NCBI GenBank assembly: GCA_016342595.1
Contig: JAEINY010000005.1
Location: forward strand, 1-64,000
From: Marinilabiliaceae bacterium
GTDB taxonomy: Bacteria; Bacteroidota; Bacteroidia; Bacteroidales; Marinilabiliaceae
DNA: 64,000 nucleotides
Reading direction: 5' to 3'
Shown here: piece after piece, positions 1 to 64,000 of the stretch
Layout: every line of letters starts with the position of its first letter
Position numbering within the stretch: the stretch's first letter is position 1
Translations under genes and position numbers: made by a program
The notes under the pieces: model-generated
Database searches by the model: none
What the model saw: the letters and a program-made list of their open reading frames with translations, nothing else
Told to the model about the DNA's origin: nothing

Positions 1-338
1 TAGGCAAAACTGAAGTGGTGAAGCAGTTCATCACGCAACTCATAGGCCTTGGGCGATTGCTCCAGCCATTCTTTTTGTGAATCTTGACGCGCTCTGTATT
101 CACTCATCCAAATGGCTTGCAGATAACGGAGAGCGCCCGATTTAGTGAGGAGATTATCCACCCTGTTCCAGTCCAGTCCTGCGGCCACAAGGGCTTCTTT
201 ATCTTTTGACGCTTCCTTTTGAAGGGTTTCGGCATCGGCCGCTACCACATCAATAGGGGTGTCAGGTAGTTTCACATTTTTCGAATGAAAAGCCACAATT
301 TGGTCTTTCCATGATTCATAATCACTTTGATAACTCAT
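1..338 (-). CDS. Hypothetical protein, 3' end outside window
   Basis: An open frame reads leftward from ATG at 336-338 to the window edge (112 codons, no stop), beginning MSYQSDYESWKDQIVAFHSK. It is rich in charged residues and predicted helix (repeated Lys/Glu/Asp/Gln), with no signal peptide or membrane segment, so it looks cytoplasmic. The start overlaps the stop of an upstream remnant by an ATGA four-base overlap, which suggests the two were once translationally coupled. I do not recognise the family. The amino acid composition and codon use look like a real gene. The true length is unknown because the C-terminus lies outside the window. Confidence 0.6.
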   Translation of the reverse strand, partial: MSYQSDYESWKDQIVAFHSKNVKLPDTPIDVVAADAETLQKEASKDKEALVAAGLDWNRVDNLLTKSGALRYLQAIWMSEYRARQDSQKEWLEQSPKAYELRDELLHHFSFA

Positions 339-454
339 TCTTCAAGTAAATTATAGTTCCTATATTGTGCCTTCACCGCTGGCCACCTCTTCCAATCCGC
401 GACGCCAATCATGGTCGGTTGATGACCAGCCGGCGGTGCTTCAGCTACAATATC
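335..454 (-). pseudogene. C-terminal gene remnant coupled to the next gene
   Basis: Reading leftward from 454, a frame gives a protein-like tail ending AQYRNYNLLEE and stopping at TGA 335-337, which overlaps the ATG of the following gene. The frame is closed upstream by TAA at 455-457, and its only internal ATG would give about 25 residues. It is also more GC-rich than the surrounding spacer. I read it as the 3' end of a truncated gene. A short coupling peptide is the alternative. No function can be assigned. Confidence 0.35.
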
Positions 455-751
455 TTACTTCAAGTTACACAGCTTATTGATCATTACTACTTAATGGTTA
501 TGCTACTTATGAATAGTGAGGGGTGGTTTTTTGATTAGTGACTAATTTCATATGACCAATGATGCTTAAATTTGGATTAATCCAATTTAGGGAGTAGTTA
601 ATAGTGCCACCACGGTGCTACAGATACTTTCGTATACGGGGTATATATTTCTATATGGGCAGTTGATGCCAGTACTGTTTGGTGAACGTGAATCGAAAGT
701 ATTGTTATAAGTAAAAAACGAAAGCAGGCAAGTGTGTTTCATTTATGCGGC
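455..751. other. Intergenic spacer, no gene seen
   Basis: AT-rich spacer with no credible coding frame. The only structure noticed is an imperfect palindrome at about 567-589 (TTGGATT facing AATCCAA), which could be an operator or simply chance in AT-rich DNA. Confidence 0.4.
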
Positions 752-787
752 ATAAAAAAGCATGTGCCGCATGGGTGCCGCACATGC
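752..787 (-). terminator. Intrinsic terminator after the 70-aa gene
   Basis: GCATGTGC (760-767) pairs with GCACATGC (780-787). On the minus strand the stem is followed directly by CTTTTTTATG. This is a classic stem plus T-run just past the stop codon at 802. Confidence 0.7.
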
Positions 788-801
788 ATCATTGGCATTT
801 A

Positions 802-1014
802 CTATGAGGCAGATTGGTACTTAGTATTAAGTATTTCTTCGATCACATCAGCATGTTCACGAAAAAAAATTTGACGTACCCAAATTTGTAGTTTGACTTG
901 TTCTTGGGGATTTAACCAAGATAACGATTTGATGAGTTCTTTTCGAAACAGGTACTTGTCTTCGCGAACTCCGTTTAATACAATTTTACTACATTCTAAC
1001 ATAGTGCTAAACAT
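802..1014 (-). CDS. Small hypothetical protein (70 aa)
   Basis: A 70-residue frame, rich in Lys, Glu and hydrophobic residues and probably all-helical, with no signal peptide, Cys pair or membrane segment. It contains ELIKSLSWLNPQEQVKLQIW, which looks like a folded cytoplasmic protein. A strong intrinsic terminator follows immediately on the same strand, which supports real transcription. No family recognised. It does not appear to be in an operon with Hsp20, which lies about 400 bases upstream beyond a coding remnant. Confidence 0.55.
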   Translation of the reverse strand: MFSTMLECSKIVLNGVREDKYLFRKELIKSLSWLNPQEQVKLQIWVRQIFFREHADVIEEILNTKYQSAS

Positions 1015-1048
1015 TTAAAATACAAGGTCCAACAGAATATTAAATCGT

Positions 1049-1213
1049 TTATTGATGCTGTGCACTCCCATGGTTAATAGCTACATAGACAGTCTCGTTA
1101 ACCGGCATTCCTGGAAAATGTTCAACCTTAAGCGTATCGTTTGATGTAAAATCAATAACCTGGAATGTACCAATAGTTTGCTCAAAAATATTTAAAACTA
1201 TTAATTGTACCCG
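1049..1213 (-). pseudogene. C-terminal fragment of a decayed gene
   Basis: The minus frame gives 54 protein-like residues containing TIGTFQVIDFTSNDTLKVEH and ending AINHGSAQHQ before TAA at 1049-1051. It has a beta-strand-like alternation and no start codon, and a stop (1214-1216) closes it upstream. The composition is far from random AT-rich spacer, so it is probably the remains of a gene whose 5' end is lost. Family unknown. The rest of 1015-1404 shows nothing else of note. Confidence 0.35.
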
Positions 1214-1369
1214 TTAAATAGGGGTTGAATTCAGTAAAAGAAAATTATAATGAGTGGGGGGGGCTGAAATCTACCACCAACAAAATAGCTTGTCTGTAAT
1301 GGTCTTTCTGGTTATTCATTATAAATGGAATGAATCCTATATTCATCATAACAAGATGTTTTTGGTTTA

Positions 1370-1397
1370 AAGTAAAGAAGGGGCAGAAATCTGCCCC
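1370..1397 (-). terminator. Terminator of the Hsp20 gene
   Basis: GGGGCAG (1380-1386) and CTGCCCC (1391-1397) form a 7-bp GC-rich stem with an AAAT loop. On the minus strand it is followed by TTCTTTACTTT. It lies 8 bases past the hsp20 stop codon. Confidence 0.75.
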
Positions 1398-1404
1398 ATT
1401 TCCA

Positions 1405-1857
1405 TTACTTAATTTCAATTTGTTTAGCAGGTTTGGGTTTAACTTCTTCACGCTTAGGAAGCATAATGTGAAGGATACCATTGTCATAGTTTGCGGTGAT
1501 CTTTTCTCCGTCCACTACATTCTCTGAAACGGTGAATGAACGTTGAAATGATTGATAGCTAAACTCTCGTCTGGTAATTCTTTCATCTTTTTTTTCTTCA
1601 ACTTCATTTTTCTTTTCCGATGAAATAGTCAAATTACCATTGTCATAATTCACTTTAAAATCATCTTTGCATAAACCAGGTGCAGCTACATCAATAAGAA
1701 ACTCGTTGTCGTTTTCCCTGACATTAATTGCTGGCAGGGTGGTGTCAGTGCTTGAATAGTTGGATCTGTTCCAATCCATTATTTCACCATCGAAAAACCT
1801 GTCAAATAATGAAGGGAACGATGGGAAGTTGCTGTTTGTTAATCTTGGTAGTGTCAT
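1405..1857 (-). CDS. Small heat shock protein, Hsp20/alpha-crystallin family
   Basis: A 150-residue ATP-independent holdase chaperone that binds unfolding proteins in the cytoplasm. The alpha-crystallin domain spans about residues 38-140. It opens with PAINVRENDNEFLIDVAAPG, continues through the conserved strand DFKVNYDNGNLTISSEKK, and ends with the family signature A-x-YDNGILHIMLPK. The basic tail KPKPAKQIEIK matches Bacteroidota IbpA-like proteins. The N-terminus (residues 1-35) is rich in Phe and Ser, as expected for the oligomerisation arm. Length is normal for the family. It is monocistronic with its own terminator. No heat-shock operator could be identified by eye. Confidence 0.93.
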   Translation of the reverse strand: MTLPRLTNSNFPSFPSLFDRFFDGEIMDWNRSNYSSTDTTLPAINVRENDNEFLIDVAAPGLCKDDFKVNYDNGNLTISSEKKNEVEEKKDERITRREFSYQSFQRSFTVSENVVDGEKITANYDNGILHIMLPKREEVKPKPAKQIEIK

Positions 1858-2137
1858 GATTAATCCTCCAAAATTTTAGTTCAACAAATTTTAATAATCT
1901 CAACAACAAATTTTCAAACAGAATGCCAATTTCCTGTAACTATTTAAGCTGAATTAAATTAATGAATGATTTTCAAATATTTATGTTTTCGGCTAAAAAT
2001 GGAGTGTAAAAAACATAAGCCATTTTGACAGATTGTATGTTGCGATAATGACATAATGGCCACTTTGACTGACAATTTTACGAAATTCAGGTTTTAAAAG
2101 AATTTTTCGCACCCTAAATTCTTCAGTGTTTTTTTAA
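1858..2137. other. Upstream region of hsp20, no gene seen
   Basis: AT-rich spacer that should hold the hsp20 promoter on the minus strand. I could not pick a convincing TTG/TAnnTTTG pair. The sequence from 2138 rightwards becomes a cluster of short palindromes (separate entry). Confidence 0.3.
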
Positions 2138-2287
2138 GTAGGTGAAAACCTACGGTGCAATAAAATGAAACGAAGGAACTCCAACGGAGTTCAATTTTTA
2201 AGGCTCTGTCATAATTAGAGGTTGGTTTATTCAGCCCATTCTGGGTTGCAGTGTCTGGATCGTTTGTCCCACGGGTTTTACCCGTGG
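2138..2287. repeat. Cluster of four short palindromes (REP-like)
   Basis: Four compact hairpins lie within 150 bases: GTAGGT/ACCTAC (2138-2153, loop GAAA), GAACTCC/GGAGTTC (2176-2192, loop AAC), CAGCCCA/TGGGTTG (2232-2248, loop TTC, one G-T pair) and CCACGGGT/ACCCGTGG (2269-2287, loop TTT). Their sequences differ but the architecture is the same: stems of 6-8 bp with 3-4-base loops. A similar cluster occurs at 60519-60683. They resemble the REP palindromes mobilised by TnpA-REP (RAYT) transposases in Bacteroidota, but no such transposase is in the window. Confidence 0.6.
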
Positions 2288-2346
2288 TTATTTATTTAAA
2301 CGCAATTACCCTGTGCCAGTGATGCTAAGGATGGTTAAATCGGGTA

Positions 2347-3756
2347 TTACTTTGTATGCTGATCAATAATCAGTTTAATGGCCCTTTGGCAAGCCGGACA
2401 AAATTTATCGTGACGGGTAAACATGATGCAGTTAGCGGCACTTCGGTACAAGCCTTTTGATTTATACTGAGCGCCTTCAAAAGCTCCCACTTTACCACTG
2501 TATTTTATGTTAGCCAACAACTCATCATCCCAGGTTCTTTTCTTGATAAAGAAGTCCTCCATCACTTTTTCATCCACCTTGGCTTTACGCATTTCAACAC
2601 GTTTCTTCTGAGTGGCGATGCTATGTTTGTCGTACTTTTCTTTTTCCCATGGTGTTGGAATAGGTGTATCAGACGTCACGATCTCTTTCCATTTAATGGT
2701 TTCAGCATCGGCATTGGCCGTCACATTCAATTCCCATGGTTCAAGATGTGCAGCATCCATCTCATAGGCTGTGGCCGAAGTATAGTATTCATCGGCCAAA
2801 TCGGCAAAGTGATGCCCGAATTCATGTACAAACAGGTACTCTTGAAAAGCGTTATCCACAGCCGCCGTAATGTACAAATTGTAGATGCCGCCTCCACCAT
2901 AAATGGAGTCATTCATAAGGATGGCGGTGAATTCGTAGGGTACGGCAGCCGCTGCATTACGGATGGTTTTATTATCATAACCCAAGGCATAGCGTTCTGA
3001 ATTAAAAGCGCCATAAGTAACCGACAGAGCTGAACGCGTATGGATATCCTGATGGGGGTGATTCACACCGGAATGGGGCGAGGGGGTTTCCACCGCCCGG
3101 ATAGAGAACTTATTTTTAAACGAGGCATAGGGCTCAGTGTTTAACAACACATCGGCAAAGCGTTGGGCATCTTTTCTGAATTTGTCCATGTCCTCTTTGG
3201 CATATCCTTCGCCTAATACCACAATGTCGACTTGTTTCTCAGGCTGGCCATTCACCACCACATCAAAAGTAGGATAGTGGTTTTCTACAGCGCTTGAAAA
3301 TGCGCGATGATGCTTCGGATTAACCTGGTAGGTCCAGATGGGATCAAAGCCATTTTTAATATTTCTTTTTGAGATGGTTACATTGACTTCTTTCTTCGGC
3401 CAGGGGAAACGAAGCGATTCATGAAAACTACCCCATTCGTCTTTGGCTTCGGGCGTGGTTTCCCATTCGCCATATATACTGGAGTAAGCCCTTGAATAAA
3501 GAAGGGTACCTGTTGCCGCATCTTTCACTTCGAAAAAATACTTTCCTAATCTCAATTCGTCCATGAGTACCGTTTTACTTCCGGCCCAATGGCCATCGTT
3601 CACCATTTGGTCAAAAGCAAAATGCTCTTCTGCTGAATTACCCACATGGTTATAGTCTAAACGCATAGTGGCATCGGTAAAATATTCGCTATACTGTGCC
3701 TTGGTAAACACCGAAATCGTCATTAACACAAGCGCTAAAACATAGATTTTTTTCAT
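2347..3756 (-). CDS. Secreted M64-family zinc metallopeptidase
   Basis: A 469-residue exported peptidase. I chose ATG 3754-3756 because it gives an immediate signal peptide (MKKIYVLALVLMTISVFTKA, cleavage before QYSEYF). The longer frame to 3834 would put 26 unrelated residues in front. The N-terminal part (about residues 20-140) matches the beta-sandwich that precedes M64 domains. The catalytic domain carries VHEFGHHFADLADEYY, that is HExxH plus a downstream zinc-binding Asp/Glu cluster. The C-terminus has a Cys pair (CIMFTRHDKFCPACQ) typical of this group. M64 peptidases include IgA-cleaving enzymes of gut clostridia. Bacteroidota members are usually uncharacterised, so the substrate is unknown. 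Confidence 0.85.
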   Translation of the reverse strand: MKKIYVLALVLMTISVFTKAQYSEYFTDATMRLDYNHVGNSAEEHFAFDQMVNDGHWAGSKTVLMDELRLGKYFFEVKDAATGTLLYSRAYSSIYGEWETTPEAKDEWGSFHESLRFPWPKKEVNVTISKRNIKNGFDPIWTYQVNPKHHRAFSSAVENHYPTFDVVVNGQPEKQVDIVVLGEGYAKEDMDKFRKDAQRFADVLLNTEPYASFKNKFSIRAVETPSPHSGVNHPHQDIHTRSALSVTYGAFNSERYALGYDNKTIRNAAAAVPYEFTAILMNDSIYGGGGIYNLYITAAVDNAFQEYLFVHEFGHHFADLADEYYTSATAYEMDAAHLEPWELNVTANADAETIKWKEIVTSDTPIPTPWEKEKYDKHSIATQKKRVEMRKAKVDEKVMEDFFIKKRTWDDELLANIKYSGKVGAFEGAQYKSKGLYRSAANCIMFTRHDKFCPACQRAIKLIIDQHTK

Positions 3757-4148
3757 AGTATAAATGTTTTTCGTAGTCTTATATTTGAATGCAAGGTAAT
3801 GAATATCCGATGGTTCAAGGGTGCCTAATGTCATAAGTTGCTCTGATTAGTCGTAAAGTTGAAGCTTTTTTGCAGCACCCATTGCATCCCTAACTTCTTG
3901 GGATACTTTATAGTGTACTCAAAGCCATCACCGGCTTGTATAAATCCGAAAACGAATTCCGCTTACAAAAATACTTTTGTTAATAAGTAATTTGGTTTGT
4001 TTATTTTTTGGTAGTTTTAGAGCAACAATAAGTTGATAGACATAGGGGAACAGATGGAATACTTGGTTTATCGACACGTTGTGTGTAATTCCTTGTTGAT
4101 TTCAAGAAGGAGTAGTGCTTTATACCAATGCCAATTAATATCTAAAAA
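3757..4148. other. Divergent intergenic region, no gene seen
   Basis: A 392-base AT-rich spacer between the divergently transcribed peptidase and the 4149 gene. It should hold promoters for both. The T-rich stretch around 3985-4015 is promoter-like, but no exact TAnnTTTG with a spaced TTG was found. A TTATACCAATG word near 4120-4130 recalls the ends of the inverted-repeat elements at 44180 and 57846. Confidence 0.3.
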
Positions 4149-4814
4149 ATGAGAAATACAATACTTGTAATCTTATTAGTAGCCATCTCTATCTCTGCGT
4201 TATGCCAGAAGAAGAAATATAAAAATGCCTTTGTGGTATCTTTAAATGGCGATACTATCTCAGGCCTGATACAGATAAAAAGTAAATCTTCCTTATGTAA
4301 AGGAATAAAGTTTAAAGAGAATGGTATACAGGATTCAACGATACAATTTGAACCTTTTGAAATATCTTCATTTTGTTTTACGGATAAGAACAAGACATAT
4401 AAATCACTAACATATAAAAATAATAGCAAAGTACCTACACATGGCTTTGGTGAACTTCTGTTCGCTGATGAAATAAGGTTATATAAGTTGTACCAACCAA
4501 ACTATGAGGTTAATGGAATAAAATACCTTAATGAGATTGCTTATGTTATTGAAACTGATTCGATGAATTATACACTACTACAAACACGATCAGTTTTAAA
4601 AGAGCAAGAAGAAGCTTTTTTTGGTAATCAAAGGTTTGAGAACTCAAGATCATTTAATCCCGTCAGAAAAGAATATATTGGAACACTTAATTGTGTTTTT
4701 ATGGATTGACCAAAATTGCGAGAATTAATAGGCAAGGTAGATTTCAATGATCATGAAATTATCGGTATTGTGAAAAAGTATATGAAGTGTAAAAGGGAAA
4801 GCTATAGCTTATAA
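4149..4814 (+). pseudogene. Exported hypothetical protein interrupted by in-frame TGA
   Basis: The frame starts with a signal peptide (MRNTILVILLVAISISALC, cleavage near residue 20) and runs 186 codons to TGA at 4707-4709. Translation in the same frame continues for another 34 sensible residues (PKLRELIGKVDFNDHEIIGI...) to TAA at 4812-4814. Without the TGA the protein would be 221 residues. Small exported Bacteroidota proteins of this look often have a D-C-P-x-L segment at this point, so a Cys codon (TGT/TGC) mutated to TGA is the simplest explanation. A functional truncated protein or readthrough are alternatives. Family and role unknown. Confidence 0.6.
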
Positions 4815-4849
4815 ATTGGCGTTTCGATTCATTTTTGAAGTAGTCTGCT

Positions 4850-5569
4850 ATGATGAATATAGGAAAAAAAGTTTTGCTTACGACTATTGTTCTTATTGCT
4901 AATATGTGTTTCCATTTCACTATCTATGCTCAATCAGAGCATGGCAATATATTGAATAAGAAAGAAAGCAATTTAAAGCTGGACAATACATTGCATGATG
5001 ATCAACTTGATTTAGAATGTATAAATGACAACAAGTTTAACTTTATTAAACCTCCGATTCAAGCATATTATAAATATGACCAAAAAGACTATCTTCTTGC
5101 ACGGTTTTCGAAATTTAGAAGCATTTCCTTTGTTCAAATTAAAAAAGAAGATAGCTATTTAGGATTAGGAGAATATGCACATTATGAAAATAGGATTGAT
5201 GTAAATAGAAAGAATAAATTTTCATTTGCTTTGGGATTTGGATTGGCAAAGCAAAGCACGATATCAAGTTGCAATAGTTTAAGTTTACATTATAGTTTTA
5301 ATTCCAATTTAGAATATGAAATAGCAAAAGGTGTTTCTATTTATATTTACGGTCAGTATCTCACAGCCCCATTAAATAAAGAACGATCTTTTATAGATCC
5401 TTTTTTAAGTATGAATCCGTTGTTTTTGCAAACAGAAACAGGAGCTGGAGTAAAGGCTGAATTTAAAAATATAAAAGCAGATGTGGGGATGAAATCCATC
5501 CACGACACACAATTTAAACTAGAGAAATCACTTAAAACAATGAATACTAACGGGAAGTTTAGCTTTTAA
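4850..5569 (+). CDS. Exported hypothetical protein, possible outer-membrane barrel
   Basis: A 239-residue protein with a signal peptide (hydrophobic residues 8-26, ending FTIYAQ). From about residue 115 it shows amphipathic alternating strands (FSFALGFGLAKQST, LSLHYSFNSNLEYEI, VSIYIYGQYLTAP) and it ends in Phe, as many outer-membrane beta-barrel proteins do. It is AT-rich like the preceding gene and lies 35 bases after the natural stop of that reading frame, so the two may have formed an operon of exported proteins. No known family recognised. A secreted all-beta protein is the fallback. Confidence 0.6.
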   Translation: MMNIGKKVLLTTIVLIANMCFHFTIYAQSEHGNILNKKESNLKLDNTLHDDQLDLECINDNKFNFIKPPIQAYYKYDQKDYLLARFSKFRSISFVQIKKEDSYLGLGEYAHYENRIDVNRKNKFSFALGFGLAKQSTISSCNSLSLHYSFNSNLEYEIAKGVSIYIYGQYLTAPLNKERSFIDPFLSMNPLFLQTETGAGVKAEFKNIKADVGMKSIHDTQFKLEKSLKTMNTNGKFSF

Positions 5570-5612
5570 GAATTTGCAAAATGATTTCTTGTTTAATTCC
5601 CCCTGATATTTA

Positions 5613-6518
5613 TTATCTAATTCGAAACTCCTTGCGATATTTTGCAGGAGACAGTCCTGTTATCTGTGTAAATATCCGGGTGAAATGATAGCGGTTAACA
5701 AAGCCTGTTTTAGAGGCTATTTTATCAATGCTGTAATCGGTGTGGTGTAACATCACACAGGCACTATTGATTCGTTTGCGCTTGACAAATCGTTGAGGTG
5801 AAATACCCACTTCATTTTTAAAAAGCCTGGTGAAAGCATTGGTTGCCAACTTGCATATATTGGCCAATGCTTCATTGGACAAATCTTTATCGCTATTATT
5901 TTCTATGTGGCTGAGCGTATTTAAAATACGATAGTCTTTGGCCAATAGCTCCCAGCAATTTTCGTCAATATCCGACAGAAGATCGCTTATTAACGATTGG
6001 ATCGCTAAAAAGGAATAAAAGCTAAACTGAGTACTGTCCATACTCAGGTGGTTTATGATGATATTGATTTTATCCTTCAGATGTTCGGTTAATTCAAAGG
6101 AAAAGATACCCGGTGAAACATTATCATAGGGAATGCCGATGTTGAAATGGATAAACAGGTGCTCAATCGTTTTTTGATCGCTTCTGTCATAATTGGTTGG
6201 AGTGCTAATACGGCCCCCTTCCAGTGCATACCCTTTTTTTGGTAAGGCATTATCAAACAAGTGTGTAGAGTAGGAGGTATTGGGGGCAATCAGATATATT
6301 TTTTCCGGTTTAAGATGGTGTGTTATCCCTTCCGATTCAACATAAGCCCCCTCCCGGGCATTGTAATAGATGCGCCAGTAGGGGAAGGCCAACTCCTGGA
6401 ATTCCCATTTCTTTAACCACCAGTATCGACAGCAAAGAAGTTGAAGATTATACTTGGGGAAAAGTTGGAGAATATCAGAAGGATCTCCTTTATCGGGTAT
6501 CTGTTGATTGTTATTCAA
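5613..6518 (-). CDS. AraC-family transcriptional regulator, likely of the fucose operon
   Basis: A 301-residue one-component regulator. The N-terminal half (about 1-165) is a cupin-like sensing region ([20 protein letters not shown]). The C-terminal 100 residues hold the two helix-turn-helix motifs: [20 protein letters not shown] and [20 protein letters not shown], followed by the signature [13 protein letters not shown]. It is divergent from fucI with a 126-base shared upstream region, which is the usual place for a local regulator of the fucose genes. Known Bacteroides fucose operons use a GntR-type FucR, so an AraC regulator here would be a different solution. The target is inferred from position only. 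Confidence 0.88.
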
Positions 6519-6644
6519 ATCAAATATGTTTTAAACAGATACAAATATGAAAAAAACAGACATTTTATGCAAGCCTTCTTTATCACAACTTTGTGTCGTG
6601 TGATAAGCATGAGGTATTGTTTAAATAGTTTAAAAAATACAGAT

Positions 6645-8429
6645 ATGGTAAACAGATTAATAGGTGATCTACCAAAAATAGGAATACGACCCGTTATTGA
6701 TGGGCGTGAAAATGGAGTGAGAGAGTCTCTCGAAGATCAGGTAATGGACATGGCTAAAGCAGCTGCTGGTTTTATTGAAGCGAACCTGCGTTTTCCAAGT
6801 GGCGAAAAAGTGGAGTGTGTCATTGCAGATACTTGCATTGGTGGAGTAGCTGAAGCAGCTATGTGTGCGGATAAATTTAGAAAAGAGGGCGTTGGTGTTT
6901 CGCTAACAGTGACACCTTGTTGGTGTTATGGTACCGAAGTGATGGATACAGATCCGCTTATGCCAAAAGCGGTTTGGGGTTTTAACGGAACCGAACGCCC
7001 GGGTGCCGTTTATTTAGCTGCTGCCTTGGCAGGATATACGCAGAAGGGATTACCTACTTTTGGTATCTATGGACGCGATGTACAGGATGCTGGTGATACA
7101 ACTATTCCGGCTGATGTGCAGGCAAAGATTTTACGCTTTGCCAAAGCTGCTTTGGCGGCCGTTCAGATGAAAGGGAAATCGTATCTGTCTATTGGTTATA
7201 GCTCAATGGGTATTGCCGGTTCCATGGTTGATTCTAATTTCTTCCAGGATTACCTGGGCATCCGGGCTGAGTTTGTGGATTCAACGGAAATACTTCGCCG
7301 GATGGACGAGGGAATCTACGATAAAGCCGAGTATGAAAAGGCGCTGGCATGGACCAAAGCCAACTGTAAAGAGGGAGAAGATCGGAATAAACCGGAGAAA
7401 AAGGTGGATCAGGCCCGTATAGATATGGAATGGGAAACAGTGGTTAAAATGACACTGATTTGCCGTGATATGATGGTTGGTAATCCGCAACTCATTGAGA
7501 TGGGCTACCGCGAAGAAGGACTGGGAAGAAATGCTATTTTGGGTGGATTCCAGGGGCAACGACAGTGGACCGATTATAAACCTAATGGTGATTTTACAGA
7601 AGCCATCCTGAACTCATCATTTGACTGGAATGGTATTCGTCAGTCGTTTATATTAGCCACAGAGAATGATAGTTTAAACGGTGTGGCTATGTTGTTTGGT
7701 CACCTGCTAAGCAATACAGCGCAAATCTTTTCAGATGTAAGAACTTTCTGGAGTCCGGATTCGGTAGAACGCGTTACTGGAAAAACATTGAGTGGAAAGG
7801 CTGAGAATGGTGTTATTCATCTGATCAACTCGGGTTCAACAACCCTGGATGCCACAGCTCAGCAACGCAATGAAAAAGGGGAGCCGGCCATGAAACCCTT
7901 TTGGGAAATAACAGAAGAGGAAGCCCAAAAATGTTTAGATAACACAACCTGGCCACAAGCCGATCGTGAGTATTTCAGGGGGGGTGGTTTCTCTTCATTA
8001 TTTAATACCGAAGGTGAAATGCCGGTGACCATGAGCCGGGTTAACCTGGTGAAAGGGGTTGGGCCGGTATTACAGATCGCTGAAGGCTGGACGGTTGAGT
8101 TGCCTGATGAGATTCATGATGTATTGACGGAGCGTACTAATCCAACCTGGCCTACTACCTGGTTTGTACCACGTACAAGCGGCGAAGGGGCGTTTAAAGA
8201 TGTGTATTCGGTGATGGCCAACTGGGGCGCTAACCACGGAGCTATAAGCTATGGTCATATTGGTGCTGACCTGATTACTTTAGCTTCAATTTTACGCATC
8301 CCGGTTAATATGCATAATGTATCAAAAGATGATATTTTCAGACCAAGTGCATGGGCCTCTTTTGGTGAAGACAAAGAAGGTGCCGATTACAGAGCTTGTG
8401 CAACTTATGGTTCATTATACGGAATCTAG
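6645..8429 (+). CDS. fucI: L-fucose isomerase
   Basis: Converts L-fucose to L-fuculose, the first step of fucose breakdown; cytoplasmic and Mn2+-dependent. The 594-residue product matches the roughly 590-residue FucI family along its whole length: [20 protein letters not shown] at the N-terminus, [37 protein letters not shown], then [21 protein letters not shown] and the C-terminal [12 protein letters not shown]. The conserved Glu/Asp/His metal ligands lie in these segments. I chose ATG 6645 ([13 protein letters not shown]). An in-frame extension to 6441 would overlap the regulator gene and adds no family-like sequence. It heads the fucose operon. Confidence 0.97.
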
Positions 8430-8451
8430 TTTTTCATTTGTTAAGTGTTGA

Positions 8452-8491
8452 GGGCAGGAGGGGAGTAGCTTTCCTCTTGCCCGTTATTTTT
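8452..8491 (+). terminator. Terminator or attenuator between fucI and fucK
   Basis: GGGCAGGAGG (8452-8461) pairs with CCTCTTGCCC (8473-8482, one G-T pair) and is followed by GTTATTTTTTTATC. It is a full intrinsic-terminator shape inside an otherwise continuous operon, so it probably lowers expression of the downstream genes relative to fucI, unless fucK has its own promoter. Confidence 0.65.
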
Positions 8492-8516
8492 TTATCTTTA
8501 TTTAAAGCATAAACAA

Positions 8517-10007
8517 ATGATGCAAAAAGATATAGCTATTGTTTTTGATTGTGGCGCAACCAATGTACGTGTGATCGCGATGGATACTAAGGGAAGTATT
8601 CTCGCTTCAAAGGCAATGTCCAATGAAACAGATGATGATCCCTGTTTTGAAGGCGGACGTATTTGGGATCTTGACAAATTGTGGGGTAAACTTTGTGACT
8701 GCTCTTTGGAGGTGACAAAAACCATCGATGCAGAGCGCATTGCAGGGATCACTTTTACCACTTTTGGTGTGGATGGTGCGTTAGTGGGAGCAGTTGGAGA
8801 ATTACTGTATCCGGTTATCTCCTGGCAATGTGGGCGGACGCAGCCAATCATGGAGAGTATTGATCGTTATATGCCTTTGGATAAGTTGTATGAACTCAGC
8901 GGAGTTTTTCCTTATGCTTTTAATACCATCAATAAATTAATCTGGTTTAAAGAGAATAAGCCTGATCTGCTGGAAAAAGCCCATCGTTTCTTATTCATTC
9001 CATCATTGCTCATTAACAAGCTGACGGGTGCCATGCAAAATGATGCCACTATGATGGGTACTTCAATGATGACGGATCTGAAAAATCGCCGATTTTCACA
9101 ACAGATTCTTGATACTATTGGTGTTGATCCCAGCTTGTTTGGTGAAATTGCAGAACCGGGTGATAAGGCCGGAGTTATTAATCTTCAGGGGAGTGAAGAA
9201 ACGGGATTGCCACTTGGCATGCCGGTCTTTTTTGCAGGCCACGACACGCAATTTGCGATATTCGGATCAGGGGCCAAACTGAATCAGCCGGTATTAAGTT
9301 CCGGTACCTGGGAGATTCTGATGTCCAGAAGTACTGACTTCAGAGCATCCAAGAAGGAGCTTGAAAAAAATCTGACAACAGAGGGGGATGCCATAAATGG
9401 TGTTTTTAATATTGGACAAAACTGGCTGGGATCCGGTGTGTTGGAGTGGTTTTCAAAGAATTTTTATCCTGAATTATCGGGCAACGATCTTTATCGAACA
9501 ATGATTGAAGAGGCTACGCAGGTGCTGCCTGGTAGTCATGGACTTCAAATTGATCCGTCCTTTTACGACGATGGAACAGGCGGGGCTGGTGGTACCATTA
9601 ATGGCTTAACCATTAACACCAAACGTCATGAAATATACAGGGCCCTATTAGAGAGCCTGGCATTTCGCCTGCGTGAAGGGCTCGAAGCGCTGGAAGAAGC
9701 CGGTGGTTTTAAAGCTGAGCGTATTATATGTGTTGGTGGTGGCTCTAAAAATAATCTGTGGAATCAGTTGAGAGCCAATGTGTGTCAGGTACCCATTCAG
9801 TTAATTGATCAAAAAGAAACCACAGTATTAGGCGGTGCTTTATTCGTTTTTGCAGGATCTAAAGTCTTTTCTTCGGTGGATGAGGCACGGGAAAATATTT
9901 GCTATAATCCGCATGTTATTCAGGTCAATAGTGAGGAGAAGGGGATGTGGGATGACTTATATAATAAATATTTGGCCTATAAAAAACAACAAAGCATAAA
10001 CGTGTAA
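8517..10007 (+). CDS. fucK: L-fuculokinase (FGGY family)
   Basis: Phosphorylates L-fuculose to L-fuculose-1-phosphate with ATP. The 496 residues show the two-domain FGGY fold: phosphate loop IVFDCGATNVRVIAMD at residues about 6-21, then FTTFGVDGALV, YPVISWQCGRTQPIM, the family block AGHDTQFAIFGSGA and SSGTWEILMSR, and the C-terminal ATP-binding segment ERIICVGGGSKNNLWNQL. The motifs correspond to FucK rather than RhaB, for example TFGVDGALV and SGTWEILM. Start ATG 8517 is followed by a second ATG. The gap to fucI is 87 bases and contains a terminator-like hairpin. Confidence 0.93.
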   Translation: MMQKDIAIVFDCGATNVRVIAMDTKGSILASKAMSNETDDDPCFEGGRIWDLDKLWGKLCDCSLEVTKTIDAERIAGITFTTFGVDGALVGAVGELLYPVISWQCGRTQPIMESIDRYMPLDKLYELSGVFPYAFNTINKLIWFKENKPDLLEKAHRFLFIPSLLINKLTGAMQNDATMMGTSMMTDLKNRRFSQQILDTIGVDPSLFGEIAEPGDKAGVINLQGSEETGLPLGMPVFFAGHDTQFAIFGSGAKLNQPVLSSGTWEILMSRSTDFRASKKELEKNLTTEGDAINGVFNIGQNWLGSGVLEWFSKNFYPELSGNDLYRTMIEEATQVLPGSHGLQIDPSFYDDGTGGAGGTINGLTINTKRHEIYRALLESLAFRLREGLEALEEAGGFKAERIICVGGGSKNNLWNQLRANVCQVPIQLIDQKETTVLGGALFVFAGSKVFSSVDEARENICYNPHVIQVNSEEKGMWDDLYNKYLAYKKQQSINV

Positions 10008-10150
10008 TCGTTATTGGCCTACATTATTAATGTTATCATTGCAGTTTTATTTAGGATAACAATGATAGGAGATAATTAAGTTTTAAGACGCAGTGTGTTA
10101 AATGAAAAGTTTCCCTTAATTTTCCGAAATCAGTAACAAAATCTATATTC

Positions 10151-11464
10151 ATGAATCAATCAACACCCAAGGTGGTAGAAAAGAAGCATTTAATACCATT
10201 TATTATTATTACCAGTTTGTTTGCCTTATGGGGCTTTGCCAATGATATTACTAATCCCATGGTGGCTGCTTTTAAAACGATAATGGAAATATCAACGGCT
10301 AAAGCAGCACTGGTACAGTTCGCTTTTTATGGTGGCTATGCTACCATGGCCATTCCTGCTGCCTTGTTTGTGCAAAAGTTCAGCTATAAGAAAGGTATCT
10401 TATTGGGATTGGCTTTGTATGCCACCGGCGCATTATTATTTTGGCCGGCAGCACAGTATGAGGCTTTTGGTTTCTTCTTAGTTTCGCTCTACATTTTAAC
10501 CTTTGGCCTGGCCTTTTTAGAAACAACAGCCAATCCATTTATATTATCGCTGGGATCGGTTCAAACCGCTACCCGTCGTTTGAATCTGGCGCAGGCTTTT
10601 AATCCGCTTGGCTCACTGTTAGGGATGTTTGTGGCATCACGTGTGGTTTTGGCAGCCCTTGATTCGGATAAACATACCGATGCTGCCGGTAACCTGGTTG
10701 ATTTTTCAACGCTGGATGTTGCTACAAAGGCTATGGATCGGGCGCATGATTTGATGGTGATTCGTAATCCGTATGTTATATTAGGTCTGGTGGTTCTGGT
10801 GATGTTTGTGGTTATTCTAATGACCAAAATGCCGGCCAGCGGTCATTCAAATAACATACATCCACTTCAGTCTTTTCGTCGCCTGTTCAATAACAAAGTG
10901 TATCGTGAAGGTGTTATCGCTCAAGTGTTTTATGTGGCGGCGCAAATCATGTGCTGGACATTCATTATTCAATATGCCGGTCATTTGGGGATTGATAAAG
11001 CAACTGCACAGATGTATAATATTGTGGCGATGGGCATATTCCTGGGGAGTCGTTTTATCAGTACCTTGTTGATGAAGTATGTGAATTCACGACGCCTGTT
11101 AATGGTATTTGCCATGGGTGGTATCGTAACAGTTACCGGGGCTATTTTTATTGAAGGAATGGCCGGTTTGTATTGTTTGGTGGCTACTTCGGCTTTTATG
11201 TCATTGATGTTCCCAACGATTTATGGAATTGCACTGGGCGACATCGGCGAAGATACAACACTGGGAGCTGCCGGTTTAGTAATGGCCATTGTGGGAGGGG
11301 CGTTAATGCCACCATTACAAGGAGCCATCATCGATTTGGAAACAGTGGGTTTTTTACCGGCTGTAAACGCCTCTTTTATCCTGCCTCTGGTCTGCTTTGT
11401 GGTGATTGCCAGATATGGCTATCGCACCATGATTTTTGATGCGAAGGCTAAAAATTTAATATAA
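10151..11464 (+). CDS. fucP: L-fucose:H+ symporter (MFS)
   Basis: Inner-membrane importer of L-fucose by proton symport. The 437 residues (the usual FucP length) form about 12 membrane segments. Family features visible: the TM1 block ITSLFALWGFANDITNPMV including the conserved Asp-Asn pattern, the TM4-5 region LAFLETTANPFILSLG, NLAQAFNPLGSLLGM, and the C-terminal half GLYCLVATSAFMSLMFPTIY with GDIGEDTTLGAAGLVMAIVG. It lies 143 bases after fucK. That gap contains an imperfect hairpin (TATCATTG 10034-10041 with CAATGATA 10060-10067) lacking a T-run. It fits as the uptake step for fucose released by the downstream PUL. Confidence 0.93.
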   Translation: MNQSTPKVVEKKHLIPFIIITSLFALWGFANDITNPMVAAFKTIMEISTAKAALVQFAFYGGYATMAIPAALFVQKFSYKKGILLGLALYATGALLFWPAAQYEAFGFFLVSLYILTFGLAFLETTANPFILSLGSVQTATRRLNLAQAFNPLGSLLGMFVASRVVLAALDSDKHTDAAGNLVDFSTLDVATKAMDRAHDLMVIRNPYVILGLVVLVMFVVILMTKMPASGHSNNIHPLQSFRRLFNNKVYREGVIAQVFYVAAQIMCWTFIIQYAGHLGIDKATAQMYNIVAMGIFLGSRFISTLLMKYVNSRRLLMVFAMGGIVTVTGAIFIEGMAGLYCLVATSAFMSLMFPTIYGIALGDIGEDTTLGAAGLVMAIVGGALMPPLQGAIIDLETVGFLPAVNASFILPLVCFVVIARYGYRTMIFDAKAKNLI

Positions 11465-11490
11465 TAGAAATTGTAATAATAGATTAAACT

Positions 11491-12288
11491 ATGAATAGCA
11501 TAACGAATTTACCTGAAAAGGTGCAGCAGCAAATTAATAAAGTATCAGAAGTTGCCGGGTACTTGTGGGAGAGAGAATGGGCAGAGCGGAATGCGGGAAA
11601 TATTTCTATCAATCTGACCGATTTATTTGAAGGAGAAAAGCTGGAAAACCCGGAGCGTGTTGTTGACTTTAATTTTCCTAAGGAAGCAGCCGGACTTATT
11701 ATTTTTGTGTCGGGGACGGGGTGTCATTTAAGACATTTGATTAACCGGGTAGAAGAGGCAGCATGTATCATTGTAATCAATGAACAGGCCAATGGATACT
11801 CTATTGTATGGGGTGGTGCGAAAGAAAATTTCAGGCCCACTTCAGAGTTGATTTCGCATGTGAAAATACATCTTTTCAATGCTGAAAATAACCCATCACA
11901 TAAGACCATCGTTCATACCCATCCGATTGAATTGATTGTGATGAGTCACCATCCATTCTTTCAGGAAGAGGAGAAACTTAATCATGGGCTGTGGAAAATG
12001 TGTCCGGAGATACGTGTGTTTGTGCCGCGTGGCGTGAATTGTGCACCTTATGCTTTGCCTGGAACGGAAGACCTGGCTGATTTAACGATCAAAGGCTTAC
12101 AAAATAGAGATGTGGTGCTTTGGGAAAAGCATGGTGCTTTAGCTTCCGGTGAGGATGCCGAAAGAGCATTTGATTATTTAGATGTGGCTAATAAAGGGGC
12201 TAAGTTGTTGCTTACTGCCTGGAGTGCTGGTTTTGAACCGATAGGTTTGACCGGTGCTGAATTAAAAGATCTGGAACAATTTATTTAA
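11491..12288 (+). CDS. Class II aldolase of the RhaD type, presumed fuculose-1-phosphate cleavage
   Basis: Presumed to split the ketose-1-phosphate into DHAP and L-lactaldehyde. The 265-residue length and motifs match rhamnulose-1-phosphate aldolase (RhaD) rather than the roughly 215-residue FucA. Visible are EWAERNAGNISI near residue 28, FVSGTGCHLRH (phosphate loop), the zinc-binding pair HTHPIELIVMSHH and the third His in LWEKHGALASGEDAERAFDY. Context between fucP and fucO argues that it works on L-fuculose-1-phosphate, perhaps also rhamnulose-1-phosphate. RhaD and FucA normally differ in stereochemistry at C4, so the specificity is an open question. Confidence 0.85.
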   Translation: MNSITNLPEKVQQQINKVSEVAGYLWEREWAERNAGNISINLTDLFEGEKLENPERVVDFNFPKEAAGLIIFVSGTGCHLRHLINRVEEAACIIVINEQANGYSIVWGGAKENFRPTSELISHVKIHLFNAENNPSHKTIVHTHPIELIVMSHHPFFQEEEKLNHGLWKMCPEIRVFVPRGVNCAPYALPGTEDLADLTIKGLQNRDVVLWEKHGALASGEDAERAFDYLDVANKGAKLLLTAWSAGFEPIGLTGAELKDLEQFI

Positions 12289-12312
12289 CCAAACTTCATA
12301 AATTAGGATAAT

Positions 12313-13467
12313 ATGCTTGAGAAAAGACGAATTTACCTGCCTCCCTTAAGTTTAGTGGGGCCAGGTGTTACAGTTGACTTGACAGAGGAAATCAAAGAGA
12401 TGGGATACAAACGAATATTGGTTGTATCCGATAAAATATTGAACGAGTTGGGCGTGGTTGCAACAGTCACTAATCAACTAACGGAAAAAGGAATTGATTT
12501 CATTGTGTTTGATGATGTTCAGCCGAATCCGACCTGTAAAAATGTTCATGACGGCTTGGCTGTTTTTGAAGATAAGGGCTGCGACTTTATTTTAACCATT
12601 GGTGGGGGATCACCTCAGGATTGTGGTAAAGCCATTGGTATATTGGCAACTAATGGGGGAGATATAAAAGCCTATGAAGGCATTAATGTATCAAAAAAGA
12701 AATCGGCCCCGATAGCTGCAATAAATACAACGGCCGGTACAGCCAGTGAAGTGACCATTAATTATGTGATTACCGATGAGGAGCGCAAAGTAAAAATGGT
12801 CATGGTAGACAAAAACTGCCTGGTGTCCATTGCGGTTAATGATCCCGAGTTGATGCTTAATAAGCCCGCACCATTAACGGCAGCTACCGGTATGGATGCT
12901 TTGACACATGCCATAGAGGCTTATGTGAGCGTTGGTGCTTTCCCATGGTCTGATAATCTGGCTTTATATGCTATTCAGTTAATTGGTGATAGCTTGCGCG
13001 ATGCTGTTAAGGATGGTAGTAATCTTGAAGCCCGGAGCAAAATGGCATGGGCTCAGTTTATTGCCGGACAGGCTTTCTCGAATTGCGGATTAGGTTATGT
13101 GCATTCAGCTGCTCATCAGTTGGGAGGTCAGTATAATACACCCCATGGTGTCGCCAATGCTGTTTTATTGCCACATGTGGAGCGTTTTAATCTGTCGTCC
13201 TGTCCCGCAAAATTTGCAGATATCGCTAAAGCCTTAGGAGTTGATACCTCAGCAATGTCAATTAATGAAGCTGCAGAAGCTGCATTGGACGCCATTTCTC
13301 AATTGTCTAAAGATGTGGGTATCCCATCTGGTTTGAAAGAGTTAGGGGCTAAACGTGAAGATTTTGAATTGATGGCAAAGAATGCATTAAAAGATGTATG
13401 TACCGGTGGTAACCCCAAAGAGGTGACCTTTGATGATGCGGTGCAAATCTATGAGAATGCGTTTTAA
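12313..13467 (+). CDS. fucO: Lactaldehyde reductase (iron-containing alcohol dehydrogenase)
   Basis: Reduces L-lactaldehyde to L-1,2-propanediol with NADH, re-oxidising cofactor during anaerobic fucose use. The 384-residue length equals E. coli FucO (383). The Rossmann part carries LTIGGGSPQDCGKAIGI (residues about 95-111). The iron ligands are in GMDALTHAIEAYVS (Asp and His), VHSAAHQLGG and NTPHGVANAVLLPH. The start MLEKRRIYLPPLSLVGPG aligns with family N-termini. It sits 24 bases after the aldolase gene, so the two are surely co-transcribed. Confidence 0.92.
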   Translation: MLEKRRIYLPPLSLVGPGVTVDLTEEIKEMGYKRILVVSDKILNELGVVATVTNQLTEKGIDFIVFDDVQPNPTCKNVHDGLAVFEDKGCDFILTIGGGSPQDCGKAIGILATNGGDIKAYEGINVSKKKSAPIAAINTTAGTASEVTINYVITDEERKVKMVMVDKNCLVSIAVNDPELMLNKPAPLTAATGMDALTHAIEAYVSVGAFPWSDNLALYAIQLIGDSLRDAVKDGSNLEARSKMAWAQFIAGQAFSNCGLGYVHSAAHQLGGQYNTPHGVANAVLLPHVERFNLSSCPAKFADIAKALGVDTSAMSINEAAEAALDAISQLSKDVGIPSGLKELGAKREDFELMAKNALKDVCTGGNPKEVTFDDAVQIYENAF

Positions 13468-13523
13468 ATAGAGGTATTAAAAAGTATTTTTACCTTTATC
13501 ACCTAACCATTAACTCAGCAAGC

Positions 13524-14402
13524 ATGAAAAAATCATTTCTATTCTCAGTTTTGTTTTGTATTTCAGTTACACTATTTGCCTCCACACCGCAAGGTAAAGT
13601 GATTGAAGGCCAGAGAATGGCCAGCAAAATAACCGGGTACGATGTGAACTACTCTGTTTATTTGCCACCTGGTTATGAGGCGTCTCAACGGGCTTATCCG
13701 GTTGTTTACCTGTTGCATGGTTACACGGATAACGAGACGGCCTGGGTGCAATTCGGAGAGGTGAACCGTGTAGCTGATGAGGCCATTGCCAGTGGTGACA
13801 TACCACCTATGATCATCATTATGCCCGATGCCAAAGTGACCTGGTACGTCAATAACCACAGCGGTACGGATCAGTATGAAGACATGATGATTGAAGAGTT
13901 CATTCCTTTTGTGGAAAAGCAGTATCGCATTCGTTCCGATCATTCGTTTCGCGGTGTGAGCGGCCTGTCCATGGGTGGAAATGGTGCATTGGTCTATGCT
14001 TTGCGTCATCCCGATGTATTTGGTGTGTGCGCCCCTTTTAGTGCGGCTGTTTATACCAATGAGGAAGTGGAGGAGTATTTAAAGAAAGATCAAAAACAAT
14101 GGTTCACCTCTATTTATGGTGATCTGGATAAAAATGATCAGCTTCCACAGCATTGGATGGAGTACAGTGTGTTGGAGATGATAAAACGAATGCCGGCCAA
14201 AGAGATCAGTCAGGTGAAGTTTTACATTGATTGCGGGGATGATGATTTCCTTTACAAAGGAAATGCTGCCTTGCATGTGGCCTTAAGAGATAAAGGAGTA
14301 GCGCATCAGTTTCGTATTCGCGAAGGTGCTCATAACTGGACGTACTGGCGGGGTAATGTCATTCATGGATTGAAATTTATGGGTGAGGTTTTTCACCGGT
14401 AG
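13524..14402 (+). CDS. Exported esterase, alpha/beta hydrolase (esterase D-like)
   Basis: A 292-residue exported esterase with a signal peptide (residues 1-19, ending TLFAST). It has the oxyanion segment YPVVYLLHGYTDNE, the nucleophile elbow G-L-S-M-G-G with Ser149, a catalytic Asp probably in CGDDDFLYKGN and a His in EGAHNWTYWRG. These match the putative esterase family (feruloyl/acetyl esterases, S-formylglutathione hydrolase-like). It lies 56 bases after fucO and is probably read through. A role in stripping acetyl or feruloyl esters from fucose-bearing glycans is inference. Confidence 0.85.
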   Translation: MKKSFLFSVLFCISVTLFASTPQGKVIEGQRMASKITGYDVNYSVYLPPGYEASQRAYPVVYLLHGYTDNETAWVQFGEVNRVADEAIASGDIPPMIIIMPDAKVTWYVNNHSGTDQYEDMMIEEFIPFVEKQYRIRSDHSFRGVSGLSMGGNGALVYALRHPDVFGVCAPFSAAVYTNEEVEEYLKKDQKQWFTSIYGDLDKNDQLPQHWMEYSVLEMIKRMPAKEISQVKFYIDCGDDDFLYKGNAALHVALRDKGVAHQFRIREGAHNWTYWRGNVIHGLKFMGEVFHR

Positions 14403-14428
14403 TTTGTTGTTTAAAGAAAAAAATGAAC

Positions 14429-14584
14429 GAGGCTGTCTCAAGCGGTAATAAACAGATGATTCGCCACCAAGCCACTAAGACTCAAAGAATGCACAAGGAA
14501 TTAAACCTCTTAAAGTTAACTCTTCGTGAAGTCTTCGTGGTTTTGTGACTTTTGTGGCAGTTTATCACCTTTTGAGACAGCCTC
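14429..14584. mobile_element. 156-bp MITE-like element with 25-bp inverted ends
   Basis: The left end (14429-14453) and the reverse complement of the right end (14560-14584) agree at 22 of 25 bases. The outermost 13 bases, GAGGCTGTCTCAA, are identical. The interior also folds back partly on itself (GCCACCAAG... against ...TTTTGTGGC). It has no coding capacity. The ends resemble terminal repeats of insertion sequences, so this is probably a non-autonomous derivative. No clear target-site duplication was seen. It sits 32 bases from the end of a truncated regulator gene. Confidence 0.65.
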
Positions 14585-14616
14585 TTGTTTTGTTTAGGAT
14601 GATGAGTTTTTCATTC

Positions 14617-14838
14617 CTAAATGGAAGCTGGTTGCCCAATAAGCTTTCCCTTTATGGCACTTGAATCCTTATATATTTTATAAAGGGTGACAAATACTGC
14701 TACGAACAGATTTTTATGCGGATGCTGGAAACCATCGGTGCCGAATGGTTGAAAAACAATTAATACATAGGCTACAAAGAAGCCGATGCCCAGGGCGGTA
14801 AAGAGTGGTTTTAATGTTTTATTTGGTTTCACTTTCAA
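14617..14838 (-). pseudogene. Truncated LytTR-type membrane regulator (N-terminal remnant)
   Basis: A 73-codon frame whose first 45 residues look like the start of a Bacteroidota LytTR-domain membrane regulator: a basic start, a first membrane helix (ALGIGFFVAYVLIV) and the characteristic FQPFGTDGFQHPHKNL. The remaining membrane helices and the DNA-binding LytTR domain (about 200 further residues) are missing. The tail after about residue 48 is unlike the family. The gene ends 32 bases from the MITE at 14429-14584, so insertion or deletion at that element may have removed the rest. Probably non-functional. Confidence 0.55.
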
Positions 14839-14964
14839 TCGTAGATTTGGGTAACATCATTTCGTATATTCACAAATCTATCAATTTTTGATAAATAGCA
14901 AGTTGTATCTTTTTCTGATGTACTAAGATTTAGTTGAAGATTCCTGAGAATTAGAAGTATGAAA

Positions 14965-14994
14965 AGACCGGATTCCTTTAATGAGATCCGGTCT
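14965..14994 (-). terminator. Terminator of the oxidoreductase gene
   Basis: AGACCGGAT (14965-14973) and ATCCGGTCT (14986-14994) form a perfect 9-bp stem 20 bases past the stop codon of the minus-strand oxidoreductase, followed on that strand by TTTC. Confidence 0.65.
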
Positions 14995-15014
14995 ATATGT
15001 GATAAAGAGCGAAG

Positions 15015-16013
15015 TTATCTTAGGTTGATAATTACCCGCCCGCGACTTTTCTTATCCAGCATCACATCAATGTGCGATTGAAGGGTTTCCAGCGTCGCTT
15101 CTTGTATCAATGAAGCATCCATGTCAAGTTTCCAATCTTTAGCCAGCAGGTTCCAAATCTCCTGACGGATAGTCATGGGACAGTTCTGAGAGTCAATTCC
15201 CAATAAGCTCACCCCACGTAATATAAACGGATACACCGTCATGTTCAAATCACCCGATCCAATGTTACCGCAAGTGGTCACATTACCCAATGGCTGACAT
15301 CCTTTCAACATGGTCACTAAGGTGTTGCCACCCACCACGTCAATGGCACCTGCCCATTGTGTTTTTAGCATCGGACGACCGGAGGTGTCATCTGAACCGG
15401 TGCGGTCTATTTGACGGGTAGCACCAATCTTTTCGATGTCCTCTTTCGGTGCCAGCTCATAATTGGCAGCGATCACTTCAAAGCCCAATTTGTTGAGTAT
15501 CTGCGATGCAATGCTACCCACACCACCTAAGGCACCTGTTACCACGACTGGCCCCATCTCCGGTTTTTGACCGTTGTGAAGGAGACGGTAAACAGATAAA
15601 GCGGCCGTAAAGCCGGCTGTTCCGTATATCATAGCTTCTTTACTTGAGAAATCTGCCGGCATAGGCACCACCCAACTATCGGGCACAGTGATGTACTCCG
15701 CAAAGCCACCCGGATGATTCATCCCCAAATCATAAGAGGTGACGATGACTCGGTCACCGGCTTTGAATAACTGGCTTTCGCTGGCTTCCACAATTCCCGC
15801 TGCATCAATACCCGGGGTATGCGGGTAGTTACGGGTGACCCCTTTGTTACCAATGCTGGATAATGCATCCTTATAATTCAATGAGCTGTATTCAACCCGG
15901 ATTAATACTTCTGATGACTGTAAGTCCTTCAGGGGCATTTGCTCGATGGAAGCAGTGTAATTACCCTCTTTTTCCTGAACGCGATACGCTTTAAAAGTGC
16001 CTGGTGCTTGCAT
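15015..16013 (-). CDS. YhdH/AcuI-type NADPH-dependent quinone oxidoreductase
   Basis: A 332-residue zinc-free medium-chain dehydrogenase. E. coli YhdH and AcuI reduce acryloyl-CoA. Visible: VEYSSLNYKDALSSIGNKGV (family N-terminal signature), RNYPHTPGIDAAGIV, the nucleotide-binding segment VTGALGGVGSIASQILNKLG (residues about 155-174), and CGNIGSGDLNMTVYPFILRG near the C-terminus. There is no cluster of zinc-binding Cys. The gene is divergent from an HxlR-family regulator 91 bases away, a common arrangement in which the regulator responds to electrophilic stress. The precise substrate is unknown. Confidence 0.88.
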   Translation of the reverse strand: MQAPGTFKAYRVQEKEGNYTASIEQMPLKDLQSSEVLIRVEYSSLNYKDALSSIGNKGVTRNYPHTPGIDAAGIVEASESQLFKAGDRVIVTSYDLGMNHPGGFAEYITVPDSWVVPMPADFSSKEAMIYGTAGFTAALSVYRLLHNGQKPEMGPVVVTGALGGVGSIASQILNKLGFEVIAANYELAPKEDIEKIGATRQIDRTGSDDTSGRPMLKTQWAGAIDVVGGNTLVTMLKGCQPLGNVTTCGNIGSGDLNMTVYPFILRGVSLLGIDSQNCPMTIRQEIWNLLAKDWKLDMDASLIQEATLETLQSHIDVMLDKKSRGRVIINLR

Positions 16014-16104
16014 AATATGTGCTAATGATTGTTACTTTTGTTGCAAAGTTCTGGAAAATATGTCAGTCGCACAATAACTTACATGGATTGCCCCTACTTA
16101 CATT

Positions 16105-16464
16105 TTGTGCGGAATTGGTCATTCCCAGGCTTTAAAAAACACTACTATTTTGAAAAAAAGTTACTGTCCCATCGATACCTTCATCAATGTGGTGAAGGGA
16201 AAACGAAAAGCCACCATCATTTTACACCTCTTTCAGGGCGAGAAACGGTATCGTGACTTGGTGAAATTGCTGCCTGATATCAGTGAACGGATGTTGAGCA
16301 AACAACTCAAAGAGCTGGAAGCGGACCTGTTGATTAGCAGGACGGTTTTTCCCCAAGTACCGCCTCGTGTGGAATACCGCTTAACGGATTTGGGTAAAAC
16401 TATTAAGCCCATCCTGAAGGAGATGTACAAAGGGGGGATGTTGTTTGAGGAGTTGATGGAGTAG
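16105..16464 (+). CDS. HxlR-family transcriptional regulator
   Basis: A winged helix-turn-helix regulator of 119 residues. The family signature begins at YCPIDTFINVVKGKRKATII, followed by RDLVKLLPDISERMLSKQLK (recognition helix region) and VEYRLTDLGKTIKPIL (wing and last helix). The conserved Cys in YCP is present and is the redox or electrophile sensor in characterised members. The start is uncertain: ATG 16105 adds 18 residues before the domain, whereas TTG 16150 would start right before KKSYCP. It is divergent from the YhdH-type gene, which it probably represses. Confidence 0.88.
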   Translation: MCGIGHSQALKNTTILKKSYCPIDTFINVVKGKRKATIILHLFQGEKRYRDLVKLLPDISERMLSKQLKELEADLLISRTVFPQVPPRVEYRLTDLGKTIKPILKEMYKGGMLFEELME

Positions 16465-16770
16465 GAATAGTATACTTAAGGTTTCCCGTAAAAAACGCAA
16501 TAGTCACCTTTCCCATTTCTTGATCTTTAAGTTTTTCGTGACTTATTCAAGCAACACTTTTATTTGAGCAGTTAACGCTGTCAGGTGCCATGCACGCTAT
16601 CAGGTTTGGGTTTTATTTATTATTGTCTTTTAGCATCTAATCAACTATGATTTTATAAAGATCATCCGCATTTCATATGATAATGCCTTCATCATTACAT
16701 CGGAATTATGCTAAAATTAGTAAGTCCATATTCATGATTAAAGTGGTATTAAAACTATTAGTAGTAGGTC

Positions 16771-16807
16771 TGGGCGCATTGCCCCAATTACCTGGGCAAT
16801 GCGCCCA
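16771..16807. repeat. GC-rich 14-bp inverted repeat
   Basis: TGGGCGCATTGCCC (16771-16784) and GGGCAATGCGCCCA (16794-16807) are perfect reverse complements with a 9-base loop. The next 65 bases repeat variants of the same words (GCTGCCCAA, TGGGGTAGG, TTCCCCAAT, GGCGCCCAGG). It is a GC-rich island of about 100 bases in AT-rich spacer with no T-run. Function unknown. Confidence 0.6.
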
Positions 16808-16855
16808 AGGTTAGTGGTCAAGCTGCCCAAAGTAATGGGGTAGGTTCCCCAATGA

Positions 16856-16972
16856 GGTTGGGTAAGGCGCCCAGGATGTATAAATAATCCAGCAGAAGGT
16901 GCCTTTGCAGGATGGTTTGAAGCCCATGTGAAAGATACCTTTGAAGACGAATCCAAATTGTCAATGTACTGA
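16856..16972 (+). pseudogene. Possible C-terminal coding remnant
   Basis: An open frame of 38 codons without a start codon ends AGWFEAHVKDTFEDESKLSM-Tyr at TGA 16970-16972. The last 26 residues look like real protein and not like translated spacer. The sigma-factor promoter overlaps its end. It is probably the tail of a gene lost upstream. The rest of 16465-16770 shows no gene. Confidence 0.3.
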
Positions 16973-16987
16973 AATTTTATACTTTTG
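16958..16987 (+). promoter_or_regulatory. Bacteroidota-type promoter for the ECF sigma gene
   Basis: TTG (16958-16960) is followed after exactly 19 bases by TACTTTTG (16980-16987), a perfect TAnnTTTG -7 box. It lies 23 bases before the sigma-factor start codon. This is the primary-sigma promoter consensus of Bacteroidota. Confidence 0.6.
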
Positions 16988-17010
16988 AACTGAGTAATTG
17001 AAAAGACCAG

Positions 17011-17601
17011 ATGTCAGATAATGTAGAAAAAATAGTGGAAGGGCTAAAACAAGGTGACGAACGTTACTTTAATATCTTATTCAAAAAGTATTTTCGACAT
17101 TTACACTTCTTTGCTGCCCAGTATGTCAAAGATAGCAGCGCTGCCGAAAACCTGGTACAAGACACTTTTATGTCCCTTTGGCGAAAAAGAGCAGAGCTAA
17201 AGAGTCAAAATGAACCGGGTTTATTATCCTGGCTTTATACCGTTTTGAAGAATAACTGCTTTCATCATCTGAAACAACAAAAAGCCGAGCGAGAGTTTTC
17301 TTCTTCTTTGTTAGAAGAACAGGTGCAATTAGACATGACAGGGTTATTTGATATGGATACGTCTGAGCACACCTTCAACGAGATTTATAAGATTATTCAG
17401 CAAACATTAGAGGAATTATCGCCTCAATGTCGCCGTGTTTTCGAAATGAGCCGATTTGATGGGTTTAAAAACAGGGAGATTGCAGAAGTGTTGAATATTA
17501 CTGAAAAAGCAGTGGAGGGCAATATTACCAAGGCCTTAAAAGTGTTTAGAAAGTCACTAGAAACATATCTGCCACAATTGCTCCTGTTCCTTAATATTTG
17601 A
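17011..17601 (+). CDS. ECF-type RNA polymerase sigma factor of the PUL
   Basis: A 196-residue extracytoplasmic-function sigma factor that directs RNA polymerase to the PUL promoters when released by its anti-sigma partner. Region 2 spans about residues 20-85 (HFFAAQYVKDSSAAENLVQD, FMSLWRKRAEL). Region 4 spans about 125-185 (LEELSPQCRRVFEMSRFDGF followed by the HTH NREIAEVLNITEKAVEGNI). This is the usual partner of a FecR/SusC system in Bacteroidota. A good promoter precedes it, and the FecR gene starts 185 bases downstream. Confidence 0.93.
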   Translation: MSDNVEKIVEGLKQGDERYFNILFKKYFRHLHFFAAQYVKDSSAAENLVQDTFMSLWRKRAELKSQNEPGLLSWLYTVLKNNCFHHLKQQKAEREFSSSLLEEQVQLDMTGLFDMDTSEHTFNEIYKIIQQTLEELSPQCRRVFEMSRFDGFKNREIAEVLNITEKAVEGNITKALKVFRKSLETYLPQLLLFLNI

Positions 17602-17726
17602 CTACCATTATTCAGAAAACAGACCTGTTGTATTCTTTTTTGTCATTAATGTTCTTGCATTAAATCAGGTGTTTATCTTCTTTACTCTTCGTGATTGTTA
17701 ATATTTTAAAAAAAAGTATAAAAAAC

Positions 17727-17755
17727 ACCTAGGGGTAAATGCCTTTTCATACTCT
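17727..17755 (+). promoter_or_regulatory. Conserved-looking leader element before fecR
   Basis: Upstream of the anti-sigma gene lies CACCTAGGGGTAAATGCC and then TTTTCATACTC, about 30-60 bases before the start. AGGGGTAxxxxCCTTTT-like words occur before other FecR genes of Bacteroidota PULs, so this may be a promoter or operator for the cognate sigma factor. The claim rests on resemblance only. Confidence 0.3.
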
Positions 17756-17786
17756 TATTAATAAGTTTTCCATTTAATGAGTGATT

Positions 17787-18785
17787 ATGAAAGAAGATAG
17801 AATTTGGAAATACATTATTGGCGAAGGGAATGATGGAGAAAGGTTAGAGACCCTTCGTTGGATAAAGAGCGATGCAGCCCGGGTGGAAGACTACCATCGG
17901 TTGAAGCGTAATTATGCCATCAGCGGTCAGTCTTCAGAAATTTCAGATAAAGCTATAGCGCAATCATATCAAGTTATTAGGAGGCAGCTAGATGTGGCTC
18001 CCAAACGTTTTATGCGATTCTTTGCTGTGGCTTCCAGATACGCAGCTGTGATGGCCTTTACACTGATTGTTGGTTGGCTTCTCTTTACAAAAGAAGATAG
18101 ATTTAAGAGTCAATTGCAAGGGGAAATGTCCTATACTACTATTGAAACTTTACCGGGACAATCGTCAAAAGCCACGTTGCCAGACGGGACAGTAGTATGG
18201 CTAAACAGTGAGTCTAAATTAGAGTATTCCACACAGTTTGGTATTGGAAATGTACGGGATGTGAAGTTACTGGGAGAAGCTTTTTTTGATGTCACGAAAG
18301 ATTCAGTAAAGCCATTTCAAGTTTTAACAAGAGAGGTTACGGTTAAAGTATTAGGTACCTCTTTTAATGTGGAAGCCTATGATGGTGAAAATGTGGCGAC
18401 TACCCTTGTGGAGGGAAAAGTGGAGTTGGATAATCAGGCAGGTATTAAACTGGCAGATCTAAAACCAGGTCACCAGGCTATCTATTCTTCCATTGATAAA
18501 AAAGTTGAATTACAAGAGGTAGATACCGAATATTATGCCTCCTGGAAGGATGGGTATGTCACCTTTAGTAATGTCCGATTGGAAGAGATCGCACCTAAGT
18601 TGGAGCGTTTTTACAATGTCGATATTGAGTTTGGGAGTGAGCGTTCGAAAAATCTAAGGATTAATGGCAGGGCTATGAGGAATGTACCGGTTGATCATTT
18701 ATTTAGAGTGTTTAAGGTCACATTCGGTCTCAATTATGAAATACAGACATCCTTTGAAGAAAAAGGGAAGATTTATGTTTATTAA
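17787..18785 (+). CDS. FecR-family anti-sigma factor
   Basis: A 332-residue inner-membrane protein that holds the ECF sigma factor and transmits the signal from the SusC receptor's N-terminal signalling domain. The cytoplasmic N-terminus spans residues about 1-80 (WKYIIGEGNDGERLETLRWI). One membrane helix follows at about 86-104 (AVMAFTLIVGWLLF). The FecR domain (YTTIETLPGQSSKATLPDGT, VWLNSESKLEYST, GEAFFDVTKD) is about 115-215, and a C-terminal DUF4974 domain (FSNVRLEEIAPKLERFYNVD) about 260-332. ATG 17787 is preferred to GTG 17781. It is placed exactly between the sigma factor and the STN-bearing SusC. Confidence 0.92.
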   Translation: MKEDRIWKYIIGEGNDGERLETLRWIKSDAARVEDYHRLKRNYAISGQSSEISDKAIAQSYQVIRRQLDVAPKRFMRFFAVASRYAAVMAFTLIVGWLLFTKEDRFKSQLQGEMSYTTIETLPGQSSKATLPDGTVVWLNSESKLEYSTQFGIGNVRDVKLLGEAFFDVTKDSVKPFQVLTREVTVKVLGTSFNVEAYDGENVATTLVEGKVELDNQAGIKLADLKPGHQAIYSSIDKKVELQEVDTEYYASWKDGYVTFSNVRLEEIAPKLERFYNVDIEFGSERSKNLRINGRAMRNVPVDHLFRVFKVTFGLNYEIQTSFEEKGKIYVY

Positions 18786-18852
18786 AAATGAGTTGGCGCA
18801 ATATGAGTTGATGTTATAGAATATAGAACCATAAAAGAAGTAAATGAAAAAA

Positions 18853-18908
18853 TGGTCAAAGATGAGGCAACACCTTTGACCAGAAATAAAATGCCAAATA
18901 AATGGCAT
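18853..18908 (+). promoter_or_regulatory. Two tandem hairpins in the susC leader
   Basis: TGGTCAAAG (18853-18861) pairs with CTTTGACCA (18874-18882), and ATGCCA (18891-18896) with TGGCAT (18903-18908). They lie 24-79 bases before the SusC start, between fecR and susC, without a T-run. They may be a leader RNA controlling susC, or an mRNA-stabilising structure that favours high SusC/D expression. Confidence 0.45.
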
Positions 18909-18931
18909 AGTATAAACTCAAATACAAATTT

Positions 18932-21900
18932 ATGAAAAAAAAATGGTACATGTACCCTCCAGAATGGAGTGATGCAAAAACGTTAAAAGTTATGAAGATT
19001 TCTTTTCTACTGTTGGTCGTTTGTCTGGTGAATGTTTCGGCACGCACTTTTTCTCAAAATATGAAGTATAATATTTCGATGCGGGATGCTAATGTAAAAG
19101 AAGTATTAACCCGAATTGAAAAAGAATCGGATGTTTCGTTTTTCTACCAGGATGAAAATGCAGTAATTGAAAAGCGGGTGACGGTCGATTATAAAAATTC
19201 ATCTCTTACTGATATTCTAGATGATCTTTTGGGTGATATAAAAATGACCTATCGGATTATGGATAAGTATGTAGCTATTATTAATAAAGTTAAGGACGAA
19301 GGGCAACAGCAGGATGAAATGGTTGTAAAAGGTCTGGTTGTTGATAGTCAGGGGGAGCCTCTGCCTGGCGTTAATGTCTATGAAAAAAATAATCCGCAAC
19401 ATGGGGTTATTACCGGCATAGATGGATCGTATATTATTAAGGTGGATAGTCAGGATGATATTTTGGTTTTTTCTTTCATCGGATTTGGTGATCAGGAAAT
19501 AAATGTGGCAGGTCGCTCTCAACTAAACATTACACTTGTTGAAGAAATGAAAGGGCTTGATGAAGTGGTTGTAACTGCTCTTGGTATTAAAAAGGAAAAA
19601 AAAGCCTTGGGTTACACCATGGCCAGTGTTAGTTCCGAAGAATTGACCCAGAATGGTGAAACCAATGTGATTAGTGGCCTGCAAGGGAAAGTATCTGGAT
19701 TAAACATTGCCAAATCCGGAGGGTTTTCAGATGCCTCTTCATCAATTGTATTGCGGGGTAATACTTCCATTAATGGTAACAACCAAGCGCTGATTGTAGT
19801 TGATGGTGTCATTTTAAATAACTCTTTTTATGGGGATGATGAGGGCGAAATAGATCGTGGTCAGGGTATCTCCGATGTTAACGTAGATGACATTGAAAGT
19901 GTGAGTGTTCTAAAAGGACCCAACGCCGCTGCCTTATATGGTGCAAATGCTGCTAATGGTGTAATCGTGATTACCACCAAAAAAAGCCTAAACAAAACAG
20001 GACTGGGTGTAACCGTGAATACAGGTGTTTCTTTTACAGAAGTATATACAATGCCTAATCTGCAAAATGTGTATGGCCAGGGTAAAAGTGAAGTCGGTCA
20101 TTGGCAGGGGATAGGCGAAGATGGTATTCCGTTGATTGGTGCCAACAAAGATGAGTCCTGGGGACCCAAAATGGAAGGACAGCAAGTGCGCATCGACTGG
20201 TTACGAGATGAACCCTTAGATACCTACGATCCGCAACCTGATAATATCAGAGATTTATATGAAACGGGTGTTAACTGGAATACGACAGCCTCTATTTCTC
20301 ATGCTTCAGAAGAAGCGACCTATTACATGTCATTGTTATATAATAAAGGCGATGAGTTTGTGCCAACCGCTACCACTGAAAAAATGGGTGTGACTATGCG
20401 TACCACACAAAATATTACGGATAGGTTGTCAGTTGATGCTAAATTATCTTACTCTAAGTCAAAAGCACATAACCGACCCGAAAATAACTGGACCAGTGCC
20501 ATGAACATGGCGACTCACCCTCGTAGTTTGAAAATATCTCAATACAGCGATTATAAATACGGAGTGTCTGGTGAAACGTATGATAGAGCTGCCTGGAATG
20601 ATGGCAAACCCATCTTATGGACGGATACACCAAACATTGCGCAGTATTTTTGGAATTTGTATGAAAATAGCAATGACGATCAAAGAGATCGTGTGCTAGG
20701 TAATTTTAAAGTAGATTATAAATTTACTAACTGGTTATCTGCTTTGGTAAGATTTAGCTTCGACCAGACCTATTATAGTAAGCAAAAAATTCATGCGCCT
20801 GAAACCCGCGCCATACCACAAGGTAGATACACTAAAGATGATTTCAATCTATTAAACTACAACTCTGATTTCTTGTTAATGGCAAATAAGGATTTTGCCG
20901 GTGGTAAGTGGAATGTAAATGGTACATTTGGTGGAAGCCAAGTCGGTGTAAAAAATAAGTTTACTAATTTTCGTGGTGACGGATTTGTATTTGAAGGTTT
21001 ATTGACGCCAAACAACACAGCTGTAAAAAATTACGAATACGATGAAAATCGGAATGTTGTTAACTCCTTGTATGGTAATGCTCAATTAGGTTATAACCAC
21101 ATGTTGTACTTAGATGTTACGGGGCGTAACGACTGGAGTAGTAACTTGAGTCCTGATAACAACAGCTTCTTTTATCCTTCGGTAACAGGTAGTTTTATTT
21201 TGTCAGAAGTATTATCTATCGATAAAAACCTTTTAGGTTACGCGAAAGTGAGAGCATCATATGCAGAGGTAGGTAACGCCACTGGTGCTTCGATTTTAAG
21301 AAGCTATGGTTTTGCAAATGGAGCCAAAGGAGAGAATTATGCATATAATCCTGAAATTTTACCATTTTATGACCTGGAACCAGAGCGCACTAAAGCCTGG
21401 GAATTCGGTGTGGATTTAGCAGCCTTGCAAAATAGAGTTTCTTTAGATGTAACCGTTTATAAATCCAATACTTATAATCAAATTTTACCCACCCAGCCTA
21501 TTGCTGTTTCTTCAGGTTATCGATTTAAAGCAATCAATGGAGGTAATGTTCAGAATAAAGGTGTCGAGTTAACTTTAGGTCTGGACCCCATTAAAAATGC
21601 CAATTTCAAATGGCATATGGATGTTTTATATGCTAAAAATACTTCAGAAGTCATTGATTTGGGCGGTTTGGATAGTCCGATTGTAATCGGTTCGATGAAT
21701 GGAAATAACATACGTATTGCTGTTCAAAAAGGTCAACCATTTGGCGTCATTCAAGGTGAAGGATTCCTGCGTAATGACGATGGAATGGTTGTTGTAAAAG
21801 GAAAAGAGGCTGGAAGTAAACGCGGTGTACCACTCGGAACTGGCGAATACGATGATTTAGGTAAAATCGAAGCTGACTGGACGGGTTCTATTAGAAATAA

Positions 21901-22513
21901 ATTCACCTATAAGAATTTAACTCTTAATTGTTTAATTGATGCCAGTATTGGTGGCCATATCTTTAGTGGAGTAAACATGCAGTATGATGAACAAGGTACT
22001 TCGGTTGCATCCTTAAACGGTCGCGATGCGTGGATTGCTTCTGAAGATGCCCGTAAAGCTGCTGGCGTAGGTTCATCTGATTGGGATAATACAGGTGGTG
22101 TTAATATTTGGGTAGGTAACAGTGTGATTGATAATGGCCAAAGAGATGAGAATGGTAAGCAAATTGGTGGTACATCAAATGCCGGTGAAAATGCGCTTTA
22201 TGCTGACCCTATGAAATATTGGGATCAATTCCGTAATGAATTGATCGAAAACGGTGTTGAAGGTGCAACCTACGTTAAGATGAGAGAATTAAGTCTAACT
22301 TATGCCTTCGGTCACAATATTTTAAAATCATTACCTATCGAGGATTTACGTTTAACAGTAGTTGCTTCAAATCCTTGGCTATTGTACAAAGAAACAGAGC
22401 ATTATGATCCTGACGTATATCGCACAGGAATAGGTGCTGGTAGACAAGGATTAATGGACTACACGACCCCAAGTACCAGAACTTTTGGGTTTAATTTGAA
22501 GTTTAATTTTTAA
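18932..22513 (+). CDS. SusC/RagA-type TonB-dependent outer-membrane transporter
   Basis: A 1193-residue outer-membrane importer of glycan oligosaccharides. Order: signal-anchor region to about residue 42 (ISFLLLVVCLVNVSARTFSQ), STN signalling domain about 50-110 (NVKEVLTRIEKESDVSFFYQ), carboxypeptidase-regulatory-like domain about 135-205 (GEPLPGVNVYEKNNPQHGVI), TonB box region GLDEVVVTALGI, plug about 215-345 (SIVLRGNTSINGNNQALIVV), then a 22-strand barrel ending FGFNLKFNF. The STN domain explains the neighbouring sigma/FecR pair: ligand binding outside is signalled to FecR in the inner membrane. It is followed 18 bases later by susD. Confidence 0.95.
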   Translation: MKKKWYMYPPEWSDAKTLKVMKISFLLLVVCLVNVSARTFSQNMKYNISMRDANVKEVLTRIEKESDVSFFYQDENAVIEKRVTVDYKNSSLTDILDDLLGDIKMTYRIMDKYVAIINKVKDEGQQQDEMVVKGLVVDSQGEPLPGVNVYEKNNPQHGVITGIDGSYIIKVDSQDDILVFSFIGFGDQEINVAGRSQLNITLVEEMKGLDEVVVTALGIKKEKKALGYTMASVSSEELTQNGETNVISGLQGKVSGLNIAKSGGFSDASSSIVLRGNTSINGNNQALIVVDGVILNNSFYGDDEGEIDRGQGISDVNVDDIESVSVLKGPNAAALYGANAANGVIVITTKKSLNKTGLGVTVNTGVSFTEVYTMPNLQNVYGQGKSEVGHWQGIGEDGIPLIGANKDESWGPKMEGQQVRIDWLRDEPLDTYDPQPDNIRDLYETGVNWNTTASISHASEEATYYMSLLYNKGDEFVPTATTEKMGVTMRTTQNITDRLSVDAKLSYSKSKAHNRPENNWTSAMNMATHPRSLKISQYSDYKYGVSGETYDRAAWNDGKPILWTDTPNIAQYFWNLYENSNDDQRDRVLGNFKVDYKFTNWLSALVRFSFDQTYYSKQKIHAPETRAIPQGRYTKDDFNLLNYNSDFLLMANKDFAGGKWNVNGTFGGSQVGVKNKFTNFRGDGFVFEGLLTPNNTAVKNYEYDENRNVVNSLYGNAQLGYNHMLYLDVTGRNDWSSNLSPDNNSFFYPSVTGSFILSEVLSIDKNLLGYAKVRASYAEVGNATGASILRSYGFANGAKGENYAYNPEILPFYDLEPERTKAWEFGVDLAALQNRVSLDVTVYKSNTYNQILPTQPIAVSSGYRFKAINGGNVQNKGVELTLGLDPIKNANFKWHMDVLYAKNTSEVIDLGGLDSPIVIGSMNGNNIRIAVQKGQPFGVIQGEGFLRNDDGMVVVKGKEAGSKRGVPLGTGEYDDLGKIEADWTGSIRNKFTYKNLTLNCLIDASIGGHIFSGVNMQYDEQGTSVASLNGRDAWIASEDARKAAGVGSSDWDNTGGVNIWVGNSVIDNGQRDENGKQIGGTSNAGENALYADPMKYWDQFRNELIENGVEGATYVKMRELSLTYAFGHNILKSLPIEDLRLTVVASNPWLLYKETEHYDPDVYRTGIGAGRQGLMDYTTPSTRTFGFNLKFNF

Positions 22514-22531
22514 GAAGCTAACAATATAATT

Positions 22532-23959
22532 ATGAAAAAAATAGTCTTAATATCATTTATATTTTCATTATTTGTTTGTAGCTGTACGAATGACAGTTTT
22601 GAAGAAATAAATGAGGGATATAACAATCTTTCTGATGTTGATTACAATTACCTGGTTAATACCGGTATAAAAGCATTGGCCGATGGTGAGTTTTCTGTTA
22701 ACGATTGGGCACATTTAGTAGCCTATGCAAATTTTGCACCTGGTCAATATGATCATTGGAGAGGTTCAACGCCGTGGGATGGAACCTATCTAACAAATAA
22801 AAATTTGTTGGATGCACTTCAAAGAGCCGAAGTTGATGAAACTGAAAACGGAAGAAAAGCGGAAGCGATGGTGAAAATCTTACGTTCATATATTTTCGTA
22901 CGATTGACTGATACCTATGGTGACGTTCCATATTTCGAAGCAGGTTATGAAGGCAAAGACGGAATTAATGAAATGCCTAAATACGACAGTCAAAAAGCAA
23001 TTTATGAAGATTGCTATAAAAATTTGACTGAAGCCATTGAAACAATTGGCGACGAGTCAACCGTCCTGCTTGGTAATGCTGATTTCGTTTATAACCAGGA
23101 TTTACAACTGTGGAAAAAATTCGCTAACTCGCAAAGGCTACGCATGGCATTGCGTGTAAGCTATGTGGATAAAGCGTTAGCTGAGACTTGGTTAAGCCAT
23201 GTTCTTACTTATGATCTAATTAGTTCAACTGATGAAAGTGCTTCATATGCCCGTTTCATGGATGCTGGTTATGAAAATCCAAGATTTCAGAGCGGCAATA
23301 GAAATATTTCAGCAAAATTGGTTGATTATTTGTTAGTGCATGACGACCCACGCCTGCCCCAGCTTGCTACTTTACCTGCAACAGGTGTATACAAAGGCTT
23401 GCCCAATGGTTTAACCTTTGGAGAAGATCCTTCTTTTTCTTTATTAGGGCCAGAATTCACTCGCAGTGACAGACACACGCCTATCTTGATGTATTCTGAG
23501 GTGTGTTTCAACATGGCAGAATTATATGTAAGAGGATTAAGTGTAAGTGCAGATAATGCAAAAGCCAATGAATGGTTCAAAAAAGGTATTGAATCTTCTC
23601 TTAAAGAATGGAGTGTTGATGAAGAAACAGTTACTGCATTTATGCCTACAGTTCCTGATTTGAGCGGTGATACGGAAGATAAATTGGAGCAGATTGGGTC
23701 AGAAAAATGGGTGGCTTTCATGGACAATGGTCATGAAGCATATTCCGAACTTCGCAGAAGCGGTTATCCTGTGATTGCGGATCGTCAACCTGACCAGGGC
23801 CCTTCATTGGGTGAGACAAATGGTAAACTGCCAAGGAGATTTAAATATCCTAATGTTGAAATTTTATATAACACCGAAAACTATGAAAAAGCGGAAGCAG
23901 CAACCGATGGTGACAGTTTCTTAGCTAAGGTTTGGTGGGATGTAAGAGAGCTGAACTAA
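22532..23959 (+). CDS. SusD/RagB-type glycan-binding lipoprotein
   Basis: A 475-residue surface lipoprotein that caps the SusC channel and binds glycan. Lipobox FVCSC with Cys18 as the lipidated residue. TPR-like helical regions include NGRKAEAMVKILRSYIFVRL followed by TDTYGDVPYFEAGY, a hallmark of the SusD-like 2 group, and later MYSEVCFNMAELYVRG. The C-terminus has GHEAYSELRRSGYPVI and PRRFKYPNVE, also typical. It pairs with the preceding SusC and is followed by a strong terminator, so the enzyme genes downstream need read-through or their own promoter. Confidence 0.94.
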   Translation: MKKIVLISFIFSLFVCSCTNDSFEEINEGYNNLSDVDYNYLVNTGIKALADGEFSVNDWAHLVAYANFAPGQYDHWRGSTPWDGTYLTNKNLLDALQRAEVDETENGRKAEAMVKILRSYIFVRLTDTYGDVPYFEAGYEGKDGINEMPKYDSQKAIYEDCYKNLTEAIETIGDESTVLLGNADFVYNQDLQLWKKFANSQRLRMALRVSYVDKALAETWLSHVLTYDLISSTDESASYARFMDAGYENPRFQSGNRNISAKLVDYLLVHDDPRLPQLATLPATGVYKGLPNGLTFGEDPSFSLLGPEFTRSDRHTPILMYSEVCFNMAELYVRGLSVSADNAKANEWFKKGIESSLKEWSVDEETVTAFMPTVPDLSGDTEDKLEQIGSEKWVAFMDNGHEAYSELRRSGYPVIADRQPDQGPSLGETNGKLPRRFKYPNVEILYNTENYEKAEAATDGDSFLAKVWWDVRELN

Positions 23960-23994
23960 TAAAATTAAAAGTGGATTAGATAGTTTGTGTAAAC

Positions 23995-24037
23995 AAAGGG
24001 GCCGACTTAAAAGGTGTTTATGGCCTACGGCCCCTTT
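23995..24037 (+). terminator. Terminator after susCD
   Basis: AAAGGGGCCG (23995-24004) and CGGCCCCTTT (24028-24037) form a perfect 10-bp stem with a 23-base loop, 35 bases past the susD stop. It separates the SusCD transcript from the enzyme genes. Confidence 0.65.
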
Positions 24038-24318
24038 ATCATGGTTTTAGTCAACGACTTGTTGTTATGTAGTATTTGTTTTTGATCAAAAAGCTGTAAG
24101 GTTGTTAGTTATTGGAGTTGTGTTCATGAAGCTGAATCTTATGGTTTTGTGATTTCAGATTATATAATATTCTGCGAACAGAACAGAATAGAAAAGTTGC
24201 CTGGGCATGGATTCTAAATGATTCAGATAGCATTCTGGTATAGCATATTTAAGAAGTTGACTAGTGCGCTCAAATAGTTGGTGTATCGGTAGGGAATTAG
24301 TAGTAAGATTTAGATAGT
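24038..24318 (+). other. Spacer between susD and the enzyme genes
   Basis: A 281-base AT-rich region with no coding frame. It must carry any separate promoter for the enzyme operon. I saw no exact TTG-N19-TAnnTTTG pair. Confidence 0.3.
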
Positions 24319-25605
24319 GTGTCAGTGGAAAGAAGAAAATTTATAAAACAAACAGCAATTGGTATATCATCAATGTATACCCTTGGGGGACTTATTGGAA
24401 CCGGTTGTAATATTGAAAAACAAACGAGGCGGGATCAATTTCTGACGATCTCCAAAGTAAAGAAACCATTGGCCATTGCCATGTGGGATTTTAGTTGGCT
24501 ATTGCGTCATCACCGTTATGGTGAATTCGAAAACTGGGAAAGAGTTATTAGTGAATTGGCAGAAAGAGGTTACAATGCCATTCGCATGGATTGTATGCCA
24601 CAGTTTGTGGTGTCTACAAAAGAGGGTAAAATAATCGACGAATTTCGGAGTGTAAAGAAGGACTGGAAACCTTGTATTTGGGGGAATGATTATACCATGT
24701 CTTTCCGGCCAAGGGAAGCGTTATTGGAATTTCTGCCACTGTGCCAGAAGTATGGAATAAAAGTAGGTCTATCTTCTTGGTTCGCACCTCATAATACCGG
24801 CCGTACTGATATTTTTATGGAAGAAGGTGGTGTTGTCAGAGCCTGGACAGAAACATTAGAATTTTTAAAAGTCAATGATTTACTTGATAATGTGATATAT
24901 GTTGATTTGTTAAATGAATACCCTAACAATCATGGCTATGATTGGTTAAAACAAGAATTAAATAAGCGATCAGATATTGATCAATTTAAAATAAATAATC
25001 CGGAAGCACATTTACCAGACCTCAAGAGTGCAAAGAAAAACGCATTGCAAATAGCTTATCACAATCAATTTATAAACGAAACAATCACTACTCTTAAATC
25101 AAGATTTCCAGCGTTAGAATTCTTCGCTTCTTATGATTCAGGTGTACCATTTGAAGATATTGATTTGACACCACATGCTGCTCTTGATTATCATGTATGG
25201 TTTAATCATCACGGTGATCTTCACAAAATGATACAGAAAATCGCTGATCGTGACCAATCAAAAAACTTGAAGAAGCTGCAAGTTGATTTATATCAATATT
25301 TTGATGCTAATAGAGTTGAATTAATTCAATGGATCGATAATCGAATAACAAAAGTAGCGAATAAAGCAGCAGAGCAAAGCAAGGTGTGTGGTAACACCGA
25401 AGGCTGGGGACCGATATGCTGGTTTGATCATCCCGAATTAGACTGGAAGTGGACAAAAGAGAGTGCCGAAATTTGTATTGATCTGGTGAAAAAGCATGAC
25501 AATTACAAATTTATCTGCACGTCCAACTTCACCCATCCGCAATTCAAAGGATTGTGGGACGATGTGGCGTGGCACCGCAAGGTCACCGACCGAATTAAAG
25601 CTTAA
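24319..25605 (+). CDS. Cellulase-like (GH5-like, clan A) exported glycosidase
   Basis: A 428-residue putative secreted glycoside hydrolase. The N-terminus has an RRKFIKQTAIG twin-arginine-like export motif and a possible lipobox (IGTGC, Cys30). A (beta/alpha)8 barrel is suggested by AIAMWDFSWLLRHHRYGEFE, GYNAIRMDC, and the acid/base candidate Glu in YVDLLNEYPNN. The nucleophile candidate is Glu in CGNTEGWGPICWFDHPELDW. These resemble the sugar-binding, cellulase-like family rather than a numbered GH family. The start is GTG 24319 (no ATG in range). It opens the enzyme part of the PUL, and the substrate is unknown. Confidence 0.7.
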   Translation: MSVERRKFIKQTAIGISSMYTLGGLIGTGCNIEKQTRRDQFLTISKVKKPLAIAMWDFSWLLRHHRYGEFENWERVISELAERGYNAIRMDCMPQFVVSTKEGKIIDEFRSVKKDWKPCIWGNDYTMSFRPREALLEFLPLCQKYGIKVGLSSWFAPHNTGRTDIFMEEGGVVRAWTETLEFLKVNDLLDNVIYVDLLNEYPNNHGYDWLKQELNKRSDIDQFKINNPEAHLPDLKSAKKNALQIAYHNQFINETITTLKSRFPALEFFASYDSGVPFEDIDLTPHAALDYHVWFNHHGDLHKMIQKIADRDQSKNLKKLQVDLYQYFDANRVELIQWIDNRITKVANKAAEQSKVCGNTEGWGPICWFDHPELDWKWTKESAEICIDLVKKHDNYKFICTSNFTHPQFKGLWDDVAWHRKVTDRIKA

Positions 25606-25640
25606 TAATTAGAAAACAACCATTGAAGGTATTAAGAAAG

Positions 25641-27554
25641 ATGAAGGAATGTATATGTATTTTTCTGGTATTCTTTTGTTTGTTATCGTGCACACAAACA
25701 AAAGAATACCATGTTTCCAAAAGTGGCAATGATAGTCATGCAGGTTCAGAAAAGTCACCTTTTCTGACAATACAACAAGCGGCTAATATGGCTCAACCTG
25801 GAGATGTAATTATCGTTCATGAAGGCGTGTATCGCGAGGAAATTACACCTCCCAGAGGTGGTGCATCTAATGAAGAACGTATTGTTTATAGAGCTGCAGA
25901 GGGAGAAAAAGTAGTCATAAAAGGTTCAGAAATTATTACAGGCTGGAAAAAAGAATCCGAAAATGTATGGACCGTTGAAGTGCCAAATACACTGTTTGGT
26001 GAGTTTAACCCTTTTGCTGAAATTATTGTTGGTGATTGGTTTGATAATAAAGGCAGAAAGCACCATACGGGTTGTGTCTATCAGGATGGGGAATGGCTGT
26101 TTGAAGCGGCAGAAAAAGCAGATTTAAATGTTTTAGATAGAAAGGCTTGGTTTGTAGAGGTTTCGTACGGGAAAACAACAGTTTATGCCACTTTTGGAGA
26201 TACGGATCCCAATAATAGCCTGACTGAAATAAATGTGCGGCAAACCGTGTTTTATCCCCGGAAGCCGTTTATCAATTACATCACGGTAAAAGGTTTTACA
26301 TTAACGCAGGCAGCACCTGCCTGGGCACCCCCAACAGCCGAACAGATGGGCTTAATTGGTACCCACTGGAGTAAAGGTTGGATCATTGAAGACAATACCA
26401 TTTCTCATTCCATAAATGTTGGTCTTTCAATGGGTAAATATGGTGATCAATATGATAACGCCACTACGCTTACTTCTGAAACCAAAGAACTGGATCTCCG
26501 GTTTAAAGGTGGTGGATGGGCTTATTTACATACAATTGATCGCGCACGCGAAACAATGAAATGGAATAAAGCCAATATTGGTAGTCACATTGTACGGAAC
26601 AACAAGATATTCAATTGTGAGCAAGCCGGCATTGTGGGTAGCATGGGAGCTGCTTTTAGTCAAATTACCAACAATCATATTCATGATATTCATACACAAC
26701 GACGATTTGGAGGTGCCGAAATGGCAGCAATTAAGTTTCATGCACCAATCGACATGTTAATCGCTAATAACAGAATTAATGATGCATGGTTGGGGATTTG
26801 GTTAGACTGGATGACGCAAGGTACACGTGTTACAGGAAACTTATTATACCGTAATGATTGTCATGATATTTATGCAGAAGTAAATCATGGACCTTATATA
26901 GTTGATAATAACATTTGTCTTTCTAATAATTGCCGTCATTTATCACAAGGTGGGGCGTTTGTGCATAATTTATTTGATTGTGAATTTGGTACTTGGGAAG
27001 ATGGCCGATCAACGCCTTATTTTAAAGCGCATTCAACAGAAAAAGTGGACGATCATAAAATTGATGTGGGGGATGATCGCTTTTATAACAACATGTGGAT
27101 CGGAAATGGTGGCAAAAGCGTAAAAAAAATTGCCGAAAAAAATCAACATGTACCATTTTATTATAGCTATGGTACACGTTGTTATGAATTTCGTCCTCAA
27201 TTACCCGAAGCCGGTGGTAACACCTATTATCATGGTGCAGAACCTTGTGATAATGAAAGCACAGCTAAGGTCGTAAAACACAATCCTAATTTAGCGGTAA
27301 TGGAAGAGGGCGATGAAGTTTATTTGATACTTGATATTGCTTCGGTGCATGAAGCGACTGCAACTCAGGTTGTAACAACTGATCTGCTTGGCAAGGCTGT
27401 GGTACCTGATGTACTTTTTTACAATTACGACGGTACAGATTTAATAATCGATAGCGATTACTTTGGAAAGAAACGTGATTCGACTCCAACACCTGGACCC
27501 TTTGAAAACATTAAAAGCGGAAAACAAAAAGTAAAAGTGTGGCCTAAAAAATAA
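25641..27554 (+). CDS. Right-handed beta-helix lipoprotein, GH141-like
   Basis: A 637-residue lipoprotein (signal CIFLVFFCLLSC, lipidated Cys near residue 17). I chose ATG 25641; a TTG six codons upstream only lengthens the signal peptide. The N-terminal YHVSKSGNDSHAGSEKSPFL, TIQQAANMAQPGDVIIVHEG and VYREEITPPRGGASNEERIV, followed by a beta-helix core (WAPPTAEQMGLIGTHWSKGW, repeated N-N-x-I turns at about residues 315-440), match proteins classed as GH141. That family includes an alpha-L-fucosidase from rhamnogalacturonan-II degradation and a xylanase. Alternatives are other beta-helix families such as polysaccharide lyases. The fucose context favours a fucosidase, as inference. Confidence 0.6.
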   Translation: MKECICIFLVFFCLLSCTQTKEYHVSKSGNDSHAGSEKSPFLTIQQAANMAQPGDVIIVHEGVYREEITPPRGGASNEERIVYRAAEGEKVVIKGSEIITGWKKESENVWTVEVPNTLFGEFNPFAEIIVGDWFDNKGRKHHTGCVYQDGEWLFEAAEKADLNVLDRKAWFVEVSYGKTTVYATFGDTDPNNSLTEINVRQTVFYPRKPFINYITVKGFTLTQAAPAWAPPTAEQMGLIGTHWSKGWIIEDNTISHSINVGLSMGKYGDQYDNATTLTSETKELDLRFKGGGWAYLHTIDRARETMKWNKANIGSHIVRNNKIFNCEQAGIVGSMGAAFSQITNNHIHDIHTQRRFGGAEMAAIKFHAPIDMLIANNRINDAWLGIWLDWMTQGTRVTGNLLYRNDCHDIYAEVNHGPYIVDNNICLSNNCRHLSQGGAFVHNLFDCEFGTWEDGRSTPYFKAHSTEKVDDHKIDVGDDRFYNNMWIGNGGKSVKKIAEKNQHVPFYYSYGTRCYEFRPQLPEAGGNTYYHGAEPCDNESTAKVVKHNPNLAVMEEGDEVYLILDIASVHEATATQVVTTDLLGKAVVPDVLFYNYDGTDLIIDSDYFGKKRDSTPTPGPFENIKSGKQKVKVWPKK

Positions 27555-27558
27555 AAAT

Positions 27559-28602
27559 ATGAATAAAATATATCTAATTGCTAGTATCTTACTGTTGTTC
27601 ATAGCGAACGGAAACAGTCAAAATAAAGTACTTTATCCATTTTCATGGACCTATAACGGAAATCCCATTGTAACCCATATGTATACAGCCGATCCTTCTG
27701 CACGAATCATGCCAGACGGGCGTATCTATGTGTATGCATCAACGGATTTATGGCCTGGCGAAAGATGTGATAAAATGGATCAATATCATGTGTTTTCTAC
27801 AGGAGACTTGAAAACCTGGACGGATCATGGCCAAATTTTATGTTCGGATGATGTGGAGTGGGGCCGTGAAGAAGGTGGTTTTATGTGGGCTCCTGATTGT
27901 ATTTATAAGGATGGCACCTACTACTTTTATTTTCCTCATCCCAGCGGAAGTGGTGATGATTGGGGACAAACATGGAAAATGGGTGTTGCTACCAGTAAAC
28001 ACCCTGATAAAGGATTTGAAGTACAGGGATATATTCCCGGTACTGCGCCTTTAATTGATCCGCATGTATTCATCGATGATGATGGACAAGCCTATTTTTA
28101 CATTGGAGGTGCACAACCAGGCCATCCATGCCACGGCGGTAAACTCAAGGAAAATATGATGGAGATCGATGGTAAGATGAAACAAATGGAAGGACTTGAT
28201 CATTTTCACGAAGCACCATGGGTATTTAAGCGTAACGGTATTTATTACATGATTTATCCGGATCATCACAGAGAAGGTGGTGTGTTTGGAAATCGTATGC
28301 ATTATGCCGTTAGTGATCATCCGCTTGGCCCCTGGAACCATAAAGGTGTAATCCTTGATCCTACTGGTATTGAAACGTCGCATGCTTCAGTGGTAGAATT
28401 TAATGGTCAATGGTATCTATTTTACCATAATGGCGCTTTATCTGGTAAGCAGTGGTTAAGATCTATCTGTTTTGACAAATTATACTTCGAGGAAAACGGC
28501 GATATTAAAAAAGTACAACAAACGGGTGATTTTGAAAAAGCTCGTTTTAGCTATGAGATGTCACCTATAAATCCAAATGTAAAACCATATAATGAAGAAT
28601 AA
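27559..28602 (+). CDS. GH43-family glycosidase (arabinosidase/xylosidase type)
   Basis: A 347-residue exported five-bladed beta-propeller. Signal peptide residues 1-20 (IASILLLFIANGNSQ). The three family acids are visible: Asp45 in MYTADPSARIM (base), Asp167 in LIDPHVFIDDDGQAYF (pKa modulator) and Glu218 in HFHEAPWVFKRNG (acid). GH43 enzymes usually remove alpha-L-arabinofuranose, beta-xylose or beta-galactose. It starts 5 bases after the beta-helix gene, and its stop overlaps the next start by one base. A decayed copy of its last 19 codons occurs at 30899-30958. Confidence 0.9.
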   Translation: MNKIYLIASILLLFIANGNSQNKVLYPFSWTYNGNPIVTHMYTADPSARIMPDGRIYVYASTDLWPGERCDKMDQYHVFSTGDLKTWTDHGQILCSDDVEWGREEGGFMWAPDCIYKDGTYYFYFPHPSGSGDDWGQTWKMGVATSKHPDKGFEVQGYIPGTAPLIDPHVFIDDDGQAYFYIGGAQPGHPCHGGKLKENMMEIDGKMKQMEGLDHFHEAPWVFKRNGIYYMIYPDHHREGGVFGNRMHYAVSDHPLGPWNHKGVILDPTGIETSHASVVEFNGQWYLFYHNGALSGKQWLRSICFDKLYFEENGDIKKVQQTGDFEKARFSYEMSPINPNVKPYNEE

Positions 28603-30848
28603 TGAGTCATTTTAAAATTCAATATTTATTATTGGTTTTATCTCTCGTTGCTTGTGTCAGAGGTCCACAACCTGACATACTGAAATGTGTAGGTAAGTAT
28701 AATTTATATTGGGATACTCCGGGATATAATTCATTAGGCTCTTTACCAATTGGTAATGGTAACATTGGCGCCAATGTATGGATCGAAGATAATGGGGATT
28801 TAGTTTTTTTGATATCTCAAACCAATGCTTGGAGTGAAATAGGAAGTCTAATGAAGTTAGGTCGGGTGAGGGTTGCTCTCTCACCTAACCCTTTCAAGAA
28901 AGAGGAGTTTTCACAGGAGTTGAAATTGCAGGATGGCACAATCTTCTTTGATTATGGGGACTTAGAAATTAAATTTTGGATTGATGCTAATAATCCGGTT
29001 ATACAAACAGACATTCTATCAAAGACTCCAGTACAAGCTAAAGTTACCTATGAAAATTGGAGAAGAGAACCAATTCCTTTAGTTGATGGAGTAGGTGAAG
29101 GGGCATATGTTTGGGGCATTGGGCCCAATCAGATGTCTGGCGATTGCAATAGAGAGATTTATCAGGAAGCCGATAGTATAGAGCAAGGAAACAAAAAGCA
29201 TATAATGGCATATCACCATAATGCATATTCTATCTTTGAGAATAACCTGGATATACAAGCAATTGCAAACGACAACGGACAATTTACCGATCCGCTTTTA
29301 AATTTAAACTTTGGTGTTGTAATTAAAGGTGAGGGTATGCAAAATGTTTCCGATACCGTATTGATTAACCCAGAACCATCTACACATGTGCAAATGCAGG
29401 TGTTTCCGCTCATCGAACAAAATAATGTGCAGGCCTGGAAGCGAAATGTGTTAAAGCAAGCCAGTATTATTGAATCAATGGATGAGGCTAAACGTGTCGA
29501 GGCACATAAAACCTGGTGGAAAAATTTTTGGGATCGTTCGTACATTTTCATTTCATCAGAAGATTCAATTGCCAATGAAGAAGCCGTGATAGTAACACAG
29601 GGGTATCTGTTACAACGGTATGTTAATGCTTGTGGAGGAAGAGGTAATTCTCCTATCAAATTTAATGGGAGTATTTTTACGGTTGACACTTATCTTCGTA
29701 TAGATCGTTTTGCAGGCAATAATCCTGATTATCGCCAATGGGGTGGTTGTTATTGGTTTCAAAACACACGCTTACCTTATTGGAGTATGATATCTTCCGG
29801 CGATTTTGACATGATGCAGCCCTTCTTCAAAATGTATATGGATGCCTTACCTTTACGTAAAGCTGCAACCCAAAAATATTACAATCATGCTGGTGCTTTT
29901 TTCCCTGAAACGATGAATTTTTGGGGCACATATGCCGATGGTGATTATGGTTGTGATCGAGATACGCTACCTGATGGATATGTTAAAAATCCTTTTATTC
30001 GTTATTATTGGTCAAATGGTTTAGAGTTATCTATGATCATGAACGATTATTACGCTTTTACTAAAAGCAATAGTTTTGCTCAAGATACTTTAGTGCCTTT
30101 CGTGTCGGAAATTCTTACGTTTTATGATCAGCACTGGGAGAGAAATAGCGAGGGTAAAATAGTATTCGATCCCGCGATGTCTCTTGAAACCTATCATACA
30201 GCAAAAAATCCAGCGCCGGAAATCGTCGGCATCCGTTCAATCGCTGAAAAAATGTTACAATTACCTATACATCTTACTGGCAAAGAAAAAAGAATGCAAT
30301 GGAAAAAACTGATAGCTGATTTACCAGACTTGCCGTTAAAAACAGTTAATGGTCAGGTGCTTCTGGATGCTGCGGAAGAATATAGTAATAAAGCGAATGA
30401 AGAAAATCCTGAAATGTATGCCGTATTTCCTTATAGAGCTTATGGTATTGGGAAGCCTGATTTGGATATAGCCCTGCGAACATTTGACGCCAAAGCGCAT
30501 AAACAAAATGGAGGCTGGCAGCAAAATTCAATTCAAGCAGCATATTTGGGCTTATCAGATGAAGCGAAGGGTATGATTATCGAAAGTTTTTCCACACATG
30601 ATAAGCATTTTCGTTTCCCCGCATTTTGGGGTCCTAATTATGATTGGACGCCTGATCAGTGCCATGGAAGTGTGGCAATGATCGCATTGCAAAGGATGTT
30701 GTTGCAATATGAAGATGATGATATCATTCTTTTACCAAGCTGGCCTAAGGAGTGGGATGTTCACTTTAAATTAAATATACCAGGAAATCGTAGGTATGAA
30801 GGAATTTATAATAACGGAAAGTTGAAAGAAATTAATGCTGAATACTGA
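28602..30848 (+). CDS. DUF5703-domain protein, GH95-like (alpha/alpha)6 fold
   Basis: A 748-residue exported protein with a lipoprotein signal (LLLVLSLVAC, Cys18). The DUF5703 N-terminal beta-sandwich appears at about residues 30-280: NLYWDTPGYNSLGSLPIGNG then NIGANVWIEDNGDLVFLISQ and LMKLGRVRVALSPNPFKKEE. A helical barrel follows (GGCYWFQNTRLPYWSMISSG, MNFWGTYADGDYG, SIAEKMLQLPIHL) with the closing ILLPSWPKEWDVHFKL typical of GH95-like enzymes. GH95 contains alpha-L-fucosidases and alpha-L-galactosidases. Activity for DUF5703 is not something I can assign. Confidence 0.7.
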   Translation: MSHFKIQYLLLVLSLVACVRGPQPDILKCVGKYNLYWDTPGYNSLGSLPIGNGNIGANVWIEDNGDLVFLISQTNAWSEIGSLMKLGRVRVALSPNPFKKEEFSQELKLQDGTIFFDYGDLEIKFWIDANNPVIQTDILSKTPVQAKVTYENWRREPIPLVDGVGEGAYVWGIGPNQMSGDCNREIYQEADSIEQGNKKHIMAYHHNAYSIFENNLDIQAIANDNGQFTDPLLNLNFGVVIKGEGMQNVSDTVLINPEPSTHVQMQVFPLIEQNNVQAWKRNVLKQASIIESMDEAKRVEAHKTWWKNFWDRSYIFISSEDSIANEEAVIVTQGYLLQRYVNACGGRGNSPIKFNGSIFTVDTYLRIDRFAGNNPDYRQWGGCYWFQNTRLPYWSMISSGDFDMMQPFFKMYMDALPLRKAATQKYYNHAGAFFPETMNFWGTYADGDYGCDRDTLPDGYVKNPFIRYYWSNGLELSMIMNDYYAFTKSNSFAQDTLVPFVSEILTFYDQHWERNSEGKIVFDPAMSLETYHTAKNPAPEIVGIRSIAEKMLQLPIHLTGKEKRMQWKKLIADLPDLPLKTVNGQVLLDAAEEYSNKANEENPEMYAVFPYRAYGIGKPDLDIALRTFDAKAHKQNGGWQQNSIQAAYLGLSDEAKGMIIESFSTHDKHFRFPAFWGPNYDWTPDQCHGSVAMIALQRMLLQYEDDDIILLPSWPKEWDVHFKLNIPGNRRYEGIYNNGKLKEINAEY

Positions 30849-30898
30849 AAATGTATTTTATGCAATAACAGACTGGTGTATTGATAATCTAATTATAA

Positions 30899-30958
30899 GC
30901 CAGATTCATTTATGAGATGTCGCCAATAAATCTAAATGTGAAATCATTTAACGAATAA
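30899..30958 (+). pseudogene. Fossil of a second GH43 3' end
   Basis: The 19 codons before TAA 30956-30958 read ARFIYEMSPINLNVKSFNE. The GH43 gene at 27559-28602 ends ARFSYEMSPINPNVKPYNEE. Fifteen of 19 residues agree and the DNA is also clearly related. A stop codon lies immediately upstream (30896-30898), so only this tail survives. It directly precedes the GH2 start codon. Confidence 0.75.
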
Positions 30959-30961
30959 ATA

Positions 30962-33900
30962 ATGAATAGTAGATTATATAAGATTTTTATTGTCCTTTGT
31001 GTTGTTTTGATGCAGAGCAATATTGAAGCTCAAGTTCAATTTAATCATGAATTTGCCCCGCATGAAGGGTTGATTAAATACGTTGAAAAACCGTTAAGGG
31101 ATGAAATCTGTTTGAATGGTTCATGGCAATTTATGCCGGTTGAACTTCCTGAAGGTATTACATTAGAGCAAATTAAATCGCCGGATTTGCCTCAGGAAAA
31201 GGGATGGGAAACAACGCCTTATAAAGTACCATCTCCATGGAATGTGAATGGCTTTGAAACAAATGGAGGTGGTGATTTTCGTTCATTCCCAAGTTATCCT
31301 GAGGAATGGAATAATGTAAAATCAGGATGGCTTAAAAAAGTGATAAAAGTTCCGGCTAATTGGCAAGATAATCGCGTTATCTTACATTTCGAAGCTGTTG
31401 CCGGTTATGCCAAAGTTTTTGTGAATGGAAACGAGATAGGTGATCATTTTGATTCGTTCTTACCTTTTAATTTCGATGTGACTGAACATGTAAAGCCCGG
31501 TCTGGAGGCTGAAGTGCTTGTATGGGTGGCACATGGTAGTTTATTGAATGATCCGGGTAAGTACGGTCGTCGGAATTACGTAGCCGGCTCTTTCTGGGGT
31601 ATTTACATTGCCGGTATCTGGCAAGACGTTTACTTACAAAAAATACCCAATGTATACGTAAGCGAAACCTTTATAAAACCCTGGGTTGACAAGGATGAAT
31701 TGGAAATTGAGTTCACGGTTAAGAACACCTCCGAAAAAGCAGCTAAGGTGAACATCAACGCTGACATTTACCAGTGGATAAACAAGAATGGTAAATCAGT
31801 GACAGATATACCGGAAACCAATTGGTCGCTTGGCAACAAAGCCCTTGCCCTGGAGCAGGAAAAATCTGTTGTTGAGGCTAACGCTTCACGCACCTTTGTT
31901 CTGAAAACAAAAGTGAAAGGGGCCTTGGAGTTATGGTCAAACAAAAATCCTAACCTCTATGGATTGGTATTGAGTGTCAATAATAAAAAACAACTTGTCG
32001 ACACTGATTACACGCGTTTCGGATGGCGTCAATTTAAGATTGATGGCACTAAATTTTTATTGAATGGTGAACCTTTCCAGGTGAAAGGTGATTCCTGGCA
32101 CTTCATGGGCGTGCCGCAAATGACGCGTCGTTATGCTTATGCCTGGTATCAAATGCTGTTAGATGCCAATGGTAATGGCTTGCGTTTACATGCTCAAATC
32201 TTCCCGCGGTTCTACTTGGAAATGGCTGATGAAATGGGGATCAGTGTACTTTCTGAAACAGGTATCTGGTCCAGTGATGGTGGCCCAAAGGTTGACAGTG
32301 AACTTTATTGGCAGGCTTGTCGTGATCATATCGCCGGTATGATTCATCGCGATCGCAATCACCCTTCTGTTTTAGGTTGGAGTGTTTGTAATGAAACATT
32401 GCCTGTAACAAAGCACGTATTCAATGCTCCACAGGAACTGGTTGATAAAAATATTTCTGAAATTAATAAGTGGGTTCAAATTGCACGTGATAATGATCCA
32501 ACACGGAATTGGATTTCTGGTGATGGTGAGACACAAGCCAAAACAGATTTGCCAACAGTAATTGGTCATTACGGTGATGAAAATGCTGTTAACGTATGGT
32601 CAAGTCAAGGTAAACCGTGGGGTATTGGTGAGACTGGAATGGCTTATTTTGGCACTCCAGCTCAGGTAGCAAGAGTGAATGGTGACCGTGCTTATGAGTC
32701 GCAACTTGGTCGCATGGAAGGTATCGCTGGTGAAGCCTTCGAATTAATAAAAGAACAAAGAAACTTAAATGCCTCTTATACTTCTGTATTTAACGTGGCG
32801 TGGTACGGTTTGAGACCTCTTCCGTTAGGTTTGAATGATACAAGTCGTCCATATACAATGAAAGATGGTATTTATTTCAATGACTTTGTTGAAAATAAGC
32901 CTGGATATCAACCAGAGCGCATTGGGGCTTATGCCAGCACCTTCAATCCGGGCTACGATCCAACTCTTCCATTGTATGAGCCATGGCCCATGTTTGAAGC
33001 CGTTAAACTGGCTTTTTCTGATCATTACAACGAAGTAGAGAATAAGTGGGGCGTTAAGAAATCGAACCTGGTCGATCTTCCTGAGGTGAAGCGTAAAGAG
33101 GGTGTTGTATGCCTAAGTGGAGATGATAAAAAGGTATTATCGACAAACCTATCCATGTTAGGTATCCAATTTGAAAAGTTGAATAGTCGTAAAAATCAGT
33201 TGATCATCATCGATGGACAAAAAGGGCCTAAGGTCACTAAATATCTGGTGAATAGTTTAAGGTTGGCCACCCAAAAAGGAAGTACGATTATCTTCTGGAA
33301 CGCTAACGAAACTGTTACTCCTCTTATCAACACTATTAGTCATGGTGAAGTGGTATTTAAAGAACGGGATGCCACCAGTTATGTGATTATCAAAGAGCAT
33401 CCCGTTGTAAATAAACAAAGTAATGCATCGCTTTATTTCTCAGAATTATCTAAAGCACCGGTTTCTACTAGTACAATTTCTGGTAGTTGGACTTATGAAG
33501 GACAAGAGATTTTAGCAGCTTGTAATACGAACTGGCACAAATGGAACTACCAGGGCGAACCTGTTAAGACGGCGAAAGTTTACATGGATGAGTTAGCGAC
33601 TAAGCCTTCTGCAACGGTTATTGGACGACAAAAAGTAAATAGTGGTGAGGTTATTATTTCAACATTGAATCTATCCATGAAATTGCAGTCCATGCGCACC
33701 TTTATAACTCAGATCTTTGACAACTTGGGTGCTACATTTGATGGAGACGTTAAATACATTCCGGTGGCATTAAATGACGAGGGTGAACTGGTCAATGCAT
33801 TTGCCTGGGGAAGTCACTATAACGAAAGTCGCAAGATCAAACATGTGTTCGAGAATCAACCATTGACAGAAAAGGAGTTCACGAAAGTAACCTTTGGCAG

Positions 33901-34318
33901 TGAAATAGCAGGTAAAGAATGGATCGTAGCCAGTGCGGGAAATCATGCCATTTGGAATTTTGCCTGGTTGAATTTTACACCAAAAGAATATGGGACAGCC
34001 TATTTAAGCTTCTGGTTGTATAGTCCACGTTCATTGACTGATTTGCTGATTGAGCCTAATATACCGCACCTGGATATGCATTTTCAGTGTGATGATGCTC
34101 TTTCATTTAGTATCAATGGTAAAATTATCAAGGAATACTTAACAACGGGTTCTTTGAACGACAATAAATTCACATACGAAGGATTACCATTGGAAAAAGG
34201 CTGGAACCACTTCTTAATCAAAGTAGGACAAAATGTTGGTGAATGGCAAGCGAAAGTGAAGTTCACTAGCAATGATGATATGTTTATCAAGGAACTAAAA
34301 AGTACAGTAGTTAAATAA
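30962..34318 (+). CDS. GH2-family exported beta-glycosidase
   Basis: An 1118-residue exported enzyme with a signal peptide (residues 1-23, ending SNIEAQ). GH2 order: sugar-binding jelly roll about 45-220 (RDEICLNGSWQFMPVELPEG, GYAKVFVNGNEIGDHFDSFL), Ig-like domain about 225-345, then the barrel (FLLNGEPFQVKGDSWHFMG, HRDRNHPSVLGWSVCNET). Glu478 is the acid/base, and Glu557 in GIGETGMAYFGT is the likely nucleophile. The C-terminal 350 residues contain a ThuA-like or extra beta domain. GH2 includes beta-galactosidases, glucuronidases and mannosidases. Specificity is not readable here, and the family's usual C-terminal half is unusually long. Confidence 0.85.
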   Translation: MNSRLYKIFIVLCVVLMQSNIEAQVQFNHEFAPHEGLIKYVEKPLRDEICLNGSWQFMPVELPEGITLEQIKSPDLPQEKGWETTPYKVPSPWNVNGFETNGGGDFRSFPSYPEEWNNVKSGWLKKVIKVPANWQDNRVILHFEAVAGYAKVFVNGNEIGDHFDSFLPFNFDVTEHVKPGLEAEVLVWVAHGSLLNDPGKYGRRNYVAGSFWGIYIAGIWQDVYLQKIPNVYVSETFIKPWVDKDELEIEFTVKNTSEKAAKVNINADIYQWINKNGKSVTDIPETNWSLGNKALALEQEKSVVEANASRTFVLKTKVKGALELWSNKNPNLYGLVLSVNNKKQLVDTDYTRFGWRQFKIDGTKFLLNGEPFQVKGDSWHFMGVPQMTRRYAYAWYQMLLDANGNGLRLHAQIFPRFYLEMADEMGISVLSETGIWSSDGGPKVDSELYWQACRDHIAGMIHRDRNHPSVLGWSVCNETLPVTKHVFNAPQELVDKNISEINKWVQIARDNDPTRNWISGDGETQAKTDLPTVIGHYGDENAVNVWSSQGKPWGIGETGMAYFGTPAQVARVNGDRAYESQLGRMEGIAGEAFELIKEQRNLNASYTSVFNVAWYGLRPLPLGLNDTSRPYTMKDGIYFNDFVENKPGYQPERIGAYASTFNPGYDPTLPLYEPWPMFEAVKLAFSDHYNEVENKWGVKKSNLVDLPEVKRKEGVVCLSGDDKKVLSTNLSMLGIQFEKLNSRKNQLIIIDGQKGPKVTKYLVNSLRLATQKGSTIIFWNANETVTPLINTISHGEVVFKERDATSYVIIKEHPVVNKQSNASLYFSELSKAPVSTSTISGSWTYEGQEILAACNTNWHKWNYQGEPVKTAKVYMDELATKPSATVIGRQKVNSGEVIISTLNLSMKLQSMRTFITQIFDNLGATFDGDVKYIPVALNDEGELVNAFAWGSHYNESRKIKHVFENQPLTEKEFTKVTFGSEIAGKEWIVASAGNHAIWNFAWLNFTPKEYGTAYLSFWLYSPRSLTDLLIEPNIPHLDMHFQCDDALSFSINGKIIKEYLTTGSLNDNKFTYEGLPLEKGWNHFLIKVGQNVGEWQAKVKFTSNDDMFIKELKSTVVK

Positions 34319-34441
34319 TTATAAAATATATGTTTGGTTTTCTTCTAACATTAGGGAATAGGAAAGGATCAATACAATTCAAGTATTGCTGGTGTTGATG
34401 AAAATGAAAGGTTTTATAATAAAACTTTCTAGCAAAATAAA

Positions 34442-34480
34442 ACAAATGTGCTGCTATAAGTGGCACATTTGTTTAACCTT
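34442..34480 (+). terminator. Terminator after GH2
   Basis: ACAAATGTGC (34442-34451) and GCACATTTGT (34463-34472) form a perfect 10-bp stem followed by TTAACCTTTTTG. It lies 124 bases past the GH2 stop and just before a decayed transporter. Confidence 0.65.
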
Positions 34481-34488
34481 TTTGTAAT

Positions 34489-34932
34489 ATGGGCACTATG
34501 ACAGGATATATTTATATAATCACAGCCACTGCAATTAATTGGAACTCTGGGGAAGTGAATTTCTATGATACTACTGGGCTTTTGTTTTATAAGGAATTAA
34601 ATGGAATAGTTGCCCTTGTATTCATATTGTTATTTGTTGCTTCTTTTGCTATGTTATATGGACCAGTTACATGGAGGCTATTTGCCAAAATATTTCCTAA
34701 TAGTATTAGGGGCAGATCCATGTCTGTTGATACAGCTGCAATGTGGACTTCCAACTTCCTTGTTCGCAAATATTTCCTGTATTAGATAGAAACCCACTTT
34801 TAGTAGAAAAATTTAATCATGGTTTTGTTTAATGGTTTAATAGTCCTGGGAGCATACCTGTTTATTTGGAAATTGGTATATGAAACAAAGGGTAGGAAAC
34901 TGGAAGGAAAAGAAGAATTATGGAGAAAGTAA
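34489..34932 (+). pseudogene. Decayed sugar-porter (MFS) gene, C-terminal part
   Basis: The first frame (34489-34785) contains the MFS sugar-porter signature LYGPVTWRLFAKIFPNSIRG-RSMS between two membrane helices. After a frame change, the second (to TAA 34930-34932) gives AYLFIWKLVYETKGRKLEGK-EELW, the family's last helix and PETKG-type motif. Together they cover only about the last quarter of a 450-500-residue XylE-like transporter. The N-terminal three quarters are missing and the frame is broken, so it cannot work as a transporter. Confidence 0.8.
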
Positions 34933-34994
34933 ACACGGGGATGTTGTGGAATCACCCAGTGTAGAGGTTATTATGGTGATGTAAAGGTGAAAAA

Positions 34995-36287
34995 ATGAAA
35001 AAAATAATTTTGCTATTAGTAATTTTTCAGTTCTTTTCGTGCACAAGAAAAGATTCAAACTTTGAAAAATTAAGAGGAATTGTAAAAGCTGACAAAAGCA
35101 TATCTTTTGTAAAAGCTAAAGCATTAGCCACAATAGAAGAAGGATTTGATGCAGGGAATGGTTATAACGATCTCGTTTTTATTCGTGATTATAACACTTT
35201 TATAGAATTAAGTTTATCGGTACATTCTGCTCAACGTATTAAAAACAACCTGCTTATTTTCTTTAAGATGCAGGGCGAGAATGGAGAAATACTAGATGTT
35301 GTTATGCCTAAAAATAAGTTATCTCCAGAAGAAAAGAATATGAAATACCGTTCAAATTTCGCTCCGGATTATGCAGGAGATAAAGCTACTGTTGAGACGG
35401 ATCAAGAGTCTTCATTAATTCAAGCTGTATATAAGTATATTAAAAAAACCGACGATTATTCTATTCTTGAGGTTGAAATAGGGGGGATAACAATAGCTGA
35501 TCGTATGGGTATAGCTATCAATTTTCTAAGAAAGCATAGATACAATGAAAAGTATGGTTTAATATGGGGCGCAACCACAATAGATTGGGGAGATGTTCAA
35601 CCTGAAAGTGATTGGGGCTGTCTTATGGACGAAAACACTAATTTAGCTATAGATATTTATGATAATGCAATGCTTATTGTTGCTTTAAACAACTTGATTG
35701 AATTGATTCCCGAAATGGAACATAAATTTGGACAATTCAAAAAACAGTTGGTTGAAAATAGTAGAAAATATCTTTGGGATAGCAAGAACAAAAAGTTTAT
35801 ACCTCATATATATCTTGATAAGTCTCCTTTTCCTGAAGATTTTAACGAAAATGAAATTTTTTATTTTGGAGGGACAGCAGTAGCTATTGAGGCTAGAATA
35901 CTTTCTAGAGAAGAAGTTATGATTTCATTAAAGGAGATGGAAAGAAGAATAAAACGAGCTGGAGCATCTTCGATAGGCTTAGCATTAGAGCCGGCTTATC
36001 CAAAAGGATTTATAAAAAATCCTCAAATGACAGAACCTTATACTTATCAAAATGGAGGAGATTGGACCTGGTTTGGGGGGCGTATGGTAAATCAACTTAT
36101 AGAATATGGTTATTTAAATGAAGCGTATGAGCACCTTAAGCCATTATTGAGCCGTGTGGTTGAAAATGACGATTTTTATGAATGGTATACAATAGACAAC
36201 AAACCAAGAGGATCGTCTGGTTTTAAAGGTTCTGCAGGAGTCCTATATAATTCTATTAATGCTTTGGAAGAAAAGTTAATTAAGTAA
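34995..36287 (+). CDS. Putative (alpha/alpha)6-barrel glycosidase lipoprotein
   Basis: A 430-residue lipoprotein (signal IILLLVIFQFFSC, Cys16). It has barrel-like segments: GLIWGATTIDWGDVQPESDW, AIDIYDNAMLIVALNNLIEL, YFGGTAVAIEARILSREEV, PYTYQNGGDWTWFGGRMVNQ and a final GFKGSAGVLYNSINALEE. This pattern is typical of six-hairpin glycosidases such as the trehalase/glucoamylase-like superfamily, but I cannot assign a numbered family. The codon use is strikingly AT-rich compared with the following gene, suggesting separate origin. The acidic residues in TTIDWGD and GDWTW are candidate catalytic positions. Confidence 0.6.
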   Translation: MKKIILLLVIFQFFSCTRKDSNFEKLRGIVKADKSISFVKAKALATIEEGFDAGNGYNDLVFIRDYNTFIELSLSVHSAQRIKNNLLIFFKMQGENGEILDVVMPKNKLSPEEKNMKYRSNFAPDYAGDKATVETDQESSLIQAVYKYIKKTDDYSILEVEIGGITIADRMGIAINFLRKHRYNEKYGLIWGATTIDWGDVQPESDWGCLMDENTNLAIDIYDNAMLIVALNNLIELIPEMEHKFGQFKKQLVENSRKYLWDSKNKKFIPHIYLDKSPFPEDFNENEIFYFGGTAVAIEARILSREEVMISLKEMERRIKRAGASSIGLALEPAYPKGFIKNPQMTEPYTYQNGGDWTWFGGRMVNQLIEYGYLNEAYEHLKPLLSRVVENDDFYEWYTIDNKPRGSSGFKGSAGVLYNSINALEEKLIK

Positions 36288-36323
36288 TAATTGAGGAAAC
36301 AATAATTAAGATTTATATCAATT

Positions 36324-38489
36324 ATGAAATACGTACAATATTATAATAAGTTTTTGGTAGTACATTTTTTACTTTTATCTTTTTTATTTAGTAACGCACA
36401 AAATAAATTTGTTGATACTAACTATTTTTATGGTCGGGAATATTTTATATTAAGAAGTGGTCGCGCCAAAATGGTGATTCAGCAGGATAAAGCCGATTTA
36501 GGGCCGGCATTTAGCTACATGCTTTTCGATGCCGAAAATCCAAAACAAACGATACGCAAATCGGATGCCTACAATTACAGTGCAGAACAGGGTATTTACA
36601 CCTCAGCGTTGACGGTAAAAATGAATAATTATCCGTTCACAGCCATGGGGCAAACCACTCATACCAATTGGGTAATCGTTGATGGTATCCCATCAGTGGA
36701 AGCCGTTTGGTGGGCTGGTGGCATTAGAGTACGCGAAGTTATTACGCCGGTCTCGTTGAATGGTATTTTTAAGCGGCAGATTAGCCTGGAGGCGGCCGAT
36801 CTGGTGGGAGAAGACAGCGTTAGTATCTGTCTTTCCATTCCGGTTGCAGGACGAAAAATCAATAACAATGGTTTGGCGTATCGCACTAAGGATGCTTCCA
36901 TTGCTTTGGTAATGCCGGAAGATCTGACACAGCAAGTAGACGCTGAATTAAAAAGTATCGAAGCCGGACCGTTTCTGATTCAACCAGGGGAAACGAAGAT
37001 CAGCGAATCTTACCTGCTTGTTGATGTGCCTATGCTCAATGATACTGAGCTGGCCCAACGCCTGGAAGTGTTAAAAAGCACCTTAAACGAGGAGCTCGTC
37101 AAAACTAAAAACCAGTGGTCAAAACGAAACACATTGACATGCAATGATCCATTGGTGCAACGCAGTTTTGATGTTAACCGCAATAGTTTGCCGGCTTTTG
37201 TGTCGGATGGAGGTAAGATGGACGCCGGAATTTTTGAGTACGGTGCTCAGTGGGTCAGGGATGCTTCGCATTCCACTTTAGGATTAATACATATTGGTGA
37301 ATTTGAAATGGCCCGTGCTGCCCTGGAGCACATGCTCCGGGATATGATTAATGAGCATGGTACCACCATGATTGCAAGTGGATTTGATGAACCCGACAGG
37401 GAACAGTTTGACCAGATGGGGGAGTTCATGCATACCATGAAAAGTTATGTGGACTGGACAGGTGATATTTCTTTACTGACAAAGTATAGGGAGAAAATCA
37501 TTGCTATGGTTGAACGTCCATTATCGTCAGCTTTTCGCGATGAAACCGGCATGGTGCATAACCGTCGTGAATTTTGGGAGCGTACTTTTGAGGATGCCTA
37601 TGAATTGGCCTATCAGACTTGGGTGATCCAAGGTTTACGCGATGGAGCCGACCTTGCCAGGTACTTTGATGCTGATCGTAAAGTAGATGTCTGGCGCAAA
37701 GAAGCCGATATAATTGAAGATGCCATGTTAACGCACCCTCAAAAGAAACTGGTGAATGAGGGCCACCTAATAAAGCGACGCAATGTAGGCGGAGAGATGG
37801 TAGATGTGGTAAAAATGAAGGGATGGGTAGATGGATCACCTGCCAGTACTGAACATTTTAGCCGCTTAATGCCGGACGCAACATTAGCATTGCCCATTTC
37901 TTTGCGAATTGTTGATCCCAGGTCTGAGCTTGCAAAAAACACACTGGATGTGTTAGAAGGGCTAAGGAACCTGCGTTGGTCCATGGGTGGCTATGAACGC
38001 TACCATTCCAGTTCGCAAGGTGACCAGCCCGGCCCCTGGCCTTTTGCCACAACCTTTATCATGCGGGCGCAACATGAAGCTGGTGATCTGGAAAATAGCC
38101 GACGTGCTTTGCAATGGATTTACGACCATGCAGGCGGACGGACCGGTGCTATTTATGAAGAGATTCCACTCTTACGCACCCAACAAAAAGGCAGTGGACT
38201 GTTGCCGTGGAATTCGGCTGAAATCTCCTATTTCATGGTACACCATATGTTAGGTATCAAATTTAAGGGAGACCGAATGTTTATTAAGCCTGCTTTATAT
38301 CCGCAAACATCCCGGTTAAATGCCAATTTCCGTTATCGGAAGGGACGCATTCAGCTTGAATCTGAAGGGAGTGGTAAACTAGCCTATGCCATGGTTGAAG
38401 GAGAGAAAATTAAAGCAGATAAAAAGGGATCAGTAATACTACCGAAAGATTTTGAAGGAGGCACAATTAAGTTGGTTTACGAAAAGTAA
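36324..38489 (+). CDS. Exported six-hairpin (GH15/glucoamylase-like) glycosidase
   Basis: A 721-residue exported protein, signal peptide residues 10-25 (FLVVHFLLLSFLFSNAQ). The N-terminal third is a beta-sandwich (to about 260). The rest is a helical barrel with YGAQWVRDASHSTLGLIHIG, MGEFMHTMKSYVDWTGDISL, FWERTFEDAYELAYQTWVIQ, LRWSMGGYERYHSS and LLPWNSAEISYFMVHHMLGI. The layout resembles glucoamylase-like or GH15/GH63-type enzymes. Probable catalytic acids are in WVRDASH and WNSAEIS. The first 150 bases are AT-rich and the remainder is much more GC-rich. The gene follows the 34995 gene by 36 bases. Confidence 0.7.
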   Translation: MKYVQYYNKFLVVHFLLLSFLFSNAQNKFVDTNYFYGREYFILRSGRAKMVIQQDKADLGPAFSYMLFDAENPKQTIRKSDAYNYSAEQGIYTSALTVKMNNYPFTAMGQTTHTNWVIVDGIPSVEAVWWAGGIRVREVITPVSLNGIFKRQISLEAADLVGEDSVSICLSIPVAGRKINNNGLAYRTKDASIALVMPEDLTQQVDAELKSIEAGPFLIQPGETKISESYLLVDVPMLNDTELAQRLEVLKSTLNEELVKTKNQWSKRNTLTCNDPLVQRSFDVNRNSLPAFVSDGGKMDAGIFEYGAQWVRDASHSTLGLIHIGEFEMARAALEHMLRDMINEHGTTMIASGFDEPDREQFDQMGEFMHTMKSYVDWTGDISLLTKYREKIIAMVERPLSSAFRDETGMVHNRREFWERTFEDAYELAYQTWVIQGLRDGADLARYFDADRKVDVWRKEADIIEDAMLTHPQKKLVNEGHLIKRRNVGGEMVDVVKMKGWVDGSPASTEHFSRLMPDATLALPISLRIVDPRSELAKNTLDVLEGLRNLRWSMGGYERYHSSSQGDQPGPWPFATTFIMRAQHEAGDLENSRRALQWIYDHAGGRTGAIYEEIPLLRTQQKGSGLLPWNSAEISYFMVHHMLGIKFKGDRMFIKPALYPQTSRLNANFRYRKGRIQLESEGSGKLAYAMVEGEKIKADKKGSVILPKDFEGGTIKLVYEK

Positions 38490-38616
38490 TTATAAGCAGA
38501 TATTACTGAGAAAATATGTTAATATGAAACAAGTATGTAAAATAATTAGCCCCAAGAGGATAATTAAAACAATGCGAGCTTCATATGATACCTTATAAAC
38601 AGACAATCTTAATCGT

Positions 38617-39840
38617 ATGAGATATTTAAGTAGTTTAGTTTTGGTGTTGTTCTGTGCATGCTTGCAAGCACAGAACTTCAAGAGTATTACAGATTTTGGT
38701 GTAAACGCTAAAAATGATGCTGCCACGAATAAAGTCGCACTGCAAAAAGCGATTGATTGGGCCAGCACATTCGGAGGCGCCTTATTTGTTGATCCAAGTG
38801 AAGAACCTTACAAAATTGATGGTGGACTAATTCTAAAGGCAAACGTTTCACTTATTGGCGTGCACGCAGCTACCCCACGTGGTACCAAACACCCTGCAAA
38901 AAGGGAGCCTGTTGGCAGTGTATTTTCTATTACCGATACGAAGAATCCTTTTCTTACAGTGCGTTCGTCGACCCAGATTAAGGGTATCCAGTTTTATTAT
39001 CCCGACCAGACAGTTAACGATCCTAATAAAATCATTAAATACCCTGCGAGCATACAAGTTGATAAACAAACAATGACCCAAGGCGTATTGCTTAGCTGTC
39101 TCACTTTTTATGGCGAGTACTTAGCCATGGATTTTAATGCTGATCGCAACATGCCAAGTGAATTAATCACTATTGAGCATTGTTATGGTTATCCGTATGG
39201 TGGTGAGTTTATTCGCTTTGACTATTGTTACGATATCCCGAGAATTCTGAATTGTCATGTTAATCCGGGGGTCATGCGTGGTTTCAAAGGGCAAGTTCAT
39301 CGCGATGTGGTGGATGCCGTAATTGCTAAGAAAACCTTTACCTATTCAATTAACCATACGGATAACGCTCAATTGATAGATGTTTTCACATTTGGGGTAT
39401 ATGGTGGCATTTATTTAGGTCCGGAATCTTATGGTCAGCTAACAAATTTCAATTTAGATTGCGTGACAGTTGGAATCTATAAACTAGGAGCTAATACCAA
39501 AAATCGGAACTGGATGATTGCGCAAGGCTCAATCATTGCGAATACTGGACCGGATTTAGAGGCTATTCATCCAATCATTATTGAGGGGGAGGGGCACACT
39601 GCCATTTCTAATCTGGAGGCTTTTTCTGGCCCTAACCCGGCCTTGACGACCATCAAAGAAGGGCAGTCCTATGATTACATGTTGGTTAAAGGTAATAGGC
39701 GCCTGACTGTAACCGTGATGGGATGCCGCATGAGGAATTACCATTCTGAAAATCCGTTAACGAAGAAGAATCCACAGGCATCCATACAGTTTGTAGGCTG
39801 TGTCGATAAGGAAGAAAAGTTTTACAATAAAACATTTTAA
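38617..39840 (+). CDS. Exported pectate-lyase-superfamily beta-helix protein
   Basis: A 407-residue exported protein, signal peptide 1-18 (SSLVLVLFCACLQAQ). The N-terminal block ITDFGVNAKNDAATNKVALQ then KAIDWASTFGGALFVDPSEE is the pectate-lyase-3 signature (capped first coil of a right-handed beta-helix). Coils continue to about residue 390 (ILNCHVNPGVMRGFKGQVHR, GVYGGIYLGPESYGQLTNFN). Such proteins act as GH28-like hydrolases, lyases or epimerase-like binding folds, and no catalytic triad could be recognised. It lies 127 bases after the preceding gene and 18 bases before the GH29 gene. Confidence 0.65.
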   Translation: MRYLSSLVLVLFCACLQAQNFKSITDFGVNAKNDAATNKVALQKAIDWASTFGGALFVDPSEEPYKIDGGLILKANVSLIGVHAATPRGTKHPAKREPVGSVFSITDTKNPFLTVRSSTQIKGIQFYYPDQTVNDPNKIIKYPASIQVDKQTMTQGVLLSCLTFYGEYLAMDFNADRNMPSELITIEHCYGYPYGGEFIRFDYCYDIPRILNCHVNPGVMRGFKGQVHRDVVDAVIAKKTFTYSINHTDNAQLIDVFTFGVYGGIYLGPESYGQLTNFNLDCVTVGIYKLGANTKNRNWMIAQGSIIANTGPDLEAIHPIIIEGEGHTAISNLEAFSGPNPALTTIKEGQSYDYMLVKGNRRLTVTVMGCRMRNYHSENPLTKKNPQASIQFVGCVDKEEKFYNKTF

Positions 39841-39858
39841 TTACCAGAAAGTCACATC

Positions 39859-41865
39859 ATGAGGAAAATCAATATTTTATATGTCTTGCTGTTCATTAGT
39901 GCTCTTCACTTTTTAGGCTGTCAGCAAAATCAATCGAATGAAAGTGCCGACAAAATGGAGTGGTGGCGCGAAGCTAAATTTGGTATGTTCATTCACTTCG
40001 GCTTATACTCCATACCTGCAGGAGAATACAATGGAGAACAAATACCTGGATACAGTGAATGGCTGATGGAGCTAGCCCGTATTCCGGTAATAGATTATAA
40101 ACAATACGCCAATCAATTTAATCCTAAAAATTTCGATGCTGAAGCATGGGTGAAAATGGCGAAAGATGCCGGCATGAAATACATTGTCATTACCTCAAAA
40201 CATCATGATGGTTTCGCGTTATTTGACAGTAAAGTGAGTGATTTTGATGTTATGTCTACCCCTTTCAAACGTGATATCATTAAAGAACTGGCAGATGCTT
40301 GCAAGAAATTAGATATGCCTTTTGGTCTTTATTATTCACAGGCGCAAGACTGGACTACCGCTGGTAATATTTCTGGCTCTGTTTGGGATTCATTACAAGT
40401 GGGTGATCATGATAATTATTTGGATGAAAAATCAGTGCCACAGGTGGAAGAAATTTTGAATAATTATGGTGATATCAAAATTCTGTGGTGGGATACCCCA
40501 GGACCAACCACCGCTGAACAAGCTGCAAAATTTTATGAAATCACTGATATGTTTCCTCATCTAATACAAAATGATCGACTAATTGAATGGGGTGATGATG
40601 GGGATTTAATTACTCCTGAACAGCACATACCTGAAGGAGGATACCCTGGTCAAGATTGGGAAACATGCATGACTATGAATGAATCATGGGGTTATAAAAA
40701 GGTTGATACAAATTGGAAATCAAGTACGGAACTTGTTCATCACCTAATCAATATCGCCAGTATGGGTGGTAATTTCCTTTTAAATATTGGTCCAAAACCT
40801 GATGGTACTTTTCCACAGCCAAACGTTCAGACATTGAATGATATGGGAAAATGGATGGCGATAAATGGTGAAGCTATTTACGGTACTAAAGCAAGTCCTG
40901 TTAATCCTTTAGACTGGGGCAAATGTACCAAAAAGGTGGAGGATGATCATACGAAACTATATTTCCATGTTTTTGATTTTCCTGCTAACGGTAAATTATT
41001 TGTACCTGGCTTCAAAGGAGAAGTAAAAAAAGCTTATGCTTTAACAGATAACGATCAGAAAATTAGTACATCCATTTTGGGTGATAATTTATTGCTTGAC
41101 ATAGCTGGTGTTGATGAGCAAAAACATGCTACTGTTGTGGTAGTAGAAATCAAAGGTGATATTGCTAAAACTAGGGGGCCCGTAATTTTATATGAATATG
41201 ATCATTTCCTTGGTGAAGCTTCTTTTAGCGTTGAACAAAACAATCCGGAAATTGAAATACGATATACTGTTGATGGTTCTTATCCTACTTTAAAATCACC
41301 AATCGCCGATGGAGAAATTACTGTAAAAGCAGATGAGTCATTCACAGTTTTTGCATTACAATTTGTTGATGGAAAACCTGTGGGCGCTATCACCACGAAA
41401 AAATTTATTTGCCATAAATTGAGTGAACCAGTTAAAATTACTGAAAAATTAAAGCCTGGTTTGACATATCAATATTTTGAAGGTTCATGGAATATGTTGC
41501 CTGATTTCGATGTTGCCACACCTAAGAATACTGGTACTACACAAGCTATTGACCTTGAGATGAGAAATCGTGATGATCGCTTTGGTCTGACATACGACGG
41601 TTATTTCAAAGCCAATGAATCCGGCTTATACAAATTCATTCTTTCTTCAGATGATGGTACACGATTACATATAGGTGATCAGGTGTTCGTTAATGATGGT
41701 ATCCATGGCCTGAAAGAACATACTTTTTTTATAGCATTGAAAAAGGGTATGCATGAACTTCATATTGATTATTTTGAAGGCATGGGAGGTCAGGATATCA
41801 TAGTAAAAGCATCGCTTTTGGACCAGGATCCACAAGTGTTAACTAACAAAAATCTTTATCATTAA
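39859..41865 (+). CDS. GH29 alpha-L-fucosidase with PA14 domain
   Basis: A 668-residue lipoprotein (LHFLGC, Cys21) that releases alpha-linked L-fucose. The GH29 barrel is residues about 30-350: WWREAKFGMFIHFGLYSIPA, VITSKHHDGFALFDSK, KLDMPFGLYYSQAQDW and the nucleophile Asp212 in ILWWDTPGP. A chitobiase-like beta-hexosaminidase C-terminal domain (RYTVDGSYPTLKSP) is at about 440-510. A PA14 domain (LTYQYFEGSWNM, GYFKANESGLYKFILSSDDG) covers about 535-655 and may bind glycan. This is the clearest link between the PUL and the fucose operon upstream. It is followed 18 bases later by GH92. Confidence 0.93.
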   Translation: MRKINILYVLLFISALHFLGCQQNQSNESADKMEWWREAKFGMFIHFGLYSIPAGEYNGEQIPGYSEWLMELARIPVIDYKQYANQFNPKNFDAEAWVKMAKDAGMKYIVITSKHHDGFALFDSKVSDFDVMSTPFKRDIIKELADACKKLDMPFGLYYSQAQDWTTAGNISGSVWDSLQVGDHDNYLDEKSVPQVEEILNNYGDIKILWWDTPGPTTAEQAAKFYEITDMFPHLIQNDRLIEWGDDGDLITPEQHIPEGGYPGQDWETCMTMNESWGYKKVDTNWKSSTELVHHLINIASMGGNFLLNIGPKPDGTFPQPNVQTLNDMGKWMAINGEAIYGTKASPVNPLDWGKCTKKVEDDHTKLYFHVFDFPANGKLFVPGFKGEVKKAYALTDNDQKISTSILGDNLLLDIAGVDEQKHATVVVVEIKGDIAKTRGPVILYEYDHFLGEASFSVEQNNPEIEIRYTVDGSYPTLKSPIADGEITVKADESFTVFALQFVDGKPVGAITTKKFICHKLSEPVKITEKLKPGLTYQYFEGSWNMLPDFDVATPKNTGTTQAIDLEMRNRDDRFGLTYDGYFKANESGLYKFILSSDDGTRLHIGDQVFVNDGIHGLKEHTFFIALKKGMHELHIDYFEGMGGQDIIVKASLLDQDPQVLTNKNLYH

Positions 41866-41883
41866 TTTTTAAACATTCAAGCA

Positions 41884-44142
41884 ATGATTAAAAGATCCTA
41901 TTATTTACTTCTGGTTCTGCTAGTGTTATTATCGCATAACATTTATGCACAAAAAGATTTAGCTCAATATGTCGATCCCTTTATTGGCAGTGAAGGAGCC
42001 GGACATGTGTTTCCGGGTGCATCATTGCCCTATGGCATGGTGAAGTTAGGGCCGGACTGTGGCAACAAAACCAGCAATACCGGCTATGCTAAAAATGAAG
42101 AAGTGCATGGCTTTAGTCACACGCATGTGAGTGGTACCGGAGGTGGGGCCAAATATGGCAATGTATTGGTAATGCCGGTGGTTGGTGATGTTAAATCCAT
42201 CCAACCTGTGAGCCTATATCGAGATGCCATCGCAACCCCAGGCTTTTTCTCAATGCAATTGACGGATTACAATATTCAAGCTGACTTAACGGTCAGTCAT
42301 AAGGTTGGATTTCATAAATATACTTTTCCAAAATCCAATCAGTCACACATTATTATTGATGCGGGAAGTTTTTTAGGCGACAGTATAAAACATGCCTATG
42401 AATCGCAGGAGTTTATTGGATCTGAAATAGAAATTCTATCCAATACGCGTGTGGAGGGTTATACACGTGTTCGCAATGGTTGGGGGTTAGGTGGTGAATA
42501 CACCGTGTTTTTTTCTGCCGAGGTGGACACACCTGCTGAATCCTTTTTTTTGAGCCTTGATAACAGAATAGATCAGAATGGTACTGTGGCTGTTGATAAC
42601 GGTACTAAAGCAAAAGCCATTCTTCAATACAGTACTTCAAAGAATCAGCAGATTCAGGTAAAGGTTGGTATCTCATTTATCAGTGCAAAAAAGGCGCGAC
42701 AAAACCTGGAAAATGAGGTTTCACACTGGGATTTTAATAAGGTTCATGATGCTGCCCGCCAACAATGGAACGATGTGCTAGCTACAATAAATATTGAGGG
42801 AGCCACTGATATCGATCAAACGATTTTTTACAGTTCCCTATACCGAACCATGTTGATGCCCGTTGACCGTACCGGTGAAAATCCGAAATGGCATTCTGAT
42901 GAGCCTTATTATGATGATTATTATGCCATTTGGGATACGTATCGTGCCACGCATCCATTAATGACATTGATTCAGTCAGAAAGAGAGCGTGATATGGTGA
43001 GATCATTGGTAGATATATACCGTTATGATGGGTACATGCCCGATGCTCGCAGTGGAAATCATAACGGAAGAACGCAGGGAGGAAGTAACTGTGATATGCT
43101 TATTGCCGATGCTTATTTAAAAGGCTTAAAAGGCATCGATTATGAAGCTGCTTTTGACGCTATGGTAAAAAATGCAGAGATTCCACCAGGAGGAACAGAA
43201 ATGCAGGAAGGAAGAGGGGGAATAAATGAATACATAGAATTAGGTTACGTACCGGCTGAATTTGAACCATTACAATCTACCAACCCGGGTAATACGCCTA
43301 AATTATATGAAAGAGCTGGCACTCGAACAGTGGAATATGCAGCCAATGACTGGGCGATTGCTCAGGTGGCAAAAGAGTTAGGCCGAGAGAGTGAATACAT
43401 TAAATTTAAACGTCGGGCCGGTAATTGGGCTAATCTATGGCGCGATATTAAATGTGATGGCTTTAGGGGATTCATCTGGCCGCGGCGCGAGGATGGCACC
43501 TGGGTCAATAAATTCAGTGCCTTTAAAGCTGGCAGTTGGGGGAATTTCTTTTACGAAAGTAATTCATGGGAATACTCTTTTTACGTACCTCATGACGTCG
43601 CTAGTTTGATTGACAGTTGCGGGGGGCAAAAACTTTTCATTCAGCGTTTGGATCATTTCTTTAATAATAACTATTTTAATGTGACCAATGAACCTGGTTT
43701 CCTGTCTCCTTATCTTTATAATTATGCAGGTCAGCCCTATAAAACCAATGCTTTGATTCGTAGTATCATCAGAGAAAACTACAATACCAACGAGGATGGC
43801 GTACCGGGTAATGATGATGCGGGGTCTATGGCTGCCTGGTATGTGTTTAGCAGCATGGGCTTTTTCCCCAATGCAGGACAAGATGTGTATTTAATCGGGG
43901 CACCTCATTTTAAGGAAGTCACGCTCAATTTGGGTAACAACAAACAATTAATCATTAAGGCTAAAAACTTATCCGAAGAGAATAGCATCATAAAAACGGC
44001 CAAGTTAAACGGTAAGAGCATGAATCGTGCCTGGTTCCGACATTTTGAAATAGCCAATGGCGGATTGCTTGAATTTGAAATGACCAATACACCGACCGAT
44101 TGGGGTCAGGAAATGTTACCTCCTTCAATGTCTGAGTTTTAG
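41884..44142 (+). CDS. GH92 exo-alpha-mannosidase (copy 1)
   Basis: A 752-residue exported Ca2+-dependent exo-alpha-mannosidase, signal peptide 1-22 (YYLLLVLLVLLSHNIYAQ). N-terminal beta-sandwich motifs: YVDPFIGSEGAGHVFPGASL, YGMVKLGPDC and GFSHTHVSGTGGGAKYGN. The (alpha/alpha)6 domain has YAIWDTYRATHPLMTLIQSE, YMPDARSGNHNGRTQGGSNC and the active-site loop PGNDDAGSMAAWYVFSSMGF. It differs from copies 2 and 3 in its calcium/catalytic loop (NDDAG against NEDCG and DEDGG). It lies between GH29 and a DUF4185-like gene. Confidence 0.94.
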   Translation: MIKRSYYLLLVLLVLLSHNIYAQKDLAQYVDPFIGSEGAGHVFPGASLPYGMVKLGPDCGNKTSNTGYAKNEEVHGFSHTHVSGTGGGAKYGNVLVMPVVGDVKSIQPVSLYRDAIATPGFFSMQLTDYNIQADLTVSHKVGFHKYTFPKSNQSHIIIDAGSFLGDSIKHAYESQEFIGSEIEILSNTRVEGYTRVRNGWGLGGEYTVFFSAEVDTPAESFFLSLDNRIDQNGTVAVDNGTKAKAILQYSTSKNQQIQVKVGISFISAKKARQNLENEVSHWDFNKVHDAARQQWNDVLATINIEGATDIDQTIFYSSLYRTMLMPVDRTGENPKWHSDEPYYDDYYAIWDTYRATHPLMTLIQSERERDMVRSLVDIYRYDGYMPDARSGNHNGRTQGGSNCDMLIADAYLKGLKGIDYEAAFDAMVKNAEIPPGGTEMQEGRGGINEYIELGYVPAEFEPLQSTNPGNTPKLYERAGTRTVEYAANDWAIAQVAKELGRESEYIKFKRRAGNWANLWRDIKCDGFRGFIWPRREDGTWVNKFSAFKAGSWGNFFYESNSWEYSFYVPHDVASLIDSCGGQKLFIQRLDHFFNNNYFNVTNEPGFLSPYLYNYAGQPYKTNALIRSIIRENYNTNEDGVPGNDDAGSMAAWYVFSSMGFFPNAGQDVYLIGAPHFKEVTLNLGNNKQLIIKAKNLSEENSIIKTAKLNGKSMNRAWFRHFEIANGGLLEFEMTNTPTDWGQEMLPPSMSEF

Positions 44143-44179
44143 TAGTTGATGGTAGTTTATAGATGAATGAAGCCGCGTG

Positions 44180-44288
44180 TAATACCAATTAAATATCAAA
44201 TTGCACTGGTATGATGCCGATACATAATCAAAGGGCGTTTAGAAGTGAAACGCACTAAAGGCGCATTTTGATTAGTAAACGGTATAAC
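44180..44288. mobile_element. 109-bp inverted-repeat element (copy A)
   Basis: Bounded by TAATACCAATT (44180-44190) and a CGGTATAAC end (44280-44288), which read as imperfect inverted repeats (GTTATACCG against TAATACCAA). The interior has a hairpin: TAATCAAAGGGCGTTTAG against CTAAAGGCGCATTTTGATTA. It shares its ends and the blocks ATGCCG-TACA-AATCA and TTTTGATT with the element at 57846-57965. It is non-coding and sits between two PUL genes. Confidence 0.55.
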
Positions 44289-44311
44289 ATTGTTATGCGT
44301 GGCTTAAACAA

Positions 44312-45574
44312 ATGAAGATGAAAAAACAGATTTCAATTGTTGTACTTATGTTGGTTACCATAGCCGCGTGTCATTTAAAAAGCAATAAAAATCAAAATAT
44401 TTGGATGCATCATCAATCTCGGAAGACGAAAGTTGAGATCCCCGGTAAAACACCCGGCGATGCTCCATTTAAGAAAAGCAAATACAACATTGTATTCACT
44501 GGGCGCTACGCTAATTATACGAAAGCTGATACCTGGTATCCAAGTTGGGCTTCAGACGACCATTTGTATTCCCCCTGGACGGATGGATCTATTGGTGCTG
44601 ACGGAAGTTTTTCAGGTGGGCCTGATGCAAAAACAGGTCATGCCAAAATAGAAGGGGATAACCCACTCGATTTAAAAATTACTAATCTAGGCGTAATAGC
44701 AGCTAAGCCCGAACCTTACCATGGCCGTTATCCCTGTGGAAGCTTGGTGTATAATGGTATTTGGTATTATGGCACGTATACACTGACCAATTCAGATTAT
44801 GAAGCCAATTGGCCGGTTTTGGGGCCTTTTGCAGGATTCAGAGTATCCTATGACTTGGGTAAATCATGGGTCAAATCACCTGCTTCTTGTTTTCCTGGAC
44901 AAACTTTGTTTCCTGAGCCAGACAGTATTGGTGGTCCATTAAAAATTGGCGCACCTCATTTCGTTGATTTTGGAAAAAACATGGAACATTCTCCGGATGG
45001 TTATGCTTATTTAATATCTCATGGTGCCACAGAGCCGGATAAAGAAGATAGGATTGCGAATCTGAGTTGGATTACTGGAGATCATATTTATCTTTCACGT
45101 GTAAAACCATCACCAGAAACTATAAACAATGAGGAGGCCTATGACTATTTTGCAGGGCATGATGAAGAAGGAAATGCAATTTGGTCAAGTGATTATAGTA
45201 AGATTATACCCTTAGTAGATTGGGATAATAATACCGGTTGTGTGACCATGACTTACAATGCACCATTGAAAAAATATTTCATGTGCGTAACTAATGGTTG
45301 GCCAACTATAAAAACCATGAATACTTATATTCTTGAGTCGGATAATTTAACAGGACCATTTATAATCACAAATTATTGGGAAAAGTTTGGACCACAGGCT
45401 TATTTCGTAAATATCCCGTCTAAATTTATTAGTAAGGATGGGAGAACAATGTGGTTATGTTACTCCGGTAATTTTACGAATGGTGAACAACGTAACACTG
45501 AAGATTTTGTCAACAGCACCACTCCTCCAGGATCTGCTTATTCACTTAGCTTACATGAAATAGCTATAAAATAA
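44312..45574 (+). CDS. DUF4185-like beta-propeller lipoprotein
   Basis: A 420-residue lipoprotein (VLMLVTIAAC, Cys20) with a repeated propeller-like pattern: ADTWYPSWASDDHLYSPWTD, GDNPLDLKITNLGVIAAKPE, PCGSLVYNGIWYYGTYTLTN, FAGFRVSYDLGKSWVKSP, LYLS-type strands and a final TMWLCYSGNFTNGEQ. This resembles the DUF4185 family, whose members have a GH43/GH33-like propeller fold. The Asp-rich start (SDDHLYSPWTDGS) and the mid-sequence YAYLISHGATEPDKED fit. Enzymatic activity is unproven. It is followed by the EEP-domain gene 43 bases later. Confidence 0.65.
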   Translation: MKMKKQISIVVLMLVTIAACHLKSNKNQNIWMHHQSRKTKVEIPGKTPGDAPFKKSKYNIVFTGRYANYTKADTWYPSWASDDHLYSPWTDGSIGADGSFSGGPDAKTGHAKIEGDNPLDLKITNLGVIAAKPEPYHGRYPCGSLVYNGIWYYGTYTLTNSDYEANWPVLGPFAGFRVSYDLGKSWVKSPASCFPGQTLFPEPDSIGGPLKIGAPHFVDFGKNMEHSPDGYAYLISHGATEPDKEDRIANLSWITGDHIYLSRVKPSPETINNEEAYDYFAGHDEEGNAIWSSDYSKIIPLVDWDNNTGCVTMTYNAPLKKYFMCVTNGWPTIKTMNTYILESDNLTGPFIITNYWEKFGPQAYFVNIPSKFISKDGRTMWLCYSGNFTNGEQRNTEDFVNSTTPPGSAYSLSLHEIAIK

Positions 45575-45617
45575 GTTTAAGCTATGATCTATCCCTTAAA
45601 TCAATAAACAATTTAAA

Positions 45618-46958
45618 ATGAATGCTATGAAGCAACTTACTCAAGTTTTTGTATTATTCCTTAGTTTATCTATTGCTTTTACAAGTTGTAGTAAACTTGA
45701 GGATATTGAAGAAATTGAAAAGGAGGCTAGTCATCCAACAAATGGAAGACTTAAATCCTCTTCATCTGCTTCTTTTTCTGTGCTTACTTATAATGTATCC
45801 GGTTTGGCTGATTTTATTTCAGGTGGTAATCCGGCAGTGAATACACCAAAAATAAGTCCGTTATTGAATGATTATGACATTGTTAATGTTCAGGAAGATT
45901 TTAATTATCATGACGAATTACTTTCAGCAACGGTTCATTCTTATTTATCCGATCATTCAGGAGAAATGGCAATTGGAGATGGTTTAAATACGATTTCTAA
46001 ATTTCCTTTCACTATTTTTAAACGTGTGAAGTGGGAGGATTGCAATGGTGTTTTTAGTAACGGGAGTGATTGTTTAACGCCGAAAGGTTTTTGCCTGGCA
46101 CGTCATTGGCTTAATGATCATACTTGTGTAGATATTTATAATTTACATGCGGATTCAGGAACATCTCCTGCAGATTATAGCACTCGGGATAGTAACTTTA
46201 ATCAGTTGGTAGATGCCATTGCTTTATATTCAGCAGGGCATGCGGTTGTTGTTGTGGGCGATATGAATAGTCTTTTCTGTGATGGTGAAATCGGTGTCAG
46301 AAAATTATTAACCATCGGTTTTCAGGATGGTTGGTTAGAAACCTATAATAGCGGCGTTCAACCAGATAATTGTGAAGAAGGATCAATTGATAAAATTTTG
46401 TTCAGAAGTTCTGGTACGGTAGATTTATCTTTATTAGGTTTCCTTAATGAAAGTGATAACTTTTTGGATGAAAATGGGGTTGAAATGGCAGATCATGATC
46501 CGCGCTCTGCCGAATTCGCATATACCTCGATAGAATTTCCAACCATTTCATTTAAAACTGCTCACAATACCTTTTTAAGAGCTAATTTAAATGGTGGTGA
46601 TTATGTTAATTCCTCTGCTACTACACCAGGGCCTTGGGAACAATTCTTTTTAATTAATCCAGATAGTGATCCAAACACTATTAAACATGGAGATGTAGTA
46701 TATGTTCAAACTAAAAAAGGGTATTATTTCTCAGCTCAGCCTAATGGAGGTATAGATGGTGAAGCTCTTGGTGCTAATGCCTGGGAAGCTTTTACTTTGA
46801 TCAATCATACAGCCTCGGATCGGTCTATTGCAGATGGAGATGTAGTATCCTTAAAAAGTGTTCACAATACATATATTGTTTCTGAGCCTGACAATGATGT
46901 TTTTGTAGATAGGACAGCCATAGGAGCTTGGGAAAAATTTACACTTTCAATTTATTAA
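45618..46958 (+). CDS. Endonuclease/exonuclease/phosphatase-fold lipoprotein with fascin-like trefoil
   Basis: A 446-residue lipoprotein (IAFTSC, Cys24) with two parts. Residues about 50-300 are an EEP-superfamily domain: [28 protein letters not shown] (metal-binding Glu), [17 protein letters not shown] (catalytic Asp and Asn) and [11 protein letters not shown] (catalytic Asp-His). Residues about 305-446 hold three fascin-like beta-trefoil units: [38 protein letters not shown] and [17 protein letters not shown], each ending in W-E-x-F. EEP enzymes cut phosphodiesters (DNase, sphingomyelinase, inositol phosphatase). Trefoils often bind sugars. A role on glycan phosphodiesters is inference. Confidence 0.8.
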
Positions 46959-46995
46959 TAATTAATTAAGGGATATTTTAGTTTAAATATTTAGG

Positions 46996-47023
46996 GGTAT
47001 CCTGGTTATCCAGGATACCTTTT
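46996..47023 (+). terminator. Terminator after the EEP gene
   Basis: GGTATCCTGG (46996-47005) and CCAGGATACC (47010-47019), with loop TTAT, form a perfect 10-bp stem followed by TTTT. It divides the enzyme genes into two transcription blocks. Confidence 0.8.
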
Positions 47024-47058
47024 AAATAGTTCTTTTTAAAATTTTATAAGTCGTTAAC

Positions 47059-49215
47059 ATGAGGAAAACAATGTTTTATTTATTGTTTGTGATCGTTTTT
47101 TGGGGGTGTGAAAATTCGAGTCATACAGCACTAGAGCATACCAGTCAGGTACCTGAATGGAAAAAAGAATTTGCCGGCACATATGTAAGTCAAATAAATA
47201 CACCTGCAACATACAACCTATTATCATCGTGCAATAAAAAACCTAGAGTAGGGGCTATTAATGAATTAAGTGATAGGAAAATACCAATCGACCTTACTGA
47301 AATTAGAAGTATTACGAAAAACGGAAAAACATTCTTACGTTTCCCTTTAGATAAAGGAGAGCAATTATATGGTTTAGGATTAAATTTCAAAACGGTCAAA
47401 CAGCGTGGCCGTATCATGCGATTGCATGTTGATCATTATGGTGGTAAGGATAATGGCAGAACCCATGCGCCTATACCTTTTTTTGTATCCGATAAAGGAT
47501 ATGGAGTGTTGATTAATACCGCACGTTATGTTGATGTTTATGCTGGTACCGGGGTGCGCAGAGATAGCAATAATCCTCCTGTTACCAAAGATCGTAATGA
47601 CGATCCTGCCTGGTCACCCAATCCTTATAGTGATAATTTAGAATTTATTATACCTGAAAACGGAGTTGAATTAATACTTTTCACCGGAGAAAACATGCTT
47701 GAGGTTGTGCAAAAGTACAACTTATATTGTGGTGGCGGCTTTATACCGCCCAAATGGGGCTTAGGCTTTTGGCAAAGAACACCCACCCTGTTTACAGATA
47801 AAGACGTTGAAAAAGAAGTAAAAGGCTTTGAAGAAAACAATTTTCCTTTGGATGTGATCGGGTTGGAACCTGGTTGGCACTCGAAAGCTTACCCTTGCAC
47901 GTTCGAATGGAATAAAGACCGATTCCCTGATCCACAGGCATTCGTGCAGAGTATGGACAATAAAGGGGTGAAAATTAACCTGTGGTGTAATCCTTATGTC
48001 TGGCCCGGCAGTAATTTAGATAATGCTCTTGGCAAATACCACGGTTCACATACTGTATGGTGTGGTAACGTGCCTGATTATAGCATGAAAGAACCACGTG
48101 AATTATTCAAAAAGCATATTCAAAAACATCAACTTGATATTGGCGTTAGTGGTTACAAAGTTGATGAGGTGGATGGTTTTGATGACTGGATTTTTCCTGA
48201 TATTGCCATGTTTCCATCTGGTCTCGATGGGGAACAAATGAGACAAACCTATGCCAATCATGTGATGAGTATGACCGATGAGCTCTATCGCGCTAATAAC
48301 AAACGTACTTATGGCTTAGTTCGTGGAGCCAATGCCGGTTCGGTATCGTATCCATATGTTATTTATAATGATTACTACAGTCATCGGGATTTTATTACAG
48401 CTCTGATTAATTCCAGTTTTTGTGGCGTTTTATGGACTCCTGAAGTCAGAGCAAGTAAAAGTGATACGGAATGGTTAAGACGAATGCAAACAACTTGTTT
48501 TTCACCAATGGCGATGATCAATGCCTGGGCCGATGGTACCAAACCCTGGTCTTTTCCTGAGGTATATAAAGGCTGTCAAGAGGTAGCTTTTTTGCGTATG
48601 CAACTTTTACCTTACCTCTATTCAACGTTTGCTCAATATTATTTCGAAGGTAAACCTCCTTTCCGTGCTATGGAATTAGTTGAAGGTTATCATAGTAAAG
48701 TTGAAGAAATCGCAACTGAACTGGATGGAACAGATAACCCATATGCCAAAGCCCTTATGAAAGAAGTGAAAGATCAATACATGATGGGCGATTATATTTT
48801 AGTGGCTCCAATGTTTGACGATGAAGTAAAACGTAAAGTTATTCTGCCTGAAGGAAAATGGTATGATTTCTATACAGGAAAATTAGCCGGAGAATCAGAA
48901 GTGATAGAAATTGAACCGGATATAAACAAAATCCCGCTTTTTGTCAAAGACGGAGGTATCATTCCGATGATTGAAAAGGTCCGTAACTCCCACGAGTGGC
49001 AAATGACGAAAACCTTGGAAGTAAGGATTTATGGAACCCGAACTGGCTCTTTTAAATTATATGATGACGATGGTAAATCTTACAATTACGAGAAAGGTGA
49101 GTATTCGGTTAAGGAATTTAAAGTGCAAAATGGACAAGCTTCAGTAATCGATATTACCAGTGACAAAAATTGGGGGTATGCTGCACCAAAGTGGAAATTC
49201 ATGAGTCAAAAATAA
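47059..49215 (+). CDS. GH31-family alpha-glycosidase
   Basis: A 718-residue lipoprotein (FVIVFWGC, Cys15). GH31 features: N-terminal beta domain (GEQLYGLGLNFKTVKQRG), barrel start PPKWGLGFWQRTPTLFTDKD, FPLDVIGLEPGWHSKAYPC, the nucleophile Asp369 in GYKVDEVDGFDDW, and the acid/base candidate Asp438 in GSVSYPYVIYNDYYSHRDF. The C-terminal beta domain has PLFVKDGGIIPMIEK. GH31 comprises alpha-glucosidases, alpha-xylosidases and others. The KVDEVDGFD form of the nucleophile block points to the divergent group, so specificity is not certain. It begins 36 bases after the upstream terminator, so it likely has its own promoter. Confidence 0.9.
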   Translation: MRKTMFYLLFVIVFWGCENSSHTALEHTSQVPEWKKEFAGTYVSQINTPATYNLLSSCNKKPRVGAINELSDRKIPIDLTEIRSITKNGKTFLRFPLDKGEQLYGLGLNFKTVKQRGRIMRLHVDHYGGKDNGRTHAPIPFFVSDKGYGVLINTARYVDVYAGTGVRRDSNNPPVTKDRNDDPAWSPNPYSDNLEFIIPENGVELILFTGENMLEVVQKYNLYCGGGFIPPKWGLGFWQRTPTLFTDKDVEKEVKGFEENNFPLDVIGLEPGWHSKAYPCTFEWNKDRFPDPQAFVQSMDNKGVKINLWCNPYVWPGSNLDNALGKYHGSHTVWCGNVPDYSMKEPRELFKKHIQKHQLDIGVSGYKVDEVDGFDDWIFPDIAMFPSGLDGEQMRQTYANHVMSMTDELYRANNKRTYGLVRGANAGSVSYPYVIYNDYYSHRDFITALINSSFCGVLWTPEVRASKSDTEWLRRMQTTCFSPMAMINAWADGTKPWSFPEVYKGCQEVAFLRMQLLPYLYSTFAQYYFEGKPPFRAMELVEGYHSKVEEIATELDGTDNPYAKALMKEVKDQYMMGDYILVAPMFDDEVKRKVILPEGKWYDFYTGKLAGESEVIEIEPDINKIPLFVKDGGIIPMIEKVRNSHEWQMTKTLEVRIYGTRTGSFKLYDDDGKSYNYEKGEYSVKEFKVQNGQASVIDITSDKNWGYAAPKWKFMSQK

Positions 49216-49242
49216 GTTTACCGCCTTTAAACGTTTAATATA

Positions 49243-50211
49243 ATGCATATGAAAAAGATCATTTCAATTAGCCTTTTGCTATTTATTTTTATTGGGAGTC
49301 AGGCACAAAAGTTAAAGTTTAACCAGAATGGTAACTTTAAGATTGTTCAATTTACAGATTTGCATTTTTTATATTCAACCCAAGAAAATGTATTAAATAA
49401 TCTCAACAAAGTATTGGATATTGAACAGCCGGATTTAGTGATTATAACCGGGGACTTAATGTCCGAACCAAACTATGCCGAAGGGTTTGATGTATTGATA
49501 CAACCCATTGTTGAGCGTCAAATTAATTGGTGTGTTGTTTTCGGAAATCATGATCATGAACTTGATTTAACTCGATCGGAAATCAATGAATTAATAAGTA
49601 AATATCCATACAACGTTAATGGGAAAAACCCGACAGGTGTTTATGGTGATACCAATTACCTATTGGAGGTAAAAGAATCACACACTAATAAAACGGGTGC
49701 TTTAATATACTGCATGGATAGTAATACTTATTCTGAATACGATCATATTGAAGGCTATGGATGGTTTGATCACACACAAATTGATTGGTATGTGAGAACG
49801 AGTGAAAAGTTCAAGAAAAAGAAATTGTTACCTGCCTTATCATTCTTCCACATTCCTCTTCCTGAATTTCATGATGCCAAAACGATAAATGACGATGGAA
49901 TTTTAGGAGAAAAAGAGGAAACTGTCTGTACTGGAAAAATTAATAGTGGGTTGTTTAGTGCTTTTTTGCGTCAAAAAGATGTGATGGGAATATTTGTGGG
50001 GCATGATCATTTGAATGATTATATTGCTTCGTATTACGGTATCGCTTTGGCATATTGTCGATACAGCGGTAGTACTAATATGTACGGATTAAAGATGAAT
50101 GGTGCACGCGTAATTGAGTTGAAGGAGGGTGAAAGAGTGTTTGATACATGGATTAGACTACGTAGTGGTGATAGAATTAACGAGTATCATTTTCAAAGTA
50201 AGTGTAAATAG
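49243..50211 (+). CDS. Exported calcineurin-like metallophosphoesterase
   Basis: A 322-residue exported phosphoesterase, signal peptide to about residue 22 (ISLLLFIFIGSQAQ). A second in-frame ATG at 49249 is equally plausible. All metal-binding blocks are present: VQFTDLHFLYST (D-x-H), VIITGDLMSEP (GD), VVFGNHDHELDL (GNHD), FFHIPLPEF (H) and IFVGHDHLNDY (GHDH). It resembles the Dcr2/purple-acid-phosphatase-like group. Together with the EEP protein it makes two secreted phosphoesterase-fold enzymes in this PUL. A role in removing phosphate from the target glycan is inference. Confidence 0.88.
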   Translation: MHMKKIISISLLLFIFIGSQAQKLKFNQNGNFKIVQFTDLHFLYSTQENVLNNLNKVLDIEQPDLVIITGDLMSEPNYAEGFDVLIQPIVERQINWCVVFGNHDHELDLTRSEINELISKYPYNVNGKNPTGVYGDTNYLLEVKESHTNKTGALIYCMDSNTYSEYDHIEGYGWFDHTQIDWYVRTSEKFKKKKLLPALSFFHIPLPEFHDAKTINDDGILGEKEETVCTGKINSGLFSAFLRQKDVMGIFVGHDHLNDYIASYYGIALAYCRYSGSTNMYGLKMNGARVIELKEGERVFDTWIRLRSGDRINEYHFQSKCK

Positions 50212-50296
50212 TGTGCGAGTAGAAAAAATAAATAGTGAATTTGGCTAATTGACATATCATAAGGATTAAAACAAAAAAATACAAATAGGAATAAAT

Positions 50297-51049
50297 ATGA
50301 AGAAAAAACCATATACCGTTTTACCCATTATGATCCTTTATTTGTGCTTGATCATGTTATTGAATCAAGGTTGTTATGGAACTATAGCAGAAAGTCATGA
50401 ATGTCAAAAGCAGGCAACTTTTGTGCAAAAACTTGAAAGGGGTGAAAAAGTAAGGCTGGGTGCACTTGGAACAAGTCTGACTGGTGGTGATACACCTTGG
50501 TTTGATGTCATGAAGGAATGGTTTAATAAAGATTACCCAGCACAGCTTGAATATCTTAATCTTGGCATTTCAGCATCGGCTTCTTCTTACCCGCCAGGTG
50601 AATCTGGGCTGGCTATGGTCAATGAGATGATCAAATTCAATCCGGATGTTGTGTTTATAGAATTTGCGGTTAATGATGCTTATGAACCGTACCAGATTTC
50701 GATGGAAGAAAGCAGGCACAACCTGGAAGCAATGATTAACAGCTTGAAAAGCAGCAACCCGGAGGTTGAAATAATAGTACAGACGATGAATGTTGTTATT
50801 GACATGCCAGAACTGGATATGTCAGAATCAACGAAACGATCTGCATTGGCTGATTATTACGGCGTCTATCGACAGGTGGCAGCAGATATGGGCTTATTAT
50901 TAATTGATCATTATCCCAATTGGCAAAATTTACTACGATCTAAAGGTCGGGAACTATTTATTCAATATGTGCCAGATGGCATTCATCCGAATTATGAGGG
51001 GTATCGAAAAATAGTAATTCCTGAGTTACAGAAATACTTCAAATCATAA
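50297..51049 (+). CDS. SGNH/GDSL-family hydrolase (probable deacetylase)
   Basis: A 250-residue exported SGNH hydrolase. The signal region contains a possible lipobox (MLLNQGC, Cys26). Catalytic blocks: block I LGALGTSLTGGDTPW with Ser60 (GTS replaces the common GDS), block III EFAVNDAYEP (Asn), and block V VPDGIHPNYEGY (Asp-x-x-His). Such enzymes in PULs usually remove acetyl groups from sugars. It is followed 48 bases later by the second GH92, and its stop is only 3 bases before a longer possible start of that gene. Confidence 0.85.
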   Translation: MKKKPYTVLPIMILYLCLIMLLNQGCYGTIAESHECQKQATFVQKLERGEKVRLGALGTSLTGGDTPWFDVMKEWFNKDYPAQLEYLNLGISASASSYPPGESGLAMVNEMIKFNPDVVFIEFAVNDAYEPYQISMEESRHNLEAMINSLKSSNPEVEIIVQTMNVVIDMPELDMSESTKRSALADYYGVYRQVAADMGLLLIDHYPNWQNLLRSKGRELFIQYVPDGIHPNYEGYRKIVIPELQKYFKS

Positions 51050-51097
51050 GCTATGATTTCAAAGGAAAGATTAAAATGTACATTAAATCATCAAAAA

Positions 51098-53341
51098 ATG
51101 AAAAGATTGATGCAATTAATGGTTCCTGTTTGCCTGTTATTAACTGCTTGCGGATCTGGACAATTTAACAAACAGGGGATTGATATTCTGAGTTATGTGG
51201 ATCCGCTAATAGGAACCGGTGGTCATGGCCATACTTACCCGGGGGTCACTAGGCCCTTTGGAATGGTACAGGTGGGACCATCCAATTATTCGAAAGGCTG
51301 GGATTGGTGTTCCGGTTATCATTATTCTGATACGGTATTACAGGGGTTTGCGCATACCCACCTGAGCGGGACCGGATTATCCGGACTGGGAGATATTCTG
51401 ATAATGCCCACATCAGGAAAACTATTCCTGGTGCCCGGCACTGATGAGTTTCCTGATGAGGGATATAGTTCCAGGTGGTCGCATAAGCGGGAAAAGGCTT
51501 CGCCAGGGGTTTACCAGGTATATCTTGATGATTACGATATCGATGTGGAAGTTACCTGTACCAAACGAACCGGATTACATCGTTACACCTTCAACAGAGC
51601 AAGTGAACACAATATAATTATCGACCCAACACATCGAATTGATGAAAAGCTGCTCAATACCGAGGTAGAAATCTTATCCGATACTGAAATTCGCGGTTTT
51701 AAGCACTCCAAAGGAAATGGTGGCGATCGTAAGGTTTATTTCTATGCTCGTTTTTCAAAACCATTTCAAAATTCGGGAGTGGCTGTTGAAGGCAATAGAA
51801 CTGAAGGTCGAAAAGCCAGTTCCCAAGCCTCCTCTGCTTTTGTGCAATATCACAGCAAAGCAGGAGAGCAAGTAGAGGTGAAAATCGGCTTGTCATTTGT
51901 AAGTTATGAAGGGGCTTATAAAAATTACCAGGCTGAAGCGGGTGACAAGGATTTTGATACGGTATTACAGGAAGCTCAGGAAGTATGGGAACATCACCTG
52001 GGTAAAGTCGTTGTTGAGGATGATAACGAAATCAATAAACGCATCTTTTATACCGCATTGTATCATTCTCTTCTGGTGCCAAACCTAATTAACGATGTGG
52101 ATGGTAACTATGTGGTTGAGGGCAAACAGTATCAGGGAGAATCCAATCAATACAGCACTTATTCTACCTGGGATACCTTTCGGGCACAAAATCCATTGCT
52201 AACGATATTGGAGCCTGCCTATGTTTCAGAAATCGTCAATTCTTTAATTTCCAGGCAAACCGTGGCAAAAGTCGGGCTGCCCATTTGGGAATTGACCGGA
52301 CACGATAACGGCTGTATGCCTTCTTATACACCGGTTTCAGTTGTAGTTGATGCGGTGAGAAAAGGAATCCCCGGGATTGATGCAGAAGAGGCTTATGAGG
52401 CCATACGGGCTACCAGTATGATGGACTGGAAACACAGTGCCTTTGTGTCGGAGCCCGTGGTGCCATGGATTAAAAAGTTGAATTATGTACCGGCTCATGT
52501 ATGGGAGTCGTGTGCTCAAACCATTGAGTATGCCTATCAGGATTGGTGTATTTACCGCTTGGCAAAGGATCTGAACAAAGCTGATACCAGTTATTACCTC
52601 AACCGTTCAAAAAGCTACCGGAATCTTTTTAATGAAGATATCGGGTATATTGCTCCTAAGGATTCACTGGGCAATTGGGTGCCCATCGACCTGAACAAGT
52701 GGGAGGGCATACGCCCTCATTACATCACCGGAAACATTTGGGGCTATTCTACATTTGTACCTCATGAAATAGAAAACATTATTGAGCTAAAAGGCGGTCC
52801 GGAGAAGTTTTGCAACTGGTTGGATGAAATCATCAGTGATACTACCGAAATAGAAGGAGATGCCCATGTGGATATTAATGGCTTTATTGGGCGTTACGGT
52901 CACGGTGATGAACCTTCTCATCACATCCCGTATTTGTATAATTATGCCGGTCAGCCCTGGAAAACACAGGAGTTGGTCCGCCGTGTGATGAATACATTTT
53001 ATAGCGATCAACCCGATGGTTTAATCAATAATGAAGATTGTGGTCAGATGTCTTCCTGGTACATTATGGGAGCACTGGGATTTTATTCATTTTGTCCGGG
53101 TGATAATCGATACACACTTTCTTCTCCTTTTTTTAAGAAGGTAACATTGCATCTGGATAATGGAAAAAATACAGTTATTACAACCGAAAATAAAGTAGAT
53201 AAAATATACATCAAGTCGCTGCATATAAATGGGCAGGTTTATAACAAAAACATCATATCCCATCAAATGCTTACTGAAGGTGTTAATTTGAATTATAAAT
53301 TGAGCGATCAACCCAACCGAAATTGGGGAATTCGAGATTAA
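51098..53341 (+). CDS. GH92 exo-alpha-mannosidase (copy 2)
   Basis: A 747-residue lipoprotein. ATG 51098 gives MKRLMQLMVPVCLLLTAC with lipidated Cys18. A start at 51053 would add 15 non-signal residues. Motifs: YVDPLIGTGGHGHTYPGVTR, FGMVQVGPSNYSKGWDWCSG, GFAHTHLSGTGLSGLGD, YSTWDTFRAQNPLLTILEPA, LTGHDNGCMPSYTP and NNEDCGQMSSWYIMGALGFY. This is the classical GH92 arrangement, of the type seen in many alpha-mannosidases. The middle sequence YVPAHVWESCAQTIEYAYQD is well conserved, so the enzyme is probably active. Confidence 0.93.
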   Translation: MKRLMQLMVPVCLLLTACGSGQFNKQGIDILSYVDPLIGTGGHGHTYPGVTRPFGMVQVGPSNYSKGWDWCSGYHYSDTVLQGFAHTHLSGTGLSGLGDILIMPTSGKLFLVPGTDEFPDEGYSSRWSHKREKASPGVYQVYLDDYDIDVEVTCTKRTGLHRYTFNRASEHNIIIDPTHRIDEKLLNTEVEILSDTEIRGFKHSKGNGGDRKVYFYARFSKPFQNSGVAVEGNRTEGRKASSQASSAFVQYHSKAGEQVEVKIGLSFVSYEGAYKNYQAEAGDKDFDTVLQEAQEVWEHHLGKVVVEDDNEINKRIFYTALYHSLLVPNLINDVDGNYVVEGKQYQGESNQYSTYSTWDTFRAQNPLLTILEPAYVSEIVNSLISRQTVAKVGLPIWELTGHDNGCMPSYTPVSVVVDAVRKGIPGIDAEEAYEAIRATSMMDWKHSAFVSEPVVPWIKKLNYVPAHVWESCAQTIEYAYQDWCIYRLAKDLNKADTSYYLNRSKSYRNLFNEDIGYIAPKDSLGNWVPIDLNKWEGIRPHYITGNIWGYSTFVPHEIENIIELKGGPEKFCNWLDEIISDTTEIEGDAHVDINGFIGRYGHGDEPSHHIPYLYNYAGQPWKTQELVRRVMNTFYSDQPDGLINNEDCGQMSSWYIMGALGFYSFCPGDNRYTLSSPFFKKVTLHLDNGKNTVITTENKVDKIYIKSLHINGQVYNKNIISHQMLTEGVNLNYKLSDQPNRNWGIRD

Positions 53342-53423
53342 AGTTTTGTTTGGATTATAAGTATTCTTCTATTAGGGGGGTATAAAAGTCAAATGTTTAA
53401 AGTTGTATTTTAAAAGGTATATA

Positions 53424-55640
53424 ATGAATGTAAAAAATAAGTTAAATGGTTTAATCGTCAGTGTTGTATTGATTTTTGGTATTGCAAGTAGCATTTCTTC
53501 TCAATCAAATAAAGAGCAAGACAACAAAGTGGATAACTTACAGTTTGTTGATCCCACGATTGGAAACGTGGGCCACTTGCTTCAGCCCACACGGCCTACA
53601 GTTCAATTGCCTAACCAGGCCTTACGCATGTATCCCATGAGAAGCGACCACCTGGATGACCGCATCCGGTTTTTCCCTTTAAACCTGAAGTCGCATCGTC
53701 TGGGAGAATTGTTTGCTTTTATGCCTTTTACAGGCGAAGAGCAAGGGGAACCGATCTCGGCATGGGATGAGCAATTGGAACAAACAAGGCCTTATTATTA
53801 TTCAACCTGGCTGGAGGATTATAATGTAACCGTTGAGTTTACAGTAGGGGCAAAAGCCGGTATTTATCGCCTCACCTTTCATGATAATGAAGAGAAAAAA
53901 GTTTTTCTTAAGAACCTGAATGATGGGAATCTTCAGTTGCAAGAAACGGAATTAAAGGGAGTGGAGCATTTCGAAGGGATGAGTGCCTACCTGGTGGGTG
54001 AATTTTCTGCACCTATGCAGGTAATCAACAGTGCAGAACTTAAAAACCGACAGGCAGAATGGTTGCGTGCTACTAATAAGGCCTCCAATCAATTGTTGTT
54101 TAAATACGCTATTTCCTATATCGATCATCAACAGGCACAACAAAATCTGATGAACGAAATACCGGGATGGGATTTTGAAGGAACAAAGGCACACGCCAGC
54201 GTTGAGTGGTCAAAAGTCATGAACCAGATTGAAGTAAAAGGGGGCAGTGAAGCCCATAAGCGGACCTTCTATACGGCTTTATACCGCTGTTATGAGCGAA
54301 TGGTGAATATTTCCGAAGGTGGCCGTTATTACAGCGGCTATGATAAGCAAGTGCATGAAAGTGAGCGCGATTTTTATGTGGACGATTGGGTATGGGATAC
54401 TTATCTGGCTCACCATCCGCTGCGAGCGATATTGCATCCTGAACAAGAAGGGGATATGATGCATTCTTTTGTGGAAATGTATGAGCAAAGTGGTTGGATG
54501 CCAACATTTCCTGTGATATATGGCGACCATGTGTGTATGAATGGTTTTCACTCTACCATCTCATTACTGGATGCCTGGAACAAAGGGATTCGAAACTTTA
54601 ATCTGGAGAAAGCTTATGAGGGCGCTCTCAAAAATGCAATGCAAGCTACCATGCTTCCCTGGCGCAACGGCCCTAAATGCCAACTGGATGATTTTTATGC
54701 CGAAAAGGGATTTTACCCTGCTTTGAAGCCCGGTGACAAAGAAACGGAACCGTTGGTACACTCCTTTGAAAAAAGGCAGTCGGTGGCTATTACTTTGGGG
54801 CACAGTTACGACGATTGGGCATTGGCTCAAATGGCAAAAGAACTTGGTGAAACGGAAAATTATAACGCGTTTATGCGCCGTTCGGATAATTTCAAAAATC
54901 TGTGGAGTGCTGATGACAGGCTTTTTATGCCCAAAGACAAAGAGGGGAGATGGATTGACATTGATCCCAAATTTGATGGAGGAATGGGAGCCCGGGATTA
55001 TTACGATGAAAATAATGGATGGACCTATCAATGGCAGGTGCAGCACGACATACCAGCACTCATTGAATTAATGGGCGGCAAAGACGGCTTTGAAGACCGG
55101 CTGGATCAGATGTTCCGCGAGAGCCTTGAAAGAAGTAAATATGAGTTTTGGGCGAAGCTACCCGATGCCACCGGTTTGGTAGGGCAATTCTCCATGGGTA
55201 ATGAACCCAGTTTCCATATCCCTTATTTGTATAATTTCACTGATTCGCCCTGGAAAACTCAAAAGAAAATAAGGATGCTGATTGATACCTGGTACGGTGA
55301 CAATATTTTTGGCATACCGGGTGATGAAGATGGAGGTGGTATGACTGCTTTTGTAGTATTCTCATGCATGGGATTTTATCCGGTTACACCTGGTATTCCG
55401 GTTTATACCATCGGTACCCCATTTTTTGAAGAAACGATCATTCACCTTGAAAATGGAAAGAAATTTACCCTCAAAGCGCATAATTTTTCTGAAACCAATA
55501 AATACATTCAATCAGCCAGTTTGAATGGGAAGCCACTCCATACCCCATTCTTTTCACACGAAGAGTTAATGAATGGAGTATCCCTTGAATTTGAGATGGG
55601 ACCTTATCCGAATAAGGAATGGGGCCAACAGGCTCCCTAA
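53424..55640 (+). CDS. GH92-like protein, divergent (copy 3)
   Basis: A 738-residue exported GH92 homologue, signal peptide 1-26 (GLIVSVVLIFGIASSISSQ). ATG 53424 is preferred to an upstream ATG at 53403. The C-terminal helical domain is typical: DWVWDTYLAHHPLRAILHPE, GWMPTFPVIYGDHVC, GNEPSFHIPYLYNFTDSPWK and GDEDGGGMTAFVVFSCMGFY. The N-terminal sandwich is unusual. The block GFSHTHxSGTG is absent and replaced by QALRMYPMRSDHLDDRIRFF. This is a separate GH92 subgroup, and its linkage specificity is likely different from copies 1 and 2. Confidence 0.85.
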   Translation: MNVKNKLNGLIVSVVLIFGIASSISSQSNKEQDNKVDNLQFVDPTIGNVGHLLQPTRPTVQLPNQALRMYPMRSDHLDDRIRFFPLNLKSHRLGELFAFMPFTGEEQGEPISAWDEQLEQTRPYYYSTWLEDYNVTVEFTVGAKAGIYRLTFHDNEEKKVFLKNLNDGNLQLQETELKGVEHFEGMSAYLVGEFSAPMQVINSAELKNRQAEWLRATNKASNQLLFKYAISYIDHQQAQQNLMNEIPGWDFEGTKAHASVEWSKVMNQIEVKGGSEAHKRTFYTALYRCYERMVNISEGGRYYSGYDKQVHESERDFYVDDWVWDTYLAHHPLRAILHPEQEGDMMHSFVEMYEQSGWMPTFPVIYGDHVCMNGFHSTISLLDAWNKGIRNFNLEKAYEGALKNAMQATMLPWRNGPKCQLDDFYAEKGFYPALKPGDKETEPLVHSFEKRQSVAITLGHSYDDWALAQMAKELGETENYNAFMRRSDNFKNLWSADDRLFMPKDKEGRWIDIDPKFDGGMGARDYYDENNGWTYQWQVQHDIPALIELMGGKDGFEDRLDQMFRESLERSKYEFWAKLPDATGLVGQFSMGNEPSFHIPYLYNFTDSPWKTQKKIRMLIDTWYGDNIFGIPGDEDGGGMTAFVVFSCMGFYPVTPGIPVYTIGTPFFEETIIHLENGKKFTLKAHNFSETNKYIQSASLNGKPLHTPFFSHEELMNGVSLEFEMGPYPNKEWGQQAP

Positions 55641-55648
55641 TCATTCCT

Positions 55649-55668
55649 GCACTGTATCGATACAGTGC
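55649..55668. repeat. Perfect 20-bp palindrome
   Basis: GCACTGTATCGATACAGTGC reads identically on both strands, with no loop. It lies 9 bases past the last GH92 stop and about 440 bases before the sulfatase. It could be a dimeric-regulator operator or a hairpin terminator without a T-run. Confidence 0.6.
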
Positions 55669-55994
55669 ACTGATTGTGCGAGTGAGCGACGTAAGGGCTT
55701 CTGGCAGGCCTGATGCACTATGTTTAAGGAAGAAATGATCCCGGGGATGCGGTTTAAAACCTATCCGGCTGTTGAAATGATTGAATAGCATAAACTGTGG
55801 TTTTAATCTATCGCTACACTGATAGTTTTGATACCGGAGCATTGAAAGGGTCAAGAACAGGGCAATCGCATTTATAATAGATTTGAAATTTGGTGCACTT
55901 CGGAAAGGTTATTTTATTTTTTTTGACCCTCTCTCCTCCCCTTAGTCATCGGGATTTCTCCAATGGGGACGAGGGTTCTTCAACTTAAAGTTTT
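55669..55994 (+). other. Spacer before the sulfatase, no gene seen
   Basis: AT-rich with a C/T-rich patch near 55927-55955. It has short frames with broken protein-like pieces (around 55680-55790) but nothing assignable. Confidence 0.3.
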
Positions 55995-56002
55995 TATATT
56001 TG
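55995..56002 (+). promoter_or_regulatory. TAnnTTTG -7 box upstream of the sulfatase
   Basis: TATATTTG is an exact Bacteroidota -7 word, 110 bases before the sulfatase ATG. The matching -33 element is weak, so the assignment is tentative. Confidence 0.35.
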
Positions 56003-56111
56003 ACCAAACGAAGTATTACAAATTGTCAAATTACAAAAAGACAGGATACTTGAACTTTTAAATGCATTTGCCCTGGGGGTGGGTCCATCTATCAATAAAA
56101 AAATGTAGAAC

Positions 56112-57674
56112 ATGAACAATTTTTTTAAAACAAGCTTACTGACCTTTTCGGTTTTCAGTTTATTGGGAGGATGTCAGTCTCCTGAAAAAAAAGAACAGCA
56201 ACCAAATATCCTGTTCATCATGGCCGATGACCACACTTCCCAGGCATGGGGGATATATGGGGGTGTTTTAAAGGATTATGTACACACCCCCAACATCAGC
56301 CGGCTGGCGGAAGAGGGATGTGTGTTGGAGAACTGTTTGGTTTCCAATTCGATCTGTTCACCCAGTAGAGCCACTATCTTAACAGGGCAGTATAGTCATT
56401 TGAATGGCGTACCCACTTTAGCTGATGCCCTGGAGCCTCAAAAGGAGAATATTGCCAAAGAACTGCAAAAAGGAGGGTATGAAACAGCTATTATAGGAAA
56501 ATGGCATCTGAAAAAAGAACCTTCCGGCTTTGACTACTATTGTGTTTTGCCGGGCCAAGGGGTGTATTGGGATCCGGTGCTGAAAACCCGGGAAAACTGG
56601 AAAGATCACCATGGCGGCGGTAAAGCCTATTCGGGTTTTAGTACCGATGTGATTGCTGATATGAGCATCGACTGGATGAAAAACAGGGATGATTCCAAAC
56701 CATTTATGATGATGTGTCACTTCAAAGCCACCCATGAACCGTTTGATTATCCCGACAGGCATAAAGATTTGTATAAAGATGTGGAAATACCTGCCCCGGC
56801 CTCTATCTTTGATAAAGGACCCGAAACAACCGGACGATCCTTCAAGGGGCAGGCGTTGGATAATTTGGCAGATCGCTATATGAAGGCATCAGCTGATCCG
56901 GATAAATGGTGGTGTAAGTATCCGGGATTACCCTTCACAACTGAAGGTTTGGATAAAAATGAAGCGCGCATGAAAACCTATCAGAAGTTTGTGAAGGATT
57001 TTATGCGTTGTGGAGCTGCTATTGACGATAACATCGGTAAACTCCTGGAATATCTGGAGGAATCCGGTCTGGCTGAGAATACGATTGTGATCTATACAGC
57101 TGATCAGGGCTATTATTTAGGTGAACACGGTTGGTTTGATAAACGCATGATTTACGAAGAGTCCATTCATATGCCTTTTGTGATCCGTTACCCGAAGGAG
57201 ATACCTGCCGGCACCCGAAATAGCGATATCATTGAAAATGTGGATTTCTCGGCTTTATTTGCGGACTACGCCGGAATAGACTATCCTAAAGAGATGCAGG
57301 GATACAGTTTCAGGGAGAACTTAAAAGGTCATACCCCGGATGACTGGCGGAAGTATGGATACTATCGCTATTGGTTGCACAGTGTGGATCGTCCCGCTCA
57401 CTTCGGTATCAGAGGCGATCGTTATAAGTTGGTTTTCTTTTATGGGCAGCCCCTGGGTATGAAAGGGGCCCAGCAACAGACCACCGAGCCCGCCTGGGAA
57501 TTTTTCGATCTGGAGAAGGATCCTCAGGAACTGCATAATGCCATTCAGGAGCCGGAGTATCAGGAAATCATCACACAGATGAAAGATGAATTAAAGAAAA
57601 AGCGTGAACAGCTAGGTGATACTGATGAACAATACCCGGTGATGCAGAAAATATTTGAGAAACACTGGAATTAA
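56112..57674 (+). CDS. S1-family sulfatase (FGly-type) lipoprotein
   Basis: A 520-residue exported sulfatase with a lipobox (FSLLGGC, Cys21). The active-site Cys82 in NSICSPSRATILTGQYSHLN (C-x-P-x-R core) is the residue matured to formylglycine. Metal-binding ADDHTSQAWG is near residue 40. Further family segments are IIGKWHLKKEPSGFDYY, IYTADQGYYLGEHGWFDKRM and EFFDLEKDPQELHNA. It belongs to the S1 (arylsulfatase A-like) family. The subfamily is not determined. An anaerobic sulfatase-maturing enzyme must be elsewhere in the genome. It sits at the end of the PUL, and desulfation of the target glycan is the likely role. Confidence 0.93.
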   Translation: MNNFFKTSLLTFSVFSLLGGCQSPEKKEQQPNILFIMADDHTSQAWGIYGGVLKDYVHTPNISRLAEEGCVLENCLVSNSICSPSRATILTGQYSHLNGVPTLADALEPQKENIAKELQKGGYETAIIGKWHLKKEPSGFDYYCVLPGQGVYWDPVLKTRENWKDHHGGGKAYSGFSTDVIADMSIDWMKNRDDSKPFMMMCHFKATHEPFDYPDRHKDLYKDVEIPAPASIFDKGPETTGRSFKGQALDNLADRYMKASADPDKWWCKYPGLPFTTEGLDKNEARMKTYQKFVKDFMRCGAAIDDNIGKLLEYLEESGLAENTIVIYTADQGYYLGEHGWFDKRMIYEESIHMPFVIRYPKEIPAGTRNSDIIENVDFSALFADYAGIDYPKEMQGYSFRENLKGHTPDDWRKYGYYRYWLHSVDRPAHFGIRGDRYKLVFFYGQPLGMKGAQQQTTEPAWEFFDLEKDPQELHNAIQEPEYQEIITQMKDELKKKREQLGDTDEQYPVMQKIFEKHWN

Positions 57675-57803
57675 AATTCAGAAACAGACATCGTTTAAAA
57701 GGCATGTTATGTATTATCCGGCCCAGGAATTTATTCTGACCTGATAGGTGAAGCCCGCTATTCGTCCGTGATGCATTGCGGATATGAAAGTACTGAGACC
57801 GTG

Positions 57804-57838
57804 GTTCGTTTAGATCAGACCTTTTGATCTAAACGAAC
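57804..57838. terminator. Bidirectional hairpin between convergent genes
   Basis: GTTCGTTTAGATCA (57804-57817) and TGATCTAAACGAAC (57825-57838) form a perfect 14-bp stem with a 7-base loop, between the sulfatase (+) and the histidine kinase (-). There is no clear T-run on either side. Confidence 0.45.
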
Positions 57839-57845
57839 TACAATT

Positions 57846-57965
57846 TAATACCAATTGTATAACAAAATGATTGATAAAGCATTTTGCTTATTACAAAGGT
57901 AAATGCCGGTACACAATCATAGATTGATGTTTTTATCAATCGTTTTGATTGGAAATCGGTATAAC
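57846..57965. mobile_element. 120-bp inverted-repeat element (copy B), overlaps 3' end of the kinase gene
   Basis: It begins TAATACCAATT (57846-57856) and ends AATCGGTATAAC (57954-57965). The two ends are imperfect inverted repeats. It shares both ends and internal blocks (ATGCCG-TACA-AATCA, TTTTGATT) with copy A at 44180-44288. Its last 30 bases encode the final residues and stop of the minus-strand histidine kinase. Confidence 0.6.
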
Positions 57966-60257
57966 CTGACAGCTAAGGTTTTTTTTAGCTTCGGGTAGTG
58001 TAAACCAGAAGGTAGTGCCGTGTTCTTTGGTCGACTCAACACCAATATGCCCATCGTGTGCTTCAATGGCCATGGTACAATAGGTGAGGCCCAATCCGGT
58101 GGAATGAAATTTTCGATTGGCATCGGATTGTACCTGACCAAATTTCTTAAAGATATACTGCTGTTGATCAGTACTGATGTAAGAACCCTTGTTGTGTACA
58201 GACACTTTTAACAGCCCGCTTTCCGAAACATCGGCTTTAATGGTAATGGTCTCATTTTGGGATGAAAACTTCACCGCATTGGATAAAATATTTGAGAATA
58301 CCCGGTGTAATATCATGGCATCAGAATTCACTTCGATTTTATGCTCGAATAAGATGTTGAAATGGAGAAGACTAAATTTCGCTAAAAAATCAACTTCTTT
58401 TATAGCACTATTAATGATGGTAAGTAAATCAAGCTTTTCTTTATTCAATACCAGTTCAACAGTTTCATTCTTGTACACATCTAAAGTGTTTTCTATCATG
58501 TTCAGCATCTGGCAAGCTAAATGTTTAATCAACTCATCTTTATCAGCCACTTCCGATAAAATATCGATATGTATCATTGTCGAAAGTGGGTTTTTAAGGT
58601 CATGAATGATCATGTTGGTCATATCTTCCTTAAATTGAGATAATTGTTTTAGTGATTTGTTGCTATTTATCAGCTCTTTCGCTTGTTTGTTAATTTCAAG
58701 ATTCTTGGCATGAAGCTGCCGGTTTGCTTTTCTTTTTTGTACAAATCCACGCAAAAAAGTAATTGCCAAAATAATCATAAACAGAAATCCAACAATAAGA
58801 GTGTTTCTGACTGTTTTTTGTTTTTTTAGTTCGGCAGCTTGAAGGCGATCTTTCTTTTGTTGATCCAGCTTTAATAAGGCCTTTTCCTTTTCCGATTTAT
58901 ATTCGTACTCCAGGTTACTGATTCGTCTGGTGTTTTCTTCATTATACAAGCTGTCGCTCATGGTTTTAAAGGCTACCTGGGCGGTGTAGGCTTCTTTATA
59001 GAGCCCCAGTTTTTCACTGCTTTTTGCCAATATCCCGGCGCTTTGGCTGATTAATTTCAGATCGTCTATTTCAGTGGCCATCGTATAGGCTTTTTTACTA
59101 AAGACATAAGCTTTCTTGTTGTTCTGTTGCTTACTGTAAATAACCGAAATGCCAATATAACTGCTAATTTCTGTGCGTTTATAGGAAATCGATTGGCTAA
59201 TACGGATCGACGTATTATAATATTCCATAGCTTCGGCAAGCTTGCCTTGTAATACGAGTATATCGGCCAGATCGCGATAGGCGATCACAACGCCTTGTTG
59301 ATTGCCAATTTCTTTTTGCAGGGCCAGTGTTTTCTGTTGGTATGCCCATGCCTTCTCATAATTGCCCTGAGCCACATAGATGTGACCCATGTATTCGTAG
59401 TTATAACAAAGTCCCGTTTTGAAGCCAATTTTTCCAGCATAATTCATTCCCTTTATGCAATAATCCAATGCATCGTTATAATTACCCTTTATTTTGTGGA
59501 TCGATGCAATGTTGGAAGCGGATATGGCAGCATCTTTGAAATTTTCCTGACGCTCATCAATCAACAGACTTTTTTGGTAACATTCAAGTGCTTTGGGCCA
59601 ATTGCCATGAATTTCACAAACAACCCCCAGGTTGTTGAGTGCGAAAGAAATAGCTTCCTCATCATTGATTTCATAAGCCATTTCAAGGGCCGCCTCTTCA
59701 TACTGCAAGGCTAACTCATAATTGCCTATGTCGGCATAGTTGGTGCCTAAACTGGCATAGTTATAACAAATAGAGGCACTGTCTTTCAGTGTTTTATTGA
59801 TGTCTAATGCCCGCTTCATATAATCGGTGGCTTTATCGACATGGCCTTGGAAATAATGTATTTTTCCAATGTAGTAGTAATTTTTTGCCGTCCCTTTGTG
59901 GTTACCAATGGCCTTATTAATTACCAGACTTTTATTTGCATACTCTAATACCTTACTAAATTCGGAAGTCACATAATGATACATGGCCATCTGATCATAG
60001 CAATCAGCTTTTCCTTTGGGATAGTCCAATTCATTAGTGATCTCACCAGCTTCTGTCAAATGGTTTAAAGCTCTTTGCGGATCTATATTTTGAAGGGCCG
60101 CTGCTGTGGTGTTTAATAGGTTTACTCTTACTGTATCTCTAAGGCTATGGCCTGAGAGGAGGTGTTCCAGACTATCAATTTTTGTGAAGTGAGAATTCGT
60201 GGCATGTGCATGTATAGTAAGGGTAATTAAGGTGATAAACAGAAGGGCTATTTTCAT
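57936..60257 (-). CDS. TPR-domain membrane histidine kinase
   Basis: A 773-residue sensor kinase. A signal peptide (ITLITLTIHAHA) is followed by about seven tetratricopeptide repeats to residue about 400 (AISFALNNLGVVCEIHGNWP, KALECYQKSLL), a coiled coil about 435-483 and one membrane helix about 484-502. HisKA has His552 in MTNMIIHDLKNPLSTM, and the HATPase carries N-box NILSNAVKFSS and a G2-like STGLGLTYCTMAIEAHDGHI. The first ATP-binding box reads VHNKGSYIS instead of D-x-G-x-G, a known variant. There is no receiver or DNA-binding domain, so it needs a separate response regulator. The C-terminal ten residues come from the inverted-repeat element. Confidence 0.9.
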   Translation of the reverse strand: MKIALLFITLITLTIHAHATNSHFTKIDSLEHLLSGHSLRDTVRVNLLNTTAAALQNIDPQRALNHLTEAGEITNELDYPKGKADCYDQMAMYHYVTSEFSKVLEYANKSLVINKAIGNHKGTAKNYYYIGKIHYFQGHVDKATDYMKRALDINKTLKDSASICYNYASLGTNYADIGNYELALQYEEAALEMAYEINDEEAISFALNNLGVVCEIHGNWPKALECYQKSLLIDERQENFKDAAISASNIASIHKIKGNYNDALDYCIKGMNYAGKIGFKTGLCYNYEYMGHIYVAQGNYEKAWAYQQKTLALQKEIGNQQGVVIAYRDLADILVLQGKLAEAMEYYNTSIRISQSISYKRTEISSYIGISVIYSKQQNNKKAYVFSKKAYTMATEIDDLKLISQSAGILAKSSEKLGLYKEAYTAQVAFKTMSDSLYNEENTRRISNLEYEYKSEKEKALLKLDQQKKDRLQAAELKKQKTVRNTLIVGFLFMIILAITFLRGFVQKRKANRQLHAKNLEINKQAKELINSNKSLKQLSQFKEDMTNMIIHDLKNPLSTMIHIDILSEVADKDELIKHLACQMLNMIENTLDVYKNETVELVLNKEKLDLLTIINSAIKEVDFLAKFSLLHFNILFEHKIEVNSDAMILHRVFSNILSNAVKFSSQNETITIKADVSESGLLKVSVHNKGSYISTDQQQYIFKKFGQVQSDANRKFHSTGLGLTYCTMAIEAHDGHIGVESTKEHGTTFWFTLPEAKKNLSCQVIPISNQND

Positions 60258-60518
60258 AAAATGTGTGTTTTGGCTTGCTCAAAATACCTATTTTTTTAGG
60301 TTCTTCATAAAAACGCGTACTAAAAAACGGAAACAAAGAAAAGTGCAGGTTGGACTACTTGATCTCCCGTCACATTTTGGAATCCGAAAACTAGCTTATT
60401 TATTGCCTTATCAAGCACTTGTAAGTGCTTTTCTTTCTGCTACTGCAGGAAGAAAGTAAAAGCCTGGTCCGGCTTGATAATGTCATTAAATTAAGGCTGA
60501 AAGTCTTTAACAACACAG

Positions 60519-60683
60519 CTTGGGGCAACGCCCCAAGTATTTTATACCAATGATAATCACCACCCTGAATGGGTGAAACAATTCGTATTATTTAGAATGT
60601 GTCAGACCTTCAGTCTGATATTTCTGATTCTGTTATTACTTGGGGCGATGCCCCAAGTTTTGATGTTTCAGACCTTCAGTCTA
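60519..60683. repeat. Cluster of five short palindromes (REP-like)
   Basis: CTTGGGGC-AAC-GCCCCAAG (60519-60537) and CTTGGGGC-GAT-GCCCCAAG (60639-60657) are near copies. TCAGAC-CTTCA-GTCTGA (60602-60618) is repeated at 60668-60683. CACCC-TGAAT-GGGTG (60562-60576) lies between. They have the same tight-loop architecture as the cluster at 2138-2287. The remaining spacer 60258-60518 contains one more palindrome (AAGCACTT/AAGTGCTT, 60413-60430) and no gene. Confidence 0.65.
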
Positions 60684-60730
60684 TTGGAAGCTCTTATGCA
60701 GTATTATCTGACTTAAATAGGAAACAGAAA

Positions 60731-61219
60731 TTATTGACCATTTTTTTCTTTTAAGTACTTTTGTATTTCCTTATCAATAGCTTTAACATTTCCTTTATAG
60801 GCTTTACTTTTATTTTCAACTTCTTTTCTCATTGTATTAATATCATAATTGCAGTCCTTTATAAACTGTTGTTGTTTAGGAAAATTAATTAGACCCAATG
60901 CGACACTTATCATTAACATAGTAGCAAAAATGGCTCCTATAATAAAGTATATATTTGAAAAGGCTCCCAATTCTTTATAATTAACTGCTATAATAACCAC
61001 AGATATAAATCCAGTTATGGCCATTCCATTAATCATCATAGTTGTATGAAGATCGCTAATATTGTGGTAGTGCTCAACAAATTTTCTACTATGTACTTTC
61101 TCTAATGGAGACAATTTTAAGAATGAAAATCCACAATAGCTACAATCTATTGACTCTTCGTGATAATCATCCGCTTTATGTGGTGCTCCGCAAGCTATAC
61201 AAAATTTATTTTCACTCAT
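60731..61219 (-). CDS. Zinc-ribbon membrane protein (162 aa)
   Basis: N-terminal zinc ribbon: Cys pairs in FCIACGAPHKADDY and CSYCGFSF (two CxxC about 20 residues apart), residues about 6-33. Two membrane helices follow at about 63-80 (MAITGFISVVIIAVNY) and 86-110 (FSNIYFIIGAIFATMLMISV), then a charged helical C-terminal tail to residue 162. No catalytic motif. It is AT-rich, last in a four-gene minus-strand run, and starts 3 bases after the previous gene's stop. It resembles the ribbon-membrane proteins seen beside SPFH/zinc-ribbon genes. Function unknown. Confidence 0.7.
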   Translation of the reverse strand: MSENKFCIACGAPHKADDYHEESIDCSYCGFSFLKLSPLEKVHSRKFVEHYHNISDLHTTMMINGMAITGFISVVIIAVNYKELGAFSNIYFIIGAIFATMLMISVALGLINFPKQQQFIKDCNYDINTMRKEVENKSKAYKGNVKAIDKEIQKYLKEKNGQ

Positions 61220-61221
61220 AA

Positions 61222-62340
61222 TTAGTTCATTTTGGTATAGTATTCATTTAGTTTTATCTTAAATGCGTAATAATCATCCATTGTTTCATTTTCAATATGA
61301 TCATTGGAATGCAGCATTCTCATTAAAACATCTAAATCTAACAGTGTGAAGTGTTTGTTTTTGGCTAATTTGCTGATTCTTAGCTCTGTTATAATTTGAG
61401 CAATTACAGTTGAAATGCCTGTACCCATAAATAACACTAATAATAACCACCATGAGTATAATACCTTTTCAATCTGATACCCATTTTGACTATAAGCATA
61501 ATACAACAAGAGCATAGAACCAATAGTTAAAACAAAGCCGACTTTCATCATATACTTCTGATTCTTATTGCTTCGGATAGATTGTATAAAACGATTAACC
61601 AGATCATTTAACTCACTATTATTTTCTGCCTGGATATTTTTAATTTCATATCCACACTTATCACATTTAACCAGCTTGTCTTTATGCTGAGAGGCTTTAT
61701 ATGGCGCATCACATGAAGGACATATATTAGGGATGGACAGATAAATATCGTGTTCTTCTTGTGAGCCGGATGAAACATTATCATCAGCAATAACCCCTTG
61801 GCCCTCCGCTTTATACTTGTCTTTTATTTCATTTCGAGACTTCACATAGGTCTCTAACCATTTATAGCCCTTAAAAACAACAGACTCAGGATCAAATTGA
61901 TCTATTGAACGAGACATCTGTTCAAGACTATAATTATGACTTTTAATAAAGTTTTTAAATTTCTTGGCCTGGTCATTGTCTTTTTTAAGCGAAAAAGGAA
62001 GATATATGCATAAGCCGATCAGTAATATAAGCCACCAAGGCAATCCTTGATCATGTGCTAATTTATACCATACTGTCAGAATTGTTGGGACGCATACAAT
62101 CAACATAATATAAACAGGCATCATCTTGCCAAACTCTCCCTCAGTGAGTGTTCCTGAGACCCTTTCGTATTCGGAACTCGTTAAGAATTTTTCTATTTCC
62201 TCTTTTTCATTCTTAAGATCCAAATATAGCTCTGTGCCAATTTCTTTCCCACATTTGGAGCAAACAATTGAATCTGTTTTGTAATCATTTTTATTATAAT
62301 AAGCCCCACATCCGGAACATTTAAATAATTGTAATCCCAT
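61222..62340 (-). CDS. Membrane protein with two zinc ribbons (372 aa)
   Basis: An internally duplicated layout: zinc ribbon 1 at residues about 6-33 (FKCSGCGAYY, CSKCGKEIGT), a membrane pair about 73-118 (MPVYIMLIVCVPTILTVWY, WLILLIGLCIYLPF), then zinc ribbon 2 at about 208-235 (NICPSCDAPYKAS, CDKCGYEI) and another membrane pair about 270-320 (VGFVLTIGSMLLLYYAY, WWLLLVLFMGTGISTVI). Each half thus repeats ribbon-membrane-membrane, the same plan as the 162-residue neighbour. No enzyme motif. It follows the preceding gene by 17 bases and is co-transcribed with it. Confidence 0.7.
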   Translation of the reverse strand: MGLQLFKCSGCGAYYNKNDYKTDSIVCSKCGKEIGTELYLDLKNEKEEIEKFLTSSEYERVSGTLTEGEFGKMMPVYIMLIVCVPTILTVWYKLAHDQGLPWWLILLIGLCIYLPFSLKKDNDQAKKFKNFIKSHNYSLEQMSRSIDQFDPESVVFKGYKWLETYVKSRNEIKDKYKAEGQGVIADDNVSSGSQEEHDIYLSIPNICPSCDAPYKASQHKDKLVKCDKCGYEIKNIQAENNSELNDLVNRFIQSIRSNKNQKYMMKVGFVLTIGSMLLLYYAYSQNGYQIEKVLYSWWLLLVLFMGTGISTVIAQIITELRISKLAKNKHFTLLDLDVLMRMLHSNDHIENETMDDYYAFKIKLNEYYTKMN

Positions 62341-62357
62341 AAGTTTAAGTTTTAATA

Positions 62358-63038
62358 TTAAACTGAACGAATTTGTTTTCGCTCTTTAATTAAGGAGTTT
62401 ATCTCTGCGATTAATGTTAAATCCATATTATTCACAAGCTGTTTAATGGAGCTCGAGATAGATTCATCGATAGTTATTGTTTTCTCATTATTTACAGCTG
62501 TCAAATAGGCAACATCGGCCTCAATACTTTTAAGTGCAACTTTTAATTCTTCACTATTTTCATGCTCTATAGTATTCATTTTATGGCAGGCCAACTGAAC
62601 CGTTTTTTTTAGATTTAGCAGTGATAATTCTCTTTTCTTTGAACGGGCATCAATTTGCTTAGAATTCTTAATGCCTAAGAAGAAATAGAAGAATATCCCC
62701 ATAAACACCATCAGAACCAATAGCTGTAGAAATAAAATTACCTTAAAAAAGGGCAAAACATTAGAAAGTAAGACGATTACTAAAGTTAAAAAGCCATAGT
62801 TAGACGCCACAACTGCAAGTTGAAAATAGAACGGAAGTTGATTTTCATCCGTTTCATTTTTGGGTTTTATAATATAGGTAAAAATGCTTCCTATAAATAT
62901 GCCGAATAACAAAAAACCAATATTAAGATATGAAAGCGCCGTAAATTCATCCACGAATAATAGATAGAATAGCACTAAAAGTGCCGAAGCTGCGGTTGAG
63001 AAAAGACCGATAGATTTTGCAAATATGTTCCCTCTCAT
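62358..63038 (-). CDS. Four-helix membrane protein with coiled-coil tail
   Basis: A 226-residue protein starting MRGNIFAKSIGLFS (ATG 63036-63038, 2 bases after the SPFH gene stop; a start at 63062 would overlap it). Four hydrophobic helices are at about residues 7-30, 35-58, 75-95 and 100-125 (LPFFKVILFLQLLVLMVFMG). The rest is charged and helical (LLNLKKTVQLACHKMNTIEH, EELKVALKSIEADVAYL), probably cytoplasmic coiled coil. No zinc ribbon. Family unknown. Its place between SPFH and ribbon genes suggests a common membrane complex. Confidence 0.65.
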   Translation of the reverse strand: MRGNIFAKSIGLFSTAASALLVLFYLLFVDEFTALSYLNIGFLLFGIFIGSIFTYIIKPKNETDENQLPFYFQLAVVASNYGFLTLVIVLLSNVLPFFKVILFLQLLVLMVFMGIFFYFFLGIKNSKQIDARSKKRELSLLNLKKTVQLACHKMNTIEHENSEELKVALKSIEADVAYLTAVNNEKTITIDESISSSIKQLVNNMDLTLIAEINSLIKERKQIRSV

Positions 63039-63040
63039 AA

Positions 63041-64000
63041 TCAACTTACTTTTTCTCCACAACTACCACAAAACTTGCTTTGTGGAGTCAATTCAGCCTG
63101 ACAATTAGGACATTTTGCCACCTGAGAACTACCACATTCCGGACAAAACTTAGAACCTGATGGAATAATATTCTCACATTTAATACACAAAGCACTTCCT
63201 GCTGGAATAGCCTTTTGACCGCATGATGCACAAAACTTAGCTCCTTCAGCTAATGGTTGATTACAACTGGTACAACTTAATGATGGCCTGGAGTTGTTAC
63301 CTTTCTGATCATTGGGATTCATCACGGACCCCATCATGTTATTCATGGCCTGACCCATACCCATGCCCATCGCAGTGCCGATGCCCATACCCATCATGTC
63401 ATTCCTTAAGCCGCCGCCATTATCACCACCTTCATTTTCGGCAGCTGATTGCATCACATCAAAGGATCTGTCCTGTTGATAAGAATAGCCGAGTTTCTGC
63501 TGCTTTAATGCCTGTGTGTCAATATCTGCTCGTTCCTTTTTTATCTCTCTAAGTTCATTTTCCGAACTGGAATCCAAACTAACATTTTCAATGGCAAAGT
63601 TGAAAAACCTAACGCCAAATTCTTCAAATTTAGGTTTAACTAATTTTTCAACCTGTTCTGTAATTATATTTAAGAATGCGGTTACCCTTAATAAGGAAAT
63701 GTTATTGACAAATAATGCCTGCTGAAAGGCTACCTGAAATTGTTGAAGTAACACCGCCCGAAAATATTCTTTCAATTTATCAGCAGTAAAGTCAGGAACC
63801 GTTCCAACGAGTTGATCTAAAAACTTTTTGGGATCATCCACTTTAATTCCAAACTGGCCGTAAGCTTTTACTTTTGCAGCTATATTTAATTCCGGATCTT
63901 CAGTAGTAAGACTATTCTGTGTGCCCCATCCAACATTTAAATTGGCGACTTTGTTAATAAACCAAACTTCTGCTGAAAAAGGACTTGCGCCGCCGTAAGG
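63041..64000 (-). CDS. SPFH-domain protein with C-terminal zinc ribbons, 5' end outside window
   Basis: The frame is open to the window edge on the minus strand. Beyond an internal GTG at 63841 it continues PYGGASPFSAEVWFINKVAN with NSLTTEDPELNIAAKVKAYG, so the true start is outside. The SPFH/Band-7 part runs to DDPKKFLDQLVGTVPDFTAD and FNFAIENVSLDSSSENELRE. A Gly/Met-rich linker (MGMGIGTAMGMGMGQAMNNM) follows, then several zinc ribbons (SCTSCNQPLAEGAKFCASCG, CIKCENIIPSGSKFCPECGS, CPNCQAELTPQSKFCGSCGE). This is the YdjI/virion-core-like group of SPFH proteins, thought to scaffold membrane domains. Confidence 0.8.
   Translation of the reverse strand, partial: PYGGASPFSAEVWFINKVANLNVGWGTQNSLTTEDPELNIAAKVKAYGQFGIKVDDPKKFLDQLVGTVPDFTADKLKEYFRAVLLQQFQVAFQQALFVNNISLLRVTAFLNIITEQVEKLVKPKFEEFGVRFFNFAIENVSLDSSSENELREIKKERADIDTQALKQQKLGYSYQQDRSFDVMQSAAENEGGDNGGGLRNDMMGMGIGTAMGMGMGQAMNNMMGSVMNPNDQKGNNSRPSLSCTSCNQPLAEGAKFCASCGQKAIPAGSALCIKCENIIPSGSKFCPECGSSQVAKCPNCQAELTPQSKFCGSCGEKVS

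Follow-up and report, generated by a model that had tools for sequence, protein, structure and literature searches.

A 41-kb PUL of composite appearance, possibly directed at a fucose-containing heteroglycan, in a Marinilabiliaceae bacterium

The window analysed here, meaning the whole stretch of 64,000 nucleotides, carries a cluster of 41 kb (17.0-57.7 kb) in a Bacteroidales-type host, with all its genes on the + strand. With a probability of roughly one half, this cluster is a composite PUL for a fucose-containing heteroglycan and a variant of the FCSP and alpha-mannan PULs. The reading is supported by the same-strand gene order, by the single regulator and SusCD set, and by a scar homologous to porters which adjoin GH139 genes elsewhere. 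Among the points against it, the whole cluster was absent from every genome searched with five cluster probes, and no confident endo-enzyme was found in it.

Gene content and layout

Downstream of the genes for an ECF sigma factor, FecR, SusC and SusD lie those for one sulfatase and for 17 exported proteins that are enzymes or resemble enzymes. The features are the following:

5613..14402, araC (-), then fucI, fucK, fucP, RhaD-like aldolase (fucA), fucO and esterase (+): neighbouring fuc operon
17011..17601, +, ECF sigma factor (Pfam Sigma70_r2, r4_2)
17781..18785, +, FecR anti-sigma factor (Pfam FecR, FecR_C)
18932..22513, +, SusC-like TonB-dependent receptor with signalling-type N-terminal segment (Pfam Plug, CarbopepD_reg_2)
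22532..23959, +, SusD-like lipoprotein (PF12771, E=1e-71)
24319..25605, +, GH5-like protein, possible endo-enzyme (PF12876, E=2e-61)
25623..27554, +, GH120 beta-xylosidase homologue (PF21258, the GH120 insertion domain; PDB 3VST)
27559..28602, +, GH43, beta-xylosidase/arabinofuranosidase-type (PF04616; PDB 3QED, E=1e-43)
28602..30848, +, GH139 (DUF5703), 2-O-methyl-L-fucosidase family (PDB 9HYQ (BT0984), 9HMB)
30962..34318, +, GH2 (Pfam GH2; best PDB match only 94 bits)
34319..34994, +, scar, decayed C-terminal fragment of an MFS sugar porter (homology, in-frame stops)
34995..36287, +, (alpha/alpha)6-type protein, GDE_C/GH94-like (PF06202, 22.7 bits)
36324..38489, +, 721-aa protein with weak trehalase-like matches (sequence searches)
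38617..39840, +, predicted right-handed beta-helix protein (AlphaFold model, pLDDT 73)
39859..41865, +, GH29 alpha-L-fucosidase with CHB_HEX_C_1 and PA14 domains (PF01120, E=7e-88)
41884..44142, +, GH92a, acid Glu present, NDD motif (Pfam, alignment)
44312..45574, +, 420-aa exported protein, no family match
45618..46958, +, EEP-fold phosphoesterase with C-terminal trefoil-like repeat region (PF03372; repeats read by eye)
47059..49215, +, GH31, alpha-galactosidase-type (888 bits to 4XPO, PsGal31A)
49243..50211, +, calcineurin-like phosphoesterase, exported (PF00149)
50297..51049, +, SGNH/GDSL hydrolase, possible O-acyl esterase (PF13472)
51053..53341, +, GH92b, Thr559 (ACC) in place of the acid Glu (Pfam, alignment)
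53403..55640, +, GH92c, divergent N-domain clade, DED motif, acid present (Pfam, alignment)
56112..57674, +, S1-type sulfatase, intact CSPSR motif at Cys82 (Pfam, motif)

Most of these genes had been named in a first-pass annotation, which correctly listed the ECF sigma factor, FecR, SusC, SusD, GH43, DUF5703, GH2, GH29, three GH92s, GH31, SGNH, the sulfatase and the fuc operon. It missed the porter scar and seven cluster genes (24319, 34995, 36324, 38617, 44312, 45618 and 49243), and its label of GH141-like for one enzyme was wrong. The intergenic gaps are mostly of -1 to 179 bp; the long ones are the 676-bp scar and, next, 471 bp before the sulfatase. A weak FecR_C match (Pfam) was found at aa 48-114 of the SusC-like receptor. 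A scan for the Bacteroidota promoter pattern found 7 sites on the plus strand, compared with 3.4 in shuffled sequence, which is too weak for use; one of these sites lies directly upstream of the sigma gene.

The fuc operon had been linked by the first-pass annotation to the cluster. It is set apart by its own AraC gene and by an opposite-strand gene lying between, and recurs in about 15 relatives that lack the cluster, so it is a separate unit. About 20 other GH29 matches exist in the genome outside the cluster. A specific coupling was therefore rejected, adjacency being all that suggested it, and the operon appears to be an independent housekeeping unit with a genome-wide role.

Enzymes on the two sides of the scar

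The product of 25623-27554 is the enzyme that had been called GH141-like. It carries the GH120 insertion domain, and the only structure it matched in the PDB was 3VST, a GH120 xylosidase (500 bits, E=6.8e-149, best stretch aa 173-640), which rules out GH141; homology to XylC extends across most of its length, as expected of GH120. The DUF5703 protein matched PDB 9HYQ and 9HMB with E values down to 3e-221 with a profile. BT0984 is a GH139 enzyme and the roles of its catalytic residues have been described (PMC12282258). The active-site set Q387, N388, E529, W639 and D681 is kept in the cluster protein, and the position of N729 is occupied by Cys687. The Trp triad for chain B of RG-II, present in about 40% of the GH139 family, is incomplete: W162 and W403 are kept and W490 is replaced by Phe465. 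Since only two of these three RG-II-substrate residues are retained, specificity for methyl-fucose is not assured. Literature searches on DUF5703 returned nothing.

Beyond the scar, the residues of the GH31 protein are those of an alpha-galactosidase: the galactose-specifying Trp and Tyr are conserved in the alignment with PsGal31A, together with the Glu and Arg of the +1 site, where fucose has been observed (PMC9491548). The general acid Glu and the base Asp of GH92 enzymes (PMC5930347, PMC12858847) are both present in GH92a and GH92c. GH92b alone has Thr at the acid position, which is Glu in every other alignable GH92 compared, and it is for this reason probably inactive. The alpha-mannosidases and the CSPSR-intact sulfatase agree with the mannose and sulfate that the first-pass annotation had proposed in the target, and the presence of fucosidases (GH29, GH139) was likewise borne out. 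Moreover, in several genomes the relatives of GH92c have GH99, sulfatases and the beta-helix protein as neighbours, and these surroundings suggest a sulfated alpha-mannoside as target.

Four proteins may represent new carbohydrate-enzyme families. Relatives of the protein at 34995 match PF17167, and in another genome the 721-aa protein and GH29 form a single fusion protein. The protein at 38617 has no Pfam match; its model resembles beta-helix proteins with a VIA Z of about 27. Its placement in a family was rejected, as the fold search returned a generic beta-helix fold across many families. Relatives of it occur in 6 other genomes of the 247 searched. The 420-aa protein has relatives only in G084 and G092, and no fold is claimed for it (AlphaFold pLDDT 28 from two sequences only).

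Proposed function, assembly and alternatives

The enzymatic activities, the substrate, the existence of a single regulon and the order in which the cluster was assembled are predicted here from the sequence. The SusCD pair, under FecR/ECF control, would import heteroglycan fragments, and the exported exo-enzymes would trim side-chain sugars: beta-xylose by GH120 and GH43, 2-O-methyl-fucose by GH139, fucose by GH29, alpha-galactose by GH31 and alpha-mannose by GH92a and GH92c. Esters would be removed by the sulfatase, the putative SGNH esterase and the two phosphoesterases, and the freed fucose would enter the independent, genome-wide fuc operon. A matrix glycan of the fucose-containing sulfated type, from algae or microbes, is the most likely target; the two phosphoesterases also brought a GPI-type or phosphomannan substrate into consideration. 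One undescribed target glycan for the whole cluster is possible. It is unlikely that this glycan would combine 2-O-methyl-fucose, alpha-galactosyl-fucose, beta-xylose and alpha-mannose carrying phosphate or sulfate, and that the proteins at 34995, 36324, 38617 and 44312 would also include the first members of new families of glycoside hydrolases or lyases.

The scar lies at the boundary between the GH120-GH43-GH139-GH2 half and the second half. It is 37% identical to MFS porters over 128 aa (E=3e-20), with in-frame stops, and its homologues adjoin GH139 in L023, L046, L015 and L012. The cluster may have arisen by the joining of a GH120/GH139 module, for which an MFS porter formerly provided transport, with a mannoside module of GH92c, beta-helix protein, phosphoesterases and sulfatase. 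The same scar separates the halves if they are two abutting loci with their own substrates, the first (24.3-34.3 kb, with SusCD) acting on a xylose/methyl-fucose glycan and the second (35.0-57.7 kb, its transporter lost or borrowed) on a mannoside with fucose and sulfate. Each half has independent relatives: GH120 and GH139 occur together without GH92 in Pedobacter and Niabella, and in relatives of the host GH92c, the beta-helix protein and GH99 occur together without GH120 or GH139. For these reasons two substrates remain a serious rival, albeit a somewhat improbable one, as a single SusCD and regulator set serves both halves, the strand is the same with no further long gap before the sulfatase, and the fucose chemistry is split, with GH139 in the first half and GH29 in the second. 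In addition, of the six further genomes that carry the beta-helix protein, three also have a GH120, although at distant sites.

In plant and algal N-glycans a core of mannose is accompanied by xylose, fucose and galactose, a set of sugars that fits the GH92, GH29, beta-xylosidase and galactosidase proteins. Such an N-glycan, from an algal or plant glycoprotein, would as target also suit the GH99 of the second-half relatives, a family that includes endo-mannosidases. It is nevertheless quite unlikely, since GH18, GH20, GH85 and PNGase were all absent from the Pfam matches of the cluster, and plant N-glycans need no sulfatase, phosphoesterases or GH139. Rhamnogalacturonan-II, with the GH139 member as an RG-II enzyme, is extremely improbable: no rhamnosidase or pectin lyase family was found in the cluster (Pfam), RG-II would leave the sulfatase and the three GH92s without a role, and the Trp triad is incomplete. 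A yeast-mannan PUL was ruled out, as neither GH76 nor GH125 was detected by Pfam within the cluster.

If the composite PUL does serve a single substrate, GH139 would have a substrate outside RG-II, which would bear on the role of the many non-RG-II GH139s, and 2-O-methyl-fucose would be indicated as a component of a matrix glycan from algae or microbes. If two modules share one transporter, the porter scar is a readable example of PUL assembly. The 721-aa protein and the beta-helix protein, given the fusion and the gene neighbours described above, are candidates for new enzyme families.

Comparison with known systems

The first-pass annotation held that the cluster matched no well-known system. 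This stands for the whole combination, which is in no genome searched, and a literature search for GH120 with GH92 in one PUL returned nothing; as worded, it is too strong, as the signatures of FCSP PULs (PMC6298971) and sulfated alpha-mannan PULs (PMC6298971, PMC13063451) fit parts of the cluster.

Marine FCSP PULs combine GH29 with GH43/GH120, GH2/GH31 and sulfatases (PMC6298971). Like those of marine Flavobacteriia, the cluster is large and has a SusC/SusD pair (18932-23959), a fucosidase of the GH29 or GH95 type (GH29 at 39859, plus GH139), xylosidases of the GH43/30/39/120 group (GH43, GH120) with partners of the GH2/3/31/97 group (GH2, GH31), and a sulfatase. It differs in its Bacteroidales-type host and in adding GH139, three GH92s, two phosphoesterases and the four proteins without a clear family. 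It also has one sulfatase only (Pfam; 60 matches genome-wide), which counts against an FCSP assignment, several being usual in FCSP PULs although not strictly defining.

Sulfated alpha-mannan PULs are marked by GH92 with sulfatases (PMC6298971, PMC13063451). Those of Polaribacter and relatives (type A of PMC6298971; PMC13063451) share with the cluster several GH92s and a sulfatase, and its GH92c relatives are linked to GH99 and sulfatases. Here, two GH92s have acid and base, one lacks the acid, and there is one sulfatase; unlike in those PULs, no GH99 was found in the cluster (Pfam) and xylose, fucose and galactose enzymes are present. The verrucomicrobial fucose PUL-4 (PMC8857213) likewise has GH139 within a fucose/sulfate locus, but with GH141 and several sulfatases, and GH92 is not mentioned in that report. 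The B. thetaiotaomicron RG-II loci (BT0984; PMC12282258) contain GH139 with the same catalytic residues, but the cluster has no RG-II rhamnosidase or lyase families. The unusual feature of the cluster is that one locus unites both PUL signatures, of the FCSP and of the sulfated alpha-mannan type, and also contains the proteins at 34995, 36324, 38617 and 44312, the two phosphoesterases and GH139.

Cluster layout and enzyme families

The window lies on a 76.5-kb contig belonging to a fragmented and slightly contaminated genome (6.76 Mb, 461 contigs, 6% contamination), and the relatives compared with it are samples; among the "same family" genomes, the rpoB of a MAG labelled Marinilabiliaceae is 87% identical to its own. 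Every gene in 17011-57674 lies on the + strand and short intergenic gaps prevail, the exceptions being 359 bp 3' of susD, 676 bp 3' of the GH2 gene and 471 bp 5' of the sulfatase gene.

Features of the cluster and its surroundings
2347-3834: M64 metallopeptidase gene of the IgA-peptidase type, upstream of the fuc operon
5613-14402: fuc operon
17011-57674, + strand: the cluster, in order ECF sigma, FecR, SusC, SusD, 17 enzymes or enzyme-like exported proteins, sulfatase
28602-30848, + strand: GH139 (DUF5703)
34995-36287, + strand: GDE_C-like protein
36324-38489, + strand: 721-aa protein
38617-39840, + strand: beta-helix protein
41884-44142, 51053-53341 and 53403-55640, + strand: GH92a, GH92b and GH92c
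57936-60257, opposite strand: TPR histidine kinase-type gene, immediately following the sulfatase gene

The DUF5703 gene of the first-pass annotation is present, but its family is more precisely GH139, since its two strong PDB matches are both GH139 structures, 9HYQ (BT0984, as identified by the residue numbering in the alignment) and 9HMB. The founding member of GH139 is a 2-O-methyl-fucosidase (PMC12282258). The active-site set is kept, namely the base Asn (N388), its partner Gln (Q387), the acid Glu (E529), the stacking Trp (W639) and a conserved Asp (D681). The Trp triad retains W171 and W380, with W490 replaced by Phe465. The position of BT0984 Asn729 is occupied by Cys687, and the 19 sequences of this clade have Asp (13), Cys (5) or Thr (1) there; Asp is the residue of GH95 at this position. 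Just beyond the window, on the minus strand of contig C204 (~64675-67365; L266:1176-3866), a GH38-like protein (PF01074) is encoded; across 897 aa it has 57% identity with the product of the gene directly before GH139 in Chitinophaga polysaccharea (L013).

The gene formerly labelled GH141-like is in fact a GH120, as its product carries the GH120 insertion domain and has the xylosidase 3VST as sole PDB match (500 bits). The GH31 aligns with PsGal31A (888 bits), an alpha-galactosidase in which Trp486 and Tyr274 specify galactose and Arg418 and Glu366 are +1 residues (PMC9491548), and matches all four. The nearest proteins to the GH43 are beta-xylosidase/arabinofuranosidases, and sequence comparison allowed no specificity to be assigned to the GH2.

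The three GH92 proteins

The three GH92s share only ~29-31% pairwise identity. They were aligned with 76 GH92 ORFs taken from the retrieved loci, some of these in duplicate. At the general-acid position, which is Glu533 of BT3990 (PMC5930347, PMC12858847), 73 rows have Glu, four partial rows a gap and two rows Thr, the last being GH92b and a duplicate record of GH92b itself. The Thr codon is ACC, so that one read error cannot account for it. As changing the acid Glu abolished the activity of AnGH92A (PMC12858847), GH92b is, judged from its sequence, probably inactive. GH92a has the motif NDD and GH92c DED; NDD/NED has been linked to alpha-1,3-mannosidases and DED to alpha-1,2-mannosidases (PMC12858847). 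GH92c is without the N-domain HTHxSGTG motif and falls in a distinct clade, with relatives across the order at 43-61% identity. The nearest of these (61%) adjoins, in G077, the gene for a single 1244-aa protein (L122:5449-9183) joining a glycerophosphodiester phosphodiesterase domain, a GH92 and a PA14 domain, a fusion that suggests a phosphodiester-linked mannoside.

The fuc operon and the origins of the two halves

The cluster had been proposed to be linked to the adjacent fuc operon. In 20-kb stretches from relatives, fucI-fucK-fucP was found again in ~15 genomes (fucI 75-87% identical; araC beside fucI in ~12), and in none of these ~15 stretches did the cluster adjoin it; nothing more than a GH29 or GH43 gene, sulfatase genes or part of an SusC lies in them. 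In the window the two are separated by an esterase gene, an opposite-strand yhdH-type gene and ~1 kb of DNA. Moreover, the genome has ~20 GH29, 16 GH92 and 60 sulfatase matches (some partial) and two further fucI copies of another operon type (contigs C335 and C73; L182 and L183), each with a different FGGY-type kinase gene and a LacI-type regulator and perhaps representing a single locus of two co-assembled strains. This recurrence without the cluster, the separation and the additional GH29 and fucI copies mean that adjacency is no evidence of a dedicated pathway. The aldolase of the operon (11491-12288) scores above the model cutoff for the RhaD (rhamnulose-1-phosphate aldolase) type and is not of the FucA type.

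The first half (24.3-34.3 kb) and the second half (35.0-57.7 kb) have separate histories, and the window joins both under one SusCD set. This follows from the distinct neighbourhoods of their relatives and from a porter remnant: the 676-bp gap holds ~115 codons, with in-frame stops, from the C-terminal region of an MFS sugar porter, whose best relatives (<=38% identity, E=3e-20) adjoin GH139 in L023, L046, L015 and L012. Such porters occur in 4/80 GH139 loci versus 2/52 other stretches, one of these two beside a GH120. GH139 and GH120 are adjacent in Pedobacter (L012) and Niabella (L014), with AraC and a PhyH-type Fe(II)/2-oxoglutarate dioxygenase placed between AraC and GH120/GH139 (L012:8263-9165, L014:2912-3817); one may speculate that the latter is an O-demethylase for methylated fucose.

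For the second half, the beta-helix protein is rare (7/247 genomes, its own included; 58-68% identity), and its neighbours are GH92c in G127 and G076, a GH92 in G595 and an EEP phosphoesterase in G056 and G638. In G127, G595, G032, G050 and G056, loci of the beta-helix/GH92c type also have GH99 or GH99-like genes, and the GDE_C-like protein is found near GH92c in G034, G032 and G028. The only relative of the 721-aa protein among the searched genomes is in G092, where it shares one open frame with GH29 and F5/8 domains (L141:10523-13354).

Substrate and known systems

The cluster is most simply explained as a composite PUL whose substrate would be a matrix glycan that contains fucose, alpha-mannose, alpha-galactose and beta-xylose and is probably sulfated; both activities and substrate are inferred here. 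That the two halves serve two substrates appears about half as likely. The cluster bears the signatures of two known types, the FCSP PULs, which combine GH29/GH95 with GH43/30/39/120, GH2/3/31/97 and sulfatases, and one alpha-mannan type with several GH92s and sulfatases (PMC6298971). For a diatom sulfated mannan, degradation by GH195, GH92 and two sulfatases has been described (PMC13063451). GH139 comes in addition to both signatures and is shared with a verrucomicrobial fucose PUL, in which it has been reported (PMC8857213).
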